A DNA stretch of 64,000 nt from Fragum whitleyi (lineage: Eukaryota; Mollusca; Bivalvia; Cardiida; Cardiidae): contig OX411552.1 of the NCBI GenBank assembly GCA_948146395.1, forward strand, positions 51,450,258 to 51,514,257, written 5' to 3'. Each line of letters starts with the position of its first letter. Within the stretch, counting starts at the first letter, position 1. Below are positions 1-64,000 of this stretch, piece by piece. The notes under the pieces are model-generated. The model was given only the letters and a program-made list of their open reading frames with translations, was not told the DNA's origin and made no database searches. The translations under genes were made by a program, and so were the position numbers.

Positions 1-150
1 GTGAAGTTTGGTTGAAATCCATCCAGTAGTTTCTGAGGAGAAGATTTTTAAAAAAAAAAGTTTACGACCTCACGCACGGACGGACGGACGGATGACGGAC
101 ACAATGCCATGACAATAGCCCCAGTGGCTTTCAGCCAGTGGAGCTAAAAA
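1..150 (+). mobile_element. Type-B element, 3' end (cut by window edge)
   Basis: It carries the type-B body core (GTTTGGTTGAAATCCATCC, then a GAGGAGAAGATTT tail), a GGACGGACGGACGG tract, and the 3' hairpin AGTGGCTTTCAGCCAGTGG followed by AGCTAAAAA. Its start lies left of the window. Confidence 0.8.
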
Positions 151-169
151 CACTTATTATACATTTATT

Positions 170-246
170 TATTCATTCACTCAAATCTCTTCATATCAGT
201 ATATTCAGGCCTGTGGAGTAAATCAGCTGCTCAAGCAGCTCTAGTG
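170..246 (-). mobile_element. Type-B element, 5'-end fragment in reverse orientation
   Basis: Read on the minus strand it begins CTAGAGCTGCTTGAGCAGCT, then TTTACTCCACAGGCCTGAA, matching the 5' end of the type-B copy at 53992. It is the only clear element end in the window that reads on the minus strand. Confidence 0.6.
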
Positions 247-765
247 GAACAATCATGAAACTTGGATAGAATTGTTATCTGGTCACAAGGACAACCCCTA
301 TCTAAAAGGTTCAATCAGATAATAGGGGAAAAAGGCCTTAATGACAAAATCCTTCTAAGCACTCTAGAGGCCTCAATTTTGATGGCAGAATGATTTTCTG
401 GTCACAAGGATGAACCCTATCTGACATGTTTGATTTCTTGTTTTTGTCAGCAAATTAACTTTGAATTCAGGCGAGTGATCCTGGGCCATTTTGGTCTTCT
501 TTAGATGAAGAATTTAAAGATTTTTAATCAGGATATTTTACAAGGCATCATTCAATTTCATTTGAATATTGCAAGATATCCGAATTAGAAATCTTAAGAA
601 ATATATAATTTTTAATTCAAAACACAAATGTCCCCTAAGCAGCAAATTTTTCAAAAGATTGACCTTGACATATAACCTTGACCTTGTCACATGATCTTGA
701 CATCTGCAGATGCATATTAATTAGATCTATTATCAGGTCAAAGATGAGCATTGAGTAATTGCAGC
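247..765. other. No gene seen; degenerate repeat DNA
   Basis: AT-rich DNA with two decayed ~115-bp units ('TTTTCTGGTCACAAGGA.GAACCCTATCTGA') near 280 and 400, and 'ACCTTGACATATAACCTTGACC' stretches of type-C body character near 660. There is no open frame with gene-like features. Confidence 0.5.
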
Positions 766-1160
766 ATTATTTTATTTCAATGATACTTCGTGTAAAGCTT
801 CACTATAAAGAGGAGATGAGCATATTGGCAGGGTTACCAAGTTTGACCATTAAATTTAGAGTTACTGCCCCTGATTTGTGAAGCCAAGTTTCTTTTTAGT
901 TCTATTTTTTGGAAACCATTGACTGGATTTCAATGAAACTTTGTGGAAAGCTTCACTAAAAAGAGGAGGTGCGCATATCGTCAGGGTTATCTGGTTTGAC
1001 TATTAAATTCAGAGTTACTGCCCCTGATTGGAAGCCATCTCGTCCTTCCGTCTGTCTGTCCAAGTTTCGTTTCCAAGCTATTTCTTGGAAGCTATCGACC
1101 GGATTTCAATGAAACTTTGTGGAAAGCTTCTCTACAAAGAGGAGATGTAGGAGGAGCATT
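766..1160 (+). repeat. Tandem array, about three ~150-170 bp units
   Basis: The phrase ATTTCAATGAAACTTTGTGG, an AAAGCTTCACTA..AAGAGGAG block and CAGAGTTACTGCCCCTGAT recur at about 780, 930 and 1100. This is the same unit size as the bodies of the named element types, but I see no diagnostic ends. Confidence 0.6.
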
Positions 1161-1345
1161 ATTCCTGTGAAGTTATATTGAATTCTGAATAGGAGCCTAT
1201 GGGAGCATTTTTCAGTGACGGGACAGCCTGTAGCAGCCATGACATCAATCCAATCAGAATTTCACGGACAAATCTGAAAGAGCATGTTCTAACAATAATC
1301 CTGTTAAATTTGGTTGAGTTCTAAAATGTAGTTTCAAAGAAGACT
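1161..1345 (+). repeat. Type-J repeat unit
   Basis: It carries the J-unit landmarks: 'GGACAGCCTGTAGCA.CCATG', 'CAATCAGAATTTCACGGACA', 'CTGAAAGAGCATGTTC', 'AGTTTGGTTGAATTCTGA', 'AGTTTCAGAGAAGAAG'. J units recur at 2300-2480, 17.6-18.6 kb, 62 kb and 63.8 kb. Confidence 0.6.
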
Positions 1346-2300
1346 TTTTTATCCTGTCACTAGCTGTAAATATTGCCTGATAAAAGGGGGTATGATAAAC
1401 TTGTTGATATCAGGTCACTTGATCACGTGACAGCTTTATCATGTCACTTAGTCACGTGACCTGCCGGATCTTCTTTTTGCGACTAATAGGTCTGAAAACA
1501 GTCCTCTCTAACATTTTTTTCTTTTGATTTGAGTGTCTATTTCTGATAAAAAACATTTGACTTGATTCTCATATATTTTTAAAATCAAGTCGCGACCATA
1601 TCGATGACGTAGGACATGACTGATGACGTAATCTATAAAATTGTGATGAAGCTTATCTTGGTGTTTACATCCGACCTCCAAAACTGTCAGGATTTTAAAA
1701 CATTTATCTGAATGGATTCAACGCAGATATTATTCGCATGAGGAGGATTTCAGAGATAGTAACTTTGCATCTGATCTAAATCTATGTTCATCCTCTGATT
1801 TAGAGCATGGAAGGCATTGAATTGAGATTTGCTTTAAGCTGCATGACAACAAAACTTTGGAGAAAAAGGACGTTTGAGATTGCGAAATTCACCAGCTTAA
1901 TATCTTCTTAATCATTAAGGTATGAAAGTATTACAGTTTTCTTTTGTTAAATAATTTTTTGCTACAGCATTACAAATCCTTTCAATTATCAAGTTCATAA
2001 GCCGTTAGAGATCACCCAAACTCCTCCACCCATTCACCCTTATAACGAGGACTCGCCAAAATCGAAGTTGTAAATCAGGATCGAATTGTATTTTTGTAAA
2101 TAAATAACAATTAGAGTTTAAAAAAAAGATTGTAACAGGATAAATAGAATAGATGATAGGTGACTTGAGATGGAAAAGTTTATCGGGCTCGGCTGCGGAA
2201 TTTATCCGGTTCGCCTCCGGCTCACCAGATAAATTCCTACGCCTTGCCCGATAAACTTTTCCATATCAAGTCACCAACCATCTATTCTCTATATATCAAT
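1346..2300. mobile_element. Probable inserted element interrupting a J repeat, ending in a foldback
   Basis: J-type repeat ends near 1345 and resumes near 2300. The intervening ~950 bp is unlike its surroundings and contains two CACGTG palindromes (about 1424-1460). The left part has ATAAACTTGTTGATATCAGG followed by TCACTTG. The right end has a related ATAAACTTTTCCATATCAAG followed by TCACC. The related ends suggest one mobile unit. I find no protein-coding frame in it and cannot name the family. Confidence 0.35.
2145..2290. repeat. ~145-bp foldback (near-palindromic) element
   Basis: The left arm reads AATAGATGATAGGTGACTTG, then AGATGGAAAAGTTTATCGGGC. The right arm is its reverse complement with few changes (GCCCGATAAACTTTTCCATA, TCAAGTCACCAACCATCTATT). 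The inner GAATTTATCCGG also pairs with CCAGATAAATTC. Such a structure would extrude as a long hairpin. Confidence 0.8.
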
Positions 2301-2484
2301 CCTCATATGGGACCCTTTTTCACAAATGGAACAGCCTGTAGAGCCCATGTAATCAGCCCAATCAGAATTTCATGGACAAATCTGAAAGGGCATGTTCTAA
2401 GCATAATTCCTGTGAACTTTGGTTGAATTCTGAACAGTAGTTTCAAAAAAGAAGATTATTTGTAATCCACCATATCGAGACCCT
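2301..2484 (+). repeat. Type-J repeat unit
   Basis: J landmarks are GGAACAGCCTGTAGAGCCCA, AATCAGAATTTCATGGACAA and TGAACTTTGGTTGAATTCTG. It continues the unit broken at 1345. Confidence 0.6.
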
Positions 2485-2489
2485 TATTC

Positions 2490-2545
2490 ATCTCTATATT
2501 GACAGTCCGACGCGCTACCAACTGTGCCATGACGGAGGCTTAGTC
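2490..2545 (-). mobile_element. SINE head fragment (tRNA-derived)
   Basis: On the minus strand it reads TGGCACAGTTGG (an RNA polymerase III A-box) followed by TAGCGCGTCGGACTGTCAAT, the same sequence as the head of the SINE at 18.13-18.40 kb. The rest of the element is missing. Confidence 0.6.
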
Positions 2546-2769
2546 GAGCAGAATTTCACAAACAATTCTGAAAGAGCTATAACCTCTTGACAATGGGAAC
2601 TTTAAGCAAGTACAATGTACTAAATATTCAATGTTTTCCTTTAAATTTACTCTATTTTATATCCTTTGCGATGTCCTGGACGGCACATCACCAATTATTC
2701 TATTTTAAATGATAGGTCCTGGAGAGTAATGAACTATATTTGTATATAAAGTTTCATACCTTTAAAAAG

Positions 2770-3540
2770 ACATCCAAAGTAGATGCTAAGTTCAAGGGTA
2801 GATAATTCTCTAACCTGAGGGAATTGAAGTCACGAAATTGCATCTTATACTTGTAAAACTTCAACATGTGATAAATGTTTGTATAAAATTTCAAAGTTTT
2901 TGAAGGAAGACAGAAGAAGGAGTTTGCGACACAAAATTACTAGTTTACGTGTACAAAATGAATAAAATGGCTTAAGTTCAAGGGCAGAAAATTCTTGAAC
3001 CTGGGGGAGTAGGGACCCCAAAATTGAGTCTTGCAAAATTTCAACATGTGATAAATGTTTGTATAAAATTTCAAAGCTTTTGAAGGAAAAATGAAGGAGG
3101 AGTTAGTGACTCAAAATTACTAGAATATGTATACAAAAAGAATAAAATGGCTTAAGTTGAAGGGCAGAAAATTCTTGATTCAGGGGGAGTTGGGACCTCA
3201 AAATTGTGTCTTGCAAAACTTCAACATGTGATAAATGATTGTAGGAGTTTGCAACAAAAAATTACTTGTATATGTGCACGAAAAGAATAAAATTTCTTAA
3301 GTTGAAGGGCAGAAAATTCTAGAACCAGGGGGAGTCAGGACCTTAAAATTGCGTCTTGCAAAACTTCAACATGTGATAAATGCTTTTATAAAATATCAAG
3401 GCCATTGAAGGAAAACTGAAGGAGTTTGTAACACAAAATTACTAGTATAAATGTCCATGGACGGACAGACAGACAGACAGACACACACACAGGCTGATTC
3501 CAGTATAATCCCCCCAAAATATCATTTGTATAACATGAAA
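2770..3540 (+). repeat. Tandem array of four ~170-bp units with GACA/CA tail
   Basis: The block CTTCAACATGTGATAAATG, ATAAAATTTCAAAG, GGAGTTTG.GACACAAAATTAC and TTCAAGGGCAGAAAATTCTT repeats at about 2860, 3035, 3220 and 3365. It ends in a GGACAGACAGACAG-CACACA tract (3458-3492), the usual pre-terminal tract of the lettered elements. It is probably a decayed type-D/E relative. Confidence 0.6.
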
Positions 3541-3830
3541 AAAGTTTCATGAAAATATATCCAAAAATGAAGGAGTTGTGATGACAAGGAAATTTACTTA
3601 AAGGCCCCCTTTCCTATGATGCCATACAATGGCACCAAATGACAAAGGCCATTGTCACATGAGAAATATTTTGTTTAAGTTTCATGACAATCCATGCATA
3701 AATGAAGACGTTGTGTAAATAATAAATATGACAAAGCCCTTTTCCCATGACACAGCATATTATCACCAAACCTCCATGAAATGCATGAAGTTACTTGATA
3801 AGAGACATTCTATGAGAGTTTTATATAGTC
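3541..3830 (+). repeat. Decayed repeat units
   Basis: It holds 'AAAGTTTCATGAAAATATATCC' and 'TTTAAGTTTCATGACAATCCATG' cores separated by ~140 bp, each with 'CCCTTTTCC.ATGA' spacers. These are type-A/D body units without ends. No gene is seen. Confidence 0.5.
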
Positions 3831-4350
3831 TGACTTCTATATGGACCAACATTTCGCCAAAAATCTCAGAATCGAATTAATGAAAGGTATTTTTTTTCTT
3901 GTCATAGCATATTTTCCATCTAATACCATGAAGAATTATGATTTTCAGAATTTTTGGATGTAATATAATGATTTTGTCCATCCAACTACATGTTAATTCA
4001 TGTTTTATAACTTCTTTGTGTCTGTATTAAATTGAACAGCAAATTGTCTTACCAAAAATAGTTCTGGTTTGCATAGTGGCCAACTCAAAAGTGTATGATT
4101 TTAAGTGAGTACTTTTGGTATAAAATAGAGTATTTTTTTTAAATTGATTTTGTGGAAGACTTTTCCTTCCTTAGTATATCAAATCTGAGTGTATTCTCTC
4201 TTACTTCTAAAAAACATTTGACATAACAATTGATAATTGTTTTTATCTATTCTGAGATGAACCCTATATTCACTCATTTCGACCAATAAAAAAGCATTAT
4301 TTAACGAAGTTCTTGGGAATTTCATGAGGAAAAGTAGATATTCAGGCAAG
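3831..4350. repeat. Dispersed ~515-bp repeat, copy 1
   Basis: Matches 37438-37950 along its length: TATGGACCAACATTT, CATATTTTCCATCTAATACC, AATTTTTG.ATGTAA..TAATG, then ACCAAT.AAAAAGC.TTA. Identity is roughly four in five by eye. No end features are recognised. Confidence 0.65.
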
Positions 4351-5296
4351 TCATAACAGTATTTATCACGATATATTTAAGTTTAAGATCACATGACCGT
4401 CAAAATGCTAATAAGCATGTCCAAAAAGGAAAAAATCGACATTTCATCTGTAAAATGTGTAGTATAAAACCACATGTTTTTACTTTATGTTTATATTTTT
4501 ACTACTAAACAGCCTTCATCACCCCTCGTGTTTATGAGTGGAAAATGCGAAAATATTAACATTAACTAGATAGACAAAATCATTATTTTGAAATCATTTT
4601 ATTTTCAAAAAAAAATTTTTGGAATAGTATCAAGCTGAAATTAAGATTTTACTACATACATATCCTTCATCCAAACGCATTTTTGTGTAATTAAGGAAAA
4701 TGTTGTTCCATATACGAGGGATGTTCAATTATTATCCGGATTAGGTCAATAAATCATCATAGATTTAACGCTATGTGAAAAAAGTATACTTATATCAACG
4801 GGACACTTTATATGCTCAAACTTGCCAAAACCTGAAGCATTTGAATGATGTATATTCATTTCATACGCAAACAAAAACACATGGGTATTGGGTGGCGGCG
4901 CACAGTACATGATGCTAGCAACGTTGTTGAAAATCGAGACATTTGATGTTGTGTAATTTAGCTTGTCACGGCTCGTTATTCATTGAATAAGAATGAATTC
5001 AGTGTTCCAGTAATTAAGCTGTACTTTTATGGTTTGTATAAAATTAAAATCGAATGGTGCAAAATCAAAACTCTCAGAATGGTGACCCTTAGAAAATGGC
5101 CTAGAGACTCGGCAATTGACGTCCCTACAGTTGCTTGGATAAGTTTCTCTCTGTCCATTCTTCCTCTTATCTCATGGGGCACGGAAGCGTCTTCAATTAT
5201 GAAAATAAAGCATTTGGAAGAATGAACCATTCCCTTTCAGCGTGACAAGTATTTGATTTATGTCTTTCGATATTTTTGTAGATTTTGAATAGAATA
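4351..5296. other. No gene seen; single-copy-looking AT-rich DNA
   Basis: No repeat family recurs here within the window. Short open frames on both strands around 4983-5230 overlap one another and show no splice-bounded or conserved protein. Confidence 0.4.
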
Positions 5297-6295
5297 ACTA
5301 GAAAGCCATGAATGGCTTGTGTCGCTCCACAGGCTTGAATTTCTTGTAATAGCAAATCTAAGCTTTGACTAGATTTTTAGATATTTTGGGTTCTACTGAT
5401 GTTGAAATGATTTTCAAACTTTCCACTATTATAACATAAAGAGAAATGAACTCCGCTCATAAAAGACGTATTTTTCATCCAATGACAATAATTTTTGGCT
5501 GCATGATAATGGGTCACCTAAGGATCATACTTATGAAGTTTGATTGATACCCATAAGTTACATTCTGAGAAAATGATTTTAAAAGCTTCCACAATATAAC
5601 ATATAGAGAAATGACCTCTGCCCATAAAATACACATTTTTCATCCCATCACAAAAAATTTTGGTAGACTGATAAAAGTTCACTCAAGGATCATTCCAATT
5701 AAATTTGGTTGATATCCATTGGTTAGATTCTGAGAAAATGATTTCCAAAGTTTCCACTATATAACATATAGAGAAATGACCTTTCATCCGAGCACTATAA
5801 TTTTTAATAGACTGATAAAGGGTCACTCAAGGATCATTCCAGTGAAATTTGATTGATATCCATCACTTACATTCTGAGAAAATGATTTTCAAAGTTTCCA
5901 CTATAGAAAATATAGAGAAATGACCTCCGCCAATAAAATGCATATTTTTCATCGGATCTCAATTATCTTTTTTAGACTGATGAAGGGCCACACAAGGATC
6001 ATTCATGTAAAATTTCATTGGTATCCATCAATTAGAATCTGAGAAAACTCACTTTTTACCATATTTGGAAATTAGCCACGCCCATTAAATCCATGTTTTT
6101 CATTGGATCAAAATTTCTTGAACAACTTTGAAAGAGGGTCACCCAAGGATTATTCCTGTGAGGTTTGGTTGAAATTCATCCAGTAGTTTCTGAGAAGATT
6201 TTTAAAGAAAAAGTTTACAACCGGACGCACAGACGCACGGACGGACACAACGCCATGACAATAGCCCAGTGGCTTTCAGCCAGTGGAGCTAATAA
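5297..6295 (+). mobile_element. Type-B element, near full length (~1.0 kb)
   Basis: It starts AACTAGAAAGCCATGAATGG (5' hairpin AGCCAT-GA-ATGGCT), then CTTGTGTCGCTCCACAGGC. The body is five units of ~125-145 bp ('AAATTTGATTGATATCCAT', 'CTGAGAAAATGATTTTCAAAG'). The tail is a GGACGCACAGACGCACGG tract, a TGGCTTTCAGCCA hairpin and GTGGAGCTAATAAAA. It carries no protein. It closely resembles the copy at 6863-7672. Confidence 0.8.
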
Positions 6296-6579
6296 AAATT
6301 CAAATTCCTAGCATTCAGTTGACGTCCTCTAGAATGTTCCGAAACACTTACCCAGCCACATTTAAGGTGTTTGGTTGAAATTCATCCAGTAGTTTCTGAG
6401 AAGAAGATTTTTAAAGAAAAAGTTTACAACCGGACGCACAGACGCACGGACGGACACAACGCCATGACAATAGCCCAGTGGCTTTCAGCCAGTGGAGCTA
6501 ATAAAAATTCAAATTCCTAGCATTCAGTTGACGTCCTCTAGAATGTTCCGAAACACTTACCCAGCCACATTTAAGGTGT
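6163..6579 (+). repeat. Two-copy tandem duplication (~206-209 bp) spanning a type-B 3' end
   Basis: 6163-6370 and 6369-6579 are almost identical; one 3-bp GAA difference is visible. Each copy runs from inside the B body (GTTTGGTTGAAATTCATCC), through the element's 3' end, into the same ~77 bp of flanking DNA ending TTTAAGGTGT. Confidence 0.9.
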
Positions 6580-6862
6580 ATATAATACTTATTCCAGCAA
6601 CTCAATTAATCTTCAAGTTTTTCAAAAGTTAGAAAAGAAAGAATATTTACAAACGAAGTCCAAATATATGGATTATTTTATCTGCTGCGCCCGGTACTTG
6701 TTACCATGCATTTTAAATGGCAGATGCATGAGCGCTATGTTTGATTACTATACAAATTTTACACAACAATATATGGATTGAATTCCGACAGCGAATGATA
6801 CCAAATTTAGTTTGATTGCTTCCATAATATAATTTTGAGAGGCAAAATCCGGTTAATTTTTA
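6580..6862. other. No gene seen between two type-B elements
   Basis: Short AT-rich spacer without recognisable repeat ends. Confidence 0.4.
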
Positions 6863-7672
6863 AACTAGAAAGCCATGAATGGCTTGAGTCGCTCCACAGG
6901 CTTGAAATAGCAAATCTAAGGTTTGCCTAGATTTAAGGATATTTTGGGTTCTACTGATGTTAAAATGAATTTCAAAGTTTCCACTATATATAATATAGAG
7001 AAATAACCTCTGACAATAGGAGACCTATTTTCATCCAATGACATTAATTTTCCGCTGCATGATAAAGGTTCACTCAAGAATCATTCCAGTGAAATTTGGT
7101 TGATATCCATAACTTAGATTCCGAGAAATGATTCATAAAGTTTCCACTATATATCATATAGAGAAATGACCTGCCCCCATAAAATACATATTTTTCATCC
7201 GATCACAATCATTTTTGGTAGACTGATAAAGGTTCACTCAATGATTTTCAAAGTTTCCACTATATAACATATAGAAAAATGACCTCCGTAATTAAAATAC
7301 ATATTTTTCATCCAATGATCACTATAATTTTTGGTAGACTGATAAAAGTTCACTCAAGGATCATTCCAGTTAAATTTGGTTGATATCCATCAATTTCATT
7401 GGTATCCATCAATTAGAATCTAAGAAAACTCACTTTTTACCATATTTGGAAATTAGCCATGCCCATTAAATCCATGTTTTTCATTGGATCAAAATTTCTT
7501 GAACAACTTTGAAAGAGGGCCACCCAAGGATCATTCCTGTGAAGTTTGGTTGAAATTCATCCAGTAGTTTCTGAGGAGAAGATTTGTAAAGAAAAAGTTT
7601 ACGACCAGACGCACGGACGGACACAACGCCATGACAATAGCCCCAGTGGCTTTCAGCCAGTGGAGCTAAAAA
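6863..7672 (+). mobile_element. Type-B element, second copy (~0.8 kb)
   Basis: It has the same 5' end as the copy at 5297 (ACTAGAAAGCCATGAATGGC), the same body units and the same 3' end (GTGGCTTTCAGCCAGTGG, AGCTAAAAA). One body unit fewer makes it shorter. Confidence 0.8.
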
Positions 7673-8065
7673 CCCTTGTAGAAGTCAAACAGACTATACA
7701 TACAATATGCACATTGTCACATGATGTAGAATACTAAGTGAAGCATTCATTAACTTCCATGTATAATTGAAGGAGTAGTGTTAATTGATATACATAGAGG
7801 CCCTGACGCGGCATATAACTAAACAGCCACAAATGCAAACTGTCGATGGAAAATTCTGTGAAAGTTTCACATGAATGTATCCATTATTTAAAGAGGAGTT
7901 TTATCAAAAATAAGTTTCTGTTAGGGCCACTTTTTCTTTTTCTATGATACAGTATAAAATCACTAGACCACATCAATATGCACATGGTCATCTAATGTAG
8001 AATTCTAAGTGAACTTTTTATTATCTTCCATGTATAAATGAAGGACTTTTCCATGAAAGAGTGAA
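7673..8065 (+). repeat. Two decayed ~270-bp-spaced repeat units
   Basis: 'CAATATGCACAT.GTCA', 'ATGTAGAAT.CTAAGTGAA' and 'TTCCATGTATAA.TGAAGGA' occur at about 7700 and 7970. Related sequence lies near 3640-3780. No ends are seen. Confidence 0.5.
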
Positions 8066-9594
8066 ATGAAAACAAAATACGCCGCCACTTTGCTGCTGTT
8101 TCACGAAAATAATAGTGGACACTACTTATTTTGACAGAACCAAATTGAAAATGACCAAGTTTCATTTAAATCAAGACAAAAAGTCAGGAGGAGTTGCCTC
8201 ACAAGGCTGCAATTTCAATAAGCCCTAGGCACTAAGTTTTAAGGGGGCATAATTCAGGGAAATAAATGAGCCATAAAATCCTTGATCCATGTACATCTAC
8301 AAATTATGGTGATGACATTGACCAAGTTTCATTTAAATAAAAGACAAAAAGTAAGGAGGAGTTGTGTTCAAAAGGCTGGAATTTCAATAAGCCCTAGATA
8401 CTAAGTTTTAAGGGGGCATAATTTAGGGTAAAATTAATGAACCATAAAATCCTTACTTCATGCTCATCTACCAATTTCGGTTATAACATCTACCAAGTTT
8501 CATTTAGATCCAGCCAGAAACTTAGGAAGAGTTGCATTCACAAGGCTGCAATTTCAATAAGCCCCAGAGACTAAATTTAAAGGGGGCATAACTGAGGCAA
8601 TAAGCCCCAGAGACTAAGTTTTTAAGGGGAATTACTTAGGCAAAAATCAACGAACCATAAAATCAATCCTTCATGCACATCTACCAATTGAGGTAATAAC
8701 ATTGACCAAGTTTCAAGAAGATCCAGCCAGAAACTTAGGAGAAGTTGCGTTGACAAGAAAAGTGGACCCAGAGACTAAGTTATCAAGGGGCATAACTCAG
8801 GCAAAAATCAACGAACCATAAAATCATTCCTTCATGCACATCTACCAATTGAGGTGATAACATTGACAGGCCTCCTAGCAGGCCAAAACAAAAATAAAGG
8901 TTTTTATAAAGGCTCCAATGTATGAAAATAAAGGCCTTTTAGTGTAAAATATGAAAAAATATAGAGTAAATAAAGGCTATTTTCATCGAAGTTCTCATTT
9001 CTTTATAAAACCTAGTCACACCAGAGTCATTTTTTGATGTTATATACTGCATTCTCAAAAACTCAAGATGAAAGAAACAACAGCAGCATTGTTGAACTAC
9101 ACATAAAAGAAGGGAAATTGCAGAACAAAAGCCATTATTTGCTTTAAGGTAGCAAGGCAACCAGTCAGAGAAAATATAAAGGTTTTGAGTGAGAATTACA
9201 GGCTATTTTGGTGTTTTAAAGGTTTTCTGGGGAAATGTAAAGGTTTTAAAGGTTTGCTATGAAATTAAAGGTTTTTAAAGGTTTCACTAGGAGGCCAGCA
9301 TTGACCAAATTTCAAGAAGATACAGCCATAAACCTAGGAGGAGTTGTGTTGACAAGAAAAGTGGACCCAGAGACTAAGTTATCAAGGGGCATAACTCAGG
9401 CAAAAATCAGCGAACCGTAAAATCCTTCCTTCATGCACATCTACCAATTGAGATGATCACATTGACCAAGTTTCAAGAAGATCCAGCCAGAAACTTAGGA
9501 GGAGTTGCGTTGACAAGAAAAGTGGACGGACGGATGGACGGACAGACGGAGAAGATGACGCCAATATACGTCCACCTCCGGCGGCGTATAAAAA
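8066..9594 (+). mobile_element. Type-D element with code word ATACGCCGCC, carrying an insertion
   Basis: The 5' region has AAAATACGCCGCCAC (~8073). The 3' end reads ACCTCCGGCGGCGTATAAAAA after a GGACGGACGGATGGACGG tract, so GGCGGCGTAT is the reverse complement of the 5' word. The body is ~150-bp units with 'CCAAGTTTCA.....ATCCAGCCAGAAACTTAGGAGGAGTTG'. It is interrupted at 8869-9296. Confidence 0.65.
8869..9296. mobile_element. 428-bp terminal-inverted-repeat element inside the type-D element
   Basis: It starts GGCCTCCTAG and ends CTAGGAGGCC. The flanks read CATTGACA and CATTGACC, suggesting a 7-8 bp target duplication of the host unit ('ACATTGACCAAGTTTC' when uninterrupted). The inside is full of 'TAAAGGTTTT' repeats. 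It has no transposase. A hAT-like non-autonomous element is one possibility. Confidence 0.6.
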
Positions 9595-9689
9595 TGACTG
9601 ACTGCATGTTTTTTGACTGGACTGAAATGTTGATCCCTACTTGGTGAAGAGTGTGAGGTTGAAAGATCTAATATGATTCTCGCAACCAT

Positions 9690-10320
9690 CACAGCTGTGG
9701 TGTTCTTATTTGACTCGGGTCATAGCGCAAGATTTCAGTGATTTGATATTTGATATTGCTAGTTTGATGTGAATTTGAATTGAAGTGGTTGGCCACTGGA
9801 GTTTCTGTTTTCAGACGTATATCACGCAGATGTTTTGATTGTGATTTGGAATTCACGTTTGGTTTCTCCCACATACTGCTTAGAGCATTTTTTGCAAGCT
9901 AGGAAGTAGACCACATTTCTTGTGGCACAGTGTCCTCTTATTTTGCATCTATATTTAAGCGTAGTGTAAGAGCTCCGGCAGATCTTGCTCTGGTTTGTGT
10001 TGCTGCAGAAGCTGCAGTTAGCGAGCTAACACTTGTCTAAGAAGTTCTGTATTATGCCAAATGCGGCTGGGTTGAGATTGGAGAATTTCGCACATGTGAC
10101 TGTGTCTTGAATTTTAGGACAAATTTTGTTGGCAATCATTGGTGGCTTTGGAAATACTTCATTTACTGTTAATCCTATTAGTGGCCAAAGGCTAAAGGTG
10201 GCAATTTTGATGAAGGAGTTATGCCTGTTGAAGGTTAAGACCAATGGTAGTACAGCCTTATTTGGTTGTTTAGGTAGTGGAGTGGGAAGGGATTGCCATC
10301 CAAAACAAGCTAACACTAGC
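9690..10320 (-). pseudogene. Penelope-like retroelement remnant (RT C terminus and GIY-YIG endonuclease)
   Basis: On the minus strand, 9840-9960 in shifting frames reads GHCATRNVVYFLACKKCSKQ then YVGET. This is the Cys-rich lead into the GIY-YIG endonuclease core of Penelope-like elements, followed by a decayed HLRD/VANHF stretch. Upstream (10026-10316) lies 'PLVLTFNRHNSFIKIATFSLWPLI' (broken here as it reads PLVLTFNRHNSF then IKIATFSLWPLI) and 'EVFPKPPMIA', resembling the segment between the reverse transcriptase and the endonuclease. Frameshifts and in-frame stops show that it is dead. Confidence 0.6.
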
Positions 10321-10685
10321 TTACATCACCCTCTCATGAGTTCTTTATTGAACGAAACTGGTCAGGGATATGATGAAAAGTAGAAGAAACTCTAAAAAGA
10401 ACAAACAGAAGCATGTCTCTACAAGACATGCTAGTCGATGATGTCACCCAGAGAGGCAGAAGTATGTCTCCGGGGCAAAACTGTCAAAAGTTACCATACG
10501 GCACCAGACAGATAAGCAAGGCAACTACCTCAACTCCGGCAGGAGTTTTGCTTCCTTGCAACCCACCCCAGACAAAAACCAGCAAAATTGTCAATACATA
10601 ATCGGCACCTAGCCAATTATCAAGTGCAACCCACATTGCCTCTTTCCAGCAAACTTCTAACTAATATATATGAAGAAGGGTTAAC
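10321..10685. other. No intact gene; possibly more of the decayed retroelement
   Basis: Both strands carry short open frames. The region adjoins the Penelope-like remnant and may be its degraded 5' part, but I recognise no motif. Confidence 0.3.
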
Positions 10686-10689
10686 AATA

Positions 10690-11125
10690 AATTCTTAAAA
10701 TTTAATTTGATATATTTCAAAACGAAGAAATCATTGTTATGATACAATCATTCTCAGCAAGTTTGAAGACAATTGGATCAAAACTGTGAACATTAGAGTG
10801 AACATCTTCGTCAATTTTCATGTAGCCCCTTTTCCAATGACACTTGAAGGATCTGGCCCATTTTCAAAAGGAACCATCCTTGTGATAGATCAATCATTCT
10901 GAGTATTTTTGAAGGCAATCAGATGAAAACTGTGGACTAAAGACTGTTAACGAGGATTTTCTAATTAAATTTTCAATTATTTTCATTTGACCCCTTTTAC
11001 CTGTGACGCTTAACAAATCAGGCCCAATTTTGAAAGGGACCATCCTTGTGATGGTCTTATCATTCTGAACAAGTTTGAAGACAATCAGATGAAAACTGTG
11101 GACGTTAATGAGGATTTTCTAATTA
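10690..11125 (+). repeat. Tandem array of three ~150-bp units
   Basis: 'GACCATCCTTGTGAT.G', 'ATCATTCTGA..AAGTTTGAAG', 'ACAATCAGATGAAAACTGTGG' and 'GAGGATTTTCTAATTAAA' repeat at about 10740, 10880 and 11040. It has the same unit size and 'CAAGTTTGA' core as the lettered elements. The ends are not found. Confidence 0.55.
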
Positions 11126-12480
11126 AAAGAGCACCACAATGGGTGCAGGAATGTAGATCAAAGGCCTGAAAGGCCTGAATGCAGTCAGGACGGAACAATA
11201 TTTGAGTATTGAAATATTTTAATTATAACAAATTTTCTAAAATCTAAGGCTAAAATCTACACTTCAGATCTTTGGCCTTCTATTCTGACCTTTCATTCCA
11301 AAATATTGCCTTAATCATGCTTAAAGCCCTTGCTTTTGATGAAAAGAGCACTTCTTGGAGGGCCAATGCTTTACTACATGGTCAGTATAATAATATAAAA
11401 ATAATAAGGGCTTAATTCTTATATCTTCCATCGGCATCCACCTTGATAATAGGGGTAGCTTCTTGTATGGCTAATACTCATGCCGAGTTAACAGAAAATA
11501 GCTACAGACATAAAACCACCCCAAAAATTGCACTCGAGTCAACAAATCAACATAATATTGTTAACTATCTAACTCTGCTTTTCTCTTTTTTTTATTCACA
11601 ATGAACATGTCATAACGTTGGGTTGCTCACCATACTTAAGCCAGTAAAATATGTCAAGTAAGTAGGTGAAAAAACCCGCTTTTCTTTGTTTTTTAGATCG
11701 GAAAAAGTCACTTGTTCGTCTGCTGAAATTTCAGAGGGACAGACTGATTTCCGGTGATTGTGTAATATGGACGTGGACCCTGTGAAATCGGCCCGGGTTC
11801 ATTAGATTCTATTTCTATATTTACTTTTGCCTTCTTTTTCGGGAGACCCGGCGAAAAAGTTATAAATTGTCTTTGATCGCCTTTAATCTTGATCTATTTC
11901 GTAAAGGAACATGTTAACATAGAATGGTTCCCGATTTATTGTATTTACGATAATACAGCACCGATTATCATAACGCTGTGCGGGGTACCATAAAGATTTT
12001 TATTTGGGAATAGGCTAAAACAGCAGGTCGTCGCGGAAGTCCGATTTTCGTCGATATCGTATTTTAAGATTCGGCGCGACGTAGGGGCCATCCTTTTGAT
12101 TTTTATTCGCAGTCTACAACTTTTTAGTTCTAATCGCGCAGCCTTGACAGAACCCTAACACCGGATTTTAAAATAAACGAATAACCTATCTGAGTAAGGG
12201 AAGTAACTCGAAAAGACGAGTCCCTTTAAAAAACGGTCGCTGACTACTTTCGATTTCGTGTTTCCTTTTCGGCGCCGTTCAAAATCTTTTTTTTCCCTGA
12301 ATTTTGATGTCGAAATTCGGAAATATGGCTTTGAAATCGGAATTGTTCACAAAAAATCTAGGTAGCTAGCATTCAGTCTGATATTATTTTCGCGGGCTAA
12401 AAATCATGAATGGGTTTACTTTTTCACGCTCATGGATTTATTCGAATTCGGTGTTGTGAGGATCCGATTGCCGGCGACCA
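11126..12480. other. No gene seen; mostly single-copy-looking DNA
   Basis: Contains a small hairpin GCACCACAATGGGTGC at ~11132. From ~11650 it becomes richer in CpG than its neighbours. I find no splice-bounded conserved frame. The CpG-richer stretch could be an old retroelement or a regulatory region; I cannot tell. Confidence 0.3.
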
Positions 12481-12485
12481 CTATA

Positions 12486-12850
12486 TGCAAGTCAGACTGA
12501 AAGTCTGACTGCATAATAAAAAATCTAAGTCAAAAAGTGGCATAATTTGCACAAAATGGATCCAGAGTTATTAACCTTGATAGTTTTTATCATATGCTTT
12601 TTCATAGTGAACATATAAGCCAAGTTTCAACTGAATGCCTTCAGTTATACAAGAGATATTTAACGTCAAAGCTTTCACATGTAAACAACAATAGGGACAA
12701 AAGGTTAAGGTAAATCAGCTTTCATTTATAATTACACAGTTTAGTAGATGGTCCTCAATATCCAAATCAAAAGTTGGCAACCAAACCCTCGTAACTTCAG
12801 CTTAGACAATCTGAAGTTACGAGGATTTGGTAACAAAATGAAGAAATGTG
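12486..12850 (+). repeat. Repeat fragment with two short hairpins
   Basis: 12488-12514 is an inverted repeat (GCAAGTCAGACT, then AGTCTGACTGC). 12788-12829 is another (CCTCGTAACTTCAG, then CTGAAGTTACGAGG). Between them is 'AAGTCAAAAAGTGGCATAAT..GCACAAAATGG', body sequence of a repeat family with no named end here. Confidence 0.5.
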
Positions 12851-14095
12851 TTCAATTTTGCTTAGTTTGTTTAGCATGTTTATCCTTTTAGTTTTAAAAC
12901 AGTTATTCACACGCATTCACACAATTGATGGCTAAATTTTGAAACATAACATGACATAACATATTCTTTATTAAACCATCGCATGAAATAACATACAGTA
13001 TGGTAATTCACAAACAGAATGACATAGAATTAATTTGATAATGATTGGATCAAGAAAGTTGATTTTTAATATTGCAGAAGCTTTAATAGAAGCATGATAG
13101 ATTTTTACTGGTAATTCGGGCTAACTTGAAGTTATTATCTATCATTAGATTCGGGAAAATTTCCACAGGATAAATCTACATTCTAAGAAATCGTTGGTGG
13201 GCGATCAGACAGTCGTAGACACGGCTCTATTCAAGCCGCTTATACGACCCTCCACTCAGCCATGGGTGTTTAGTGAGCAACAGGGGTCAGGTTTCCACCA
13301 GTGTCAATCGTACAAAGTTGGGAACGCAACCCCCGCTCATCACGTCAGTTCGGAAAACAATTTTATTTGTACTTTGTTAACATTATAATTGTTATTATTA
13401 TTATTTACAGTAATATTTACAACAGTGCCGTAGCTCACATTGCGTACATTACCCAATTTTGTAATAGAAATAAAACCTCTTTCGGAAATGTCGTCGATGA
13501 ATGATCACAACATCGTAACTACATCTTATTAAAGCTGTGGTTACGATGCTTTGGCAACTCAGCAACGATCAAATCATTAACTTGAAGGGGAGCGGATACT
13601 TAAAATTCATCTCTTGTCACGGACCAAAAAACCGCTTTTATCCTATATCTTTGGTGGTTGCTTTCTGAGTGTGTTTAGATATAAAATTCCTAGTTACGCC
13701 TATGCAGATTCCCACAAGGTTTAGAAAAAAAGTAGAACCAGAATTGCGTCGTCTGCCAAAGGGTAAATAAACGGAAAATTTGTGACGAATGTGAGCTGTT
13801 TTTACAACGCTTTGACAGTCGCGTGTGATATATATATAACAGAATTTTAGTTACATCATCATTTAACCGATAAGCCGATACCGTATTTTTACACACGGGT
13901 ACCGTGTTATGCAACCTTATGTAGGTCAATCACGTGACTAGTCTAATTTAACACGAGGCATGCGTTTCCTGATTTCTCTGTGCGTGCAAAAATTGTTTTT
14001 ATAGCAAGTGCGGTCTAGTTACAAAAATTGACCGTTTTAACGGTCATTAGATGGGATTTGTATCAAAGAAAGAACCCAAACTAAATCATGGCCCT
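12851..14095. other. No gene seen
   Basis: AT-rich DNA with no element ends. Overlapping open frames near 13194-13504 (plus) and 13690-13929 (minus) lack conserved motifs or convincing splice signals. Confidence 0.35.
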
Positions 14096-14400
14096 GCCAG
14101 TTGAACAAGAGATGCTTGAAAAACATTTTACACCACACATAAAAGCAGGTCACTAGCCTTTTCTTTTTTCAATCAACAATGGGCAATAACTCACAACATA
14201 TGATGAGTAAAGTTATTGTTCTTGTGCACTGCACTTTTCCTCAATGAGATCTATCCACATAGGAAATTTTGTGACTCTAGCTTGCATCCTTTTTGATGTT
14301 TGCTCTGGAAAAAAAAGGTCTACAGACAGACAGTGGACCAACCTACCAGTGCAAAGCAATATACCCCCTCTTCTTCGAAAGGGGGGGGGGGTATAATTAT
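14096..14400 (+). mobile_element. Type-E element, 3' end
   Basis: It ends ATATACCCCCTCTTCTTCGA, then AAGGGGGGGGGGTATAATT, a hairpin whose right arm is the type-E code word (GGGGGTAT). It follows a 'GGTCTACAGACAGACAG' tract and a body containing 'GGGCAATAACTCA.AACATATGATGAG'. The 5' end is lost. Confidence 0.65.
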
Positions 14401-15215
14401 AATTCAGAATAAAGTGGATTTAAAGTGGATGACAGTATGGAGCTGTTAACTAACCTAGAGTAAGCAAACAGTTTTACTTCCAAAGAGGTCAATTCTGTCT
14501 TGATCTTATTTGATACAAGTCATGGTAAGGTACAGGCTACAGCTGTATGACTAAATCCTGTCCAATTTATCGTAATGCAAAAAATCAACTAGAACAAGAG
14601 AATCATGATTGTTTTATTTACATTGTATCATCTTTACATATAAAACCCGATAAAACTAAACAAAATTTATGTTTCTAAAAAAACAAGATCTTTCTATTCC
14701 CTTGGTGAAAAATGTCCTTTGTATTGACAAACTAGAAATGTGTCACATACACAGATGTCCACCTAATATATTGCTGTCTACCCAAAAAAAACGTTTCAGA
14801 TGACATAAGTATGTGCTAATAAAGAGGAACAAAAAACCAAAATTATTTTGAAATCAATTATGAATGTAGAAGATTTGCTCTAGATCAGTTTTATCAGACC
14901 AGTCCAATTTTATCATTTGACATTCAGCTGTGACCTTGGGCATATAAAATACAGGTGATGAGGCATATAAAATACAGGTGATGAAACAATAGAATTCATC
15001 AAGAGGAACAACAGCGCCATGACAATCAAAGGTTATTTTAGCAAGTGTGAAACTGGGAAATTCTCTACTTATCATTTATCTTCTGATCCTCCATCCTTTA
15101 TCAATTCTGAGGGAGAAAGAATGTTTTTGCGTGATTGTAAACTTGAGTAAAGGCATAGAGAAAACTGGGGAATTGCATTATTGCACAGCCTGGATGCAAC
15201 ACTCAAAACTCCCCC
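14401..15215. other. No gene seen
   Basis: AT-rich. A 23-bp direct repeat (CATATAAAATACAGGTGATG) sits at 14940-14983. No element ends or conserved frame. Confidence 0.4.
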
Positions 15216-15897
15216 CCCACTGCAATGCCCATATTGGGGGGAAGGGGTGGGGGGTCATTCAAAATCCCTCAACAAGTTTTTAGAAGGGTCACTCAAGGAA
15301 CATTTCTGCCAAGTTTGGTTGAAACCTGCTCATTGGTTACTGAGTGAGGAGAAGATATTGAAAGATTTTGGGCTCAAAAAAGCCCCGCACATATTTGGGG
15401 GTCAATCAAACTCCATGAACAAGTATTGAGAAGGGTCACCCAAGGAAAATTTCTGCCAATTTGGTTGAAATACACCCATGGGTAACTGAGGAGAAGATGT
15501 TTAAAGATTTCGGAGTCAAAAAAAGCCTTGCCTTGCCAGGCCCATATTTGGGGGTCAATCGACATTCTACATATAAGTTTTTAGAAGGGTCACCAAAGGA
15601 ATGTTTCTGCCAAGTTTAGTTGAAATCGGCTCATTGGTTACTGAGGAGAAAATGTTTAAAGATTTCAGGCTCGAAAAAGCCTCGCCCTGCCACGCCCAGA
15701 TTTCGGGTCAATCAAATTCCACAAACAAGTTTTGAGAAGGGTCACCCAAGAAACAATTCATCCACTCATTGGTTACTGAGGAGAAGATGTTTAAAGTTTA
15801 AAGAATAAATGACAACTTCCAATGACCGATGCACGAAAGACAAAAGGTGATCACAAAAGCTCACCTTGACCACGTTGTGCTCAGGGGAGCTGAAAAA
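15216..15897 (+). mobile_element. Type-A element, four tandem ~155-bp units and 3' end
   Basis: Units of 'GGGTCACCCAAGGAA.ATTTCTGCCAAGTTTGGTTGAAA' with 'GAGGAGAAGATGTTTAAAGAT' repeat at about 15285, 15438, 15588 and 15740. It ends GCTCACCTTGACCACGTTGT, then GCTCAGGGGAGCTGAAAAAA, a decayed type-A hairpin. Apparent frames across it are translations of the repeat. Confidence 0.65.
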
Positions 15898-16811
15898 AAA
15901 TTATAATTGTACTGATTAAACTTCTATTACATAAAATTGGTGGGGTATTGCATCAATTCTTGTTGTTTCATAATCGGTCCAATTACCACATCATAATCCA
16001 ACAAGGCTCAAATATTCATAGTGCTTGAAAGTAACAGCAAATTAATATCAACATTGGAAAATTCAGTTAAATGAAAGTCAGGTTAATGAATCTTTGTATA
16101 GAAGATTATATGATGGTCTTAGAAGCATGGGCAGCAAAGTTTCCATGCAATAGCTTAAGTAGAATGAGAGATTTAACTGATACACATCAGTTGCACTTAA
16201 CCAAGAATTTCTAAGTCAGTAAAAGGGTAAAAATTCCTTTTAATTCAATATCAGAGAAAAGAATGTCCACCTAATGAAATGAATGAAGAGAAAAGCAATA
16301 GCTTTAGTAGAAACACAGATTTGACACACTTGCATGTAAAAACCTAACAAAAGCAATACGTCAACACTTAGACCAGAATAGCTCCCCCTCCCTTTTCAAC
16401 AAAAAGTCTAGCTAAAAATGTCTTTGGTGAGTTATAAGAACATATGATTTTAAATGGTGTTACAAAACCACTAAACAAAACTAAACAATCTTTCAGTCTT
16501 ATTGTGAAAAAATTCTTTAATTCATGTACTTTCACATATAACCATAGCCTGGGATTCAGGCCCTATTTTTAGAAGTTTGTAACAAGGTAGATAACAAAGT
16601 TGAACCATTCAGACCTTAAAATGAGTTAACTTCTCTTCAAAGAAACAGGTTAGGGTCAGGCTTTCAGTGACTAGACATTGACTTTATATTACAAATTTAC
16701 AATAATGTACCTCTATTTAAGAGATGGCTACCAGTCTAATATAACAAGTACTAGACCTGAGGCTTGAAAAGGTCTTGCTCAATGGAATACCCACATGACC
16801 AATTGTGGGCC
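15898..16811. other. Spacer downstream of NSUN2; no gene seen
   Basis: Mostly single-copy-looking AT-rich DNA with no element ends and no conserved frames. Confidence 0.4.
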
Positions 16812-17062
16812 TTTATTTGAACACACCATTTCAAACTTTGTGAGAAAAGGAGAAATTGCTTTGTAATACAATAATCCATCATCAAAGTGTATAACACTAG
16901 CTATCCCCACATTCTCTATAACCGCCTTAAGTGAATTTGTATCACAGTCATTCTCTAGTATCTTTAATTCACTTATATATTCCCATCGGGTGTATCACTT
17001 TCTAGGTTATCACATTTTTCAGTAACTTTTCATATCCCTTCTGACTCCTCAGTATCTGCTAT
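16812..17062 (-). other. Probable NSUN2 3' untranslated region with polyadenylation signal
   Basis: About 250 nt downstream of the NSUN2 stop, the minus strand reads CAAATAAAGG, a canonical AATAAA hexamer at 16812-16817. The stretch between has no transposon ends. It starts with the decayed continuation of the 33-bp coding repeat. The true cleavage site cannot be read from sequence alone. Confidence 0.5.
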
Positions 17063-17317
17063 CTATACCCCTTCTGGCACCTCGGTATCTGCTTTCTGTT
17101 CCCCTTCTGGCATCTCACTTTCTACTTTCTGTTCCCCTTCTTGTACCTCACTTTCAGGTATCCCACTTCTGTCCTGTTCATCTACTTCTATCCCCCTATA
17201 GTCCTCTTGACCCTCTGTCCATTGCTTTAGCTCTTCCTCGTCCCCTGACTGGGCCCCTACAGGAGTTGCTGTTCTTGACTCTTCATCTCGGATGGACTTT
17301 ACTTCCTGTACTTGGGC
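17063..17317 (-). CDS. NSUN2: NSUN2 last coding exon, acidic C-terminal tail with 11-residue repeats
   Basis: Minus strand, acceptor TGTGTTTTCAGAG|GCC. The second of two adjacent AGs gives phase 0 and fits the previous exon. It has 84 codons plus stop. The product is acidic and hydrophilic (AQVQEVKSIRDEE...), comparable in character though not in sequence to the disordered acidic C terminus of human NSUN2. Near the end lie copies of a 33-bp coding repeat encoding EGEQKVESEMP and EGEQKADTEVP. The third copy has TAG where the others have CAG, and this is the stop. The repeat and an open frame continue 30 nt past it to a TGA at 17030-17032. Linkage to NSUN2 rests on strand, order, phase and acidity, not on residue identity. 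Confidence 0.7.
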   Translation of the reverse strand, partial: AQVQEVKSIRDEESRTATPVGAQSGDEEELKQWTEGQEDYRGIEVDEQDRSGIPESEVQEGEQKVESEMPEGEQKADTEVPEGV

Positions 17318-17339
17318 CTCTGAAAACACACAGTGTCAT

Positions 17340-18120
17340 TGTTTATTTAAGTTTAAAACTTAAATTATTTATGACAAATAATTTTTCATTGGTAGGAAAA
17401 TGTCTAAATCCAAGGGGAGATAACTCTCGAACTTAGAAATGGTTCAAGGAACCATGTTACTTTACTTTCTCTAAGTTTCATGCCAAGCAGCCATAATGTG
17501 CTTGTGAGCATTGAAACTAATATTAGTATTATTTTTAATTAAAAATCATAATATTGTAACTATGGCTTATTCATGTCCAAAGAACAATTCCTGTGAAGTT
17601 CATGTGTATACTGACAAAATTTCCCCATATGGGACCATTTTTTGATGACCCATGATATCAACCCAATCAGATTTCAACAAAGACATCTGAAAGGTCATGT
17701 CCAAAGAACAATTCCTGTGTATTTCAGATGAATTCTGATGGATAGTTTCAGAGAAAAAGCTTTATCTAAAATTTAACAACATTGATGACACCATGATATT
17801 ATCCCAATCAGAATTTAATGAAGAAATATGAAAGAGCTTCTGAAGTTGAGTTGTATTCTGACCAGTAGTTAATAATGATAATTTATATTTCACCATCGGC
17901 GCCCATTTTTTAGTGATGCAAAAGCCTGTAGCACCCATGTTATGAACCCGATCAGAATTTAACAAATATTATCTGAAAGAGCATGAGGATTATTCTGGTG
18001 AAGTTTTATTGAATTCTTACAAGTAGTTTCAGAGAAGAAGATTTATTTATATTTCACCATTTGGGCCCCTTTTTTGTAGACACATCAGCCGCCCTTTGGC
18101 TGTGTTGTCAACCTGATAAA
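17340..18120 (+). repeat. Type-J tandem array in the last NSUN2 intron
   Basis: ~150-bp units with 'CCCAATCAGAATTTAA..AAGAAATCTGAAAG', 'ATTCCTGTGAAGTT', 'GAATTCTGACCAGTAGTTTC' and 'CACCAT..GGGCCCATTTTTT' repeat from about 17580 to 18110. Confidence 0.6.
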
Positions 18121-18128
18121 AAATTTAC

Positions 18129-18399
18129 GAAGGATTGATTGATTGAATGGAGTATAATGCAGCTTTCGGCATTTTTTCAGTTCTATTGCTGGAGCACCTA
18201 ACAATGGATTCCTAGTATTCTCTCACCAGTACAACCATGACATCCTTTCCTAGCCTCCAGCTATCTCACAGGTCTACGATTGTCAACCCATTGGTGAGAG
18301 ACAAATAGTCAAAAAAGTGAGTGCCGCCGTCAGGTATCAAACCCGGGTTCTCTAGATTGACAGTCCGACGCATCACCAACTGCGCTAGGACGGCGGCAA
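18129..18399 (-). mobile_element. tRNA-derived SINE, near full length (~270 bp)
   Basis: On the minus strand the head has an A-box (TAGCGCAGTTGG, 18376-18387) and a B-box (GGTTTGATACC, 18333-18343), the internal RNA polymerase III promoter. A ~170-bp body follows, then a tail ATTCAATCAATCAATCC. The flanks AAATTTACGAAGGA and AAATTTATAAAGGA look like a diverged 14-bp target duplication. It sits inside a J repeat unit, which resumes afterwards. Confidence 0.8.
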
Positions 18400-18636
18400 A
18401 TTTATAAAGGAATCTGAAAGGGTATGTCCTGAGGATCATTTCTGTCAAGTTTTATTCTTTTTTGACCAGTACTTTCTGATGAGAAGATTTTTTACATTTC
18501 ACAATCGAGGCCCATTTTTTTGTGACTCTACAGCCTGTAGCACCTACATTATCAACCCGTTAAGAATTTAACAAAGAAATCTAATCCAAGGCTCATTCCT
18601 GTGAAATTCTGACCAGTAATTTATAGAGGAAGATGG
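18400..18636 (+). repeat. Type-J repeat, continued
   Basis: J landmarks resume directly after the SINE ('GGAATCTGAAAGGGTATGTCC', broken here as GGAATCTGAAAG and GGTATGTCC) and run to the TTAA where the foldback element starts. Confidence 0.55.
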
Positions 18637-19937
18637 TTAAGGTAACTGCGGACAGATAACATGGTTGAATTTTCGACTTTCTTAAATCACACAAAAATTT
18701 CTGAGATATATATTTGAAGAGTGGTTATTAGCGAACACGCAATGAAAAGGGTCTGAAGCTCGTTCATTTGACGTTGTGACGTCATTAAGGGGCCCACCCC
18801 TTTTTGACCCGCCAAAATCAATATTTGCAAATATTTTCTGAATAAATCGGCCGATTTTCACGAAAAAAGTTTCATTTTGAAAGTCCAAGAACGCTCGATC
18901 TAATCGTTTAATTTCTGTGCATATTCAAATAAAAAAATAGGTCCGAAACGCTGACTTTTTCGCGAATTTTAAGATTTGACGTTCCTTTTTTCATTTCAGT
19001 TTTTGAAAATAAAAAGAAATTTTAAAAAAATTTCGTCCGGTGACCTATGCTGTTTTTTTGTTATTTTGTAGCGAAAAGAATATGCTTTGCATTAATTAAA
19101 TAAAAATGATATGTCTTCGGGTTAGATTTTTTATTAAATTCGATTTTGTGAAGTTGTTGGAACAGTTTTCGTCAAAGTCGTCGTCGTACTAAAACCATCG
19201 GCACTATGCTTATTTGGCGCCAATATCCATGCAATAACGTATTTTAAAAAATATTTGAAATTTAGGTTCATCGTAAAAAATAGGATTCAAAAGTATTAAA
19301 TCTGAATGTGATTTTAAGAAATAAAAAAGAACAACTTATGTTTTATCCATTTAAAAAAACAGCTTTTGTGATCATTTGACGCGACATTGAAATATCCTCT
19401 GATTTGCGTTATCTTCGCGGAATCAAGTTTTACAAAAAATCTAACCCGAAGACACATGTTTTTTATTTCAAATTTCTCCAGCGGAATGTTTTGGCAGCAT
19501 CATATCTAAATTTCAGCATAGGTCACCGGACAAATTTTCGAGAAAAAAGGCAATATTTCCAGTGACTGTCCTCGAAAACAGCAACGCAGAAGGCATTAAC
19601 ATTTAATACGTTACACTTTATTGTATTGCTTACACTTATATCCTCATATCAATAGAATATAAGATCATGCGTCTTTTAACGAAGTAAATGGCGTTTTCGG
19701 GATGAAAATCGGTTTATTATTTCCGAAAAAAATGGACAATTACTGATTTTGGCCCCTACAAAGGGGTTGGCCCCTTGATGACGTCATGACGTCAACTCTA
19801 CGTAATGAAATTCCTTTTTATGACCGAAATATGAAAGCGGGTACTTCAAAGTATAGTTTAATCGCATTAAGCATAATTTGCAGACAATTTAAAATTTTGA
19901 CATAAAAATGCCCTCTATGTGTCCGCAGTTACCTTAA
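18637..19937. mobile_element. 1.3-kb TTAA-flanked foldback element
   Basis: Left end TTAAGGTAACTGCGGACAGA, right end (reverse complement) TTAAGGTAACTGCGGACACA. Matching inverted segments recur inward: 'GTGACGTCATTAAGGGGCC' (18777) with 'GGCCCCTTGATGACGTCATG' (19768), 'GTCCGGTGACCTATGCTG' (19036) with 'CAGCATAGGTCACCGGAC' (19514), and 'GTCTTCGGGTTAGATTTTTT' (19111) with its complement (~19440). The element is thus one giant imperfect palindrome centred near 19.28 kb. TTAA duplication suggests piggyBac-type mobilisation, but no transposase is present. Confidence 0.75.
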
Positions 19938-20010
19938 ATGAAAAGTTTACGCACAGACGCCCTGCCACGACATTAGCTCTGCTTGACTTGGTCTAGTGGA
20001 GCTTATCATA
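19938..20010 (+). repeat. Remainder of the repeat split by the foldback element
   Basis: 'ATGAAAAGTTTACGCACAGA' continues 'AGAGGAAGATGG' from 18636, as expected for an uninterrupted element tail, and ends in a type-B-like 'CTAGTGGAGCTTA'. Confidence 0.6.
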
Positions 20011-20440
20011 CTGTTTTTCTCCTAATAGTCCTGCAAGCTTCACAAATTATGGACATAGAGCTTAATCTTGTACATACACTGCAACTCCATTATAACGAAA
20101 TCTGTTTGAGCGCTGAATTCATTATAACGCGGGGTCCGCTTGGCTCCCGAAATTTGGGGGGGGGTCGACCATTTTGGGATGCTGCGGCGATGTTACCCGA
20201 TCTGCCGTTAACGCTGTTTTGATCACGGTTTCAGATTGAAGGGTGAAAACACCGAGATAAAAATCGGTACTGAGCGAAGCCAGGTAAATCAATACAATTG
20301 TTTTTCACACCTCACGCGGAGATCGGTGGCGATAAATGCCTCAGGTCAGAGAGAAATGGCTTGTTTGATTGCTGACAGACGTAGGCCTATAGTTATATCA
20401 CTACCGCCGGAGTACCGAATTCGATCACGAGTAAAACCAT
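20011..20440. other. No gene seen; contains 'ATTATAACG' palindromic motif
   Basis: 'CCATTATAACGAAATCTGTT' and 'TTCATTATAACGCGGGGTCC' (20090-20140) look like part of a dispersed repeat. No intact frame. Confidence 0.35.
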
Positions 20441-20604
20441 CAAATCCTTTCCTAACCACAAACTACTATCTCAAATAGGTCTACGATTAGTTACCCATGG
20501 GTGTGAGACTTATAGTCAGAAAGAATGAGTGCCGACGTGGGAGAAACACAGAATACTAATATTGACAGTCCGGCGCGCTACTAACTGCGCTTTGTCGACG
20601 GCAG
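20441..20604 (-). mobile_element. Second SINE copy, partial and diverged
   Basis: It aligns with the SINE at 18.13-18.40 kb: 'CAAAGCGCAGTTAGTAGCGC' and 'GACTGTCAATATTAG' at the head on the minus strand, then the shared 'GTAGACCTATTTGAGATAG' body. The B-box is lost and the tail is missing. Confidence 0.65.
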
Positions 20605-22037
20605 GGACGCAATTAGACACCGAAAAGTCTAGCTCGCATGCGATTCAATCCAAGTTAATAAATTTCAGAAGAAGCCGTGCTTTCGCAAAATAAGCTTATT
20701 TTGTTCTATATTCTCAAATCTGGAACATTTACCGCTGCTGACAAACGTTTTAAAAAAGCGACTCGCCCCTTACCCAATTTATTTGTTTATTACCTCCCTT
20801 TGCCAATCCCGTTGAATCTTCTTATAAATATTACGTTTTTTGTCAATATATGATAAAATTTTGTTTCTTTTTTTATTAAACTTATTCATATTATAGTTAC
20901 AGTATTTGAAAATTCAAAGCCCAAATGAATTATTATAGTTGATTCCTATCTCTCACTAAATAGACAACTTCATTCAGTTTTAAACAGGAAGCTATATATA
21001 AACCTACATTTCCCGCTTGATAGCTTCAAACAAAGAAACTAAATGTGGCGCGAAACTGATGGTGACCACGTCGCTTCGCTTTCATCTGGACTTGATCTCT
21101 TGACGATCTACTGTCTGACAATTAAAGCGGTGAATTTTAATTATGTCAAACCAAGGGTTATGAACATTTGTCTTATACGGTTTTCGAGAAGAAGCTTTCG
21201 ATATCCCTAGACTCGTGAAGATGATGTATTAAATGGATAAGCTTATCTCCGGAAACCGGCGATCTAAATGTCGTAGCTACAGATACATTTAATTGAATTT
21301 ACAGCATTTTTTCTCGCTCAACGAAGAATGCGGTCCTGCACTCTGAGAGATTCGATTACTTTGGTATAGTTTCGATCGGACGTAGGATATTGTTTATTTT
21401 GATTGCGTAGATAATTATTTTCTCCTATTTTCCAGAAGACAATATTCAAAAAATATGAAATTTGTTGATCTTATGAAACTTTATGGATTTTACTAACTTT
21501 ACCCTTTTGAGATCGTCGTTATCGGTGTTTCTCAGCTGCCGGGCACGAGAAATCGGGATTCAGAAAACTAAGAGGAGTCTGCGATCGTTTAACCCTACAA
21601 ACTAGATTACTTTATCAAAGATAGTTATTTTAGCTTTTAAAATAAAAAAAGTAATAAACCGCGTTTGTTCTTTAATTCATTGCCGAGTTTTAAAGATATA
21701 AAATACGATGGCCTAAACATGCACATGTATGTTTAGATATCCGATATCGTTATCAATATTGACCCTGTGTCTATTACGTTTCCGCGGTACGTTATTGTTC
21801 ACCGCGGGAGGGGGGGAGGGGAATCGGTGGCGACCGGGGGATACAGCGTTATAGCAGATACATCCAGTTCTTCCGCTGTTTCATTTCTTGGACCCCGACC
21901 ACAGTGTTTTAATGGAGTTGCAGTGTATTTTCCAATTGCATTTTTTCCCTATTAATTTGGGGTAGATTTCCTCTAACCAATTGTCTAAAGGAAACTAATC
22001 TAAAATTAAGGAAACATGCTCAAGAAAAAGAGCTAAC
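20605..22037. other. NSUN2 intron, no gene seen; G-rich run
   Basis: Single-copy-looking DNA. 21803-21840 holds G-runs (GGGAGGGGGGGAGGGG and, 13 bp on, GGGGG) with potential to form a four-stranded structure on the plus strand. No conserved frame. Confidence 0.4.
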
Positions 22038-22245
22038 TTCAATCAAAGGAAATGCGAGTTTCAATTGTGTAGGGGAAGCTGCTGTTACTACTCTTGTAAG
22101 AGCATCATTGAACTTACGTATGTCTGTCAATTCAACACCACAGAGTCGTAAATAGTGTGATCGTTCATCTCGACTCACAAATGATCGTACAGATGTTTTT
22201 CCTCTCCAACCACAGAATACAATATTAACATTCGGTTCAGGATCA
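22038..22245 (-). CDS. NSUN2: NSUN2 internal exon with the conserved CGWRGK motif
   Basis: This 208 nt minus-strand exon has acceptor CTATATTTTCAG; its first T completes a Ser codon. It encodes DPEPNVNIVFCGWRGK then TSVRSFVSRDERSHYLRL, matching human CPIVLCGWRGK and ASIRTFVPKNERLHYLRM. This is the end of the conserved core of NSUN2. The exon continues through a divergent stretch (FNDALTRVV...AFPLIE) to a weak donor GAA|GTTAGC. If that donor is skipped, the frame runs six codons further and stops, which would give a shorter isoform without the acidic tail. Splicing in phase 0 to the exon at 17.3 kb restores a tail like the human one. Confidence 0.9.
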
Positions 22246-22311
22246 CTGAAAATATAGGGCAACACTACAATAAACCTTTTTTAATCGTTACAATTAAAGA
22301 AACCCAAAACA

Positions 22312-22360
22312 AAATGTGTTTCATAGGCACCAATGCCCCTACAATTTTTCAAAAACAGTA
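22312..22360 (+). mobile_element. Type-C element, 5'-end fragment
   Basis: 'AAATGTGTTTCATAGGCACC' then AATGCCCCTAC resembles the type-C start (ATGTGTTTGTGAAACA..AATGCCCC). The body 'CCTTTACAGATGACCTTGAAG' follows near 22460. Confidence 0.45.
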
Positions 22361-23375
22361 GTTTGGTTCACTTATTTGGAAATCAGTAGTTTAAAGATAC
22401 CTTACAGTAAGTCTTATGATAACAATTATTTTAAATAACTACTGTTTCACACCACATTTGACCTTTACAGATGACCTTGAAGTTGTTACCAATACAAAGG
22501 TCTTATCAAATGCAGATACAATTAAGAGGGGGGGTAAGGCCAGTCTAAAATCTTAATTTCTCAATGAAACCCTTTGTTGTGGGTACTCATTTGATTTGTC
22601 TTGAACAGGACAATTCCAATGAGTACCAAAAGCATAGGATTTTTACTATTACTATTGAAATTACTTGATCAAAAGTACAAAATACCCCTCTATAAGTAGC
22701 TCTAGTCACAAGATAAATATGCTTATATAATATGGGAGAATATTCCACTAACCCTTCAAATTGATTTGCCAATGTATTGGCTAATAATTGCAATCCAATA
22801 AAATAAAGAACTCTGATTGGATTGAATGGCATCACGTGGGGAAATCTATTGCACTTTTTTTCTGTATAAAATGCAATAGGTCTTTCGGGAAACCCCCGAA
22901 ATTCGATCTGCAAGTCCTGTGTTGTAGGAATTCGAATTAACCTAGTTCCCGATCATCAACGCAACATTGCTATTGAATCTATTATGAATTAATATATTTT
23001 CGAATGAATTTACGATAACAAGCATGCAGTTCTGATTCTGAGCCGACCTAAACTTAGAAAACAGTGAGTCGACGAAGACCTTCAAGCAACCCTCTCAACA
23101 AAGACCGACCACGCCGTTTTCGTTCAAAAATACAGACTAACTTAGCAGAGACAAGCTTATTTGTCATAAGTACCTCTACGAATTTTAATGTTGTCTTTTA
23201 TTTGTGTATCATTTGTTTTACTATATGACATTTCACTTTGCTAGCGAGATAAACAATACACGATCTAAAAATAGATCGTGTAATTTATACGCGCAGAAAG
23301 TAGACTTGAAGCTTTAATGTTTGGCTGAGTATTTTAATAGTTTCTTCGATCTAGATGATTGCAATTATAAGGGAC
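22361..23375. other. NSUN2 intron; no gene seen
   Basis: An open frame on the minus strand (22587-22913, 108 codons) has no recognised motif and no clean splice sites. A short hairpin ACACGATCT-A5-AGATCGTGT lies at ~23257. Confidence 0.35.
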
Positions 23376-23520
23376 GAGTGTCTTTTTCACTGCGTTTATT
23401 GGGGTATAAAGTGCAATTGCCCTAGCAAATGGCTTAATCATAACGCCCTACCGGCGTTATTTGCCATGTGCTAAGGCAATTGCACTTTATACCCCAATAA
23501 ACGCAGTGAAAAAGACATTC
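23376..23520. repeat. 145-bp foldback element
   Basis: Left arm GAGTGTCTTTTTCACTGCGT, then TTATTGGGGTATAAAGTGCA and ATTGCC. The right arm is the reverse complement almost without change, ending at GACATTC. The arms are ~60 bp around a ~25-bp centre. Confidence 0.85.
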
Positions 23521-24048
23521 ATCCATATATTATTTTCACTTGACATCAGTATCTACTAAAAGATCACAAGCAATACACATGTGAATTATGAAGATTACTG
23601 TTTACTTTTAATGTAATTGCCAATGTAAAAGTTTTCATTTCACTGAAATGAAAAACTTGAAATTGTTACCAACAGAAAGGTCTTTTCACTAGCAATATAC
23701 AAGTACAAAGACTCTTTCAGTTACTATTCAAAAGTTAAGACCACTGTTTTTAAGTTTTTAGGGCAGACAAACAGACAGGACAGAAACTAATTACTCCTCA
23801 TCATATGATGAAGGGGCATAAATAGTTGTCATTTATTTAAAAGGAAAATAAGAAGGATTTTCTTATCAAAGAAAGGAATCAATTAAAGACAAGCTTCATT
23901 GTTGTTTGCAGGCTCTTTTAAATGAGACCAGCGTAAAATCACTAAAAACAGAATAGATTTAAATGTTATGTCTTTAAGACTGTATCATCAGGGAAATGTT
24001 AATTGTAAAAATTCACTGCTCTTGTCATCAAAATAAAATTCAACCTAC
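23521..24048 (+). repeat. Intron with a type-C 3'-end fragment
   Basis: 'CATCATATGATGAAGGGGCA' then TAAATAG at ~23798-23826 is a type-C end, preceded by 'AGACAAACAGACAGGACAG'. The 'CAACAGAAAGGTCTTTTCAC' body is nearby. Otherwise unremarkable. Confidence 0.5.
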
Positions 24049-24088
24049 CTTTCACTTGGAGAGAATAGAAAAATTGCACTTCCTGGAC
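24049..24088 (-). CDS. NSUN2: NSUN2 40-nt internal exon
   Basis: A very short exon with acceptor TCTATATTGTAG and donor AAAG|GTAGGT on the minus strand. It opens with GT (completing AGT, Ser) and closes with AG, completed by the T of the next exon (Ser). The 12 whole codons read PGSAIFLFSPSE and align with human KGSIVLKYEPDS, just before the conserved CGWRGK motif. At 40 nt it is easily missed by gene predictors. Homology, both splice sites and both phases agree. Confidence 0.92.
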
Positions 24089-25208
24089 CTACAATATAGA
24101 TAGTTACATATTTTTAATAGTTAAGCTTAAAACTTGATGTTGTTGACACATAAACATTTGTCTGAAATAGTGTATAATAGCTAATATGACAGTTATTTCA
24201 GATTTCTGAATTTCCATCCGAGATGTCTGGACTTTTTGTGTAGTAGATACGGTATGTGTTTTAACATTATTGTATTTAGTGTAATTTTACAAGCTAGGTG
24301 TATTAAAGAAGCAAACCAAAACATGTATGTATCAAATATATGTGACCTTTCACACATAGGAAAAGGAGAGAGCAATTGGCCCTATGCGCAGCTGAGGTAA
24401 CTATCTAAAATCTAATCAAAACAATACGTTTTGGCTAAGTTCTAATCAGAACAATTCAAAGGTTGATAGAGCCAAAAAATAGGATCAAAAGTGGTTGTGA
24501 GCTTTTTCAAATATTTGACCTCATTTTGATCCCACTTGACCCAAATTAAAATGTCACCGAGATTTCACAAATTAAACAATTCTGACCAGTTATCAGAAAC
24601 ACTACATAAGTTTCTTTCCTGGCAAGCCTGCATAAATTTTAGTCTCATTCTGCCTGACAGATCACATGTTTCGAACAAAAATTTGGTAATCTATTAATGG
24701 CATACCAACAGCGCATTAATATATTATAACATTGCTTGAGCGACCACTGCTATCAAACAACCATTTTAACAAGATGTGTTTGTAAAAAATGAATGCCTCC
24801 AAAACAGCACAGCACAACATATTTGATCTTGAAAAATGACCTAGATATATGACCTTTACACCAACAGAAAGGTCTTGTCACAAGCAGTACTAACATGAAA
24901 TATGAAGGCTCTATGACAGTTCAAAAACAACATGCCCCAGATCTGTCGATGGATCTTTTGTTATTCAAATCTTATGCTGCGGGGACCTATTAGAATCATC
25001 TTAACAAAAGGATTCTGATGGGTTTGGATATCATGAGATTCAGTAAGACTAATGCGGCAATCTTTTTACGCTATCAAAATGACCTGTCTTATTTATCGTG
25101 AACTATTGTATTAAGTGACCATCCTCATTAGCAATTGCTTTTTGGTGATATTCTAAGTGGTGGCTTAACACAAATTTTTCTGTATTATGTAATATATTGT
25201 ATACTTAC
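24089..25208 (+). repeat. Intron with a type-C 5'-end fragment
   Basis: At 24769, 'ACAAGATGTGTTTGTAAAAA' then ATGAATGCCTCC starts a type-C copy. Its body (CCAACAGAAAGGTCTTGTCA) runs to about 24970 without a clear end. Confidence 0.5.
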
Positions 25209-25347
25209 TTAAGAAATGTATATCAGCTTGAGCTCTCTCACTGAATTTAAATATAAAAGGATTTTCTTGACTAAGAAGTGTGATCACATCTGCCTTGGTT
25301 AAGTGTACTCTCCGTCCAATAATTTTACGATGGATTGCCAGCATACC
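25209..25347 (-). CDS. NSUN2: NSUN2 internal exon, C-terminal PUA-like domain
   Basis: This 139 nt minus-strand exon has acceptor TTATTTCTAG and donor A|GTAAGT. It carries 46 whole codons, GMLAIHRKIIGRRVHL... to ...ADIHFL, plus one A that is completed by GT of the next exon (Ser). It aligns with the human segment GIYTLYPFINSRIITVS...VKILLTQENPFF. The LLSQENPF motif is the strongest single identity with vertebrate NSUN2 in this window. The exon is isolated in a 13.7 kb and a 1.1 kb intron. Confidence 0.93.
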
Positions 25348-26900
25348 CTAGAAATAAGATGATTTATTTCTCAAAACGACAAACCCACATTTTCAATAAC
25401 AAACAACAATTAGGGATATATTTCAAGCACACATGAATAGAATAAACATTTGAATGACCAGATGAAAATAGACTTAACTCCAAAAGAAACATCCAAACTA
25501 TATTTCCTCATAATAACTTAACCATTTATGACTTTACTGTGTATCTTATTTCAATACCTGTCAAAAAGGACTTTCTATTCTAGACTGATCTTTCGACTCT
25601 TAGGTTCCCTGTTTCTTTCCGAAAGAAACCAACTTTTAAACTTGTCCCCTAACCTTGCCGCCTCTGATGCACAAAGGTTTGTTAAAAAATTCAAATGTGC
25701 ATCAAAAGACATTTTAGCACCAAGCAATAAACCATTTAAAAAGCTTTAAATGTTTGCTCAAGTAAATGTTACGTAAGAACATATTCAGCCAAAATTGGAT
25801 CTATGGAGCCAAGCCCTGAAAAGTAAGCATTGTGATATCAAACTATTCCTGAAACTTGAAGTATGTTTTTTTTTGATTGAATGTCAAAGACAGGCGCAAC
25901 TAACCATGTGTTTTAGTATTTGCTTGTTACTGCAAAGACAAGATACCAACATGTCACATTGTTGTTCTACATTAGTGGACATTCTGTTAATCATTAGCAC
26001 ACTAACGATTAACAAATCTGGTTGACATAATGTATCCTGTAAACACTAAAAATAGCTTCTTAATAAGTCATTTTTAATAGGAAAATGAAGCTTTAAAAGC
26101 CTGCTTGATAATTGCCAATTCTATTGTAAACTGTAAATCGTCCTTAAGCATTAATTTCCAAGGTTTATCCTCTTTCAGGCCACTTTCACTATAATCATAG
26201 GATGAATGCTTACCCACCCACTCTCCGACCATGCAATGTGAGTGGGTTACCAATGCTCTACCAGACAAAATGAACAGCTTTTTAAAATCAATTGATTGTG
26301 TGGGCATTGCAGTAGAGCTCATTTGTGAAATGGGTACATTTATCCATTCTGGAATAACTATTTTCATCAGTGTGAACTTTTTTTTGCGGTAATGATAAGC
26401 AAGGCTTATCTGTTGAACAACGGTCTTTGGTAGCATCATTATTTCATCCCACACCTGCGGCTAAATGGTTGTTCTACCAAACGTTGCAAAGAAAAATTAA
26501 AATTCATATAAAGGTTTTTAATAGTTTCAATTGATTTTGTGGACATTTCTAAGGAGTTAAGTACATAATTAAAATAAAGAAGTATTATTTTGGTTCTGTG
26601 ATTTTAAAATATATCTAAAAGCAAAAGGGTATTATTTTCTTTGTGAGTAAAACAATCTATTTAACCACTCTAAGGGACAAGCTATTCTAAACCTCATTTA
26701 GTTAAAGGAAGGCTTGCGAGATATTTTTTTGACTCTGTTAAGATTTGCAGTGTATGCAGATGGTCAAGTGATGAGGATCTTTCTGTGTGAGATTCATGAA
26801 AATCCATCCATAATTGAAGGAAGAGTTGTGTTATCAAGAACTGGACATACAGACTGACAGACGGAGAAAAATGACACAACTGATTTGCTCATGATAGACA
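25348..26900. other. NSUN2 intron; one unexplained 126-codon frame
   Basis: A minus-strand open frame at 26074-26454 (MWDEIMMLPKTVV...) is the longest in the window that no repeat explains. I recognise no domain and see no matching splice sites or second copy. The rest shows no features. Confidence 0.2.
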
Positions 26901-27015
26901 TATTTTCTATCTTATCACCACATTCATTTTGTAGACTGATAAAGGTCCACCAAAGGATCACTTTTTTGATTGATATTCATCAATTAGATTCTGAGAAAAT
27001 GATTTTCAAAGTTTC
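26901..27015 (+). mobile_element. Type-B body fragment
   Basis: 'GTAGACTGATAAAGGTCCAC', 'AGGATCA', 'GATTCTGAGAAAATGATTTT' and 'CAAAGTTTCCACTTTATAAC' are type-B body phrases, without ends. Confidence 0.55.
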
Positions 27016-27285
27016 CACTTTATAACATGTCATGAAAAGCACACTATTTAGCACATTTGTGTAGCCTCAAAACGATATTGTTCTCGTGTATTTGTTTTGT
27101 AGGTCATGAAAGTTACTGGACATTCTTGTCAATGTGTACAAAAGACACAATGACAGAAAAACTACACATAAGCTTTGATTTATAGATGTTCCATATATTT
27201 CCTACTCATGTTGTATTCATAAACATGTAGTCAAATCATTTCTTATTTCGCTCCTGTGTAAGTAAAGCACCATTTCATGTAATTC
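27016..27285. other. NSUN2 intron; nothing recognised
   Basis: AT-rich DNA with no repeat end or frame. Confidence 0.3.
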
Positions 27286-28852
27286 CTATGATATGGCATG
27301 AACCTTCCCATTTTCAACAGAGTTCATTCTTGTGACCTGGCAAAAATTTTGATCAAGTTTCATGAAGATTGGATTATATTTGTGGCGTTTGGAGCTCTTA
27401 CGAGAAAATTGTCATTAAGGCCCCTTTTCCAGTGATATGGGACGGATACTTCCCATTTTCAAAATGAGTTCATCCTCATGACCTAACAAACATTCTGACA
27501 AAGTTTCATTATGATTGGACCATATTTGTGGCTTCTATAGAGGAAACAAATAAATTGTCATTAAGACCCCTTTTCCCATGATATGGCACGGATCCTTCCC
27601 ATTTTCAATAGACTTCATCCTCAGGACCTAACAAACATTCTGACCAAGTTTCATGAAGATTGGACCATATTTGTGGCTTCTAGAGTGTAAACAAGAAATT
27701 TGTCATTAAGGCTCCTTTTCCCGTGATATGGCATAGATCCTTTCCATTTGAGCAATTTTCATAAGGATCCAACCAAGGAATATTTCTGCCAAGTTTGGTT
27801 GATTTAAACCCATAAGTTTATGAGGAGATGTCGTTTAAAGGATTTCTTGACAAAATTGTCATTAAGGGACCTTTTGCCGTGATATGGCACTGATCCTTCC
27901 AATTTTCAATAGACTTCATCCTCATGACCTAACAAACATTCTGACCAGGTTTCATGAAGATTGGACCATATTTGTGGCTTCTAGAGTGTAAACAAGAAAT
28001 TTGTCATTAAGACCCCTTTTCCTTGTGATATGGCATAGATCCTTTCCATTTGAGCAATTTTCATAAGGGACCACCCAAGGAACATTTCTGCCAAGTTTGG
28101 TTGATTTTGACCCATAAGTTTAGGAGGAGATGTCGTTTTAAGAAATTCTCGACAAAATTGTCATTTAGGCCCCTTTTGCCGTGATATGGCACAGATCCTT
28201 CCCATTTTCAATAGACTTCATTCTCATGACCTAACAAACATTCTGACCCAGTTTCATGAAGATTGGACCATATTTGTGGCTTCTAGAGTGCTAACAAGAA
28301 ATTTGTCATTAAGACCCCTTTTCCCTCGATATGGCACGGATCCTTTCCATTTGAGCAATTTTCATAAGGGACCACCCAAGGAATATTTCTGCCAAGTTTG
28401 GTTGATTTTGACCCATAAGTTTAGGAGGAGATGTCGTTTAAAGAAATTCTCGACAAAATTGTCATTAAGGCCCCTTTTGCCGTGATATGGCACGGATCCT
28501 TCCCATTTTCAATAGACTTCATCCTCATGACCTAACAAACATTCTGACCAAGTTTCATGAAGATTGGACCATATTTGTGGCTTCTAGAAAGTAAACAAGA
28601 AATTTGTCATTAAGGCCCCTTTTCCCGTGATATGGCATAGATCCTTTCCATTTGAGCAATTTTCATAAGGGACCACCCAAGGAATATTTCTGCCAAGTTT
28701 GGTTGATTTTGACCCATTAGTTTAGGAGGAGATGTTGTTTAAAGAAAAAGTTGATGCTGTGACGGACAGATGGACAGATGAACAGAGGGACGCCGGACAA
28801 TGATCGATCACAATAGCTCCCTTGAGCACTTTGTGCTCAGGTGAGCTAAAAA
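27286..28852 (+). mobile_element. Type-A element with ~304-bp higher-order units, 5' end lost
   Basis: Two alternating subunits ('CATCCTCATGACCTAACAAA...GATTGGACCATATTTGTGGC' and 'GACCACCCAAGGAATATTTC...GGTTGATTTTGACCCAT') form a ~304-bp block repeating at about 27608, 27909, 28214 and 28518. It ends with a 'GACGGACAGATGGACAGATG' tract and CTTGAGCACTTTGTGCTCAG, then GTGAGCTAAAAA. Frames over it are repeat translations. Confidence 0.75.
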
Positions 28853-28991
28853 GAGAAAGTCAAACACAGAATAATTTTTGTTATTTGATTCAAAAGGTAA
28901 GCTACTGCACAACCAAAAATGGCCAATTATTGATGACACTTTATAAATACTTTTTGAATGGAAAGGATGGCAAAAGGATGACAATTAAAAT

Positions 28992-29708
28992 AACTAGAAG
29001 TGTCGCAGAGCGGACTAATACCCCCCACAAGCACTTTGTCAGAATACAAGTGCTATTAGTGCAGGATGTGTTTGTAACAAAAATTGAGAACATATGCACC
29101 GTTTACCTGAAGTTTCATGATTCTAGGTCGCTTGGTTTTTGAGTTAGAGTCCAGAAATGAAAATTAAACAAAAATTGACTGTGACCTTGACCTTTGACAT
29201 ATATGACCCAAAAACAATAGGGCACTTCCTTCGATCATAAACAACATTTCCATAAAGTTTCATGCTTGTAGGTCACTTGGTTCTCAAGTTAGAGTCCGGA
29301 AATGAAAAATAAACAAAAATTGACTGTGACCTTGACCTTTGACCTATGTAACCCAAAAACAATAGGGCACTTCTTTGGGTCATAAGGAACATTTGTATAA
29401 AGTTTCATGATTGTGGGCCACTTGGTTCTTGAGTTAGAGTCCGGAAATGAAAATTGAACAAAGGCTGACTGTGACCTTGACCTTTGACCTATGTGACCCC
29501 AAAACAATAGGGCATTTTCTTGGGTCATAAGGAACATTTGTATAAAGTTTCATGATTGTAGGTCATTTGGTTCTTGAGTTAGAGTCTGGAAACAAAAAGG
29601 TCTACGGACGGACGGACAGACGGATTGACGGACGGATGGACAGACAGACAGACATGGTGAAACCAATATACCCCCCTCTACTTCGTAGGTGGGGGGGGGT
29701 ATAATAAA
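28992..29708 (+). mobile_element. Type-E element, full length (~0.7 kb)
   Basis: Starts ACTAGAAGTGTCGCAGAGCG, then GACTAATACCCCCCAC. It has four ~145-bp units with 'AAAGTTTCATGATTGTAGGT' and 'TGACTGTGACCTTGACCTTT'. The tract is GGACGGACGGACAGACGG. It ends ATATACCCCCCTCTACTTCG, then TAGGTGGGGGGGGGTATAATAA. The 5' word ATACCCCC is complementary to the 3' GGGGGTAT. Confidence 0.75.
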
Positions 29709-29894
29709 ATTTAAAACAAGAGGACCATCATGGTCCTAGATTGCTGACCTGAGTCTCTTTGACCCCTGGGACATCACATCAATTAAATAGGCAGATGTCA
29801 ACAAGGAGATAAATTCTAAATAAGATCAATACCATGGAATGTTTTCAGCCAAGAGCAAGACAGAAATGCCTTTTCGCTCTATGATTCTATGTAA

Positions 29895-31767
29895 ACAAGA
29901 GGGCCGTTGGCCCTGGGTCGCTCACCTGAGAAAAAAGCTTCATTACCTAGGTATGTCCATGCAACCACAGAAAAAGAGATTTTCACTTATTCAATCAGAT
30001 AACATTTGAAATAATCCTTCCCCCCTCTGCTCCTCCCCTGGTCATTATTTATTTAAGCTTTTTTCATAAAAGGTCTGTGATCAGCTAATCTATGCCAGAT
30101 ATACAGGCTGAGTCTGAGACTTTTTAAGTTTTCTTAAATGAGTTGATCAATCCATGTCAAATATAAAGGCTGTAGGGACTCAAAATTCTCAACAAAGCAC
30201 CCCCCTCCCCCAAAATGCTCTGCACCTGGTGAATCTACAGTCATGATTTTAGCTAATTCAATTAATGTCCATAATTATGCTGATCATCCATACCAATTTT
30301 CAAGTCTGTAGGACTCCTGGTTCATTAGAAGAAGTTTAAAGATTTCAAAAATGATCCAAAGTACTACCCCCTCCCCAAGACACTCAGCACCTGGTGACCC
30401 TACATTCATGATTTAAGCTATTTTATTTTAGATCCATATGCTTATCATCCATGCCAATATTGAAGTCTGTAGGGCTCCTGGTTTTTTAGAAGATGAAGGT
30501 TAAAGTTACAAAATTTTCACAAAAGTACTCCCCCCTCCCCCCTGTTGCTCCGCACCTGGTGGCATTACAGTCATGATTTTAGCTATTTTTCTTAAGGTCT
30601 TTGAACTGATCCTCCATGCCAATTTTCAAGTCTGTAGGACTTGTGGTTCAGAAGAAGAAGAAGGTTAAAGTAACAAAATTTTCACAAAAGTACTACCCTC
30701 TCCCCCCTGGTGCTCCGCACCTGGTGGCATTACAGTCATGATTTTAGCTATTTTTCTTAAGGTCTATGAGCTGATCCTCCATGCCAATTTTCAAGTCTGT
30801 AGGACTTGTGGTTCAGAAGAAGAAGAAGGTTAAAGTAACAAAATTTTCACAAAAGTACTACCCTCTCCCCCCTGGTGCTCCGCACCTGGTGGCATTACAG
30901 TCATGATTTTAGCTATTTTTCTTAAGTTCTAAGAGCTGATCCTCCATGCCAATTTTCAAGTCTGTAGGGCTTGTGGTTCAGAAGAAGAAGAAGGTTAAAG
31001 ATTACAAAATTTTCACGAAAGTACTACCCTCTCCCCCCTGGTGCTCCGCACCTGGTGAATCTACAGTCATGATTTTAGCTATTTATATAAAGGTCCATAT
31101 GCTGATCATCCATGCCAATATTCAAATCTGTCAGGCTCCTGGTTCAAAAGAAGAAGAAGGTTAAAGATTACAAAATTTTCACAAAAGTACTACCCCCTCC
31201 CCCCTGGTGCTCCGCACCTGGCAGCCCAAAAGATATGATTTTAGCTATTTTTATTAAGGTCTATGAGCTGATCATCCATGACAATTTTCAAGTCTGTAGG
31301 GCTCCTGGTTCCGAAGAAGAAGAGGCCTAAAGATTACAAAATTTACCCAGAGTACTACCCCCTCCCCCCTGGTGCTCCGCACCTGGTGGCCCAAAAGATA
31401 TGATTTTAGCTATTTTTATTCAGGTCTATGAACTGATCATCCATGCCAAGTTTTAAGTCTGTAGGACTACTGGTTGTGAAGAAGAAGAATTTTAAAGATT
31501 TTCTTAAAATTTCACCTTTTGTTGCCATAGCAACCAGAGTTTTTCATGGATTTCAATTCTTTTAGCTATTTTTGAAGGGGACCACCTAAGCAACATTTCT
31601 GTAAAATTTGGTGTTAATTGGCCCAGTAGTTTAGGAGGAGATGTCGTTTAAAGAAATTGTTGACGGACGCCGGACGACGGACGACGACCGACGACCGACG
31701 GACGGACGCCGGAGGAAAGGTGATCACATTAGCTCACATGAGCACTTCGTGCTCAGGTGAGCTAAAA
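29895..31767 (+). mobile_element. Type-A element, complete (~1.87 kb), 165-bp tandem body
   Basis: Start ACAAGAGGGCCGTTGGCCCT, then GGGTCGCTCACCTGAG. About nine units of ~165 bp follow ('TTTTCAAGTCTGTAGG', 'CCCCCTGGTGCTCCGCACC'). The period is exactly 165 between 30611, 30776 and 30941, where units are nearly identical. The end reads TAGCTCACATGAGCACTTCG, then TGCTCAGGTGAGCTAAAA. It is inserted in the A-run of 'TCTATGTAAAAAGGGTTG' of an older copy. Confidence 0.85.
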
Positions 31768-32286
31768 AGGGTTGCACCCGGGTAGAGCCCAAATGTGACC
31801 CCATGGTCTTGATATGAACAAACTTAGTTGAGGTCAAGTTTGTCAATTAGACAAACTAAATATGAAAGCTGTCTGTCTTCTGGTTTCAGAGAAGAAGATT
31901 TTTTAAGGTTTTCCTATTTTCAACCATCATGCTCAGATGAGCTAAAAGGGATGTGCCCAGGTCGAGCCCAAATATGACCCCAGGGTCATAATATGAACAA
32001 ACTTGGTAGGGGCCCACTAGGTGATGCTACACACCAAATATTTAAGCAGTCTGCCATCTGGTTACAGAGAAGAAGATTTTTAAAGATTTTCGCTCTTTGA
32101 TTCTATGTAGAAAAGGTTGGGCCCGGGCAAAGCCCAAATATCACCCCAGGGTCTATATAATCAAACTTGGTAGAGGTCCACTAGATGATAATACTAACCA
32201 AATATGAAAGCTGCCTCCCTTCTGGTTTCAGAGAAGAAGATTTTTGAAGATTTTCATTTTTTACCCTTTGTGCTCTGAAGAGCTAA

Positions 32287-33201
32287 ACAAGAGGACCATG
32301 ATGGTCCTATATCGCTCACCTTCGTCTCTTTGACTTCTCCCTTAGCAAAATTAAATACTTGAAAGATCATTAAAATTAATGATCATTAAATTTTTCAAGA
32401 AACATAACTCTATTTCTATGATCGCTGCATAAATTTCTATCCTTTTCTAAACGAGTTTCATGTGACCTGGCCAACATTATGACCAAGTTTCATAAAGATT
32501 GGGCAAAATTTGTGGCCTCTAAAAAGAAAATAGTCATTTAAGCCCCTTTTCCCATGATATGACATGGATCTATCCAATTTTAAATAGGGTTAATCCTTGT
32601 GACCTAACCATTATGCTGATCATGTTTCATGAAAATTGAATTGTATTTGTAGCTTCTAGAGCGTAAACAAGAAAATTGTCATTAAGGCCCCTTTTCCCGT
32701 AATATGGCACGGATCCTTCCCATCTTTTATAGGGTTAATCCTTGTGACCTGGCCAACATTCTGACCAAGTTTCATGAAGATTGGGCCATATTTGAAGCCT
32801 CTAGAGTGTAAACAAAAAAAATTGTCATTAAGGCCCCTTTTCCCGTGATATAACACAGATCCATCCTATTTTCGATAGGGATCATCCTTGTGGCTTGGCC
32901 AACCTTCTGACCAAATTTCATAAAGATTGGGCCATATTTGTGGCCTCTAGAGTGTAAACAAGAAAATTGTCATTATGGCCCCTTTTCCCGTGAAATGGCA
33001 AGGATCCTTCCCATTTTCAATAGGGTTCATCCTTGTGACCTGGCCAACATTCTGACCAAGTTTCATGAAGATTGGGCCATATTTGTGGCCTCTAGAGTGT
33101 AAACACTAAGATTGTTGACGCCGGACGACACACTACGCACGACGGACATTCAATGATCACAAAAGCTCACCTTGAGCACGATGTGCTCAGGTGAGCTAAA
33201 A
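32287..33201 (+). mobile_element. Type-A element, complete (~0.9 kb), nested
   Basis: Start ACAAGAGGACCATGATGGTC, then CTATATCGCTCACCT. Five ~150-bp units with 'CCAAGTTTCATGAAGATTGG' and 'GGCCCCTTTTCCCGTGATAT'. End GCTCACCTTGAGCACGATGT, then GCTCAGGTGAGCTAAAA. The host copy continues on both sides. Confidence 0.85.
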
Positions 33202-34415
33202 AGATGCGCAAGGGCAAAGCCCAAATGTGACCCCAGGGTCTTAATATGAACAAACTTGGTAGAATTTAACTAGGTGATGCTTCATACCAAATATGAAAGC
33301 TGTCTGCCATCTGATTTCAGGAAAGAAGATTATTTAAGATTTTCGCTCTTTGATTCTACTTAAAAAGGGTTGTGCCCAGGTCCAGCATTTATATGACCCC
33401 AGGGTCTTGATATGAACAAACTTGGTAGAGGTCTACTAGATGATACTAAATACCAAATATGAAAGCTGTCTGCCTTCTGGTTTCAGAGGAGAAGATTTTT
33501 AAAGATTTTCATATTTTCACCCGTTTTGTTAAGGGTAAAGGGAAAGTTAAGGGTGGATTTCATTTATTTGCACAACTTTGGTAGAGCTTGACCCAAGGAA
33601 CATCCCTGCCAAGTTTCAACATGATTGGCATCCATTTAGGAAAAGAAGATGTTTAAAGAAATTGTGGACGAAGGACAGCACACAACTAACGACAGACGAC
33701 GGACATTGCACGATCACAATAGATTATCTTGAGCACTTCATGCTCAGGTGAGCTAAAAAGGGTGGCACCCAGGTGGAGCCCAATTATGACCCCAGGGTCT
33801 TGATATGAAGATATTTGGTATAGGTCCACTAGATGATGCTACATACCAAATATGAAAGCTGTCTGCCTTCTGGTTTCAGAGAAGAAGATTTTTGAAGATT
33901 TACCTATTTTCACCCTCACCCTTTTTGTTGAGGATAAAGGAACAACTCTGGTAGAGCTTGACCCAAGAAACAACCCTGCCAAGTTTCATCAAGATTGGCC
34001 AACCAGTATAGGAGGAGAAGATGTTTAAAGAAATTTTGGATGATGCATGACTGACAACGCACATTGGTTGATCACAATAGCTCACCTTGAGCAATCCAAA
34101 TTTCATGAACAACTGTAGTGGAGGGTCATCCAAGAAACATTCGGGTAAAGTTTCATTGAAATCAGCCCAATGGTTCAGGAGAAGATGTTGTTCAAAGATT
34201 TTGGGCTCAAAATAAGCCCTGCCCTGCCACAGCCATATTTTGGGGTCAATCCAAATTTTTGAACAACTTTAAAAGAGGCTCACCCAAGGAACATTCCCTG
34301 CAAGTTTCATCAAAATCCACCCACTGGTTTAGAAGGAGGAGATGTTTAAAGAAAGGTGTATGCAAGGTCGCACACACACACACGAAAGACACTCTGCCAT
34401 GACAATAGCTCGCTG

Positions 34416-34809
34416 ACCATTGGCAGAGTCCAAAGAATCAACTGGTCTGCTCGTATTTACGAGTAAGAAATCGCAGAGGACGAGTGGAAATTCTAAGTCA
34501 GTCGTCCGCAATAAAGGGCACTAAATAACAATGTCCAGTGTCTGGGTTAATACGGATAAAAGACAGAAAAGGGGCTCTAAACAAATTAAATGATGATAAA
34601 AGTTCGCAACAACTCGCACTGTAGACAGTCATGTACTTTGATTTCTAAAAATAAACTATGGCATGATATAATCCAATACCCGAACTTCATAATTGTTTAT
34701 TGACCTCAAAAACATGGAAATTTTCGAGAATTCAATTTTTTTCACATGTTTTGTTTATATTTACTACTTTTTTAGTTGTATACAGACATGATCATCAAAT
34801 TGATCATGA
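34416..34809. other. NSUN2 intron; nothing recognised
   Basis: AT-rich spacer, no repeat ends, no conserved frame. Confidence 0.3.
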
Positions 34810-35441
34810 ACAAGAGGACCATGATGGTCCTTTATCACTCACCTTCATCTCTTTGACATCTCCCTTTGCAAAATTAGATGCTTGAACGATCATTAAATGA
34901 TCATTAAAATTTTTCAAAGAAAGATATTACTCTATTTCTAAGACCACTGCATAAATTTCTAGCCTTTTCTAAACAAGTTTTATGTGACATGGCCAACATT
35001 CTGACCAAGTTTCATAAAGATTGGGCCATATTTGCGGCCTCTAGAGTGTAAACATGAAAATTGTCATTTAGGCCCCTTTTCCTGCGATATGACATTAATC
35101 TTTCCAATTTTAAATAGGGTTCATCCTTGTGACCTGTCCAACATTCTGACTAAGTTTCATGAAGATTAGGCCATAATTATGGCCTCCAGAGTGTAAACAA
35201 GAAAATTGGAATTAAGGCTCCTTTTTCAGTGATATAGCATGGATCCTTCCAATTTTTGAAAGGGAGACCTGGCCAACCTTCTGACTAAGTTTCATGAAGA
35301 TTGGGCAATATTTATGGCCTCTAGAGTGAAAACACTAAGATTGTTGACGACGGACGACAGACTACGGACGACACCCGACGCACGACAGACATTCAATGAT
35401 CACAAAAGCTCACCTTGAGCACGATGAGCTCAGGTGAGCAA
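34810..35441 (+). mobile_element. Type-A element, complete (~0.63 kb)
   Basis: Start ACAAGAGGACCATGATGGTC, then CTTTATCACTCACC. It has three units of the same kind as the copy at 32287. End GCTCACCTTGAGCACGATGA, then GCTCAGGTGAGCAAA. It has fewer body units than its relative, so copies differ by whole units. Confidence 0.8.
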
Positions 35442-35781
35442 ACAAACGGAAATATCGTATGTTAACAAATAAATTATTTCCCATGTCTGAATCTTTAACT
35501 GGTATTTAAACTCCAAAATTAAAGTTATTTTGATGTCATAAATTTTGTATTTTTGTTTCGTCTGCACTTTAAAATGACATCTTTAGATATAATTAAGATT
35601 TTTAAAAGATCATTGCCCAATCGTAGGGCGAGTGACATTCAAAACAGGTTACAAGTGACTTGCCCCTGCAGTGCCTTTTTCTGAATTCTTTGGACCCTGA
35701 TCCGTCAGTAGAGCTAAATATTAATAAAATCAACTTATGAAGTTTGATCTCTCTTTATCTCTGTTATTATTAAAATGATAA
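35442..35781. other. NSUN2 intron; nothing recognised
   Basis: AT-rich spacer between two complete elements. Confidence 0.3.
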
Positions 35782-36957
35782 AACAAGAGCTTCGTAGAGC
35801 GGCGCATATACGCCCGATGGGGCTTGTGGCTTGTCAGTAACATGAGCTTGAATGATAGCTAGAAAAGTTGCAGACAGACAGACGACTTGGGCCATAACAT
35901 AGTATGACCCTTTGAGTGTAAATTGAAAATGGTTTAATGCACAACTATACGCCAAACAGTCATTTTGCAAGTTTCAGTTCATTCCAATTCAAAGTGTGAC
36001 CAGGTGCTCACAAAAGAAATATAGTGAAATTCAAACAATTCAAGGGTAGATAATACAAGAAAGACCCAAGCTTTTTGAATTTCTAAAGTCTTAAGTTCAA
36101 CCAAATATCAGGGTTACATTGTGGCAAGATTCATTTCAATCCAATCAAATTTGTAGGAGTTGCCCACACACACAAAAAAAATCTGTAATTTTAAACTATT
36201 TTGTGAAGTAAAGGGCAGATAAATCAGGAACTACTTTACATATGAAAATATATTTAGTCCTAAGCACAAAAAGACAACCTACAGAGTTATTGTGGCTAGT
36301 TTCCTTTTATTCCCATCCAAAATGTAGGAGAAAGTGAGCTGACATTTTTTTTTTTTTTTTATTTATTTTTTTTATTTCATTCAACTCAAAGCAGATAATT
36401 CAAGATTTCTCAGGAATGACTGGAGTATTTTGAATTGAAAAGTCTCATGCACAACTAGACATCATACAGAGTAATTGTGTCTAGTTTCAGCTCATTTCAA
36501 TTGATAGTTAAGTAGCTGCACACAAAAAACAGTGATTTTTGTTAAATTCAAGGGCAGATAATTCAAGATTTCTCAGGAATGACTGGAGCGATTTGAATTT
36601 CAAAGGTCTTATGCACAACTTGACATAAGAGAGTAATTGTGCCAAGTTTCAGCTCATTCCCATGGATAGTTCAGGTGGAGTTGCGCACACAAAAAACAGT
36701 GATTTTCGTTAAATTCAAGGGCAGATAACTCAAGATTTCTCAGGAATGACTGGAGCATTTTGAATTTCAAAGGTCTTATGCACAACTAGACATGATAGAG
36801 AGTAATTGTGCCAATTTCAGCTCATTCCCATGGATAGTTTAGGAGGAGTTGCACACACAAAAATTGCTAACGGACGGACAGACAGACGGACGGACAGACA
36901 GACAGACGGACAGACGACCAGGGCCATAACATAATACAACCCTTCTGGCGTATAAAA
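35782..36957 (+). mobile_element. Type-D element, complete (~1.18 kb)
   Basis: Start ACAAGAGCTTCGTAGAGCGG, then CGCATATACGCCCG. The body is ~170-bp units with 'TTCAGCTCATTCC', 'GGGCAGATAATTCAAGATTT' and 'CTCAGGAATGACTGGAG'. The tract is 'GGACGGACAGACAGACGGAC'. End ATAATACAACCCTTCTGGCG, then TATAAAAA. ATACGCC at the 5' end pairs with GGCGTAT at the 3' end. A T-run at ~36350 looks like slippage. Confidence 0.75.
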
Positions 36958-37437
36958 ATTGGAGGATTAGAGGTCATAAGATTCCTTGATACTGTTAAAA
37001 AATTCTATGACAATAGAGGTCTTTAAACAAAACAATGGAAAGCGGTGTTTTACATTGCTGTAGATCTATCCTTTTATTTCTGTTTGATTAAATTCAGCTT
37101 AGATATATCGTATTTAATCTAATAATCACACAGGCTTTTTCTTTGAATAGTCACGATTGCCAAAGTTAGGATGAGCAATTGGACTTAATAACGTATTATG
37201 TTGTGGCATAATTCAATCTTCTTATATATGGACCAACAATGTCAATAAAAAGTCACAATATGATATGTATCTGGTAGAATCAAAACAAATTTCCATAAAT
37301 CCTGAGTGTTATTGAAGCTAGATGATGAACAAAGACGTATACATTCTACTGACACAACTCAGACCATGGCAGTTGTTCATTCGCATTTTCATTAGAAGGA
37401 GCGATAGGCTGCTTACATAACCTTGCTTTATAACTAT
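36958..37437. other. NSUN2 intron; nothing recognised
   Basis: AT-rich, no element ends. Confidence 0.3.
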
Positions 37438-37950
37438 AGTGTGTTTGACTTCAATATGGACCAACATTTTACTGAAAAGATCAAAATCCAATTGATGAAA
37501 CTTTTTTTTTTCTTGCAATATCATATTTTCCATCTAATACCATGAAAAATTTTGTTTTTCAGAATTTTTGAATGTAAACTAATGATTTTGTCTGTCGGTC
37601 TTCATGTTACCTCTTGGCCTTTCATACCTTCTTGTATCTGTATTAAACGGAACAGCAAATTGGCTTTCCAAAAAAAGTTCTGATTTGCATAGAGGCCGAG
37701 CCAAAAGTGTATGATTTTAAGTGAATCGTTTAAATTAAAAAATAAGTTTTTTTTTTTATAAATAAATTTGTGAAAGATTTCAACTTCCTTAGGTTATCAA
37801 ATCTGAGCGTATTCTCTCTTTGTCCACAAAAACGTTTGACCATATAACTTATTATTGTTTTTAACTATTCTGAGATGAAGCCAAATCCACATATTTAGAC
37901 CAATCAAAAAGCGTTACTTAATGAACTTGTTGGGATTTTCAGGAGGAAAA
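37438..37950. repeat. Dispersed ~515-bp repeat, copy 2
   Basis: Counterpart of 3831-4350 (TATGGACCAACATTTTACTG, CATATTTTCCATCTAATACC). It is cut by the element starting at 37955. Confidence 0.65.
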
Positions 37951-37954
37951 CTAG

Positions 37955-38877
37955 ACAAGAGGGCCAAAGTGGCCCTAAATCGCTCGCCTGAGTTAACAGT
38001 CTTAAGAGCAGACCTCTTAACCTAGTTTTTAACCACACTTGACCAAAATTCAAACCAGACTGAGATTTTATAAAGACCATCAAACTGACTAATTCTCATG
38101 ATGATTGGGCAAAAAATATGGCTTCTAGAGCGTCTGCAAGGTTTTTTTAAGATTTTACCCTGTGATCTCATTTTTGACCCCACTTGACCAAATTTCAAAG
38201 TTGACCTAGATTTCATTAAGATATTGATTCTGACCAATTTTCAAGTTGATTGAGCAAAAAATATGGCTTCTAGAGTGTTGACAAGGTTTATCTAAGATTT
38301 GACCCTGTGACCTCATTTTTGACTCCACTTTACCCAAATTGAACTTGACCGAGATTTCATCAAGACAATCATTCTGACCAATTTTCAGGTTGATTGAGCA
38401 AATAATATGGCTTCTAGAGTGTCTACTAGGTTTATCTAAGATTTGACCCTGTGACCTCATTTTAGACCCCACTTGACCCAAATTTGAACTTGACTGTGAT
38501 TTCATCAAGACAATCATTCTGACCAATTTTGATCACAATTTTTTTTGTAAAGGGTCACTTAAGGATCATTCCAGTGAAATTTGGTTGATATCCATTGGAA
38601 ACATTAGGAGAAAAGAAACATATTACCATTTATGGAAATTAGCCACACCCATGAAAGTTTTTCATTGGATCAAAAATCTTTGAACAATTTTGATAGAGGG
38701 TCACCAAAGGATCATTTATTCTGAAGTTTTGTTGAAATTCATTTGGTAGTTTCTGAGGAGAAGATTTTTAAAGAAAAAGTTTACGACCGGACGCATGGAT
38801 GCACGGACAGACGCACAACCTGAAGGACACAGTGCCATGACAATAGTCCTAGTGGCATTCGGCCAGTGGAGCTAAAA
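37955..38877 (+). mobile_element. Hybrid element with type-A 5' end and type-B 3' end
   Basis: Start ACAAGAGGGCCAAAGTGGCC, then CTAAATCGCTCGCCTGAG. The first body ('CCCACTTGACC.AAATTTGAACTTGAC' units, ~120-160 bp) is A-like. From ~38530 it switches to type-B body and ends GTGGCATTCGGCCAGTGGAG, then CTAAAAA. It could be one hybrid element or two joined pieces. Confidence 0.6.
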
Positions 38878-39062
38878 ACAAGCTTACCTCTTAAACAATT
38901 TAGTCAATATCTTAAGTTATCCAAATTTTATGAAAGGACCCCCCACAGAACCCAGTTTTCCCCTTTCATTGACAACTGATTAAAACCCTTTTTTAACATG
39001 CTTAAATTAAGGTACCTAGACATGGGACATGGGGCGACTAAAATGTACTCTTATTAACTCAC
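38878..39062. other. Short intron stretch next to the NSUN2 exon
   Basis: Nothing recognised between the element end and the splice donor of exon 39063-39143. Confidence 0.3.
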
Positions 39063-39143
39063 CTCTTGTGAAAGTCTATAATCACAATCTGGTACTAATG
39101 GAGAAGGGGCGTTACTAAAACACTTTACTCCTAAATTGATAAA
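39063..39143 (-). CDS. NSUN2: NSUN2 internal exon, C-terminal domain
   Basis: This small 81 nt, phase 0-0 exon on the minus strand has acceptor CTTTTTCAG... TTTCAG and donor GAG|GTGAGT. Its 27 residues run FINLGVKCFSNAPSP then LVPDCDYRLSQE. They align with human [21 protein letters not shown] and the following AFRLAQEG. The conserved 'N.G.K' and 'DC..RL.QEG' features place it between the exons at 45.4 kb and 25.3 kb. A second AG inside it (at 39115-39117, minus strand) could serve as an internal acceptor, but the longer form is the one that keeps both frame and homology. The introns on either side are about 6.3 kb and 13.7 kb, filled with transposons. Confidence 0.92.
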
Positions 39144-39544
39144 CTGAAAAAGAAATGATGCTGATATTATACAAGTTAATCATCATGCATGTTCATTTCA
39201 ATAACAGAAAATTGTCAAAAGCCAAGTTTTAAGCTTAAAATATTTCATTTAAGTAGTGTCTATCAAGACTTGAGCATTCTGGCTGGCTCACTAGTCGGTT
39301 TTATTATTTAATGAAAATAATTTTAAATGATGCGGCTATTTTTTAAACTTTCGCAAAAAGTTGTCCAATTAGATGTCTGTCTCATTATGTACAAATATTA
39401 ATATTTTTGCCTCAAACTATCAAATTATAAGAAAAGAAGAGAGTAATCCTAATTTAATGGAGGTTACATAATAATGAAACTAAAACCAAATCACTATTCA
39501 TTTTTGAAATAGGTCTTTCATTTCATACCTCTATGAAATAAAAC

Positions 39545-39743
39545 ACGACCTGTTTGTTAAACACCAATGTTCCCACCACTGCTGTTTTCCAGAAATTTTC
39601 AACATAGAAAGGTCTTGTTTAAAGCCATTCTTAGGTGAAAAAGGGAGACTTTATCCCTTTACTATCAAACATTTTGGCCAATCTAAAACAAACAGGACCA
39701 AAGAAATCCGCCCCAATCTATCAATGAAGGGGCATAAAATTAC
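39545..39743 (+). mobile_element. Type-C element, short, diverged
   Basis: Start GACCTGTTTGTTAAACACCA, then ATGTTCCC. End CCCCAATCTATCAATGAAGG, then GGCATAAAAT. The 5' hairpin TGTTT-GTT-AAACA is intact. Confidence 0.6.
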
Positions 39744-39847
39744 TCTCTTCATCTATTCATCTTACTGCACAATTAGCACATTGTGACAAGGGTTGTTCCT
39801 GGCTCTAACCCAAATACCCAGTTGTCACTAAACAGGTGTTCTTTAGA

Positions 39848-40331
39848 CAAGAGAAACATGATGGTCCTATACCGCTCACCTTCATCTCCTTGGCTTCTGC
39901 CTTATAAGGTGTCAATTGAAGGCCCACTTTTCACTTTTACCTAATACCCTTCTAAAATTCGATAAGTGTCTTGTTTTAGAAAATAATGTTCAAAGTTTCC
40001 ATTATATAACATAACAAGCATTCTGAAGTAATGCATCGCAATACCAAGTCCCCTACCGGTTTTATAAATATCCCTATATCAATGGACTGGAACCAAACTC
40101 AAACTTGTTCTATAACTCATTGACACAGACAAAGAGTTTAAAAATCAGCCCAATATCTCCAAGGGTTAAGAAAAAATGTCCAGAAAACTAAATTCTGTTA
40201 ATTTTCTTAGTCCAGCATCCAGATCTTCATTAAAAATCAATGGACCAGAACCAAACTCGAATTTGTTCTGTAACTCATTGATGCAGACTATCATTTTACA
40301 ATTCGGCTCAATATCTCCAAGGATTAAGAAA
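39848..40331 (+). repeat. Type-A 5' fragment and a ~125-bp tandem repeat
   Basis: 'ACAAGAGAAACATGATGGTC' then CTATACCGCTCACC starts at 39848 and soon fades. From ~40080 two to three units share 'CAATGGACCAGAACCAAACTCGA', written here in part as CAATGGACCAGAACC, and 'TTGTTCT.TAACTCATTGA.GCAGAC'. Confidence 0.5.
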
Positions 40332-40625
40332 ACAAGATGTGTTTGTGAAACATGAATGCCCCTGTAACAGCATTTTTTTTCAAAGACTTTTCAGCAAAGA
40401 CTTTGGTACCAGCAGATGCAGATCATTGAGATCTATCATCATGCCAAATATTAGCTTTTTATCTTGAATAGGCTTAAGATATTGGCAATGTTAAGTTTTT
40501 TGGGTAACTTTTGCAGACAGACAGACAGACAGACAGACAGGCAGACGGATGGACAGACAGATGGACAGACAGACGGACAACGGTAAAACAATATGCCCCG
40601 ATCTATCGATGCGGGGGCATAAAAA
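40332..40625 (+). mobile_element. Type-C element, complete (~0.29 kb)
   Basis: Start ACAAGATGTGTTTGTGAAAC, then ATGAATGCCCCTG. A GACA/GGACAGAC tract spans 40514-40578. End ATGCCCCGATCTATCGATGC, then GGGGGCATAAAAA. ATGCCCC (5') pairs with GGGGCAT (3'). It is inserted in the preceding tandem repeat, which resumes at ~40626. Confidence 0.8.
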
Positions 40626-40750
40626 CTCCGAAAAACTGAAATTTCCTGGTAATTTTCCAAGTTTAGCATCCATATCTTAGAACAAAATTCAATGGACCAG
40701 CACAAAACTTGAACATGTTCTGTAGCTCATTGACGCAGACTCATATGTCA

Positions 40751-40961
40751 ACAAGAGGCCCAAGAAGGCGTGTATCGCTCCACTGGATTAAAAATCTCAA
40801 GATTTGAAAGAGAGATATTGAAAATAAAAGGTAATGATGTGAACAGCATTCAGAAGGAATTCCGACTTCTTTTAAGTTGAAACTGACTTATGAAGGAATG
40901 AACTTATTTAACTAATATGTAAAATTACAAGGAAGAAAACTATTTAGATTATCACTTTGAA
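40751..40961 (+). mobile_element. Type-B 5'-end fragment
   Basis: ACAAGAGGCCCAAGAAGGCG, then TGTATCGCTCCACTGG, is a type-B start. The body is soon lost and a new element starts at 40962. Confidence 0.6.
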
Positions 40962-42131
40962 ACAAGAGGAACGGAATGGCCCTAAACCACTCACCTGAAT
41001 TTCATTGATCAGTGGATCTCATCCAATCCAAATTTCTTAAACAACTTTAGAAGAGGGTCACCCAAGGAACATTTGAGTAAAGTTTCATTTAAATCAGCCT
41101 AATGGTTCAGGAGAAGATGTCAATTAAAAAATTTCGGGGTCAAAAAAAGCCCTGCCCTGCAACGCCCATTTTTGGGGGTCAATCCAAATTTCTTGAACAA
41201 CTTTAGAAGAGGGTCACCCAAGGAACATTCTGGTAAAGTATAATTGAAATCAGTCCCATGTTTCCGGAGGAGATGTTGTTCAAAGATTTGGGGGTCAAAA
41301 TAAGCCCCGCCCTGCCACGCCCATATTTGGGGGTCAATCCAAATTTCTTGAACAACTTTAGAAGATGGTCACCCAAGGAATATTCTGTTAAAGTTTCATT
41401 GAAATCGGCCCAATGGTTCAGGAGATGAGGTTCAAAGATTTCAGGGTCAAAATAAGCCCCGCCCTGCCACGCCCATATTTGGGGGGTTAATCCAAATTTC
41501 TTGAACAACTTTAGAAGAGGGTCACCTAAGGAACATTCTGGTAAAGTTTCATTAAAATTGGCCCAATGGTTCAGGAGATGTCGTTCGAAGATTTCGGGGT
41601 CAAAATAAGCCCCGCCCTGCCACGCCCATTTTTGGGGGTGAATCCAAATTTCTTGAACAACTTTAGAAGAGGGTCACCCAAGAAACATTCTGGTAAAGTT
41701 TCATTGAAATGGGCCCAATGGTTCAGGAGGAGATGCCATTCAAAGATTTTGGGGGTCAAAATAAGCCCCTCCCTGCCACGTCCATATTTGAGGGTCAATC
41801 CAAATTTCTTGAACACCTTTAGAAGAGGGTCACCTAAGGAACATTCTGGTAAAGTTTCATTAAAATTTGCCCAATGGTTCAGGAGGAGATGTCTTTCAAA
41901 GATCTTGGGGTCAAAATATGCCCCGCCCTGCCATGCCCATATTTTGGGGTCAATCCAAATTTCTTGAACAACTTTAAAAGAGGGTCACCTAAGGAACATT
42001 CTGGCCAAGTTTGGTCAAAATCCACCCATTGGTTTAGGAGGAGAAGATGTTAAAAGACAAGTTTACGCACGCACGCACAATGGACACCTCGCCATGACAA
42101 TAGCTCGCGCGTTTGGCCAGTGGAGCTAAAA
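40962..42131 (+). mobile_element. Hybrid A/B element, complete (~1.17 kb), seven 155-bp units
   Basis: Start ACAAGAGGAACGGAATGGCC, then CTAAACCACTCACCTGAATTT. Units of 155 bp ('GGGTCACCCAAGGAACATTC', 'AAAGTTTCATTGAAATCGGC', 'CCCGCCCTGCCACGCCCAT') repeat at 41056, 41212, 41368, 41520, 41675, 41830 and 41985. End GCTCGCGCGTTTGGCCAGTG, then GAGCTAAAAA. Long frames on both strands (up to 133 codons) are repeat translations. Confidence 0.75.
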
Positions 42132-42359
42132 ATCAGCTCAATATCTCTGAGATTTAGAAACAAGAGGATCTTTGGCCCTGGTCCGCTCACCTGAGTCAAA
42201 GCACCTAGGGGTAACTTGCATTACTTTTGATTCAGATGATAAAGTTATTGAACTGTAACAAATTTATGTGTATAGGAAAATAATGGTCAGACCAGTAAGA
42301 TTCCACAGTCTCAGTTTTACTATTTCTGTTTGAAAATACAAGATCCAAAATGGAATTGT

Positions 42360-42512
42360 TATCAGTCGTTGGTTTTTGCATGATCATTTCTGGGATAACT
42401 ATAGTACAACATTTTTATGCTTAACTTTGATTTCAAGATTGAAATCTCCTGTGATAAATAAAGGTTTTGTTATGTCTACATGAGAAACAAGTTCTTCATT
42501 TAACACTTCTAA
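42360..42512 (-). pseudogene. LINE endonuclease fragment, downstream part
   Basis: Nearly identical to the minus-strand LINE piece at 56400-56586, up to the point where the nested element enters ('ACACTTCTAA'). It represents the end of the endonuclease fragment relative to the part at 43908. Confidence 0.65.
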
Positions 42513-43907
42513 ACAAGAGGACCATGATGGTCCTATATTGTCACCTGTGTATCTTTGTCTAAATTAACTAGTATCAAATTTTCCAGCAAAAGTCGTAATT
42601 GTACTTTTAATGCTTTGGGTCTCTATAGAGTGTAACAAAAGAATTATCATGAAAGCTCCTTTTTCCCGTGACATGACACAGATCCTTCCAATTTTCAAAG
42701 GATTCATCCTTGTGACTTGGCAAACATTCAAACCAAGTTTCATGAAGATTAGATCATATGTGTGGCCTCTTGAGCTTCTAGATGAAAAATGTCATTAAGG
42801 CCCCTTTTCCCGTGATATGATATAGATCCTTCCAATTTTCGATAGGGTTAATCCTTGTGACCTGACAATCATTCTGGCCAAGTTTCATGATGATTGGTTC
42901 ATATTTGTGGCCTCTAGAGCATAAACAAGAAATTTGTCATTAAGGCCCCTTTTCCCGTGATATGATACAGATCCTTCCCATTTTCAATAGGGTTGATCCT
43001 TGTGACTTGATGGTTGATCTGACCAAGTTTCATGATGATTGGTTAATATTTGTGGCCTCTAGAGTGTAAACAAGAAAAGTGTCATTAAGGCCCCTTTTCC
43101 CGTGATATGACACAGATCCTTCCCATTTTCAATAGGGTTAATCCTTGTGACCTTACAATCATTCTGACCAAGTTTCATGATGAATGGTTCATATTTGTGG
43201 CCTCTAGAGCGTAAATAAGAAATTTGTCATTAAGGCCCCTTTTCCCGTGATATGACACAGATCCTTCCCATTTTCAATGGGCTTAATCCTTGTGACCTGA
43301 CACTCATTCTGGCCAAGTTTCATGATGATTGGTGAATATTTGTGGCCTCTAGAGCGTAAACAAGAAAATTGTCATTAAGGCCCCTTTTTCCGTGATCTGA
43401 CATAGATCCTTCCCATTTTCAATAGGGTTAATCCTTGTGACCTAACAATTACTCTGACCAAGTTTCATGATGATTGGACCATATTTGTGGCTTCTAGAGT
43501 GTAAACAAGAAAATTGTCATTTAGGCCCCTTTTCCCTTGATATGGCACGGATCTTTCCCATTTTCAATAGCATTCATCCTTGTGACCTAACGATTACTCT
43601 GACCAAGTTTCATGAAGATTGGACCATATTTGTGGCTTCTAGAGTGTAAACAAGAAAATTGTCATTAAGGCCCCTTTTCACTTGATATGGCACGGATCTT
43701 TCCCATTTTCAATAGGGTTCATCTATGTGACCTGATGGTTGATCTGACCAAGTTTCATGATGATTGGTTAATATTTGTGGCCTCTAGAGTGTAAACACTT
43801 AAATTGTTGACGCCTGACGGCGGAGGACATACGACGCACGACACACGACGGACATTCAATGATCACAAAAGCTCACCTTGAGCACTATGTGCTCAGGTGA
43901 GCTAAAA
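42513..43907 (+). mobile_element. Type-A element, complete (~1.39 kb), inserted in the LINE fragment
   Basis: Start ACAAGAGGACCATGATGGTC, then CTATATTGTCACCTG. About eight ~148-bp units ('CCAAGTTTCATGATGATTGG', 'GGCCCCTTTTCCCGTGATAT'). End GCTCACCTTGAGCACTATGT, then GCTCAGGTGAGCTAAAA. The uninterrupted LINE copy at 56586 fixes its boundaries. Confidence 0.88.
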
Positions 43908-44230
43908 ACTTGAAGAAGGCATATTTGGTGCTTTATACAGAACAACAAGCTGTATTTGGTTGGAAGTAAAATCATTGGCATAATATTGTAAACTCCAGTT
44001 GCTTAGAGGTGAAAGACAAATGTGTTTTGATAGGAATACTTTCCTTTACATACATAGCCAAACCATGTGGAGGTCTCGCCCCAGTATATCCTGTTTTTTG
44101 GTCGTTTCGAATAAAAGTAACCCATTTAAAGCATGGTCATTATCATTGTCAGAAGCAAGTTATCTAGTTTCAGCAACTTTAGAATTAGATTTTAGTACAA
44201 GTTATTGGAGAAGAATAAACCTCAGTGGTG
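43908..44230 (-). pseudogene. LINE endonuclease fragment, upstream part
   Basis: On the minus strand a frame reads TGYTGARPPHGLAMYVKES-like residues and leads into the same peptide as 56453-56740 (FTSKQLEFTILCLDF). This resembles the 'R.D....GG.AIYVK' segment of apurinic-type endonucleases of CR1/Jockey-like LINEs. It is broken by frameshifts. Confidence 0.6.
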
Positions 44231-44705
44231 TGATGGTTCATGTCTTTATTCAAGTCTGTAGGGCTCCTAGTTCAGAAGAAGAAAGTTAAAGATAACAAAA
44301 TTGACTCAAAGTTCTACCCCCCTCCTGGTATTGCGCACCTGGTGGCCCAACAGTAATAATTTTAACTATCATAATTAATGTCTATGAACTGATCATCATA
44401 GGCAAATTCCAAAGCTGTAGGGCTTCTTGTTCATCAGAAAGAATTTTAAAAATTTCTTAAATTTCAACTTTGGTTGCCATAGCAACCAAAATTTTTCGTG
44501 GATTTCAATTTTTTAAGCTATCTTGGAGGGGACCACCTATGAAACATTTCTGTAAAATTTGGTGTAAATTGGCCCAGTAGTTTAGGACAAGATGTCATTT
44601 AAAGAAATTGTTGACAGACGCCAGACGACAACCAAAGGACGGAAGCTGGACAAAGGATGATCACAGTACCTCACATGAGCACTTTGAGCTAAGGTGAGCT
44701 TAAAA

Positions 44706-45397
44706 AAAAGTTCAAATGTTAAAATTGACCTGAAGTACTACCCTCTCCCCCTGTTGTTCCGCACCTGTTGGCCTAACAGTCATAATAGCTGTTTAAATCA
44801 AGTTCTATGACAAGAATTTAAGAATTCCTCCCTAATGTTTATGGAAAATAGGGGTAGGGGGAGCCATTCAAAGCCCAAACTTGACCCCAGGGGTTTGATG
44901 CTCAGGTTAGCTAAAAAAGGATGCGCTGGGGAGGGAGCCCAAATATGACTCCAGGGTCTTGATATGAATAAACATGGTAGAGGTCCACTAGATGATTCTA
45001 CACACCAAATATGAAAGCTGTCTGCCTTCTGGTTTCAGAGAAGGAGATTTTTGAAATTTTTTACCCTTTTTGTTAAGGGTAAAGGGAAAATTAAGGGTGG
45101 ATTTCATTTATTTGAACAACTTTGGTAGAGCTTGAGTAGAGCCCAAAGTACATCCCTACCATGTTCATCAAGATTTGGCCATTGGTTTAGGAGGAGAAGA
45201 TGTTTAAAGAAACTGTGCACGACGCACAGATACATGACTGACTGATGACAGACATTGGATGATCACAATAGCTCATCTTGAGCACTTCATACTTAGGTGA
45301 GCTAAAAAGGTCGACAGACAGACCGACAATCTGATAGATTAACTGACATGTGAATAGCAATACACCCCCTCTTCTTCAAAAGGGCATAATTACTTAC
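44706..45397 (+). mobile_element. Type-A remnants and a type-E 3' end abutting an NSUN2 splice donor
   Basis: Decayed type-A body (CCTGTTGTTCCGCACCTG; GATGCGCTGGGGAGGGAGCC) ends at ~45307 (CTTAGGTGAGCTAAAAA). It is followed by a type-E tail: 'GGTCGACAGACAGACCGACA' and 'ATACACCCCCTCTTCTTCAA', then AAGGGCATAATTA, ending within a few bases of the donor of exon 45398-45524. Confidence 0.6.
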
Positions 45398-45524
45398 CTT
45401 GACTCTCTCATCATTACATATAACGAGGTTTCTGATTGGCTCTGACACATAATACAACACCCGCTTCATATTTCTAAACATGAGTTGTTCAACATTGAAA
45501 TCATCTGGTATATCATAAAATGAT
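45398..45524 (-). CDS. NSUN2: NSUN2 internal exon, C-terminal (pre-PUA/PUA-like) region
   Basis: This 127 nt minus-strand exon has acceptor GTCATTTCAG and donor AAG|GTAAGT. Its first A completes CAA (Gln) from the previous exon, and 42 whole codons follow, SFYDIPDDF... to ...NDERVK, ending in phase 0. It aligns with the human segment beginning KFYALDPSF and ending NSEKMK, including the conserved Lys/Arg-rich helix followed by LYYVSEPIRNLV (human LYMVSKELRNVL). Only a few bases of intron separate the donor from remnants of a type-E transposon end (45361-45390), so the intron starts almost directly in mobile DNA. Confidence 0.92.
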
Positions 45525-46352
45525 CTGAAATGACAATACCATATTGAGGAGCAGTTTTATCCTACAATGTTTGTCCTTCACTAACCCTCACTTTCAACTA
45601 TTAACATTTTGAATCCATTCTCTAAGATTATTTAGCAATCATTATTGCATAAAATGTATGTTTTCTGGTCGTTAAAGGCATAAATTAACGACCAAAATGC
45701 AGGCATTAACGGGGAAAAGCGTGGATTAATCAGAAAATTCACGTGCCGTTAACACCCGGCTTTTAAATTCAAATATTCTCGGTCTGGGCCTTTACAAATT
45801 ATCAGTTTTCTCGTTCAACATTATTATAGAGCATACCTAAAGACATTGCTCTAAATCCCGCGTTAAATTGTGTGACGTCATGATTTTATCCAGTATAAAC
45901 AGGATGGAGGGTGTAATGCATGACGGCATAATAGTAGGATTGTAACTGATTTTATATCATTTCTATGAAATTATTTTAATCTTGTCTATCTTTATATGCA
46001 ATAATAGCTTCAATTCACACTTTTTCAGGTGTTAACATTTGCAGAGACCCTCAAAATGCTGGTTAAACCATTTTTTTTATCTCTGCAAATGTTAAGGCCC
46101 TAAAAAATATGAATAAACCCTATTTTATCCAACTTTTCAATGTCCACAATCTGAGAGTAAATAAGGCAATTCAATTTTCAAATTTGTCTAGCAAAACTGA
46201 GTATTTGTATTAGCAGAAACATGTTGTGCAAACATTCACCAATTTTGATTATGCAACTATTTTCTGCACTTTGTTACGAAGTAGTTTCATTTTTAAACAG
46301 TCTCCCAATAGCAGAAACTTTTCTCTTTTTGCTTGATGATACTTAATTATAA
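45525..46352. repeat. Intron with short foldback sequences
   Basis: 46030-46097 holds GTTAACATTTGCAGAGA and its complement TCTCTGCAAATGTTAA around a ~34-bp spacer. 45668-45695 holds GGTCGTTAA...TTAACGACC. The stretch between shares 'TTAACG' motifs and may be one small foldback element. Confidence 0.5.
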
Positions 46353-47535
46353 ACAAGAGCTGTCACAAAGCAAACTAATACCCCCAAAACACTCTGTCCA
46401 AATGTAAGTGCTATTAGTGCAGAATGTGTTTGTAACAAATATTGTAATTCAAGTTAAATGCCTGTGATTGATTCTTTGTCACTTGGTTCTAAACTCAAAG
46501 TCTGGAAAAGAAAAAGGACATATTTTTCATCCAATGACAATAATTTTTGGCTGCATGATAATGGGTCACCCAAGAATCATACCAAGGAAGTTTGATTGGT
46601 ATCCATAATTAACATTCTGAGAAAAGGATTTTCAAAGTTTCCACAATAAAACATGTTCAGAAATGTCCTCCGCTCATCTGACCACAATAATTTTTGGTAG
46701 ACTGATAAAAGATCACTCAAGGATAATTCCAGTGAAATTTGGTTGATATCCATCATTTACATTCTGAGAGAATGATTTTTAAAGTTTACACTATATAACA
46801 GATTGAGAAATGACCTCTGCCCATAAAAGACATATTTTTCATACGATCACAATAATTTTTGGTAGACTGATAAAAGGTCACTCAAGGATCATTCCAGTGA
46901 AAATTGGTTGATATCTATTGGTTACATTCTGAGAAAATGATTTTCAAAGTTTCCACTTTATAACATATTGAGAAATGACCTCCGCCCATAAAATACATAT
47001 TAATCATCCGATCAGAATAATTTTGGTAGACTGATAAAATGGTCACCCAAGGATCATTCATGTAAAATTTAATTGGTACCCATCAATAAGAATCTGAGAA
47101 AACTCACTTATTACCATAATTGGAAGTAAGCCATGCTCATTAAATCCATGTTTTTCATTGGATCAAAATTTCTTGATCAACTTTTAAAGAGGTTCACCCA
47201 ATGATCATTCCTGTGAAGTTTGGTTGAAAAGTTTTGATTTCTTTGTACATTCATCCAGTTTTTTCTGAGGACAAAATGTTTAAAGAAAAAGTATACGACT
47301 GGACGCACGGACGGATGGACGGACACAACGCCATGACAATAGACTTCCGCCAGTGGAGCTTACAATAGGACACTTCCTTGGGCCATAAGCAGCATTTGTA
47401 TGAAGTTTCATGATTCTAGATCACTTTGCTCTTAAGTTAAGAGTCCAGAAACGAAAAGGTCTATGGAAGGATGGCCAGACAGATAGACATTGAGAAACCA
47501 ATATACCACCTTCTACTTTGTAGGTGGGGGTATAA
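46353..47535 (+). mobile_element. Type-E element, complete, interrupted by a type-B element
   Basis: Start ACAAGAGCTGTCACAAAGCA, then AACTAATACCCCCA. End CACCTTCTACTTTGTAGGTG, then GGGGTATAATAA. The body 'TTGGTTCTAAACTCAAAGTC' breaks off at ~46512 and resumes at ~47362 ('ATAGGACACTTCCTTGGGCC'). Confidence 0.7.
46512..47361 (+). mobile_element. Type-B element nested in the type-E element
   Basis: Type-B body units ('AATTTTTGGTAGACTGATAA', 'TTTGGTTGATATCCATC'), a 'GGACGCACGGACGGATGGAC' tract and the end TTCCGCCAGTGGAGCTTA. The canonical 5' hairpin is missing, so it is 5'-truncated. Confidence 0.65.
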
Positions 47536-47771
47536 TAATGATAAGAATTTATATCTTAAATCATGGAGGTATGAAACACTTATCTATGAATCTGTTACAC
47601 ATATACCCATAAGGTATGTTTCAGATTTTAGGCTCTTGTTAAAGACCAGGACAAATCTAATTATTACAATTGAACAAACACACATAAATGAGCCTTTGTG
47701 TGACATTTCCAGCAATTAACACATAAATGGTTGAAAATGTCTCACACATGCTCACATGATATAAGTCTTAC
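47536..47771. other. Short intron stretch upstream of an NSUN2 donor
   Basis: Nothing recognised. Minor open frames have no conserved content. Confidence 0.3.
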
Positions 47772-48056
47772 TGAATTTTAGGCCAAACTGGATCATCTTT
47801 AGAACAGAAGTAGAATGGATCCTCTCTGTAGCCTCTCATCTGAACCTTAATTGCATCATCTCCAGGGAGAAGATTCTGATCAGTTGACTCCTTATCTGTT
47901 TGATTCTGATTGGCTGATTCCTGACCACCTAGGGATTCTGTAGTCTCTGAAATCATTTCTGATGATAACCCGGGCTGTTCTTCTGTCATGGAAGATTCAG
48001 ACTTTTCATTTGTTTCTATGTGATTGTCTGTTTTCTGCCTTTTTGCATCTGGTTCC
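47772..48056 (-). CDS. NSUN2: NSUN2 internal exon: basic patch, acidic linker and start of the C-terminal domain
   Basis: This 285 nt minus-strand exon has acceptor TTTCCAAAG and donor CA|GTAAGA. It opens with 1 nt and closes with 2 nt. A short basic patch (AKRQK, near residue 4) could be a nuclear localisation signal, like the SKKMK patch at the matching place in human NSUN2. A Ser/Thr/Glu/Gln-rich linker follows, then GYREDPFYFCSKDDPVWP, which aligns directly with the human GFKEDPF...EDDPLFPPI motif at the start of the NSUN2 C-terminal region. NSUN2 makes 5-methylcytosine in the tRNA variable loop (positions 48-50), in the tRNA-Leu(CAA) anticodon and in other RNAs. The acceptor ends AAG rather than CAG and a type-A transposon starts only about 40 bp upstream of it, so its branch point must be close to the exon. 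Confidence 0.9.
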
Positions 48057-48228
48057 CTTTGGAAAGTAGTTATAGTAAGATTTTTTAGAAGAATACATGT
48101 GCCTAAGGACCATGATGGGCCAAGGTCACTCACCTGAGTCTCTTTGACCCCTGTGTCATCATATCAATGAAATAGGCAGATGTCAGCAAGGAGATAATTT
48201 GTACATAAGATCAATTCAATGGTAAATA

Positions 48229-48645
48229 CAAGAGCAGCGCAAGCGGGTGCCAACACTTGGCTGTTAATTATTTATTAGGCAAATGCAAATATATGAATTT
48301 GGTACCTACAGAAAGGTCTTGTCCCAAGCAATGATCACATGAAATATGAAGGCTCTTTGACTTACCATTCAAAAGTTCTGACCAAGGTTAAATTTTTTAA
48401 AACAAATTTGACCTTGAAAAATGACCTTGACTTTGACTGGCAACCTTGAACTTGGTACCTACAGAAAGGTCTTGTCCCAAGCAATGATTATGTGAAATAT
48501 GAAGGCTCTATGACTTGCCATTCAAAAGTTATGGCCAAGGTAAAAGTTTGTTATGCCAACCCCAACAACAATTCCAAGGACAACGCCAATGACGCCAAGG
48601 TGATCATTATACCTCGGGTTTTCTTCGAAAACAGCCAAGCTAAAA
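48229..48645 (+). mobile_element. Type-F element, complete (~0.42 kb)
   Basis: Start ACAAGAGCAGCGCAAGCGGG, then TGCCAACACTTGGCTG. Two units contain 'GGTACCTACAGAAAGGTCTT'. The tract is 'CCAACCCCAACAACAATTCC', not GGACGG. End TTTTCTTCGAAAACAGCCAA, then GCTAAAA. CTTGGCTG (5') pairs with CAGCCAAG (3'). Confidence 0.65.
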
Positions 48646-48937
48646 ATTGATAAAGGTCCACTGGATTATACTTCATACCAAAAAAAAGCTCTATGCCTTA
48701 TGGTTTGAGAGAAGAAGATTTTTAAAGATTTCGTATTTTGTTTCACTCCTGGGTAAAACCAAAATTTGAGCCAAGGGGTTTGATAACAACATACTTGATG
48801 AAGGGCCACTAGATTATGCTACCTACAAATATGAAGGCTTTCCACCTTCTGGTGAAAGAGAAGATAAATTTTTGAAGATAAAGCACTTTGATTCTATGTA
48901 AAATTGGATGAGCTCGGATGGGCCCCAAATGTGACCC

Positions 48938-49503
48938 CAAGAGGGCCAGAATGGCCCTAAACCGCTCACCTGAATTTTATTGATCCAGTGGATCTCATCC
49001 AATCCAAATTTCTTGAACAACTTTAGAAGAGAGTCACCGTAGGAACATTCTGGTAAAGTTTCATGGAAATCGGCCTATTGGTTCAGGAGGAGATGTCATA
49101 CAAAAATTTCGGGGTCAAAATAAGCCCCGCTCTGCCACGCCCACATTTGGGGGGCAATCCAAATTTCTTGAACAAATTTAGAAGATGGTCACCCAAGGAA
49201 CATACTGGTAAAGTTTCATTAAAATCAGCCCCATAGTTCAGGAGAGGATGTAGTTCAAAGATTTTTGGGTCAAAATAAGCCCGCCCTGCCACGCCCATAT
49301 TTGGGGGTCAATCCAAATTTCTTGAACAACTTTAGAAGAGGGTCACCTAAGAAACATTCTGGCCAAGTTTCATCAAAATCCACCCATTGGTTGGAGGAGA
49401 AGATGTTTAAAGAAAAGTTTACACACGCACGCACACACGGACGCACGCACGATGGACACCTGGCCAAGACAATAGCTAGCTGGCCTTCGGCCAGTGGAGC
49501 TAA
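48938..49503 (+). mobile_element. Hybrid A/B element, complete (~0.57 kb), nested
   Basis: Start CAAGAGGGCCAGAATGGCCC, then TAAACCGCTCACCTGAATTTT. Two to three 155-bp units like 40962-42131. Tract 'GCACACACGGACGCACGCAC'. End CTGGCCTTCGGCCAGTGGAG, then CTAA. The host type-A body continues on both sides. Confidence 0.7.
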
Positions 49504-49868
49504 TAAACTAATAGAGGTCCACAAGATGATGCTACATACTACATATGAAAGCTGTCTGCCTTCTGGTTTCAAAGAAAAAGGTTTGTTTTTTTAAATTTCG
49601 GCACTTTGATTCTATGTTAAAAGGGTTGTGCCCTGATGGAGCCAAAATATCATCCCAGGGTCTTGATATGAAAAATCCTGGTAGAGGCCCACTAGATGAT
49701 GCTAAATGCCAAATATGAAAGCTGGATGCCATCTAGTTTAAGAAATGAAGATTTTTGAAGAATTTCCTATTTTCACACAAAAATTTTCCTATTTCCTTAG
49801 CAAAAAGCTAAGGGTAAAGGGAGAATTAAGGGTTGATTTCATTCATTTGAACATCTTTGGTAGTGCTT

Positions 49869-50250
49869 GACCCAAGGGTCATCACTGCCAAGTTTAATCA
49901 AGATTGGCCAACTGGTTTAGGAGGAGAAGACGTTTAAAGAAACTTTCAACAAAGCATGATGGACATAGCACGACCACAATAGCTCACCTTGAACACTTGG
50001 TGCTCAGGTGAGCTAAAAGAGAACTCATTGATGGGAGGAGGCTCTTCTTTTATTATAAGACCCAAGGGTCATCACTGCCAAGTTTAATCAAGATTGGCCC
50101 ACTGGTTTAGGAGGAGAAGACGTTTAAAGAAACTTTCAACAAAGCACGATGGACATAGCACGACCACAATAGCTCACCTTGAACACTTGGTGCTCAGGTG
50201 AGCTAAAAGAGAACTCATTGATGGGAGGAGGCTCTTCTTTTATTATAAGA
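49869..50250 (+). repeat. Two-copy tandem duplication (190 bp) spanning a type-A 3' end
   Basis: 49869-50060 and 50059-50250 differ at only about two positions. Each runs from GACCCAAGGGTCATCACTGC, through the element 3' end, into the same ~42 bp of flank ending TATTATAAGA. Confidence 0.92.
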
Positions 50251-50834
50251 CTGATTCAAAGATCAAAGATTTAACAATTGATAAATTTTATGGAAATAGA
50301 AAGCCCCTACCAACAGCATGTATTTCTATATTAGTTATTGATTTTTAACCATACCTTGTTAAATGACTTTGACCCTGGCACTATTAAAAATTCTTATAAG
50401 AAGGAATATACATATTAAATTTTAAGGCATTTCAAATACCACCAAAGCATTTTTTTCCAAACTGAGTTAGACAGCAAAACAAAATGTCCATATGGACAGC
50501 TAACAGATGGCGGTCCAGGTACGTTAGAAGATCCTGTCAGTACTATCAAATCTTTTTATAAACATTATTTTGTAAGAAGACATTTAAAACCTGTATAATT
50601 TCCAGATTTAAGGGCAATGTGGTCTTATAGCTTTTGAGAAAATACTGTCGAAAATAGAAGATAATAGGTAACTACTCCTTTTCCCACAATATTGTCTACC
50701 TATTGAATTGCTAATTAACATATGCACCTTCTTCACTATGTTGTTTGCAAGCTCTATCATTTTAAATCAGTACAAAATTTTATAAGGTAAAGGAGGATTT
50801 ACTGTACAAAATTGATGAATTGATGAACCCTTAC
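50251..50834. other. NSUN2 intron; nothing recognised
   Basis: AT-rich DNA without repeat ends. Confidence 0.3.
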
Positions 50835-50970
50835 CCTTCATTATCTTCCCCAGCATTGACATTGTTTGAACTTTCTTTTATTTCCACATTGACCTCAGCT
50901 ATTCTATCACTCTCTGTATTACTGGAAACAATCCCTAAAATATCTTCTGTCTTATTTTGTAACTTTTTAG
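50835..50970 (-). CDS. NSUN2: NSUN2 internal exon, low-complexity acidic linker
   Basis: A clear acceptor (ATTCTCTTTCAG) and donor (GG|GTAAGG) bound 136 nt on the minus strand. The exon opens with 2 nt and closes with 2 nt. Its 44 whole codons start KKLQNKTEDILG and end VNAGEDNE, rich in Asn, Glu and Ser with no recognisable fold. The closing GG is completed by the first G of the next exon to give Gly followed by EPDAKRQK. This matches the poorly conserved, charged linker that separates the methyltransferase domain from the C-terminal domain in NSUN2 proteins. Sequence alone would not identify it. Phase and clean splice sites on both sides support the call. Confidence 0.72.
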
Positions 50971-51623
50971 CTGAAAGAGAATAGGTTGTATCATAAGTGA
51001 ACAGTTTCACCCGTTACTAGACATCAACATTTAAGACTGGTTATGAGTTATAGGTGTTTTTTTTCAGTGGATGAATTTAAAAAAAAATGTTTTGAAAAGA
51101 AATATCGTGGCCAATAAAGCAATTTCTTCATTTTTTCCACAATATATTCTGAAGCTTACTTTTCTACAGGGGGCATCAAAATGTGGAATTATGTGGGAAT
51201 GGGATAAGAATATTTACAATATTTATGTGATAATGGTCAAGAACAAGCAATGCTATAACCGGGGGTGTGAAATTCCCATGCCCGACTTGTCCGACATGGG
51301 CTTTTCTACCTGGGCACAAGTACATTTTTCAAAGTCCCCTGTCTGAGGAAAAGTAAATACCAAAGCAAATCGGGAATAAAACTAAAAAGATTCAATAGAT
51401 TAATAAGCTTTATTTTTGTATCTTAGGGTAAAAAACTTTGTTTTTAATGAAGAAAATGCTGGGCTCAGAAAATGCCGGGCTCCAGCATTTTCTTCATCAA
51501 AGACAACGTCTTCTCCATATCCATCTATCTTATTTTGCAGACAAGTTTGTTTTGATCCTGGACCAGTAGAAAATTGTAATTTCTACACCCCTGATAACAA
51601 AAGTACTGCCTGGAAAGTGAAAA
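50971..51623. other. NSUN2 intron with a short perfect hairpin
   Basis: 51449-51497 holds GAAGAAAATGCTGG and its complement CCAGCATTTTCTTC. 'AAGCAATTTCTTCATTTTTT' near 51117 recurs at 51825. Plus-strand frames of 85-91 codons here show no known motif. Confidence 0.35.
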
Positions 51624-52258
51624 CAAGAGGGCTAAGAGGACCTGTATTGCTCCACTGGCTTGAAAATCTCTAGACTTTCATTAACCCTTTCCTGTTTAAC
51701 AAAATTTGGACCTGTCCAAATTCAAAGGTTTTGCAGTAGAAAATCAAAAGTGGAATTAATTTGAAAAATAACCATTCAGTAGGGTAGAAAATAGTGTGGA
51801 AAAGGAGAAATTGCTTGTCAGAAGCAATTTCTTCTTTTTTCACAATGTTTTCTCAATTATAAAATCACAGGCACGTAAAAAGCAGGGATTAAACAGCAAA
51901 GGGTTAAACAAGACTTACTTTTACTGAAAACAACACTTTGAACTCTCTTCAGAACTATTTTATAATGATTCACTGGGTCTGGCCCACATTGCACCAAAAA
52001 ACTCATTCACCATAACCTACATACACATTACCCATCTTATTACAAACATTAAGGTAATTGCAATTAGTGGATGATTCTAAACACATTTCCGGGAAAATTT
52101 TAAGTAGATGGTCATTCTTGGAACATGCATACCAAGATTCATTGAAATTAGTCCAATTGATTGGGAGAAGATTTTTTGAGATTTTAAAGCAAAAATTGGC
52201 CCCACCCTGTCACACCCACATTTATAGGCCCATCAAAATTTCATGACTTATTTAAAAA
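51624..52258 (+). mobile_element. Type-B element, 5' end and part of body
   Basis: Start ACAAGAGGGCTAAGAGGACC, then TGTATTGCTCCACTGGCTTG. It shares 'TTTGAA.TCTCTTTAGAACTATTT' and 'CTGGGTCTGGCCCACATTGC' with the copy at 62650. No 3' end. A small hairpin AGAAATTGCTT/AAGCAATTTCT lies at ~51808-51835. Confidence 0.6.
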
Positions 52259-53518
52259 CAAGAGGACCAAGATGGTCCTAGATCGCTCACCTGAGTCTCT
52301 TTGACCCCTGGGACATCACATTAATTAGATAGGCAGATGTCAAAAAGAAGATAATTGTCTAAGATCACTACCATGGAACGTTTTCAGCAAAGAGCAAGAC
52401 AGATATGCCTTTCTGCTCTTTGATTCTATGTAAAAAGGGATGCACCCAGGTGGACCCCAAATGTGAACCCAGGGTCTTGATATGAACAAACTTGGAAAAG
52501 GTCCATAAGATGATGCTACATACTAAATATGAAAGCTGTCTGCCTACTGGTTTCAAAAAAGAAGATTTTTGAAGGTTTCCTATTTTCACCCTTCGTGCTC
52601 AGATGAGCTGAAAGGGATGTGCCCGGGTGGAGCCAAAATATAACCCAAGGGTCTTGATATGAACAAACTTGGTAGGGGCCCACTCGATACTACATACCAA
52701 AAATGAAAGCAGTGTGCCCTCTGGTTTCGATTAAAGAAGATTTTAAAAGATTTTCGCTCTTTGATTCTATGTAAAAAGGGTTGCGCCCGGGTGGAGCCCA
52801 AATATGATCCTAGGGTCTTGACATGAACAAACTTGGTAGAGGTCTACTAGATGATGCTACATACCAAATATGAAAGCTGTCTGCCTTCTGGTTTCATAGA
52901 AGAAGATTTTTGAAGATTTTCATTTTTTTACCCTTTGTGCTCATAAGAGATAAAGGGATGAACCCGTGCAAAGCCCAAATATGACCCTAGGGTCTTGATA
53001 TGAACAAACTTGGTAGAGGCCCACTAGGTGATGATAGATACCAAATATGAAAGCTGTCTGCCATCTGGTTTCAGAGAAGAAGATTTTTAAAGATTTTCGC
53101 TCTTTGATTCTATGTAAAAAGGGTTGGGCCCGGGCAAAGCCCAAATATGACCCCAGGGTCTTGATATGAACAAACTTGGTAGAGGTTCACTCGATGATGC
53201 TACATACCAAATATGAAAGCTGTCTGCCCTCTGGTTTCAGAGAAGAAGATTTTTAAATATTTTCATATTTTCACCCTTTTTGTTAAGGGTAAAGGGAAAG
53301 TTAAGGGTGGATTTCATTTATTTGAACAACTTTGGTAGAGCTTGACCCAAGGAACATCCCTGCCAAGTTTCATCAAGATTGGCCCACTGGTTTAGGAGGA
53401 GAAGATGTTTAAAGAAATTGTGGACAACGGACAACGCACGACGCACGTCGCACGACTGACGACGGACATTCTACAATCACAATAGCTCACCTTGAGCACT
53501 TCGTGCTCAGGTGAGCTG
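52259..53518 (+). mobile_element. Type-A element, complete and uninterrupted (~1.26 kb)
   Basis: Start ACAAGAGGACCAAGATGGTC, then CTAGATCGCTCACCTGAGTC. Five ~165-175 bp units ('TTTGATTCTATGTAAAAAGG', 'GAGCCCAAATATGACCC', 'CATACCAAATATGAAAGCTG'). Tract 'GACAACGGACAACGCACGAC'. End GCTCACCTTGAGCACTTCGT, then GCTCAGGTGAGCTGA. It is the intact reference for the copies broken at 29716 and 48090. Confidence 0.85.
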
Positions 53519-53990
53519 ACAAGAGGATCATAACAGTTCTTTATTGCTCACCTGAGAATTTGAGTTCTAATTTTAAAGTCTCTTTCAATTGAAGGATCAA
53601 ACAACACAGAGCTTAAACTTCAAGTATAAGAATGAATTGAACTGTAAATTGTTTTGCAAGATCAATGAGAAACAATTTTGAAAATTATGTCTAAAGATTT
53701 TGAACCTCTATCTTAAATGTAGCCCTATAGCATAGGGCTTAATTCAATTTTAGGATAGCAATTTCAATCATTTTTCAATCAATTTAGCAGAAATAAAAAT
53801 TAATTAATGCTGAAACTAGAACTGCTAGAGTGGATGATTTGCTCCACTTCCCTGAATCTACTGATACTATTAGATGAGAATTTAAAAGTGAATGGATGAA
53901 TGAATGTTTATTTCAAGTAAATAAGTGTTTTCAAGTGTCACATGCTGAAATATTTCTACAAAGAAAAGATCAAATTAATGAAAACATAAA
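53519..53990 (+). mobile_element. Two 5'-end fragments (type A, then type B)
   Basis: ACAAGAGGATCATAACAGTT, then CTTTATTGCTCACCTGAG, at 53519. ACTAGAACTGCTAGAGTGGA, then TGATTTGCTCCACTTCC, at ~53814. Both fade into 'GAATGAATG.TTATTTCAAGTAAATAAGT' shared with 54065. Confidence 0.5.
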
Positions 53991-53991
53991 G

Positions 53992-55799
53992 AACTAGAGC
54001 TGCCTAAGCAGCTTATTTGCTCCACAGGCCTGAATCTACTGATATGATTCAACGAGAATTTAAAAGAATGAATGAATAAATATTTATTTCAAGTAAATAA
54101 GTCTTTTTAAGTGTCACATGCTGAAATATTTCTGCTACGAAAAATTCATGACTGATGAATAACAGGTATAAAATTAACCTTGGCATGTCATTCCAATGAA
54201 ACTGAGGTTGATATACATCAATTAATTTATGACAAAATGATTTCAAACTTTCCACTATATAAGATAAAGAAAAATGACCTCGGCCAATCAAAGGTATGTT
54301 GCTCACCTGATCACACTATATTTAAGAAGTCTGATAAGATTTACCAAGGGATCACTTAAGTGATATTTGGTTGATATACATAGGCATGTTTTTGAGAAAA
54401 AGATTTTCAAAGTTTCAACTATATAACATAATAAGAAATGACATCCGCTCATAAAAACATATTATTCATGGGATCACGATAATTTTTTGAAGACTGATAA
54501 AGGGTCACCCAAGGATTGCTTAAGTGAAATTTTGTTTATATTCATCAATTAGATTCTCAGAAAATAATTTTCACTATGTAACATACAGACAAATGAACTC
54601 CACAAATAAAAGACATATTTTTCAGCTGATCACAATACTCTTTTTAGACTGATAAATGATCTTTAAAGACTCATTCTAGTTGGTTGATATCAGAGATAAT
54701 ACTTTTCAAAGTTTCATTATGTAACACATAGACCTATAGAAAAACGACCTCCATCCAAGAGACATATTCTTTCATCCAATCACAAACATTTTTGTAGACT
54801 GATAAAAGGTCACTCAAGGATCATTCCAGTGAAATTTGCTCGATATCAATCAGTTAGGTTCTAGGAAAATTTGATAAAAAATCTTTGAAAAACTTTGAAA
54901 GAGGGTCACCCAAAGATCATTCCTGTGGAGTTTGGTTGAAATTCATCCAGTAGTTTCTGAGTAGAAGATTTTTAAAGAAAAGGTTTAAGCAGTCTGATAA
55001 TGGGTCACCCAAGGATCATTCCAGTGAAATTTGGTTGATATCCCTGCGTTAGGTTCTGACAAAATGATTTTTTATCATTATAACCTATAGAAAACGACCA
55101 CCATCCATTAAAGACATTCTTTCATCCAATCACAAATTTTTTTTGGTAGACTGATAAAGGTCACTCAAGGATCATTCCAGTGAAATTTGCTTGATATCAA
55201 TCAGTTAGATTCTAGGAAAATAATTTTCAAGGGTGACACTTTTAAACATATAGAGAAATAACCTCTGCCCTTAAAAAAATATTTTTCAAACAATCACAAA
55301 TTTTTTTTGTAGACTGAAAAAGGGTCACTAAAGTGACACTCCATTGATATCCATTGAATACATAAAGAGAAAATGATTTGCAAAGTTTCCTCTATATAAC
55401 ATGTAGAGATATTACCTCGGCCCTTAAAAGACATATTTTTCAACCAACCGCTATATTTTTTTGTAGACTAATAAAGGGTCAATCAAGGATAACTCCAGTG
55501 AAATTTGGTTGATACCAATCAATTAGATATATATACATATTACCGTAATAGAAAATTAGCTATGACCATTAATACCTTATTTTTCATTTGATCAAGAATC
55601 TTTGAACAACTTTGAAAGAGGGTCACCCAATGATCATTCCTGTGAAGTTTGATTAAAATTCATCCTTTAGTTCCTGAGAAGACTTTTAAAGAAAAAGTTT
55701 ACGATCAGACACACACACACACTTACACATGGACACACAAACAAGCCCCGGACAGACACAGCACCATGACATTAGCCTTTGGCCAGTGGAGCTGAAAAA
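53992..55799 (+). mobile_element. Type-B element, complete and long (~1.8 kb)
   Basis: Start ACTAGAGCTGCCTAAGCAGC, then TTATTTGCTCCACAGGCCTG. About eleven ~125-150 bp units ('AGACTGATAAAGGGTCAC', 'CATTCCAGTGAAATTTGG'). Tract 'CACACACACACACTTACAC'. End TTAGCCTTTGGCCAGTGGAG, then CTGAAAAAA. It shows that type-B copies differ by unit number. Confidence 0.75.
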
Positions 55800-56221
55800 A
55801 TATGAAAAAGATCAGGCCTAAATGTAATAGAAGATAAGATATTGAGAATTTCTTTTGATATCTGTCTATACAAAAGAATGCCAACAACAAAGGCTTAATT
55901 TTGGTCTGAAAGCTATTTGAAATGTTTTGTTCTGGGCCATATGACAATTCTCAAGGCCAAATTTTAAGGATGTTTGCCTTGTTGTTTAGGAGAAGATTAT
56001 TGGCACTTCACTCTTTACTACAATGATAAATTAGGGACCCCACAACACAGGGCTTTTTTCAAGTTGGCACACTAATTTCATCAATCCTTGCTAATTAGTA
56101 CTAGGATTATAGGTCATGACAATTATCAGAGTTTTAAGCTAAATGATTTGAAAGTAGAACATTTATAATGATTTTATTCTATTTTTCCATGTTGAACCAG
56201 GGATTCCAAAACATAAGGCTA
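55800..56221. other. NSUN2 intron; nothing recognised
   Basis: AT-rich, weak repeat character ('TCAAGGCCAAATTTTAAGG'). Confidence 0.3.
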
Positions 56222-56812
56222 ACAAGAGGACCTTTGGTCCTAGTCCGCTCACCTGATTCAAAGCACCTAAGGGTAATTTGCATTACTTTTGATTCAGATG
56301 ATAAAGTTATTGAACTGTAACAAATTTGTGTAAAGGAAAATAATTTTATGGTCAGACCAGTAAGATTACACAGTCTCAGTTTTACTATTTCTGTTCGAAA
56401 ATACAAGATCCAAAATGGAGTTGTTATCAGTCGTTGGTTTTTGCATGATTGTTTAACAAGAGAATATCTTGGATAACTTTAGTACAACATTTTTATGCTT
56501 ATCTTTGATATCAAGATTGAAATCTCCCATGATAAATAAAGGTTTTGTTATGTCTACATAAGAAACAAGTTCTTCTTTTAACACTTCTAAAAAACTTGAA
56601 GAAGGCATATGTGGTGCTTTATACAGAACAACAAGCTGTATTTGGTTGGAAGTAAAATCCAGGCATAGTATTGTAAACTCCAGTTGCTTAGAGGTGAAAG
56701 ACAAATGTGTTTTGATAGGAATATTTTCCTTTACATACACACAGGATGGAAGCTGGACAAAGGGTGATCACAGTACCTTACATGAGCACTTTGTGCTCAG
56801 GTGAGCTTAAAA
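56222..56812 (+). mobile_element. Type-A element carrying the same LINE endonuclease fragment
   Basis: Start ACAAGAGGACCTTTGGTCCT, then AGTCCGCTCACCTGATTC. The region 56400-56740 is the reverse-oriented LINE piece. Directly after it comes 'GGATGGAAGCTGGACAAAGG', then the end TACATGAGCACTTTGTGCTC, then AGGTGAGCTTAAAA. It is a shorter sister of 42160-44705. Confidence 0.75.
56453..56740 (-). pseudogene. LINE endonuclease domain fragment (open 95-codon frame)
   Basis: The minus-strand frame contains PLFIMGDFNLDI, the catalytic GDFN motif of the apurinic-type endonuclease of non-LTR retrotransposons, preceded by 'LVVLYKAPHMPSSSFLEVL'. About 95 of the ~220 residues of such a domain are present and no reverse transcriptase follows, so it is a fragment. 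Confidence 0.75.
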
Positions 56813-58107
56813 AAAAAGTTCATATGTTAAAATTGACCTGAAGTACTACCCTCTCCTCCCTGTTGCTCCCCACCTGGTGGCCCAACAGTAATAATAGCTG
56901 TTTAAATTAAGTTCTATGAGCTGATAATTCTATATCAAATGAAAAAACTGTAGGAATTCTGGTTCAGTAGAATTTTTAACAATTGTTAAATTTACCACAA
57001 AGCACTACCCTCTCCCCTTGGGTCTCTGCCCCTGGTCACAAAACAATCATGACTATATCTATTTTGATTAATGTATATGAGATGATGACTCATGCCAAAT
57101 TTAGAGCCAAACATTCATGGTTATAGCTATGTAAAATAGGGTCTATGAGCTGATCATCTGTGTCAAATATAAAGGTTTTAGGGATTCTGGTTCATCATCA
57201 GAAGAAGGTTATGGATTAAATTTTTTTTAACAAAGTACTACCCCTTCCCCCCAGTGGCTCCGCACCTGGTGGCCCAACAGTTATGATTTTAGCTATTCTA
57301 ATTATGGTCCATATGCTGATCATCCTTAGCATTTTTCAAGTCTGTATGGCACATGGTTTATCATCAGAAGAAGGTTAAAGATTTAAGAATTGCTCTGAAA
57401 AGCAACCCTCCCTCTCCCTGGTGCTCCGCACCTGGTGGCCAAACATTCATGATTTAAGCTATTTCAGATAGGGTCTATGAGCTGATCATTCATGTCAAAT
57501 ATATAGGCTGTAGGGATTCTGGTTCATCAGAAGAAGACAGTTAAAGATTTCAATATTTTCAACAAAGCACTCCCCCCCCCCCAGATGTTCTGCACCTGGT
57601 GGCTAAAAAGTCATGATTTTAGCTATTTTATTTAAGGTTTATAAGCTGATCATCCATGCCAATTTTCAAGTCTGTAGGGCTCCTGGTTCCGAAAAAGAAG
57701 AAGGTTAAAGATTACAAAATTTACCCAAAGTACTACCCCCTCCCCCCTTGTGCTCCGCACCTGGTGGCCCAACAGATATGATTTTAGCTATTTTAATTCA
57801 GGTCTATGAACTGACCATCCATGCCAAATTTTAAGTCTGTAGGACTTCTGGTTGAGAAGAAGAAGAATTTTTAAGATTTTCATAAAACACATTGCCATAG
57901 CAACCAGGTTTTTTCATGGATTTCAATTCTTTTAGCCATTTTTGAAGGGGACCACCTAAGCAACATTTCTGTAAAAATTGGTGTTAATTGGCCTAGTAGT
58001 TTAGGAGAAGATGTCGTTTAAAGAAATTGTTGACGGACGACGACCGACGGATGGACGAAAGGTGATCACAATAGCTCACATGAGCACTTCGTGCTCAGGT
58101 AAGCTAA
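56813..58107 (+). mobile_element. Type-A element, 165-bp array and 3' end
   Basis: Seven to eight units with 'CTGGTGCTCCGCACCTGGTG', 'GATTTTAGCTATTTTA' and 'GTAGGGATTCTGGTTCATCA' match the array at 29.9-31.7 kb but are more diverged. Tract 'GACGGACGACGACCGACGG'. End TGAGCACTTCGTGCTCAGGT, then AAGCTAA. The start seems lost, or shared with the preceding copy. Confidence 0.7.
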
Positions 58108-58380
58108 TGATAAAGTAAGTGCAATTATTTGTATTTTTTGTTAAAGAGTCTTAGGCAAATGTGTAATGCCAAATAAATCAGATTTTACCCTTCTTTGGAA
58201 GTTGAAGATTTTTAAAGATTTTTATGCTTTTTTTTTCTATGTAAAACCCAGGATCCTACAACATAAGATCTATACACCTATAATGTTTCAAATTGATAGC
58301 TTTTATACTTTAGGAGATATGCTCCGGAAAAGTTTAGTAACAGAATGACAGAACGACGGAATTAGTATTCAAGAACTTTA
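58108..58380. other. NSUN2 intron; nothing recognised
   Basis: AT-rich spacer. 'TTTCAAATTGATAGCTTTTA' and 'TACTTTAGGAGATATGCTCC' recur near 60300, so part is repeat. Confidence 0.3.
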
Positions 58381-58988
58381 GTATTTAGCAAAAGGTCTTT
58401 TCCTTTTTTTACCCTTCATGCTCAGAAGAGCTAAGGGATGTGCCTGGGCAAAGCCCAAATATGACTCAAGGGTCTTGATATGAACAAACTTGATAGAGGC
58501 CAACTAGATGCTGCTGCATACCTAATATGAAATCTGTCTGCCTTCTGGTTTCAGAGAAGAAGATTTTTAAAGACTTTTTTTATCATTGATTCTATGTGAA
58601 AAGTCTTGCGCCAGGGTGGAGCCCAAATATGACCTGAGGGTCTTGATATGAACAAACTTGGTAGAGGTCCACTAGATCTTACTACATACCAAATATGAAA
58701 GCTGTCTGCCTTCTGGTTTCAGAGAAGAAGATTATTGAAGATTTTCCTATTTTCACCCTTTTTGTTAAGGGTAGGAAAAGTTAAGGGTGGATTTCATTTG
58801 AACAACTTTGGTAGAGCTTTGACCCAAGGTACATCCCTGCCAAGTTTCATCAAGATTGGCCCACTGGTTTAGGAGGAGAAGATGTTTAAAGAAATTGTGT
58901 ACGACGGACGACTGACAACTTACGACAGACCCCAGATATTGTACGATCACAATAGCTTACCCTGAGCATCCGTGCTCAGGTGAGCTAA
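58381..58988 (+). mobile_element. Type-A element, 3' half
   Basis: Units as in 52259-53518 ('GAGCCCAAATATGACC', 'ATACCAAATATGAAAGCTGT'). Tract 'TACGACGGACGACTGACAAC'. End TACCCTGAGCATCCGTGCTC, then AGGTGAGCTAAA. Confidence 0.7.
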
Positions 58989-59334
58989 ATGTGACCTTGA
59001 CTTTAGTAGTCACCAAAACCGTCTTGTCACAAGCAATGCACATGTGAAATATCAAGGCTGTATGACTTGCCAATATGGATAGATATGGACAATGTTCAAG
59101 TGTTTTTTGTTCACAAATTTGACCTTGAAAAATGACCTTGACCATGACATATTACCATGGGCTTGGTATCAACAGAAAGGTCTTGTCCCAAAAATTCATC
59201 ATATGAAACATGAAAATTGGACCTACCAATGAGCTGACTCCAATATACCCCCTAAACATAAAATGTGAAATCTATCGGTTATTTTCAAATTTTACAGAAA
59301 ATGTTGGTCCGTATAGCAGTCAAGCAGACTTTAC
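58989..59334 (+). repeat. Type-C/F body units
   Basis: 'AAATGTGACCTTGACTTT', 'AAGGTCTTGTC.CAAGCAAT.CACATGTGAAAT' and 'TTGACCTTGAAAAATGACCT' occur about twice. The end is near the zinc-finger exon. Confidence 0.5.
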
Positions 59335-59541
59335 CTTCATATTCCGCGAGATTCATCTTGTGTTTTTTCCCGTTTTTGTGTGATGTGTGGTCTCCTCTCC
59401 CTTGAAGTAACACATTACATGTATTACACTTTCCATACAAATACAGACCAGAACTACTGCGTACACCAAAAGAAAAATGTTCTCCTTCCTTCTTTTCTGA
59501 TGGATCAAGCTTTAATTTCGGGTTGATGATGGGTGCTGCCT
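59335..59541 (-). CDS. NSUN2: NSUN2 internal exon with U1/matrin-type zinc finger (linker after the methyltransferase domain)
   Basis: The minus strand shows an acceptor ending TTTACAG, 207 coding nt and a donor reading G|GTAAAG. The exon opens with 2 nt of a split codon and closes with 1 nt. It encodes 68 full residues. Residues 38-60 fit Cys-x2-Cys-x12-His-x5-His (CNTC near residue 38, HTSH near 51, GKKHK near 57), the spacing of U1/matrin-type RNA-binding zinc fingers. The closing G joins the CT of the next exon found downstream (50835-50970) to make an Ala codon, so the frame continues into that exon and on into clear NSUN2 sequence. Human NSUN2 has no such finger, as far as I know. Assignment to NSUN2 is therefore inference from position, strand and phase; a separate upstream gene is the alternative. 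That it is a real exon is more secure than which gene it belongs to. Confidence 0.65.
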
Positions 59542-59564
59542 CTGTAAATTTAAACATTAAACTC

Positions 59565-59650
59565 AATGACGACATAATTTGTTTGTTAAACATCAATGCC
59601 CCTACTGCAATTTTACAGAAACAGTAGTTTGATACAATGATCAGCACAAA
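59565..59650 (+). mobile_element. Type-C 5'-end fragment just upstream of the zinc-finger exon
   Basis: 'TTTGTTTGTTAAACATCAAT' then GCCCCTACTGCAATTTTACA is a type-C start, about 25 bp from the acceptor of exon 59335-59541. Confidence 0.55.
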
Positions 59651-59878
59651 AATAAGATGTTTTAATTTACTATATATTTGAAAAATTACATTGACTGATG
59701 GCTTTGACACAGATTAAGATTGCAAAACATTTACAATTTCTGCAAGGTCACATGATGAATATAATTGTAATATAAATTGTATGAGAAATGTTAACAATAA
59801 AATTTCTTCCAGGAGAGCACCTTTTCCCATGACACATCAACATAAAGCAAATAACCTAAAAATCTTGGCTCCATCAGA

Positions 59879-60030
59879 AACTAGAAAGCAATGAATGGCT
59901 TGAGTCGCTCCACAGGCTTGAATTTCTTGTAATTTGCAAACACAACTTTAAAATCAGTAATGTAATCAAAGCGAAAGAAAGCAAATGATTGACTAACCCA
60001 CTAATTAATTAACTAATTGATGGATATTGA
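59879..60030 (+). mobile_element. Type-B 5'-end fragment
   Basis: AACTAGAAAGCAATGAATGG, then CTTGAGTCGCTCCACAGG, as at 5297 and 6863. The body is lost after ~100 bp. Confidence 0.6.
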
Positions 60031-60875
60031 AGTGATAATAAGTGCCGTCAGAGACAGATTATGCTCCCCATATAAGGCATTGTCTCAAAAACAAGAGCCA
60101 TGTTGGACATGGCCATCCCCTGCAACAAAAGCTTGATAGTAAACTGAAGCCTAATAGATTAAGGATTCTTTTGTACTGTAAGAGATTTACCTCCTATAAA
60201 ATCTAAGTATTAAAAATAACAAAGGGCAATAACTCCAAAATTATGCAAGCAAGAGTTGTAGTTTTTAAGCACTGCACTTCTCCTCAATGAAACCTCAGGT
60301 TGATAGCTATTATACTTTAGGAGATATGCTCCGTGGTCAGATTGAAAAGGCTCAAATATGGTGTTATCTTATACAGCTAACAAAGGTAACAAACATTAAA
60401 CCCCCTTTTTGCATGACATATTTTTAGACACAAATTTAAAGTAGTTTATGGTAAAGGGCATCTGATTTGCTACTCAAATGAGAAATTTCACCAAATTCTG
60501 AACATAAGACTAGGAGAAATGAAAGGATAACTGTATTTTAAAAGCTAAGGTTAAGCCTCCTTTTTCCATGATATATTTTTTTTTACATAAATTTCAAATT
60601 GTCTTTAGTAAAAGGCATCTGATTTGCTACTCAAATATGAAATTTCATTAAATTCTGACCATAAGACTAGGATAAATTTGAGAAATACTGTATTTTACCC
60701 TAAGTCCCCTTTTCCCGTGACAAGGCCTCAAATCCAAAAACCGTCACAGATGCATCAACACTATATCATAGGAAGTTCACATGGTAAAATTCATTTGATT
60801 TGGCCCCAGGGTTATGGACGGACGGAATTACGGATGGACAGAAGGCTATATGCTCTCCCTTCGGGGAGCATAAAA
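60031..60875 (+). mobile_element. Type-G element with a second 5' end inside
   Basis: The 5' region has AGATTATGCTCCCCATA (~60056). The 3' end is TATATGCTCTCCCTTCGGGG, then AGCATAAAA. ATGCTCCCC pairs with GGGGAGCAT. At 60091 another start (ACAAGAGCCATGTTGGACAT, then GGCCATCCCC; hairpin GCCATG/CATGGC) suggests a nested or composite copy. Body: 'GGGCATCTGATTTGCTACTC' twice. Tract 'GGACGGACGGAATTACGGA'. Confidence 0.55.
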
Positions 60876-60944
60876 GCCGTGATGGACATTGGAGTAATAA
60901 TAAATTCGAAATATGCAATTTTGTCAAACTCAAGGGCATATCAA

Positions 60945-61947
60945 ACAAGAGGACCTTGATGGTTCTTAATTGCTCACCTGAGCCTAGATAGGTAGAAAAT
61001 CACACTATTGTCAAATGAAGATGCGAGGTTATTATTAAGCTGAAAATTGCTCTTGTGATCTTATGAGTCTTTAATAATCAATATATGTGGCTGTGAAAAC
61101 AGTGAAAAGGATGTTTAAGAAAACTGCAATTTGGTCAACATCATGGTAAAATAATTCAAAAAAGTATATAAGTGCTTTTAAGTGTCCAATACTGAAATAT
61201 TTCTGCAAAGAAAAATTCATAATTGATGAATTATATTTAGAAAATTGGCCTCTGCCTGTTAAATAGATATTTTTAATCCTATCACAATAATTTTGTGCAG
61301 CCTAATAATGGGTCACCAAAGGAGAATTCCAGTGAAATTTGGTTGATATCTATCAATAACATTCTGAGAAAATGATTTTCAAAGTTTCCATTTTATAACA
61401 TATAGAGAAATGACCTCTCCCCATAAAATACATATTTTTCATCTGATCACAATAATTTTGGTTGACTGATAAAGGATCACTCAAGGATCAATCCAGTGAA
61501 ATTTGGTTGATATCCATCACTTAGATTCTGAGAAAATAATTTTCAAAGTTTCTACTATATACCTCCGCCCATAAAATGTATATTTTCCATCTAATCACAA
61601 TATTTTTTTGCAGACTGATAAAAGGTCATCCAAGAATCATTCATGTATAATTTAATTGGTATCCATTAAGTTCTGAGACAAGCCACTTTTTACCATATTT
61701 GGAAATTAGCCATGCCCATTAAATCCATGTTTTTCAATAGATCAAAATTTCTTGAACAACTTTAAAAGAGGGTCAGCCAAGGATCATTCCTGTGAAGTTT
61801 GCTCGAAATTCATCCAGTTGTTGCTGAAAAGATTTTAATTGAAAAATTTACGACTGGACACACAGATGCACGTACTGATGGTTGGACACACAATAGACAC
61901 AGTGCCATGACAATAGCCCCAGTGGCCGTTGGCAAGTGGAGCTAAAA
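60945..61947 (+). mobile_element. Hybrid element: type-A 5' end, type-B body and 3' end
   Basis: Start ACAAGAGGACCTTGATGGTT, then CTTAATTGCTCACCTGAG. Body units are type B ('GAAATTTGGTTGATATC.ATC'). End AGTGGCCGTTGGCAAGTGGA, then GCTAAAAA. This is the fourth case of an A start with a B end. Confidence 0.6.
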
Positions 61948-62649
61948 ACCTATCTGCTAAAAATCATCAAAAAATCTATTTCAGAGAAGAAGACTTTTAT
62001 ATTCCACCATAAGGGGTCTATTTTGGTGACTTGACAGTCCTTAGAACCAAAGTTATCAGATTATATTGAAAGTATTTGACTGAACAAATCCTAGCATTAT
62101 TCCTGTGAAGATTGTTTGAATTCTGACTAGTAGTTTTAGAAAAGAGGATTTTTAAATAATTTTACTATATAGGGTCACTTTACAAAATTTATAAAAGAAA
62201 CAGTGAAACTTCTAATAGATTTAAATTTGAATACCATACCTAAAATGGTTGTGTTCAACTGGTAAATATAAAATAACTAAGTAATTACTGGTATATTAGA
62301 TTTGATACTTGTAAATGAATTGAAAGAAGGAATTGCTTGTTTCTGAAATCAAATCTTTTCTCTTTTATTTTTAAAGATTGAAATCTTTGTTGTCTAGCTA
62401 AGATTTAGAGTGGTATACTTCAAACTAAATTTAAATGCACTGAAACTGTTCTGTGTTTTGTATATAAGATAATATTTGTTTGTATGTTTGCTTTGTATAC
62501 ATACAAGATTTCACAGAGGCCCGCAGGGAAGCCTGGGTTCACCTAACAGTGTAGCCTCTTAAAATTAAGTCAATCTGATTATCATTATATTATTATCATA
62601 AGCAACTTGACAGCCTGAAACACCCAGGGTATCAGCCTGAGCTGAATAA
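61948..62649. repeat. Type-J unit, then unremarkable DNA
   Basis: J landmarks lie at 61985-62165 ('GTGACTTGACAGTCCTTAGA', 'TCCTGTGAAGATTGTTTGAA'). The rest to 62640 shows no repeat ends except a weak J phrase near 62600. Confidence 0.5.
62240..62258 (-). other. Candidate 19-nt microexon upstream of the zinc-finger exon
   Basis: On the minus strand, ATATTTACCAG precedes TTGAACACAACCATTTTAG, followed by a good donor GTATGG. If read LNTTIL plus G, its phase joins the AG that opens the exon at 59541 and gives Glu. The polypyrimidine tract is weak, and a 19-nt exon with matching phase can easily occur by chance. An alternative acceptor 18 nt upstream would make it 37 nt. Confidence 0.2.
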
Positions 62650-63793
62650 ACAAGAGGCCCAAGAGGGCCTGTATCGCTCCACTGGCTTTAACATCTCTAG
62701 CCTTTCATTAAACAAAGCCTACTTTGACGGAAAGCAACACTTTGAAATCTCTTTAGAACTATTTAATAATGATTTACTGGGTCTGGCCCACATTGCACCA
62801 GACTACTCAAATACCATTAACCTGCATAAGAGCCTCATCGTGCCATGCCCATATTTGGAGGTTATCAAAATTTCTTTAACAAAGTAAGTAAGGGGTCATC
62901 CAAGGAACATCTATGCAAAGTTTCATTGAAATTGGCCCATTGGTTTAGGAGGGAAAGATTTTGAAAGATTTTCAAGTGAAACAAGATGTGTTTGTGAAAC
63001 ACGAATGCCCCCGTAACAGCTTTTTTTTCTTCAAAGTTTGACCTTGACAGATGACCTTGACCTTGTCATATGACCTTGATTTTGGTACCAGCGGATGCGG
63101 ATTATTGAGATCTATCATCATGCCAAATATTAGCTTTGTATCTTGAATAGGCTTGAAGATATTGGCAAGGTTAAGTTTTCAGGTTAAGTTTTCGGACGGA
63201 CAGACAGACAGACATGAGTAAAACAATATGCCTGATCTCTCGATACGGGGGCATAAAAATGCCGCGCCCTGCCACACCCATATTTCGGGGTCAAACAAAA
63301 TTTCTTTAACAATTTAATTAAGGGTCACATAAGGAGCATCCATGCCAAGTTGCATTAAAATCAGCCCAATGCTTTTGGAGGAGAAAATTTTTAAAGATTT
63401 TATAGCGAAAATAAGCCTGCTACGCCCATATTTGGGGGCTTATATTTTTTTTATTAACAATTTAAGAAAATGGGGCACCCAAGGAACATCTATGCAAAGT
63501 ATCATTGAAATCGGGACAATGGTTTGGGAGAAGATTTTCAAGTGAAAAAATGCCACGCCCTACCATGCCCATATTTGGGGGTCAATTAAATTTTTTTCCC
63601 AAATTTAAAAGAGGACCACCCAAGGATCATTCCTACCAATAGGCATGTTTTGTTTAAATCCTCCCATTGGTTTCGGAGGAGAAGATGTTTTAAGAAAAAG
63701 TTCACACACAGAAGGACAGAAGGGCTGATGCATGCACAATGGACACTACGCCATTTCAAAAGCTTGCTGGCCTTTGGCCAGTGGAGCTAAAAA
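62650..63793 (+). mobile_element. Type-B element, complete, with a type-C element nested inside
   Basis: Start ACAAGAGGCCCAAGAGGGCC, then TGTATCGCTCCACTGGC. The unit phrase 'CCACGCCC.ATATTTGGGGG' and the end GCTGGCCTTTGGCCAGTGGA, then GCTAAAAA. It is split at 62981-63258. One of its own later units (63535) shows the uninterrupted target sequence. Confidence 0.8.
62981..63258 (+). mobile_element. Type-C element, complete (~0.28 kb), nested
   Basis: Start ACAAGATGTGTTTGTGAAAC, then ACGAATGCCCCCGTAACAGC. Tract 'GGACGGACAGACAGACAGAC'. End CTCTCGATACGGGGGCATAA, then AAA. ATGCCCCCGT at the 5' end pairs with ACGGGGGCAT at the 3' end. Confidence 0.88.
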
Positions 63794-64000
63794 GGAAACT
63801 TAAAGAACATGCCCCAAGCATCATTCCTGTGAAATTTGGTTGAATTTTGACAAGTTGTTCAAGAGTAGGAGATTTTTTATGTTTCCTCCATATTTGACCT
63901 TTTTTTGGTGACTCCACAGCCCATAGCACCAGAGTTATCAGCCTAATCAAGAATAAAAGAAGGAATCTGAAAGAGCATGTCCCAAGCTTCATTCCTTTGA
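63794..64000 (+). repeat. Type-J repeat units at the right edge
   Basis: 'CATCATTCCTGTGAAATTTG', 'GACTCCACAGCCCATAGCAC' and 'ATCTGAAAGAGCATGTCCCA' are J-unit phrases. The array runs off the window. Confidence 0.6.

Follow-up and report, generated by a model that had tools for sequence, protein, structure and literature searches.

The repeats in the window, by which we mean the whole 64-kb (64,000-nucleotide) stretch of DNA analysed, are very probably HINEs: non-coding elements derived from several Helentron lineages that this genome also carries, with a subterminal inverted repeat (subTIR) that the Rep of each lineage would recognise. On the element strand, here the minus strand, the 5′ end consists of a T-run, a family-specific word within an imperfect palindrome and a GTC-rich microsatellite, with tandem repeats next, and the 3′ end carries the word's complement, in most cases a short hairpin, and CTTGT or CTAGT. 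The family-specific word is the subTIR. As expected of Helentrons and HINEs, family-specific subTIRs lie at both ends, a stem loop lies near the 3′ end, and the 5′ subTIR is palindromic or has an accompanying inverted repeat. The subTIRs are identical over 11-12 nt in copies of families A, B, C, E, and G and over as few as 7-10 nt in other copies. Insertion occurs at TT sites without visible duplication; the empty sites lie in A-runs, which read as T on the element strand and could mask a one- or two-base (A) duplication. Flanks end in A in 20 of 25 cases and in AA in 14 of 25. We rejected canonical Helitrons (Helitron1), as these ends and sites lack the 5′ TC, the 3′ CTRR, and the A/T insertion site. 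The elements are mapped in Table 1; those at 1-8 kb lie beyond the span of the original prediction (27,286-63,793).

Table 1. Coordinates of the HINE elements in the window.
Position	Strand	Element	Empty site
5294..6295	-	Family B, terminus ACTAGAAAG; beyond the originally predicted span	
6861..7672	-	Family B, terminus ACTAGAAAG; beyond the originally predicted span	
28993..29705	-	Family E, words ATACCCCCC / GGGGGTAT	
29716..33758	-	Family A, broken up by two nested A elements	
29895..31767	-	Family A inside 29716-33758; inserted into A-run (T-run on element strand)	yes
32287..33201	-	Family A inside 29716-33758	
34810..35443	-	Family A, word degraded (7 of 11)	
35783..36960	-	Family D, words ATACGCC / GGCGTAT	
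40332..40625	-	Family C, words ATGCCCC / GGGGGCAT	yes
40962..42132	-	Mixed: 5′ end B-type, 3′ end A-type	
42160..44704	-	Family A, broken up by 42513-43907	
42513..43907	-	Family A inside 42160-44704	56521-56659 (94%)
46353..47534	-	Family E with B fragment inside, fragment without its 3′ end	
48103..50018	-	Family A, 3′ terminus degraded; F and mixed element nested inside	
48228..48644	-	Family F, words CTTGGCTG / CAGCCAAG	
48937..49506	-	Mixed (B 5′, A 3′); one of the nine places with this layout	
52258..53518	-	Family A; next A end directly adjoins (53519)	
56222..56811	-	Family A	
59877..61948	-	Family B with G inside	
60037..60874	-	Family G, words ATGCTCCCC / GGGGAGCAT; ACAAGAG terminus absent	in L173
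62650..63793	-	Family B, words GCTCCACTGG / CCAGTGGAGC	
62981..63262	-	Family C inside 62650-63793	

The original prediction had the elements start at ACAAGAG and end in TAAAA. This polarity is reversed, since Rep is read in the TAAAA-to-ACAAGAG direction at all seven Rep loci with both ends; TAAAA thus marks the 5′ end and ACAAGAG the 3′ end. The claim that ACAAGAG opens every family stood in part. The motif is enriched, with 30 occurrences against 9.9 expected and 18 as the highest count among 100 shuffles. Some element ends carry ACTAGA instead, and in family G, ATGCTCCCC (60061) precedes the ACAAGAG at 60091 that had been taken as its start, the empty site placing that start near AGTGCCGTC, without ACAAGAG. 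The hairpin said to follow the terminus was likewise found in some families: perfect 5-7 bp stems occur after 8/13 A and 1/3 B ends with exact ACAAGAG and after 2/2 C ends, and none was found after the terminus at the D, E, and F ends in the window, where hairpins are weak.

The core of the observation, that each family carries a word at one end and its reverse complement at the other, held in the window; the observation as a whole is partly confirmed. Among 22 curated elements, paired by nesting with the words known beforehand, 20 have the family-specific word and its complement at opposite ends (A 9, B 4, C 2, E 2, and one each for D, F, and G), and the two mixed elements combine an A-type word with a B-type arm. 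Orphan ends, for example those at 37955, 39847, 40751, 51623, 53519, 53993, 60091, and 60945, were omitted from this pairing. Degraded copies match less well, at 7 of 11 positions (34810) and 8 of 11 (42513). When the longest L-R complement was compared, at least 7 nt were found in 26/27 true pairs and in 9.2% of 554 cross-family pairs; the longest match between families, 11, equals good true pairs. In this comparison, the longest match was something other than the word for w5297 and w46353, one R end having been too short there; with corrected ends, their words match at 10 and 9 of 11, respectively. Permuting the eight word families showed that the observed score is reached by the true pairing alone, 1 of 40,320. 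Genome-wide, pairs at 450-510 bp were A/A 140, B/B 12, B/A 2, and A/B 0 (Fisher 4e-16), so the covariation of word and far arm that had been predicted was seen in the window and, for A and B at this spacing, across the genome. Blind automatic pairing agreed in 15/23 cases against 8.5 expected (p = 0.00085; best of 20,000 shuffles, 16). It is weaker and noisier than the curated pairing, which we count against our best explanation; the automatic end finding covered 334 kb, with noise too high for stand-alone use. The words are short, were chosen by eye, and include the 11-nt cross-family match, all of which could point to chance pairing in AT-rich repeats, yet the family permutation and the genome-wide contingency contradict this, and we give chance almost no weight.

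The search for autonomous-type Rep/helicase elements that the original prediction had called for found them, bearing the same ends. With PF14214 we obtained 150 scored matches of 260 candidates in this genome, with frames of up to 2628 aa. Pfam domains Helitron_like_N and PIF1 were present in the tested A, C, E, and H elements. An endonuclease was matched at 8.7e-8 in an E element (L163) and at 0.0014, below the cut-off, in an A element (L155), and was not found in the scanned pieces of C (L161) and H (L167). These domains point to a partner with predicted Rep, PIF1 helicase, and AP-type endonuclease activities, as Helentrons and HINEs have. Among 14 Rep loci fetched in length, matching words flank Rep in 7/7 loci at which both ends were seen: L155 and L169 for A, L161 for C, L163, L176, and L179 for E, and L167 for H, where the word has one extra base at one end; for L155 and L169 the nearest 5′ end was taken, rather than one from aligned copies. 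By regular expression, HxH occurs in 14/14 Rep proteins and a YxxSYxxK type in 9/14, the latter missing in L161, whose frame is long, and in four others, some of them short pieces. Each of the words A, C, E, and H is found on a Rep clade of its own, with the Rep of C and E ∼30% identical to that of A; B, D, F, and G have no assigned Rep, so this sorting covers the four words named. That C, E, and H have AT(A/G)CCCC in common could reflect descent without function. Within the window, a weak endonuclease-like match below the cut-off lies at 56456-56767 (minus strand) in the 56222-56811 element; in the 42160-44704 element, endonuclease-like frame pieces were seen by eye, and the piece tested gave no Pfam match.

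The Rep/helicase elements with the same ends support the predicted Helentron-type rolling-circle identity. They also bear on whether the repeats could be MITEs of a terminal-inverted-repeat (DDE) transposon, which short, non-coding elements with inverted repeats close to their ends would suggest. This is exceedingly improbable, as the ends are asymmetric, the repeats are subterminal, empty sites show no target duplication, the same ends occur on Rep-helicase relatives, and one element contains a weak endonuclease match. With neither terminal inverted repeats nor a fixed target-site duplication found, we rejected a TIR/DDE MITE.

From these features we infer how the elements move, namely that Rep recognises the word and that nicking, termination, and transfer of a strand follow. 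The word at both ends would most likely be recognised by the Rep-helicase-endonuclease of the matching lineage, which may nick at the 5′ T-run and then peel off one strand; peeling would end at the 3′ hairpin, and the strand would be inserted between Ts. Family differences may result from joint divergence of Rep and subTIR, related words such as A and B being occasionally mixable. The original prediction was instead of a code, in which one shared replication machinery reads interchangeable words, and much of the terminal motif, the T-run ends, and the general layout are indeed common to the families, with B and A ends mixed in a layout at nine places. For A, C, E, and H, each with a Rep clade of its own, a shared machinery is unsupported. 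Pairs that cross A with B are rare as well, and we regard a shared machinery as improbable; the original interpretation overall is partly supported.

The word might also act by strand exchange, in which the 3′ word would displace the local hairpin partner of the far arm and pair with that arm itself, so as to join the ends or switch their state. The far word beats the local arm in 24/29 elements (3 ties, 2 worse), and duplex energy is stronger for the far word in 24/29. The ungapped matching used disfavours bulged local arms, however, and a protein binding an identical double-stranded site at both ends would account for these data too. Mixed elements moreover pair poorly (6 and 8 of 11), yet their B/A layout occurs at nine dispersed places in the genome, so a perfect word match is not required; the mixing frequency of this family's 3′ type comes from two loci and one spacing. 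We consider strand exchange possible and rather unlikely. Similarly tentative is a lock-and-key code, in which each Rep clade would recognise its own subTIR word. The word would be read as a duplex bridging the ends, formed by the 3′ word and the 5′ outer arm in place of the imperfect local hairpin; Rep and word would change jointly to give new families, mixed A/B elements being tolerated intermediates.

Separate from end pairing is the question of local one-way orientation. In 27-64 kb, all 27 listed 3′ ends of elements point the same way, which is also the orientation of nearby NSUN2 exons. Target asymmetry was rejected as the cause of this strand bias, as the region contains 408 A-runs and 447 T-runs of at least 4 nt. 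In the first 100 of 11,064 ends, neighbours showed weak coherence of orientation: on C1, adjacent A ends agreed in 49/92 cases (p = 0.29), with the same orientation in 14/18 at 3-20 kb and in 21/39 at 20-50 kb.

Taken together, the HINE reading links abundant non-coding repeats in this genome to rolling-circle transposons that have long frames and share their ends, and the four Rep clades, four words, and mixed-word layout form a natural test set for end recognition by Helentron Rep. Pattern scans for relatives outside the genome covered 26 stretches of viral contigs (none in a second scan) and at least 118 stretches of genome contigs; none of the 19 matches that passed a crude word filter, of at least 145 listed, resembled an element end.

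The pattern had been thought undescribed. Going by excerpts of two reports (PMC4067079, PMC7492417), its anatomy is the known subTIR, inverted repeat, and palindrome of Helentrons and HINEs. The excerpts of Thomas et al. 2014 (PMC4067079) define Helentron families by an identical subTIR of at least 11 bp and discuss clustering and tandem arrays of Helitrons. The Helentrons, HINEs, and DINE-1 described there share subTIRs at both ends, the 3′ stem loop, TT insertion, and a Rep/helicase/endonuclease partner with our elements; several window copies differ in sharing just 7-10 bp, and the likeness to mite and fly subTIRs is by description. The Fusarium Helitron2-like FoHeli, as excerpted (PMC5148889), has no reported endonuclease domain and has other termini and another insertion site, but the bases of its 5′ hairpin reappear close to the 3′ end in an inverted repeat that lies within a hairpin, its terminal sequences are similar within a group, and one group ends in CTCCTGT. 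Cg_HINE of Crassostrea gigas, in the excerpted account of Vojvoda Zeljko et al. 2020 (PMC7492417), differs in that our data connect the HINEs with same-word Rep elements and show a mixed-word layout at several places. By anatomy, rather than letter by letter, it resembles our elements in its 11-12 bp 5′ subTIR, close to which lies a complementary inverted repeat, its GTC-type microsatellite and satellite-like tandem repeats, its 3′ subTIR followed by a palindrome, and the element-specific changes in subTIR, inverted repeat, stem, and loop across several elements.

In the genome (1,224,646,155 bases, 38 contigs; window at C10:51450258-51514257), the window has a GC content of 34-40% per 4-kb segment and contains no open frame of at least 150 aa starting with ATG, GTG or TTG. 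ACAAGAG occurs in it 30 times against 9.9 expected. A profile search of the window with the ends of families A and B, element groups named by a word at one end whose reverse complement lies in an arm at the other, placed true ends almost exclusively on the plus strand, the minus-strand hits being mostly hairpins and repeats that match themselves in reverse. After orphan ends were left out, 22 elements were paired by nesting. Word and arm matched in 20 of these (A 9, B 4, C 2, E 2, D 1, F 1, G 1), and the remaining two were mixed, combining an A-type word with a B-type arm at the opposite end. One E element encloses a B element fragment (46513-47365) without a 3′ end, and an element 5′ end plus flank lies in short tandem duplications at 6250-6504 and 49972-50208.

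When the 20 matching elements were combined with seven elements bearing the replication protein (Rep), end-to-end complementarity of at least 7 nt was present in 26 of 27 true elements versus 9.2% of 554 cross-family pairs, for which the longest complement was 11 nt. Upon permutation of the eight word families, only 1 of 40,320 pairings equalled the observed score. Blind automatic pairing over 334 kb, in which false ends were visible, gave an agreement of 15/23 versus 8.5 expected (p = 0.00085). Genome-wide, searching for exact end patterns 450-510 bases apart and summing both strands, we counted 140 A/A, 12 B/B, two B5′/A3′ and no A5′/B3′ arrangements (Fisher's exact test, 4e-16), and reversed control patterns for these four gave 0 each; a 35-base pattern of the A 5′ end alone occurs 5586 + 5478 times. 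The C5′/A3′ pattern was found six times, which we take as background from neighbouring elements; cross pairs are thus rare, not absent. Taken together, these counts bear out the predicted covariation of word and far arm across families.

The 3′ end of the mixed family has 179 exact occurrences in the genome and was accompanied by an A-type 5′ end each time it was read outside the window (two loci, L163/L164 and L180). A layout of B 5′ end and mixed-family 3′ end recurs with one spacing at nine places on seven contigs, window copy included, so mixed ends have probably moved. Three of these places have their 5′ sequence in common; all nine probably represent a single family.

Among 29 non-mixed elements (20 from the window, seven Rep-bearing and two further HINEs, or non-autonomous Helentrons), the outer arm was better matched by the far word than by the local arm in 24, with three ties and two worse; duplex energies calculated with RNA parameters also favored the far word in 24 of 29. 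This preference suits a bridge between the ends and equally suits a protein reading the same site at both.

The original prediction of an ACAAGAG terminus followed by a hairpin stood only in part. A perfect stem follows the terminus in 2/2 C, 8/13 A and 1/3 B ends (exact-ACAAGAG ends for A and B) and in none of the D, E and F ends of the window. Several B and E ends carry ACTAGA in place of ACAAGAG. In G, ATGCTCCCC at 60061 lies ahead of ACAAGAG at 60091, and an empty site in locus L173, outside the window, sets the start near AGTGCCGTC; G therefore does not begin with ACAAGAG. For several of the 22 elements, bringing the two flanks together gives a sequence with an uninterrupted counterpart elsewhere (best match: 42513-43907, 94% over 139 bases). 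The matched junctions fall in A-runs, which are T-runs on the element strand, and show no visible target duplication.

Searching the genome with PF14214 (Helitron_like_N) gave 150 scored matches among 260 candidates, with many of the frames longer than 2000 aa. We retrieved 14 Rep loci as long sequences. The sought Rep/helicase elements with the same ends, putatively autonomous, were found, both ends being seen around Rep in seven loci: A in L155 (with L173) and L169 (with L174), C in L161, E in L163, L176 and L179, and H, a new word (ATACCCCGCAA, its opposite end having one extra base), in L167. For L155 and L169 we provisionally took the closest upstream end as the 5′ end. The 3′ end alone was assigned in L153, L157, L165, L177 and L178; L159 and L171 belong to neither group. 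In all seven loci with both ends, Rep is read from the palindromic T-run end towards the CTTGT/CTAGT end, which reverses the predicted polarity of ACAAGAG as 5′ and TAAAA as 3′. The tested A, C, E and H elements gave Pfam matches to Helitron_like_N and PIF1. Matches to DUF6570 came from A, C and E, and matches to an endonuclease domain from an E element (8.7e-8) and, below cut-off, an A element (0.0014). In the window, the element at 56222-56811 contains a frame piece that, on the element strand, weakly matches the endonuclease (E 0.038, below cut-off); similar pieces within 42160-44704 were recognized by eye only, and the one tested had no Pfam match. An A-word Helentron protein in L155 (2218-9998) matches Herpes_teg_N (5.9e-10), suggestive of a deubiquitinase-like domain. 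In L155 joined with L173 (20312), L178 (reverse strand, 9686-9706) and the window (53518-53519), the end of one element directly adjoins that of the next, head-to-tail or nearly so.

In the window, all 27 element 3′ ends listed between 27 and 64 kb, orphans included, point the same way (A 15, B 5, C 2, E 2, D 1, F 1, G 1; two-sided probability 1.5e-8 if independent), and opposite-oriented ends were found at 245 and 501 only. Element sense equals the sense strand of nearby exons resembling NSUN2, a tRNA cytosine methyltransferase. A-runs and T-runs are balanced in this region, leaving no imbalance as the cause. End hits in the examined loci numbered 42 on the reference strand versus six opposing (a count that includes the ends of the Rep elements themselves and two from L180); the same scan of the window gave 35 versus two, which from their positions we read as one misread R end and one misread L end. 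Genome-wide coherence was weak and short-ranged among the first 100 of 11,064 A ends.

NSUN2-like exons in the window
Feature	Position	Strand	Basis
NSUN2-like exon	22023-22280	-	PDB match E 7e-10; Pfam above cut-off
NSUN2-like exon	25168-25347	-	Pfam below cut-off
Presumed NSUN2-like exon	17066-17335	-	by eye
Presumed NSUN2-like exon	47771-48163 (47.8 kb)	-	by eye

In the main alignments, identity among the five A-word Reps is 53-84%; C and E each reach about 30% against A and 34% against each other, and E and H, whose words are alike, share 61%. A Rep-region tree, in which 5/12 words were read from a single end, separates A (five loci), C (two), E (three) and H (two), with E and H as sisters (support 0.993) and L159, which has no assigned word, among A. 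This argues against the proposed single shared replication machinery for these four words, the ones with an assigned Rep; by sequence comparison, they appear to follow separate Rep lineages. We found no statement of such sorting in the parts of the literature searched, which does not prove its absence.

The pairing pattern itself, of which the first reading knew no description, is already published. Thomas et al. define Helentron families by an identical subTIR of at least 11 bp, note that families sharing less than 70% identity can carry nearly identical subTIRs, and describe a 3′ stem loop, TT insertion and a Rep/helicase/endonuclease partner (PMC4067079). Likewise, Vojvoda Zeljko et al. describe in oyster a 5′ subTIR with an IR, a microsatellite, and a 3′ subTIR followed by a palindrome, with element-specific changes in subTIR, IR, stem and loop (PMC7492417). 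In Helitron2-like FoHeli elements of Fusarium, the bases of a 5′ hairpin come back as an inverted repeat close to the 3′ end, within a further hairpin (PMC5148889). The pairing of words between ends in Fragum whitleyi is thus a pattern already known from such elements.
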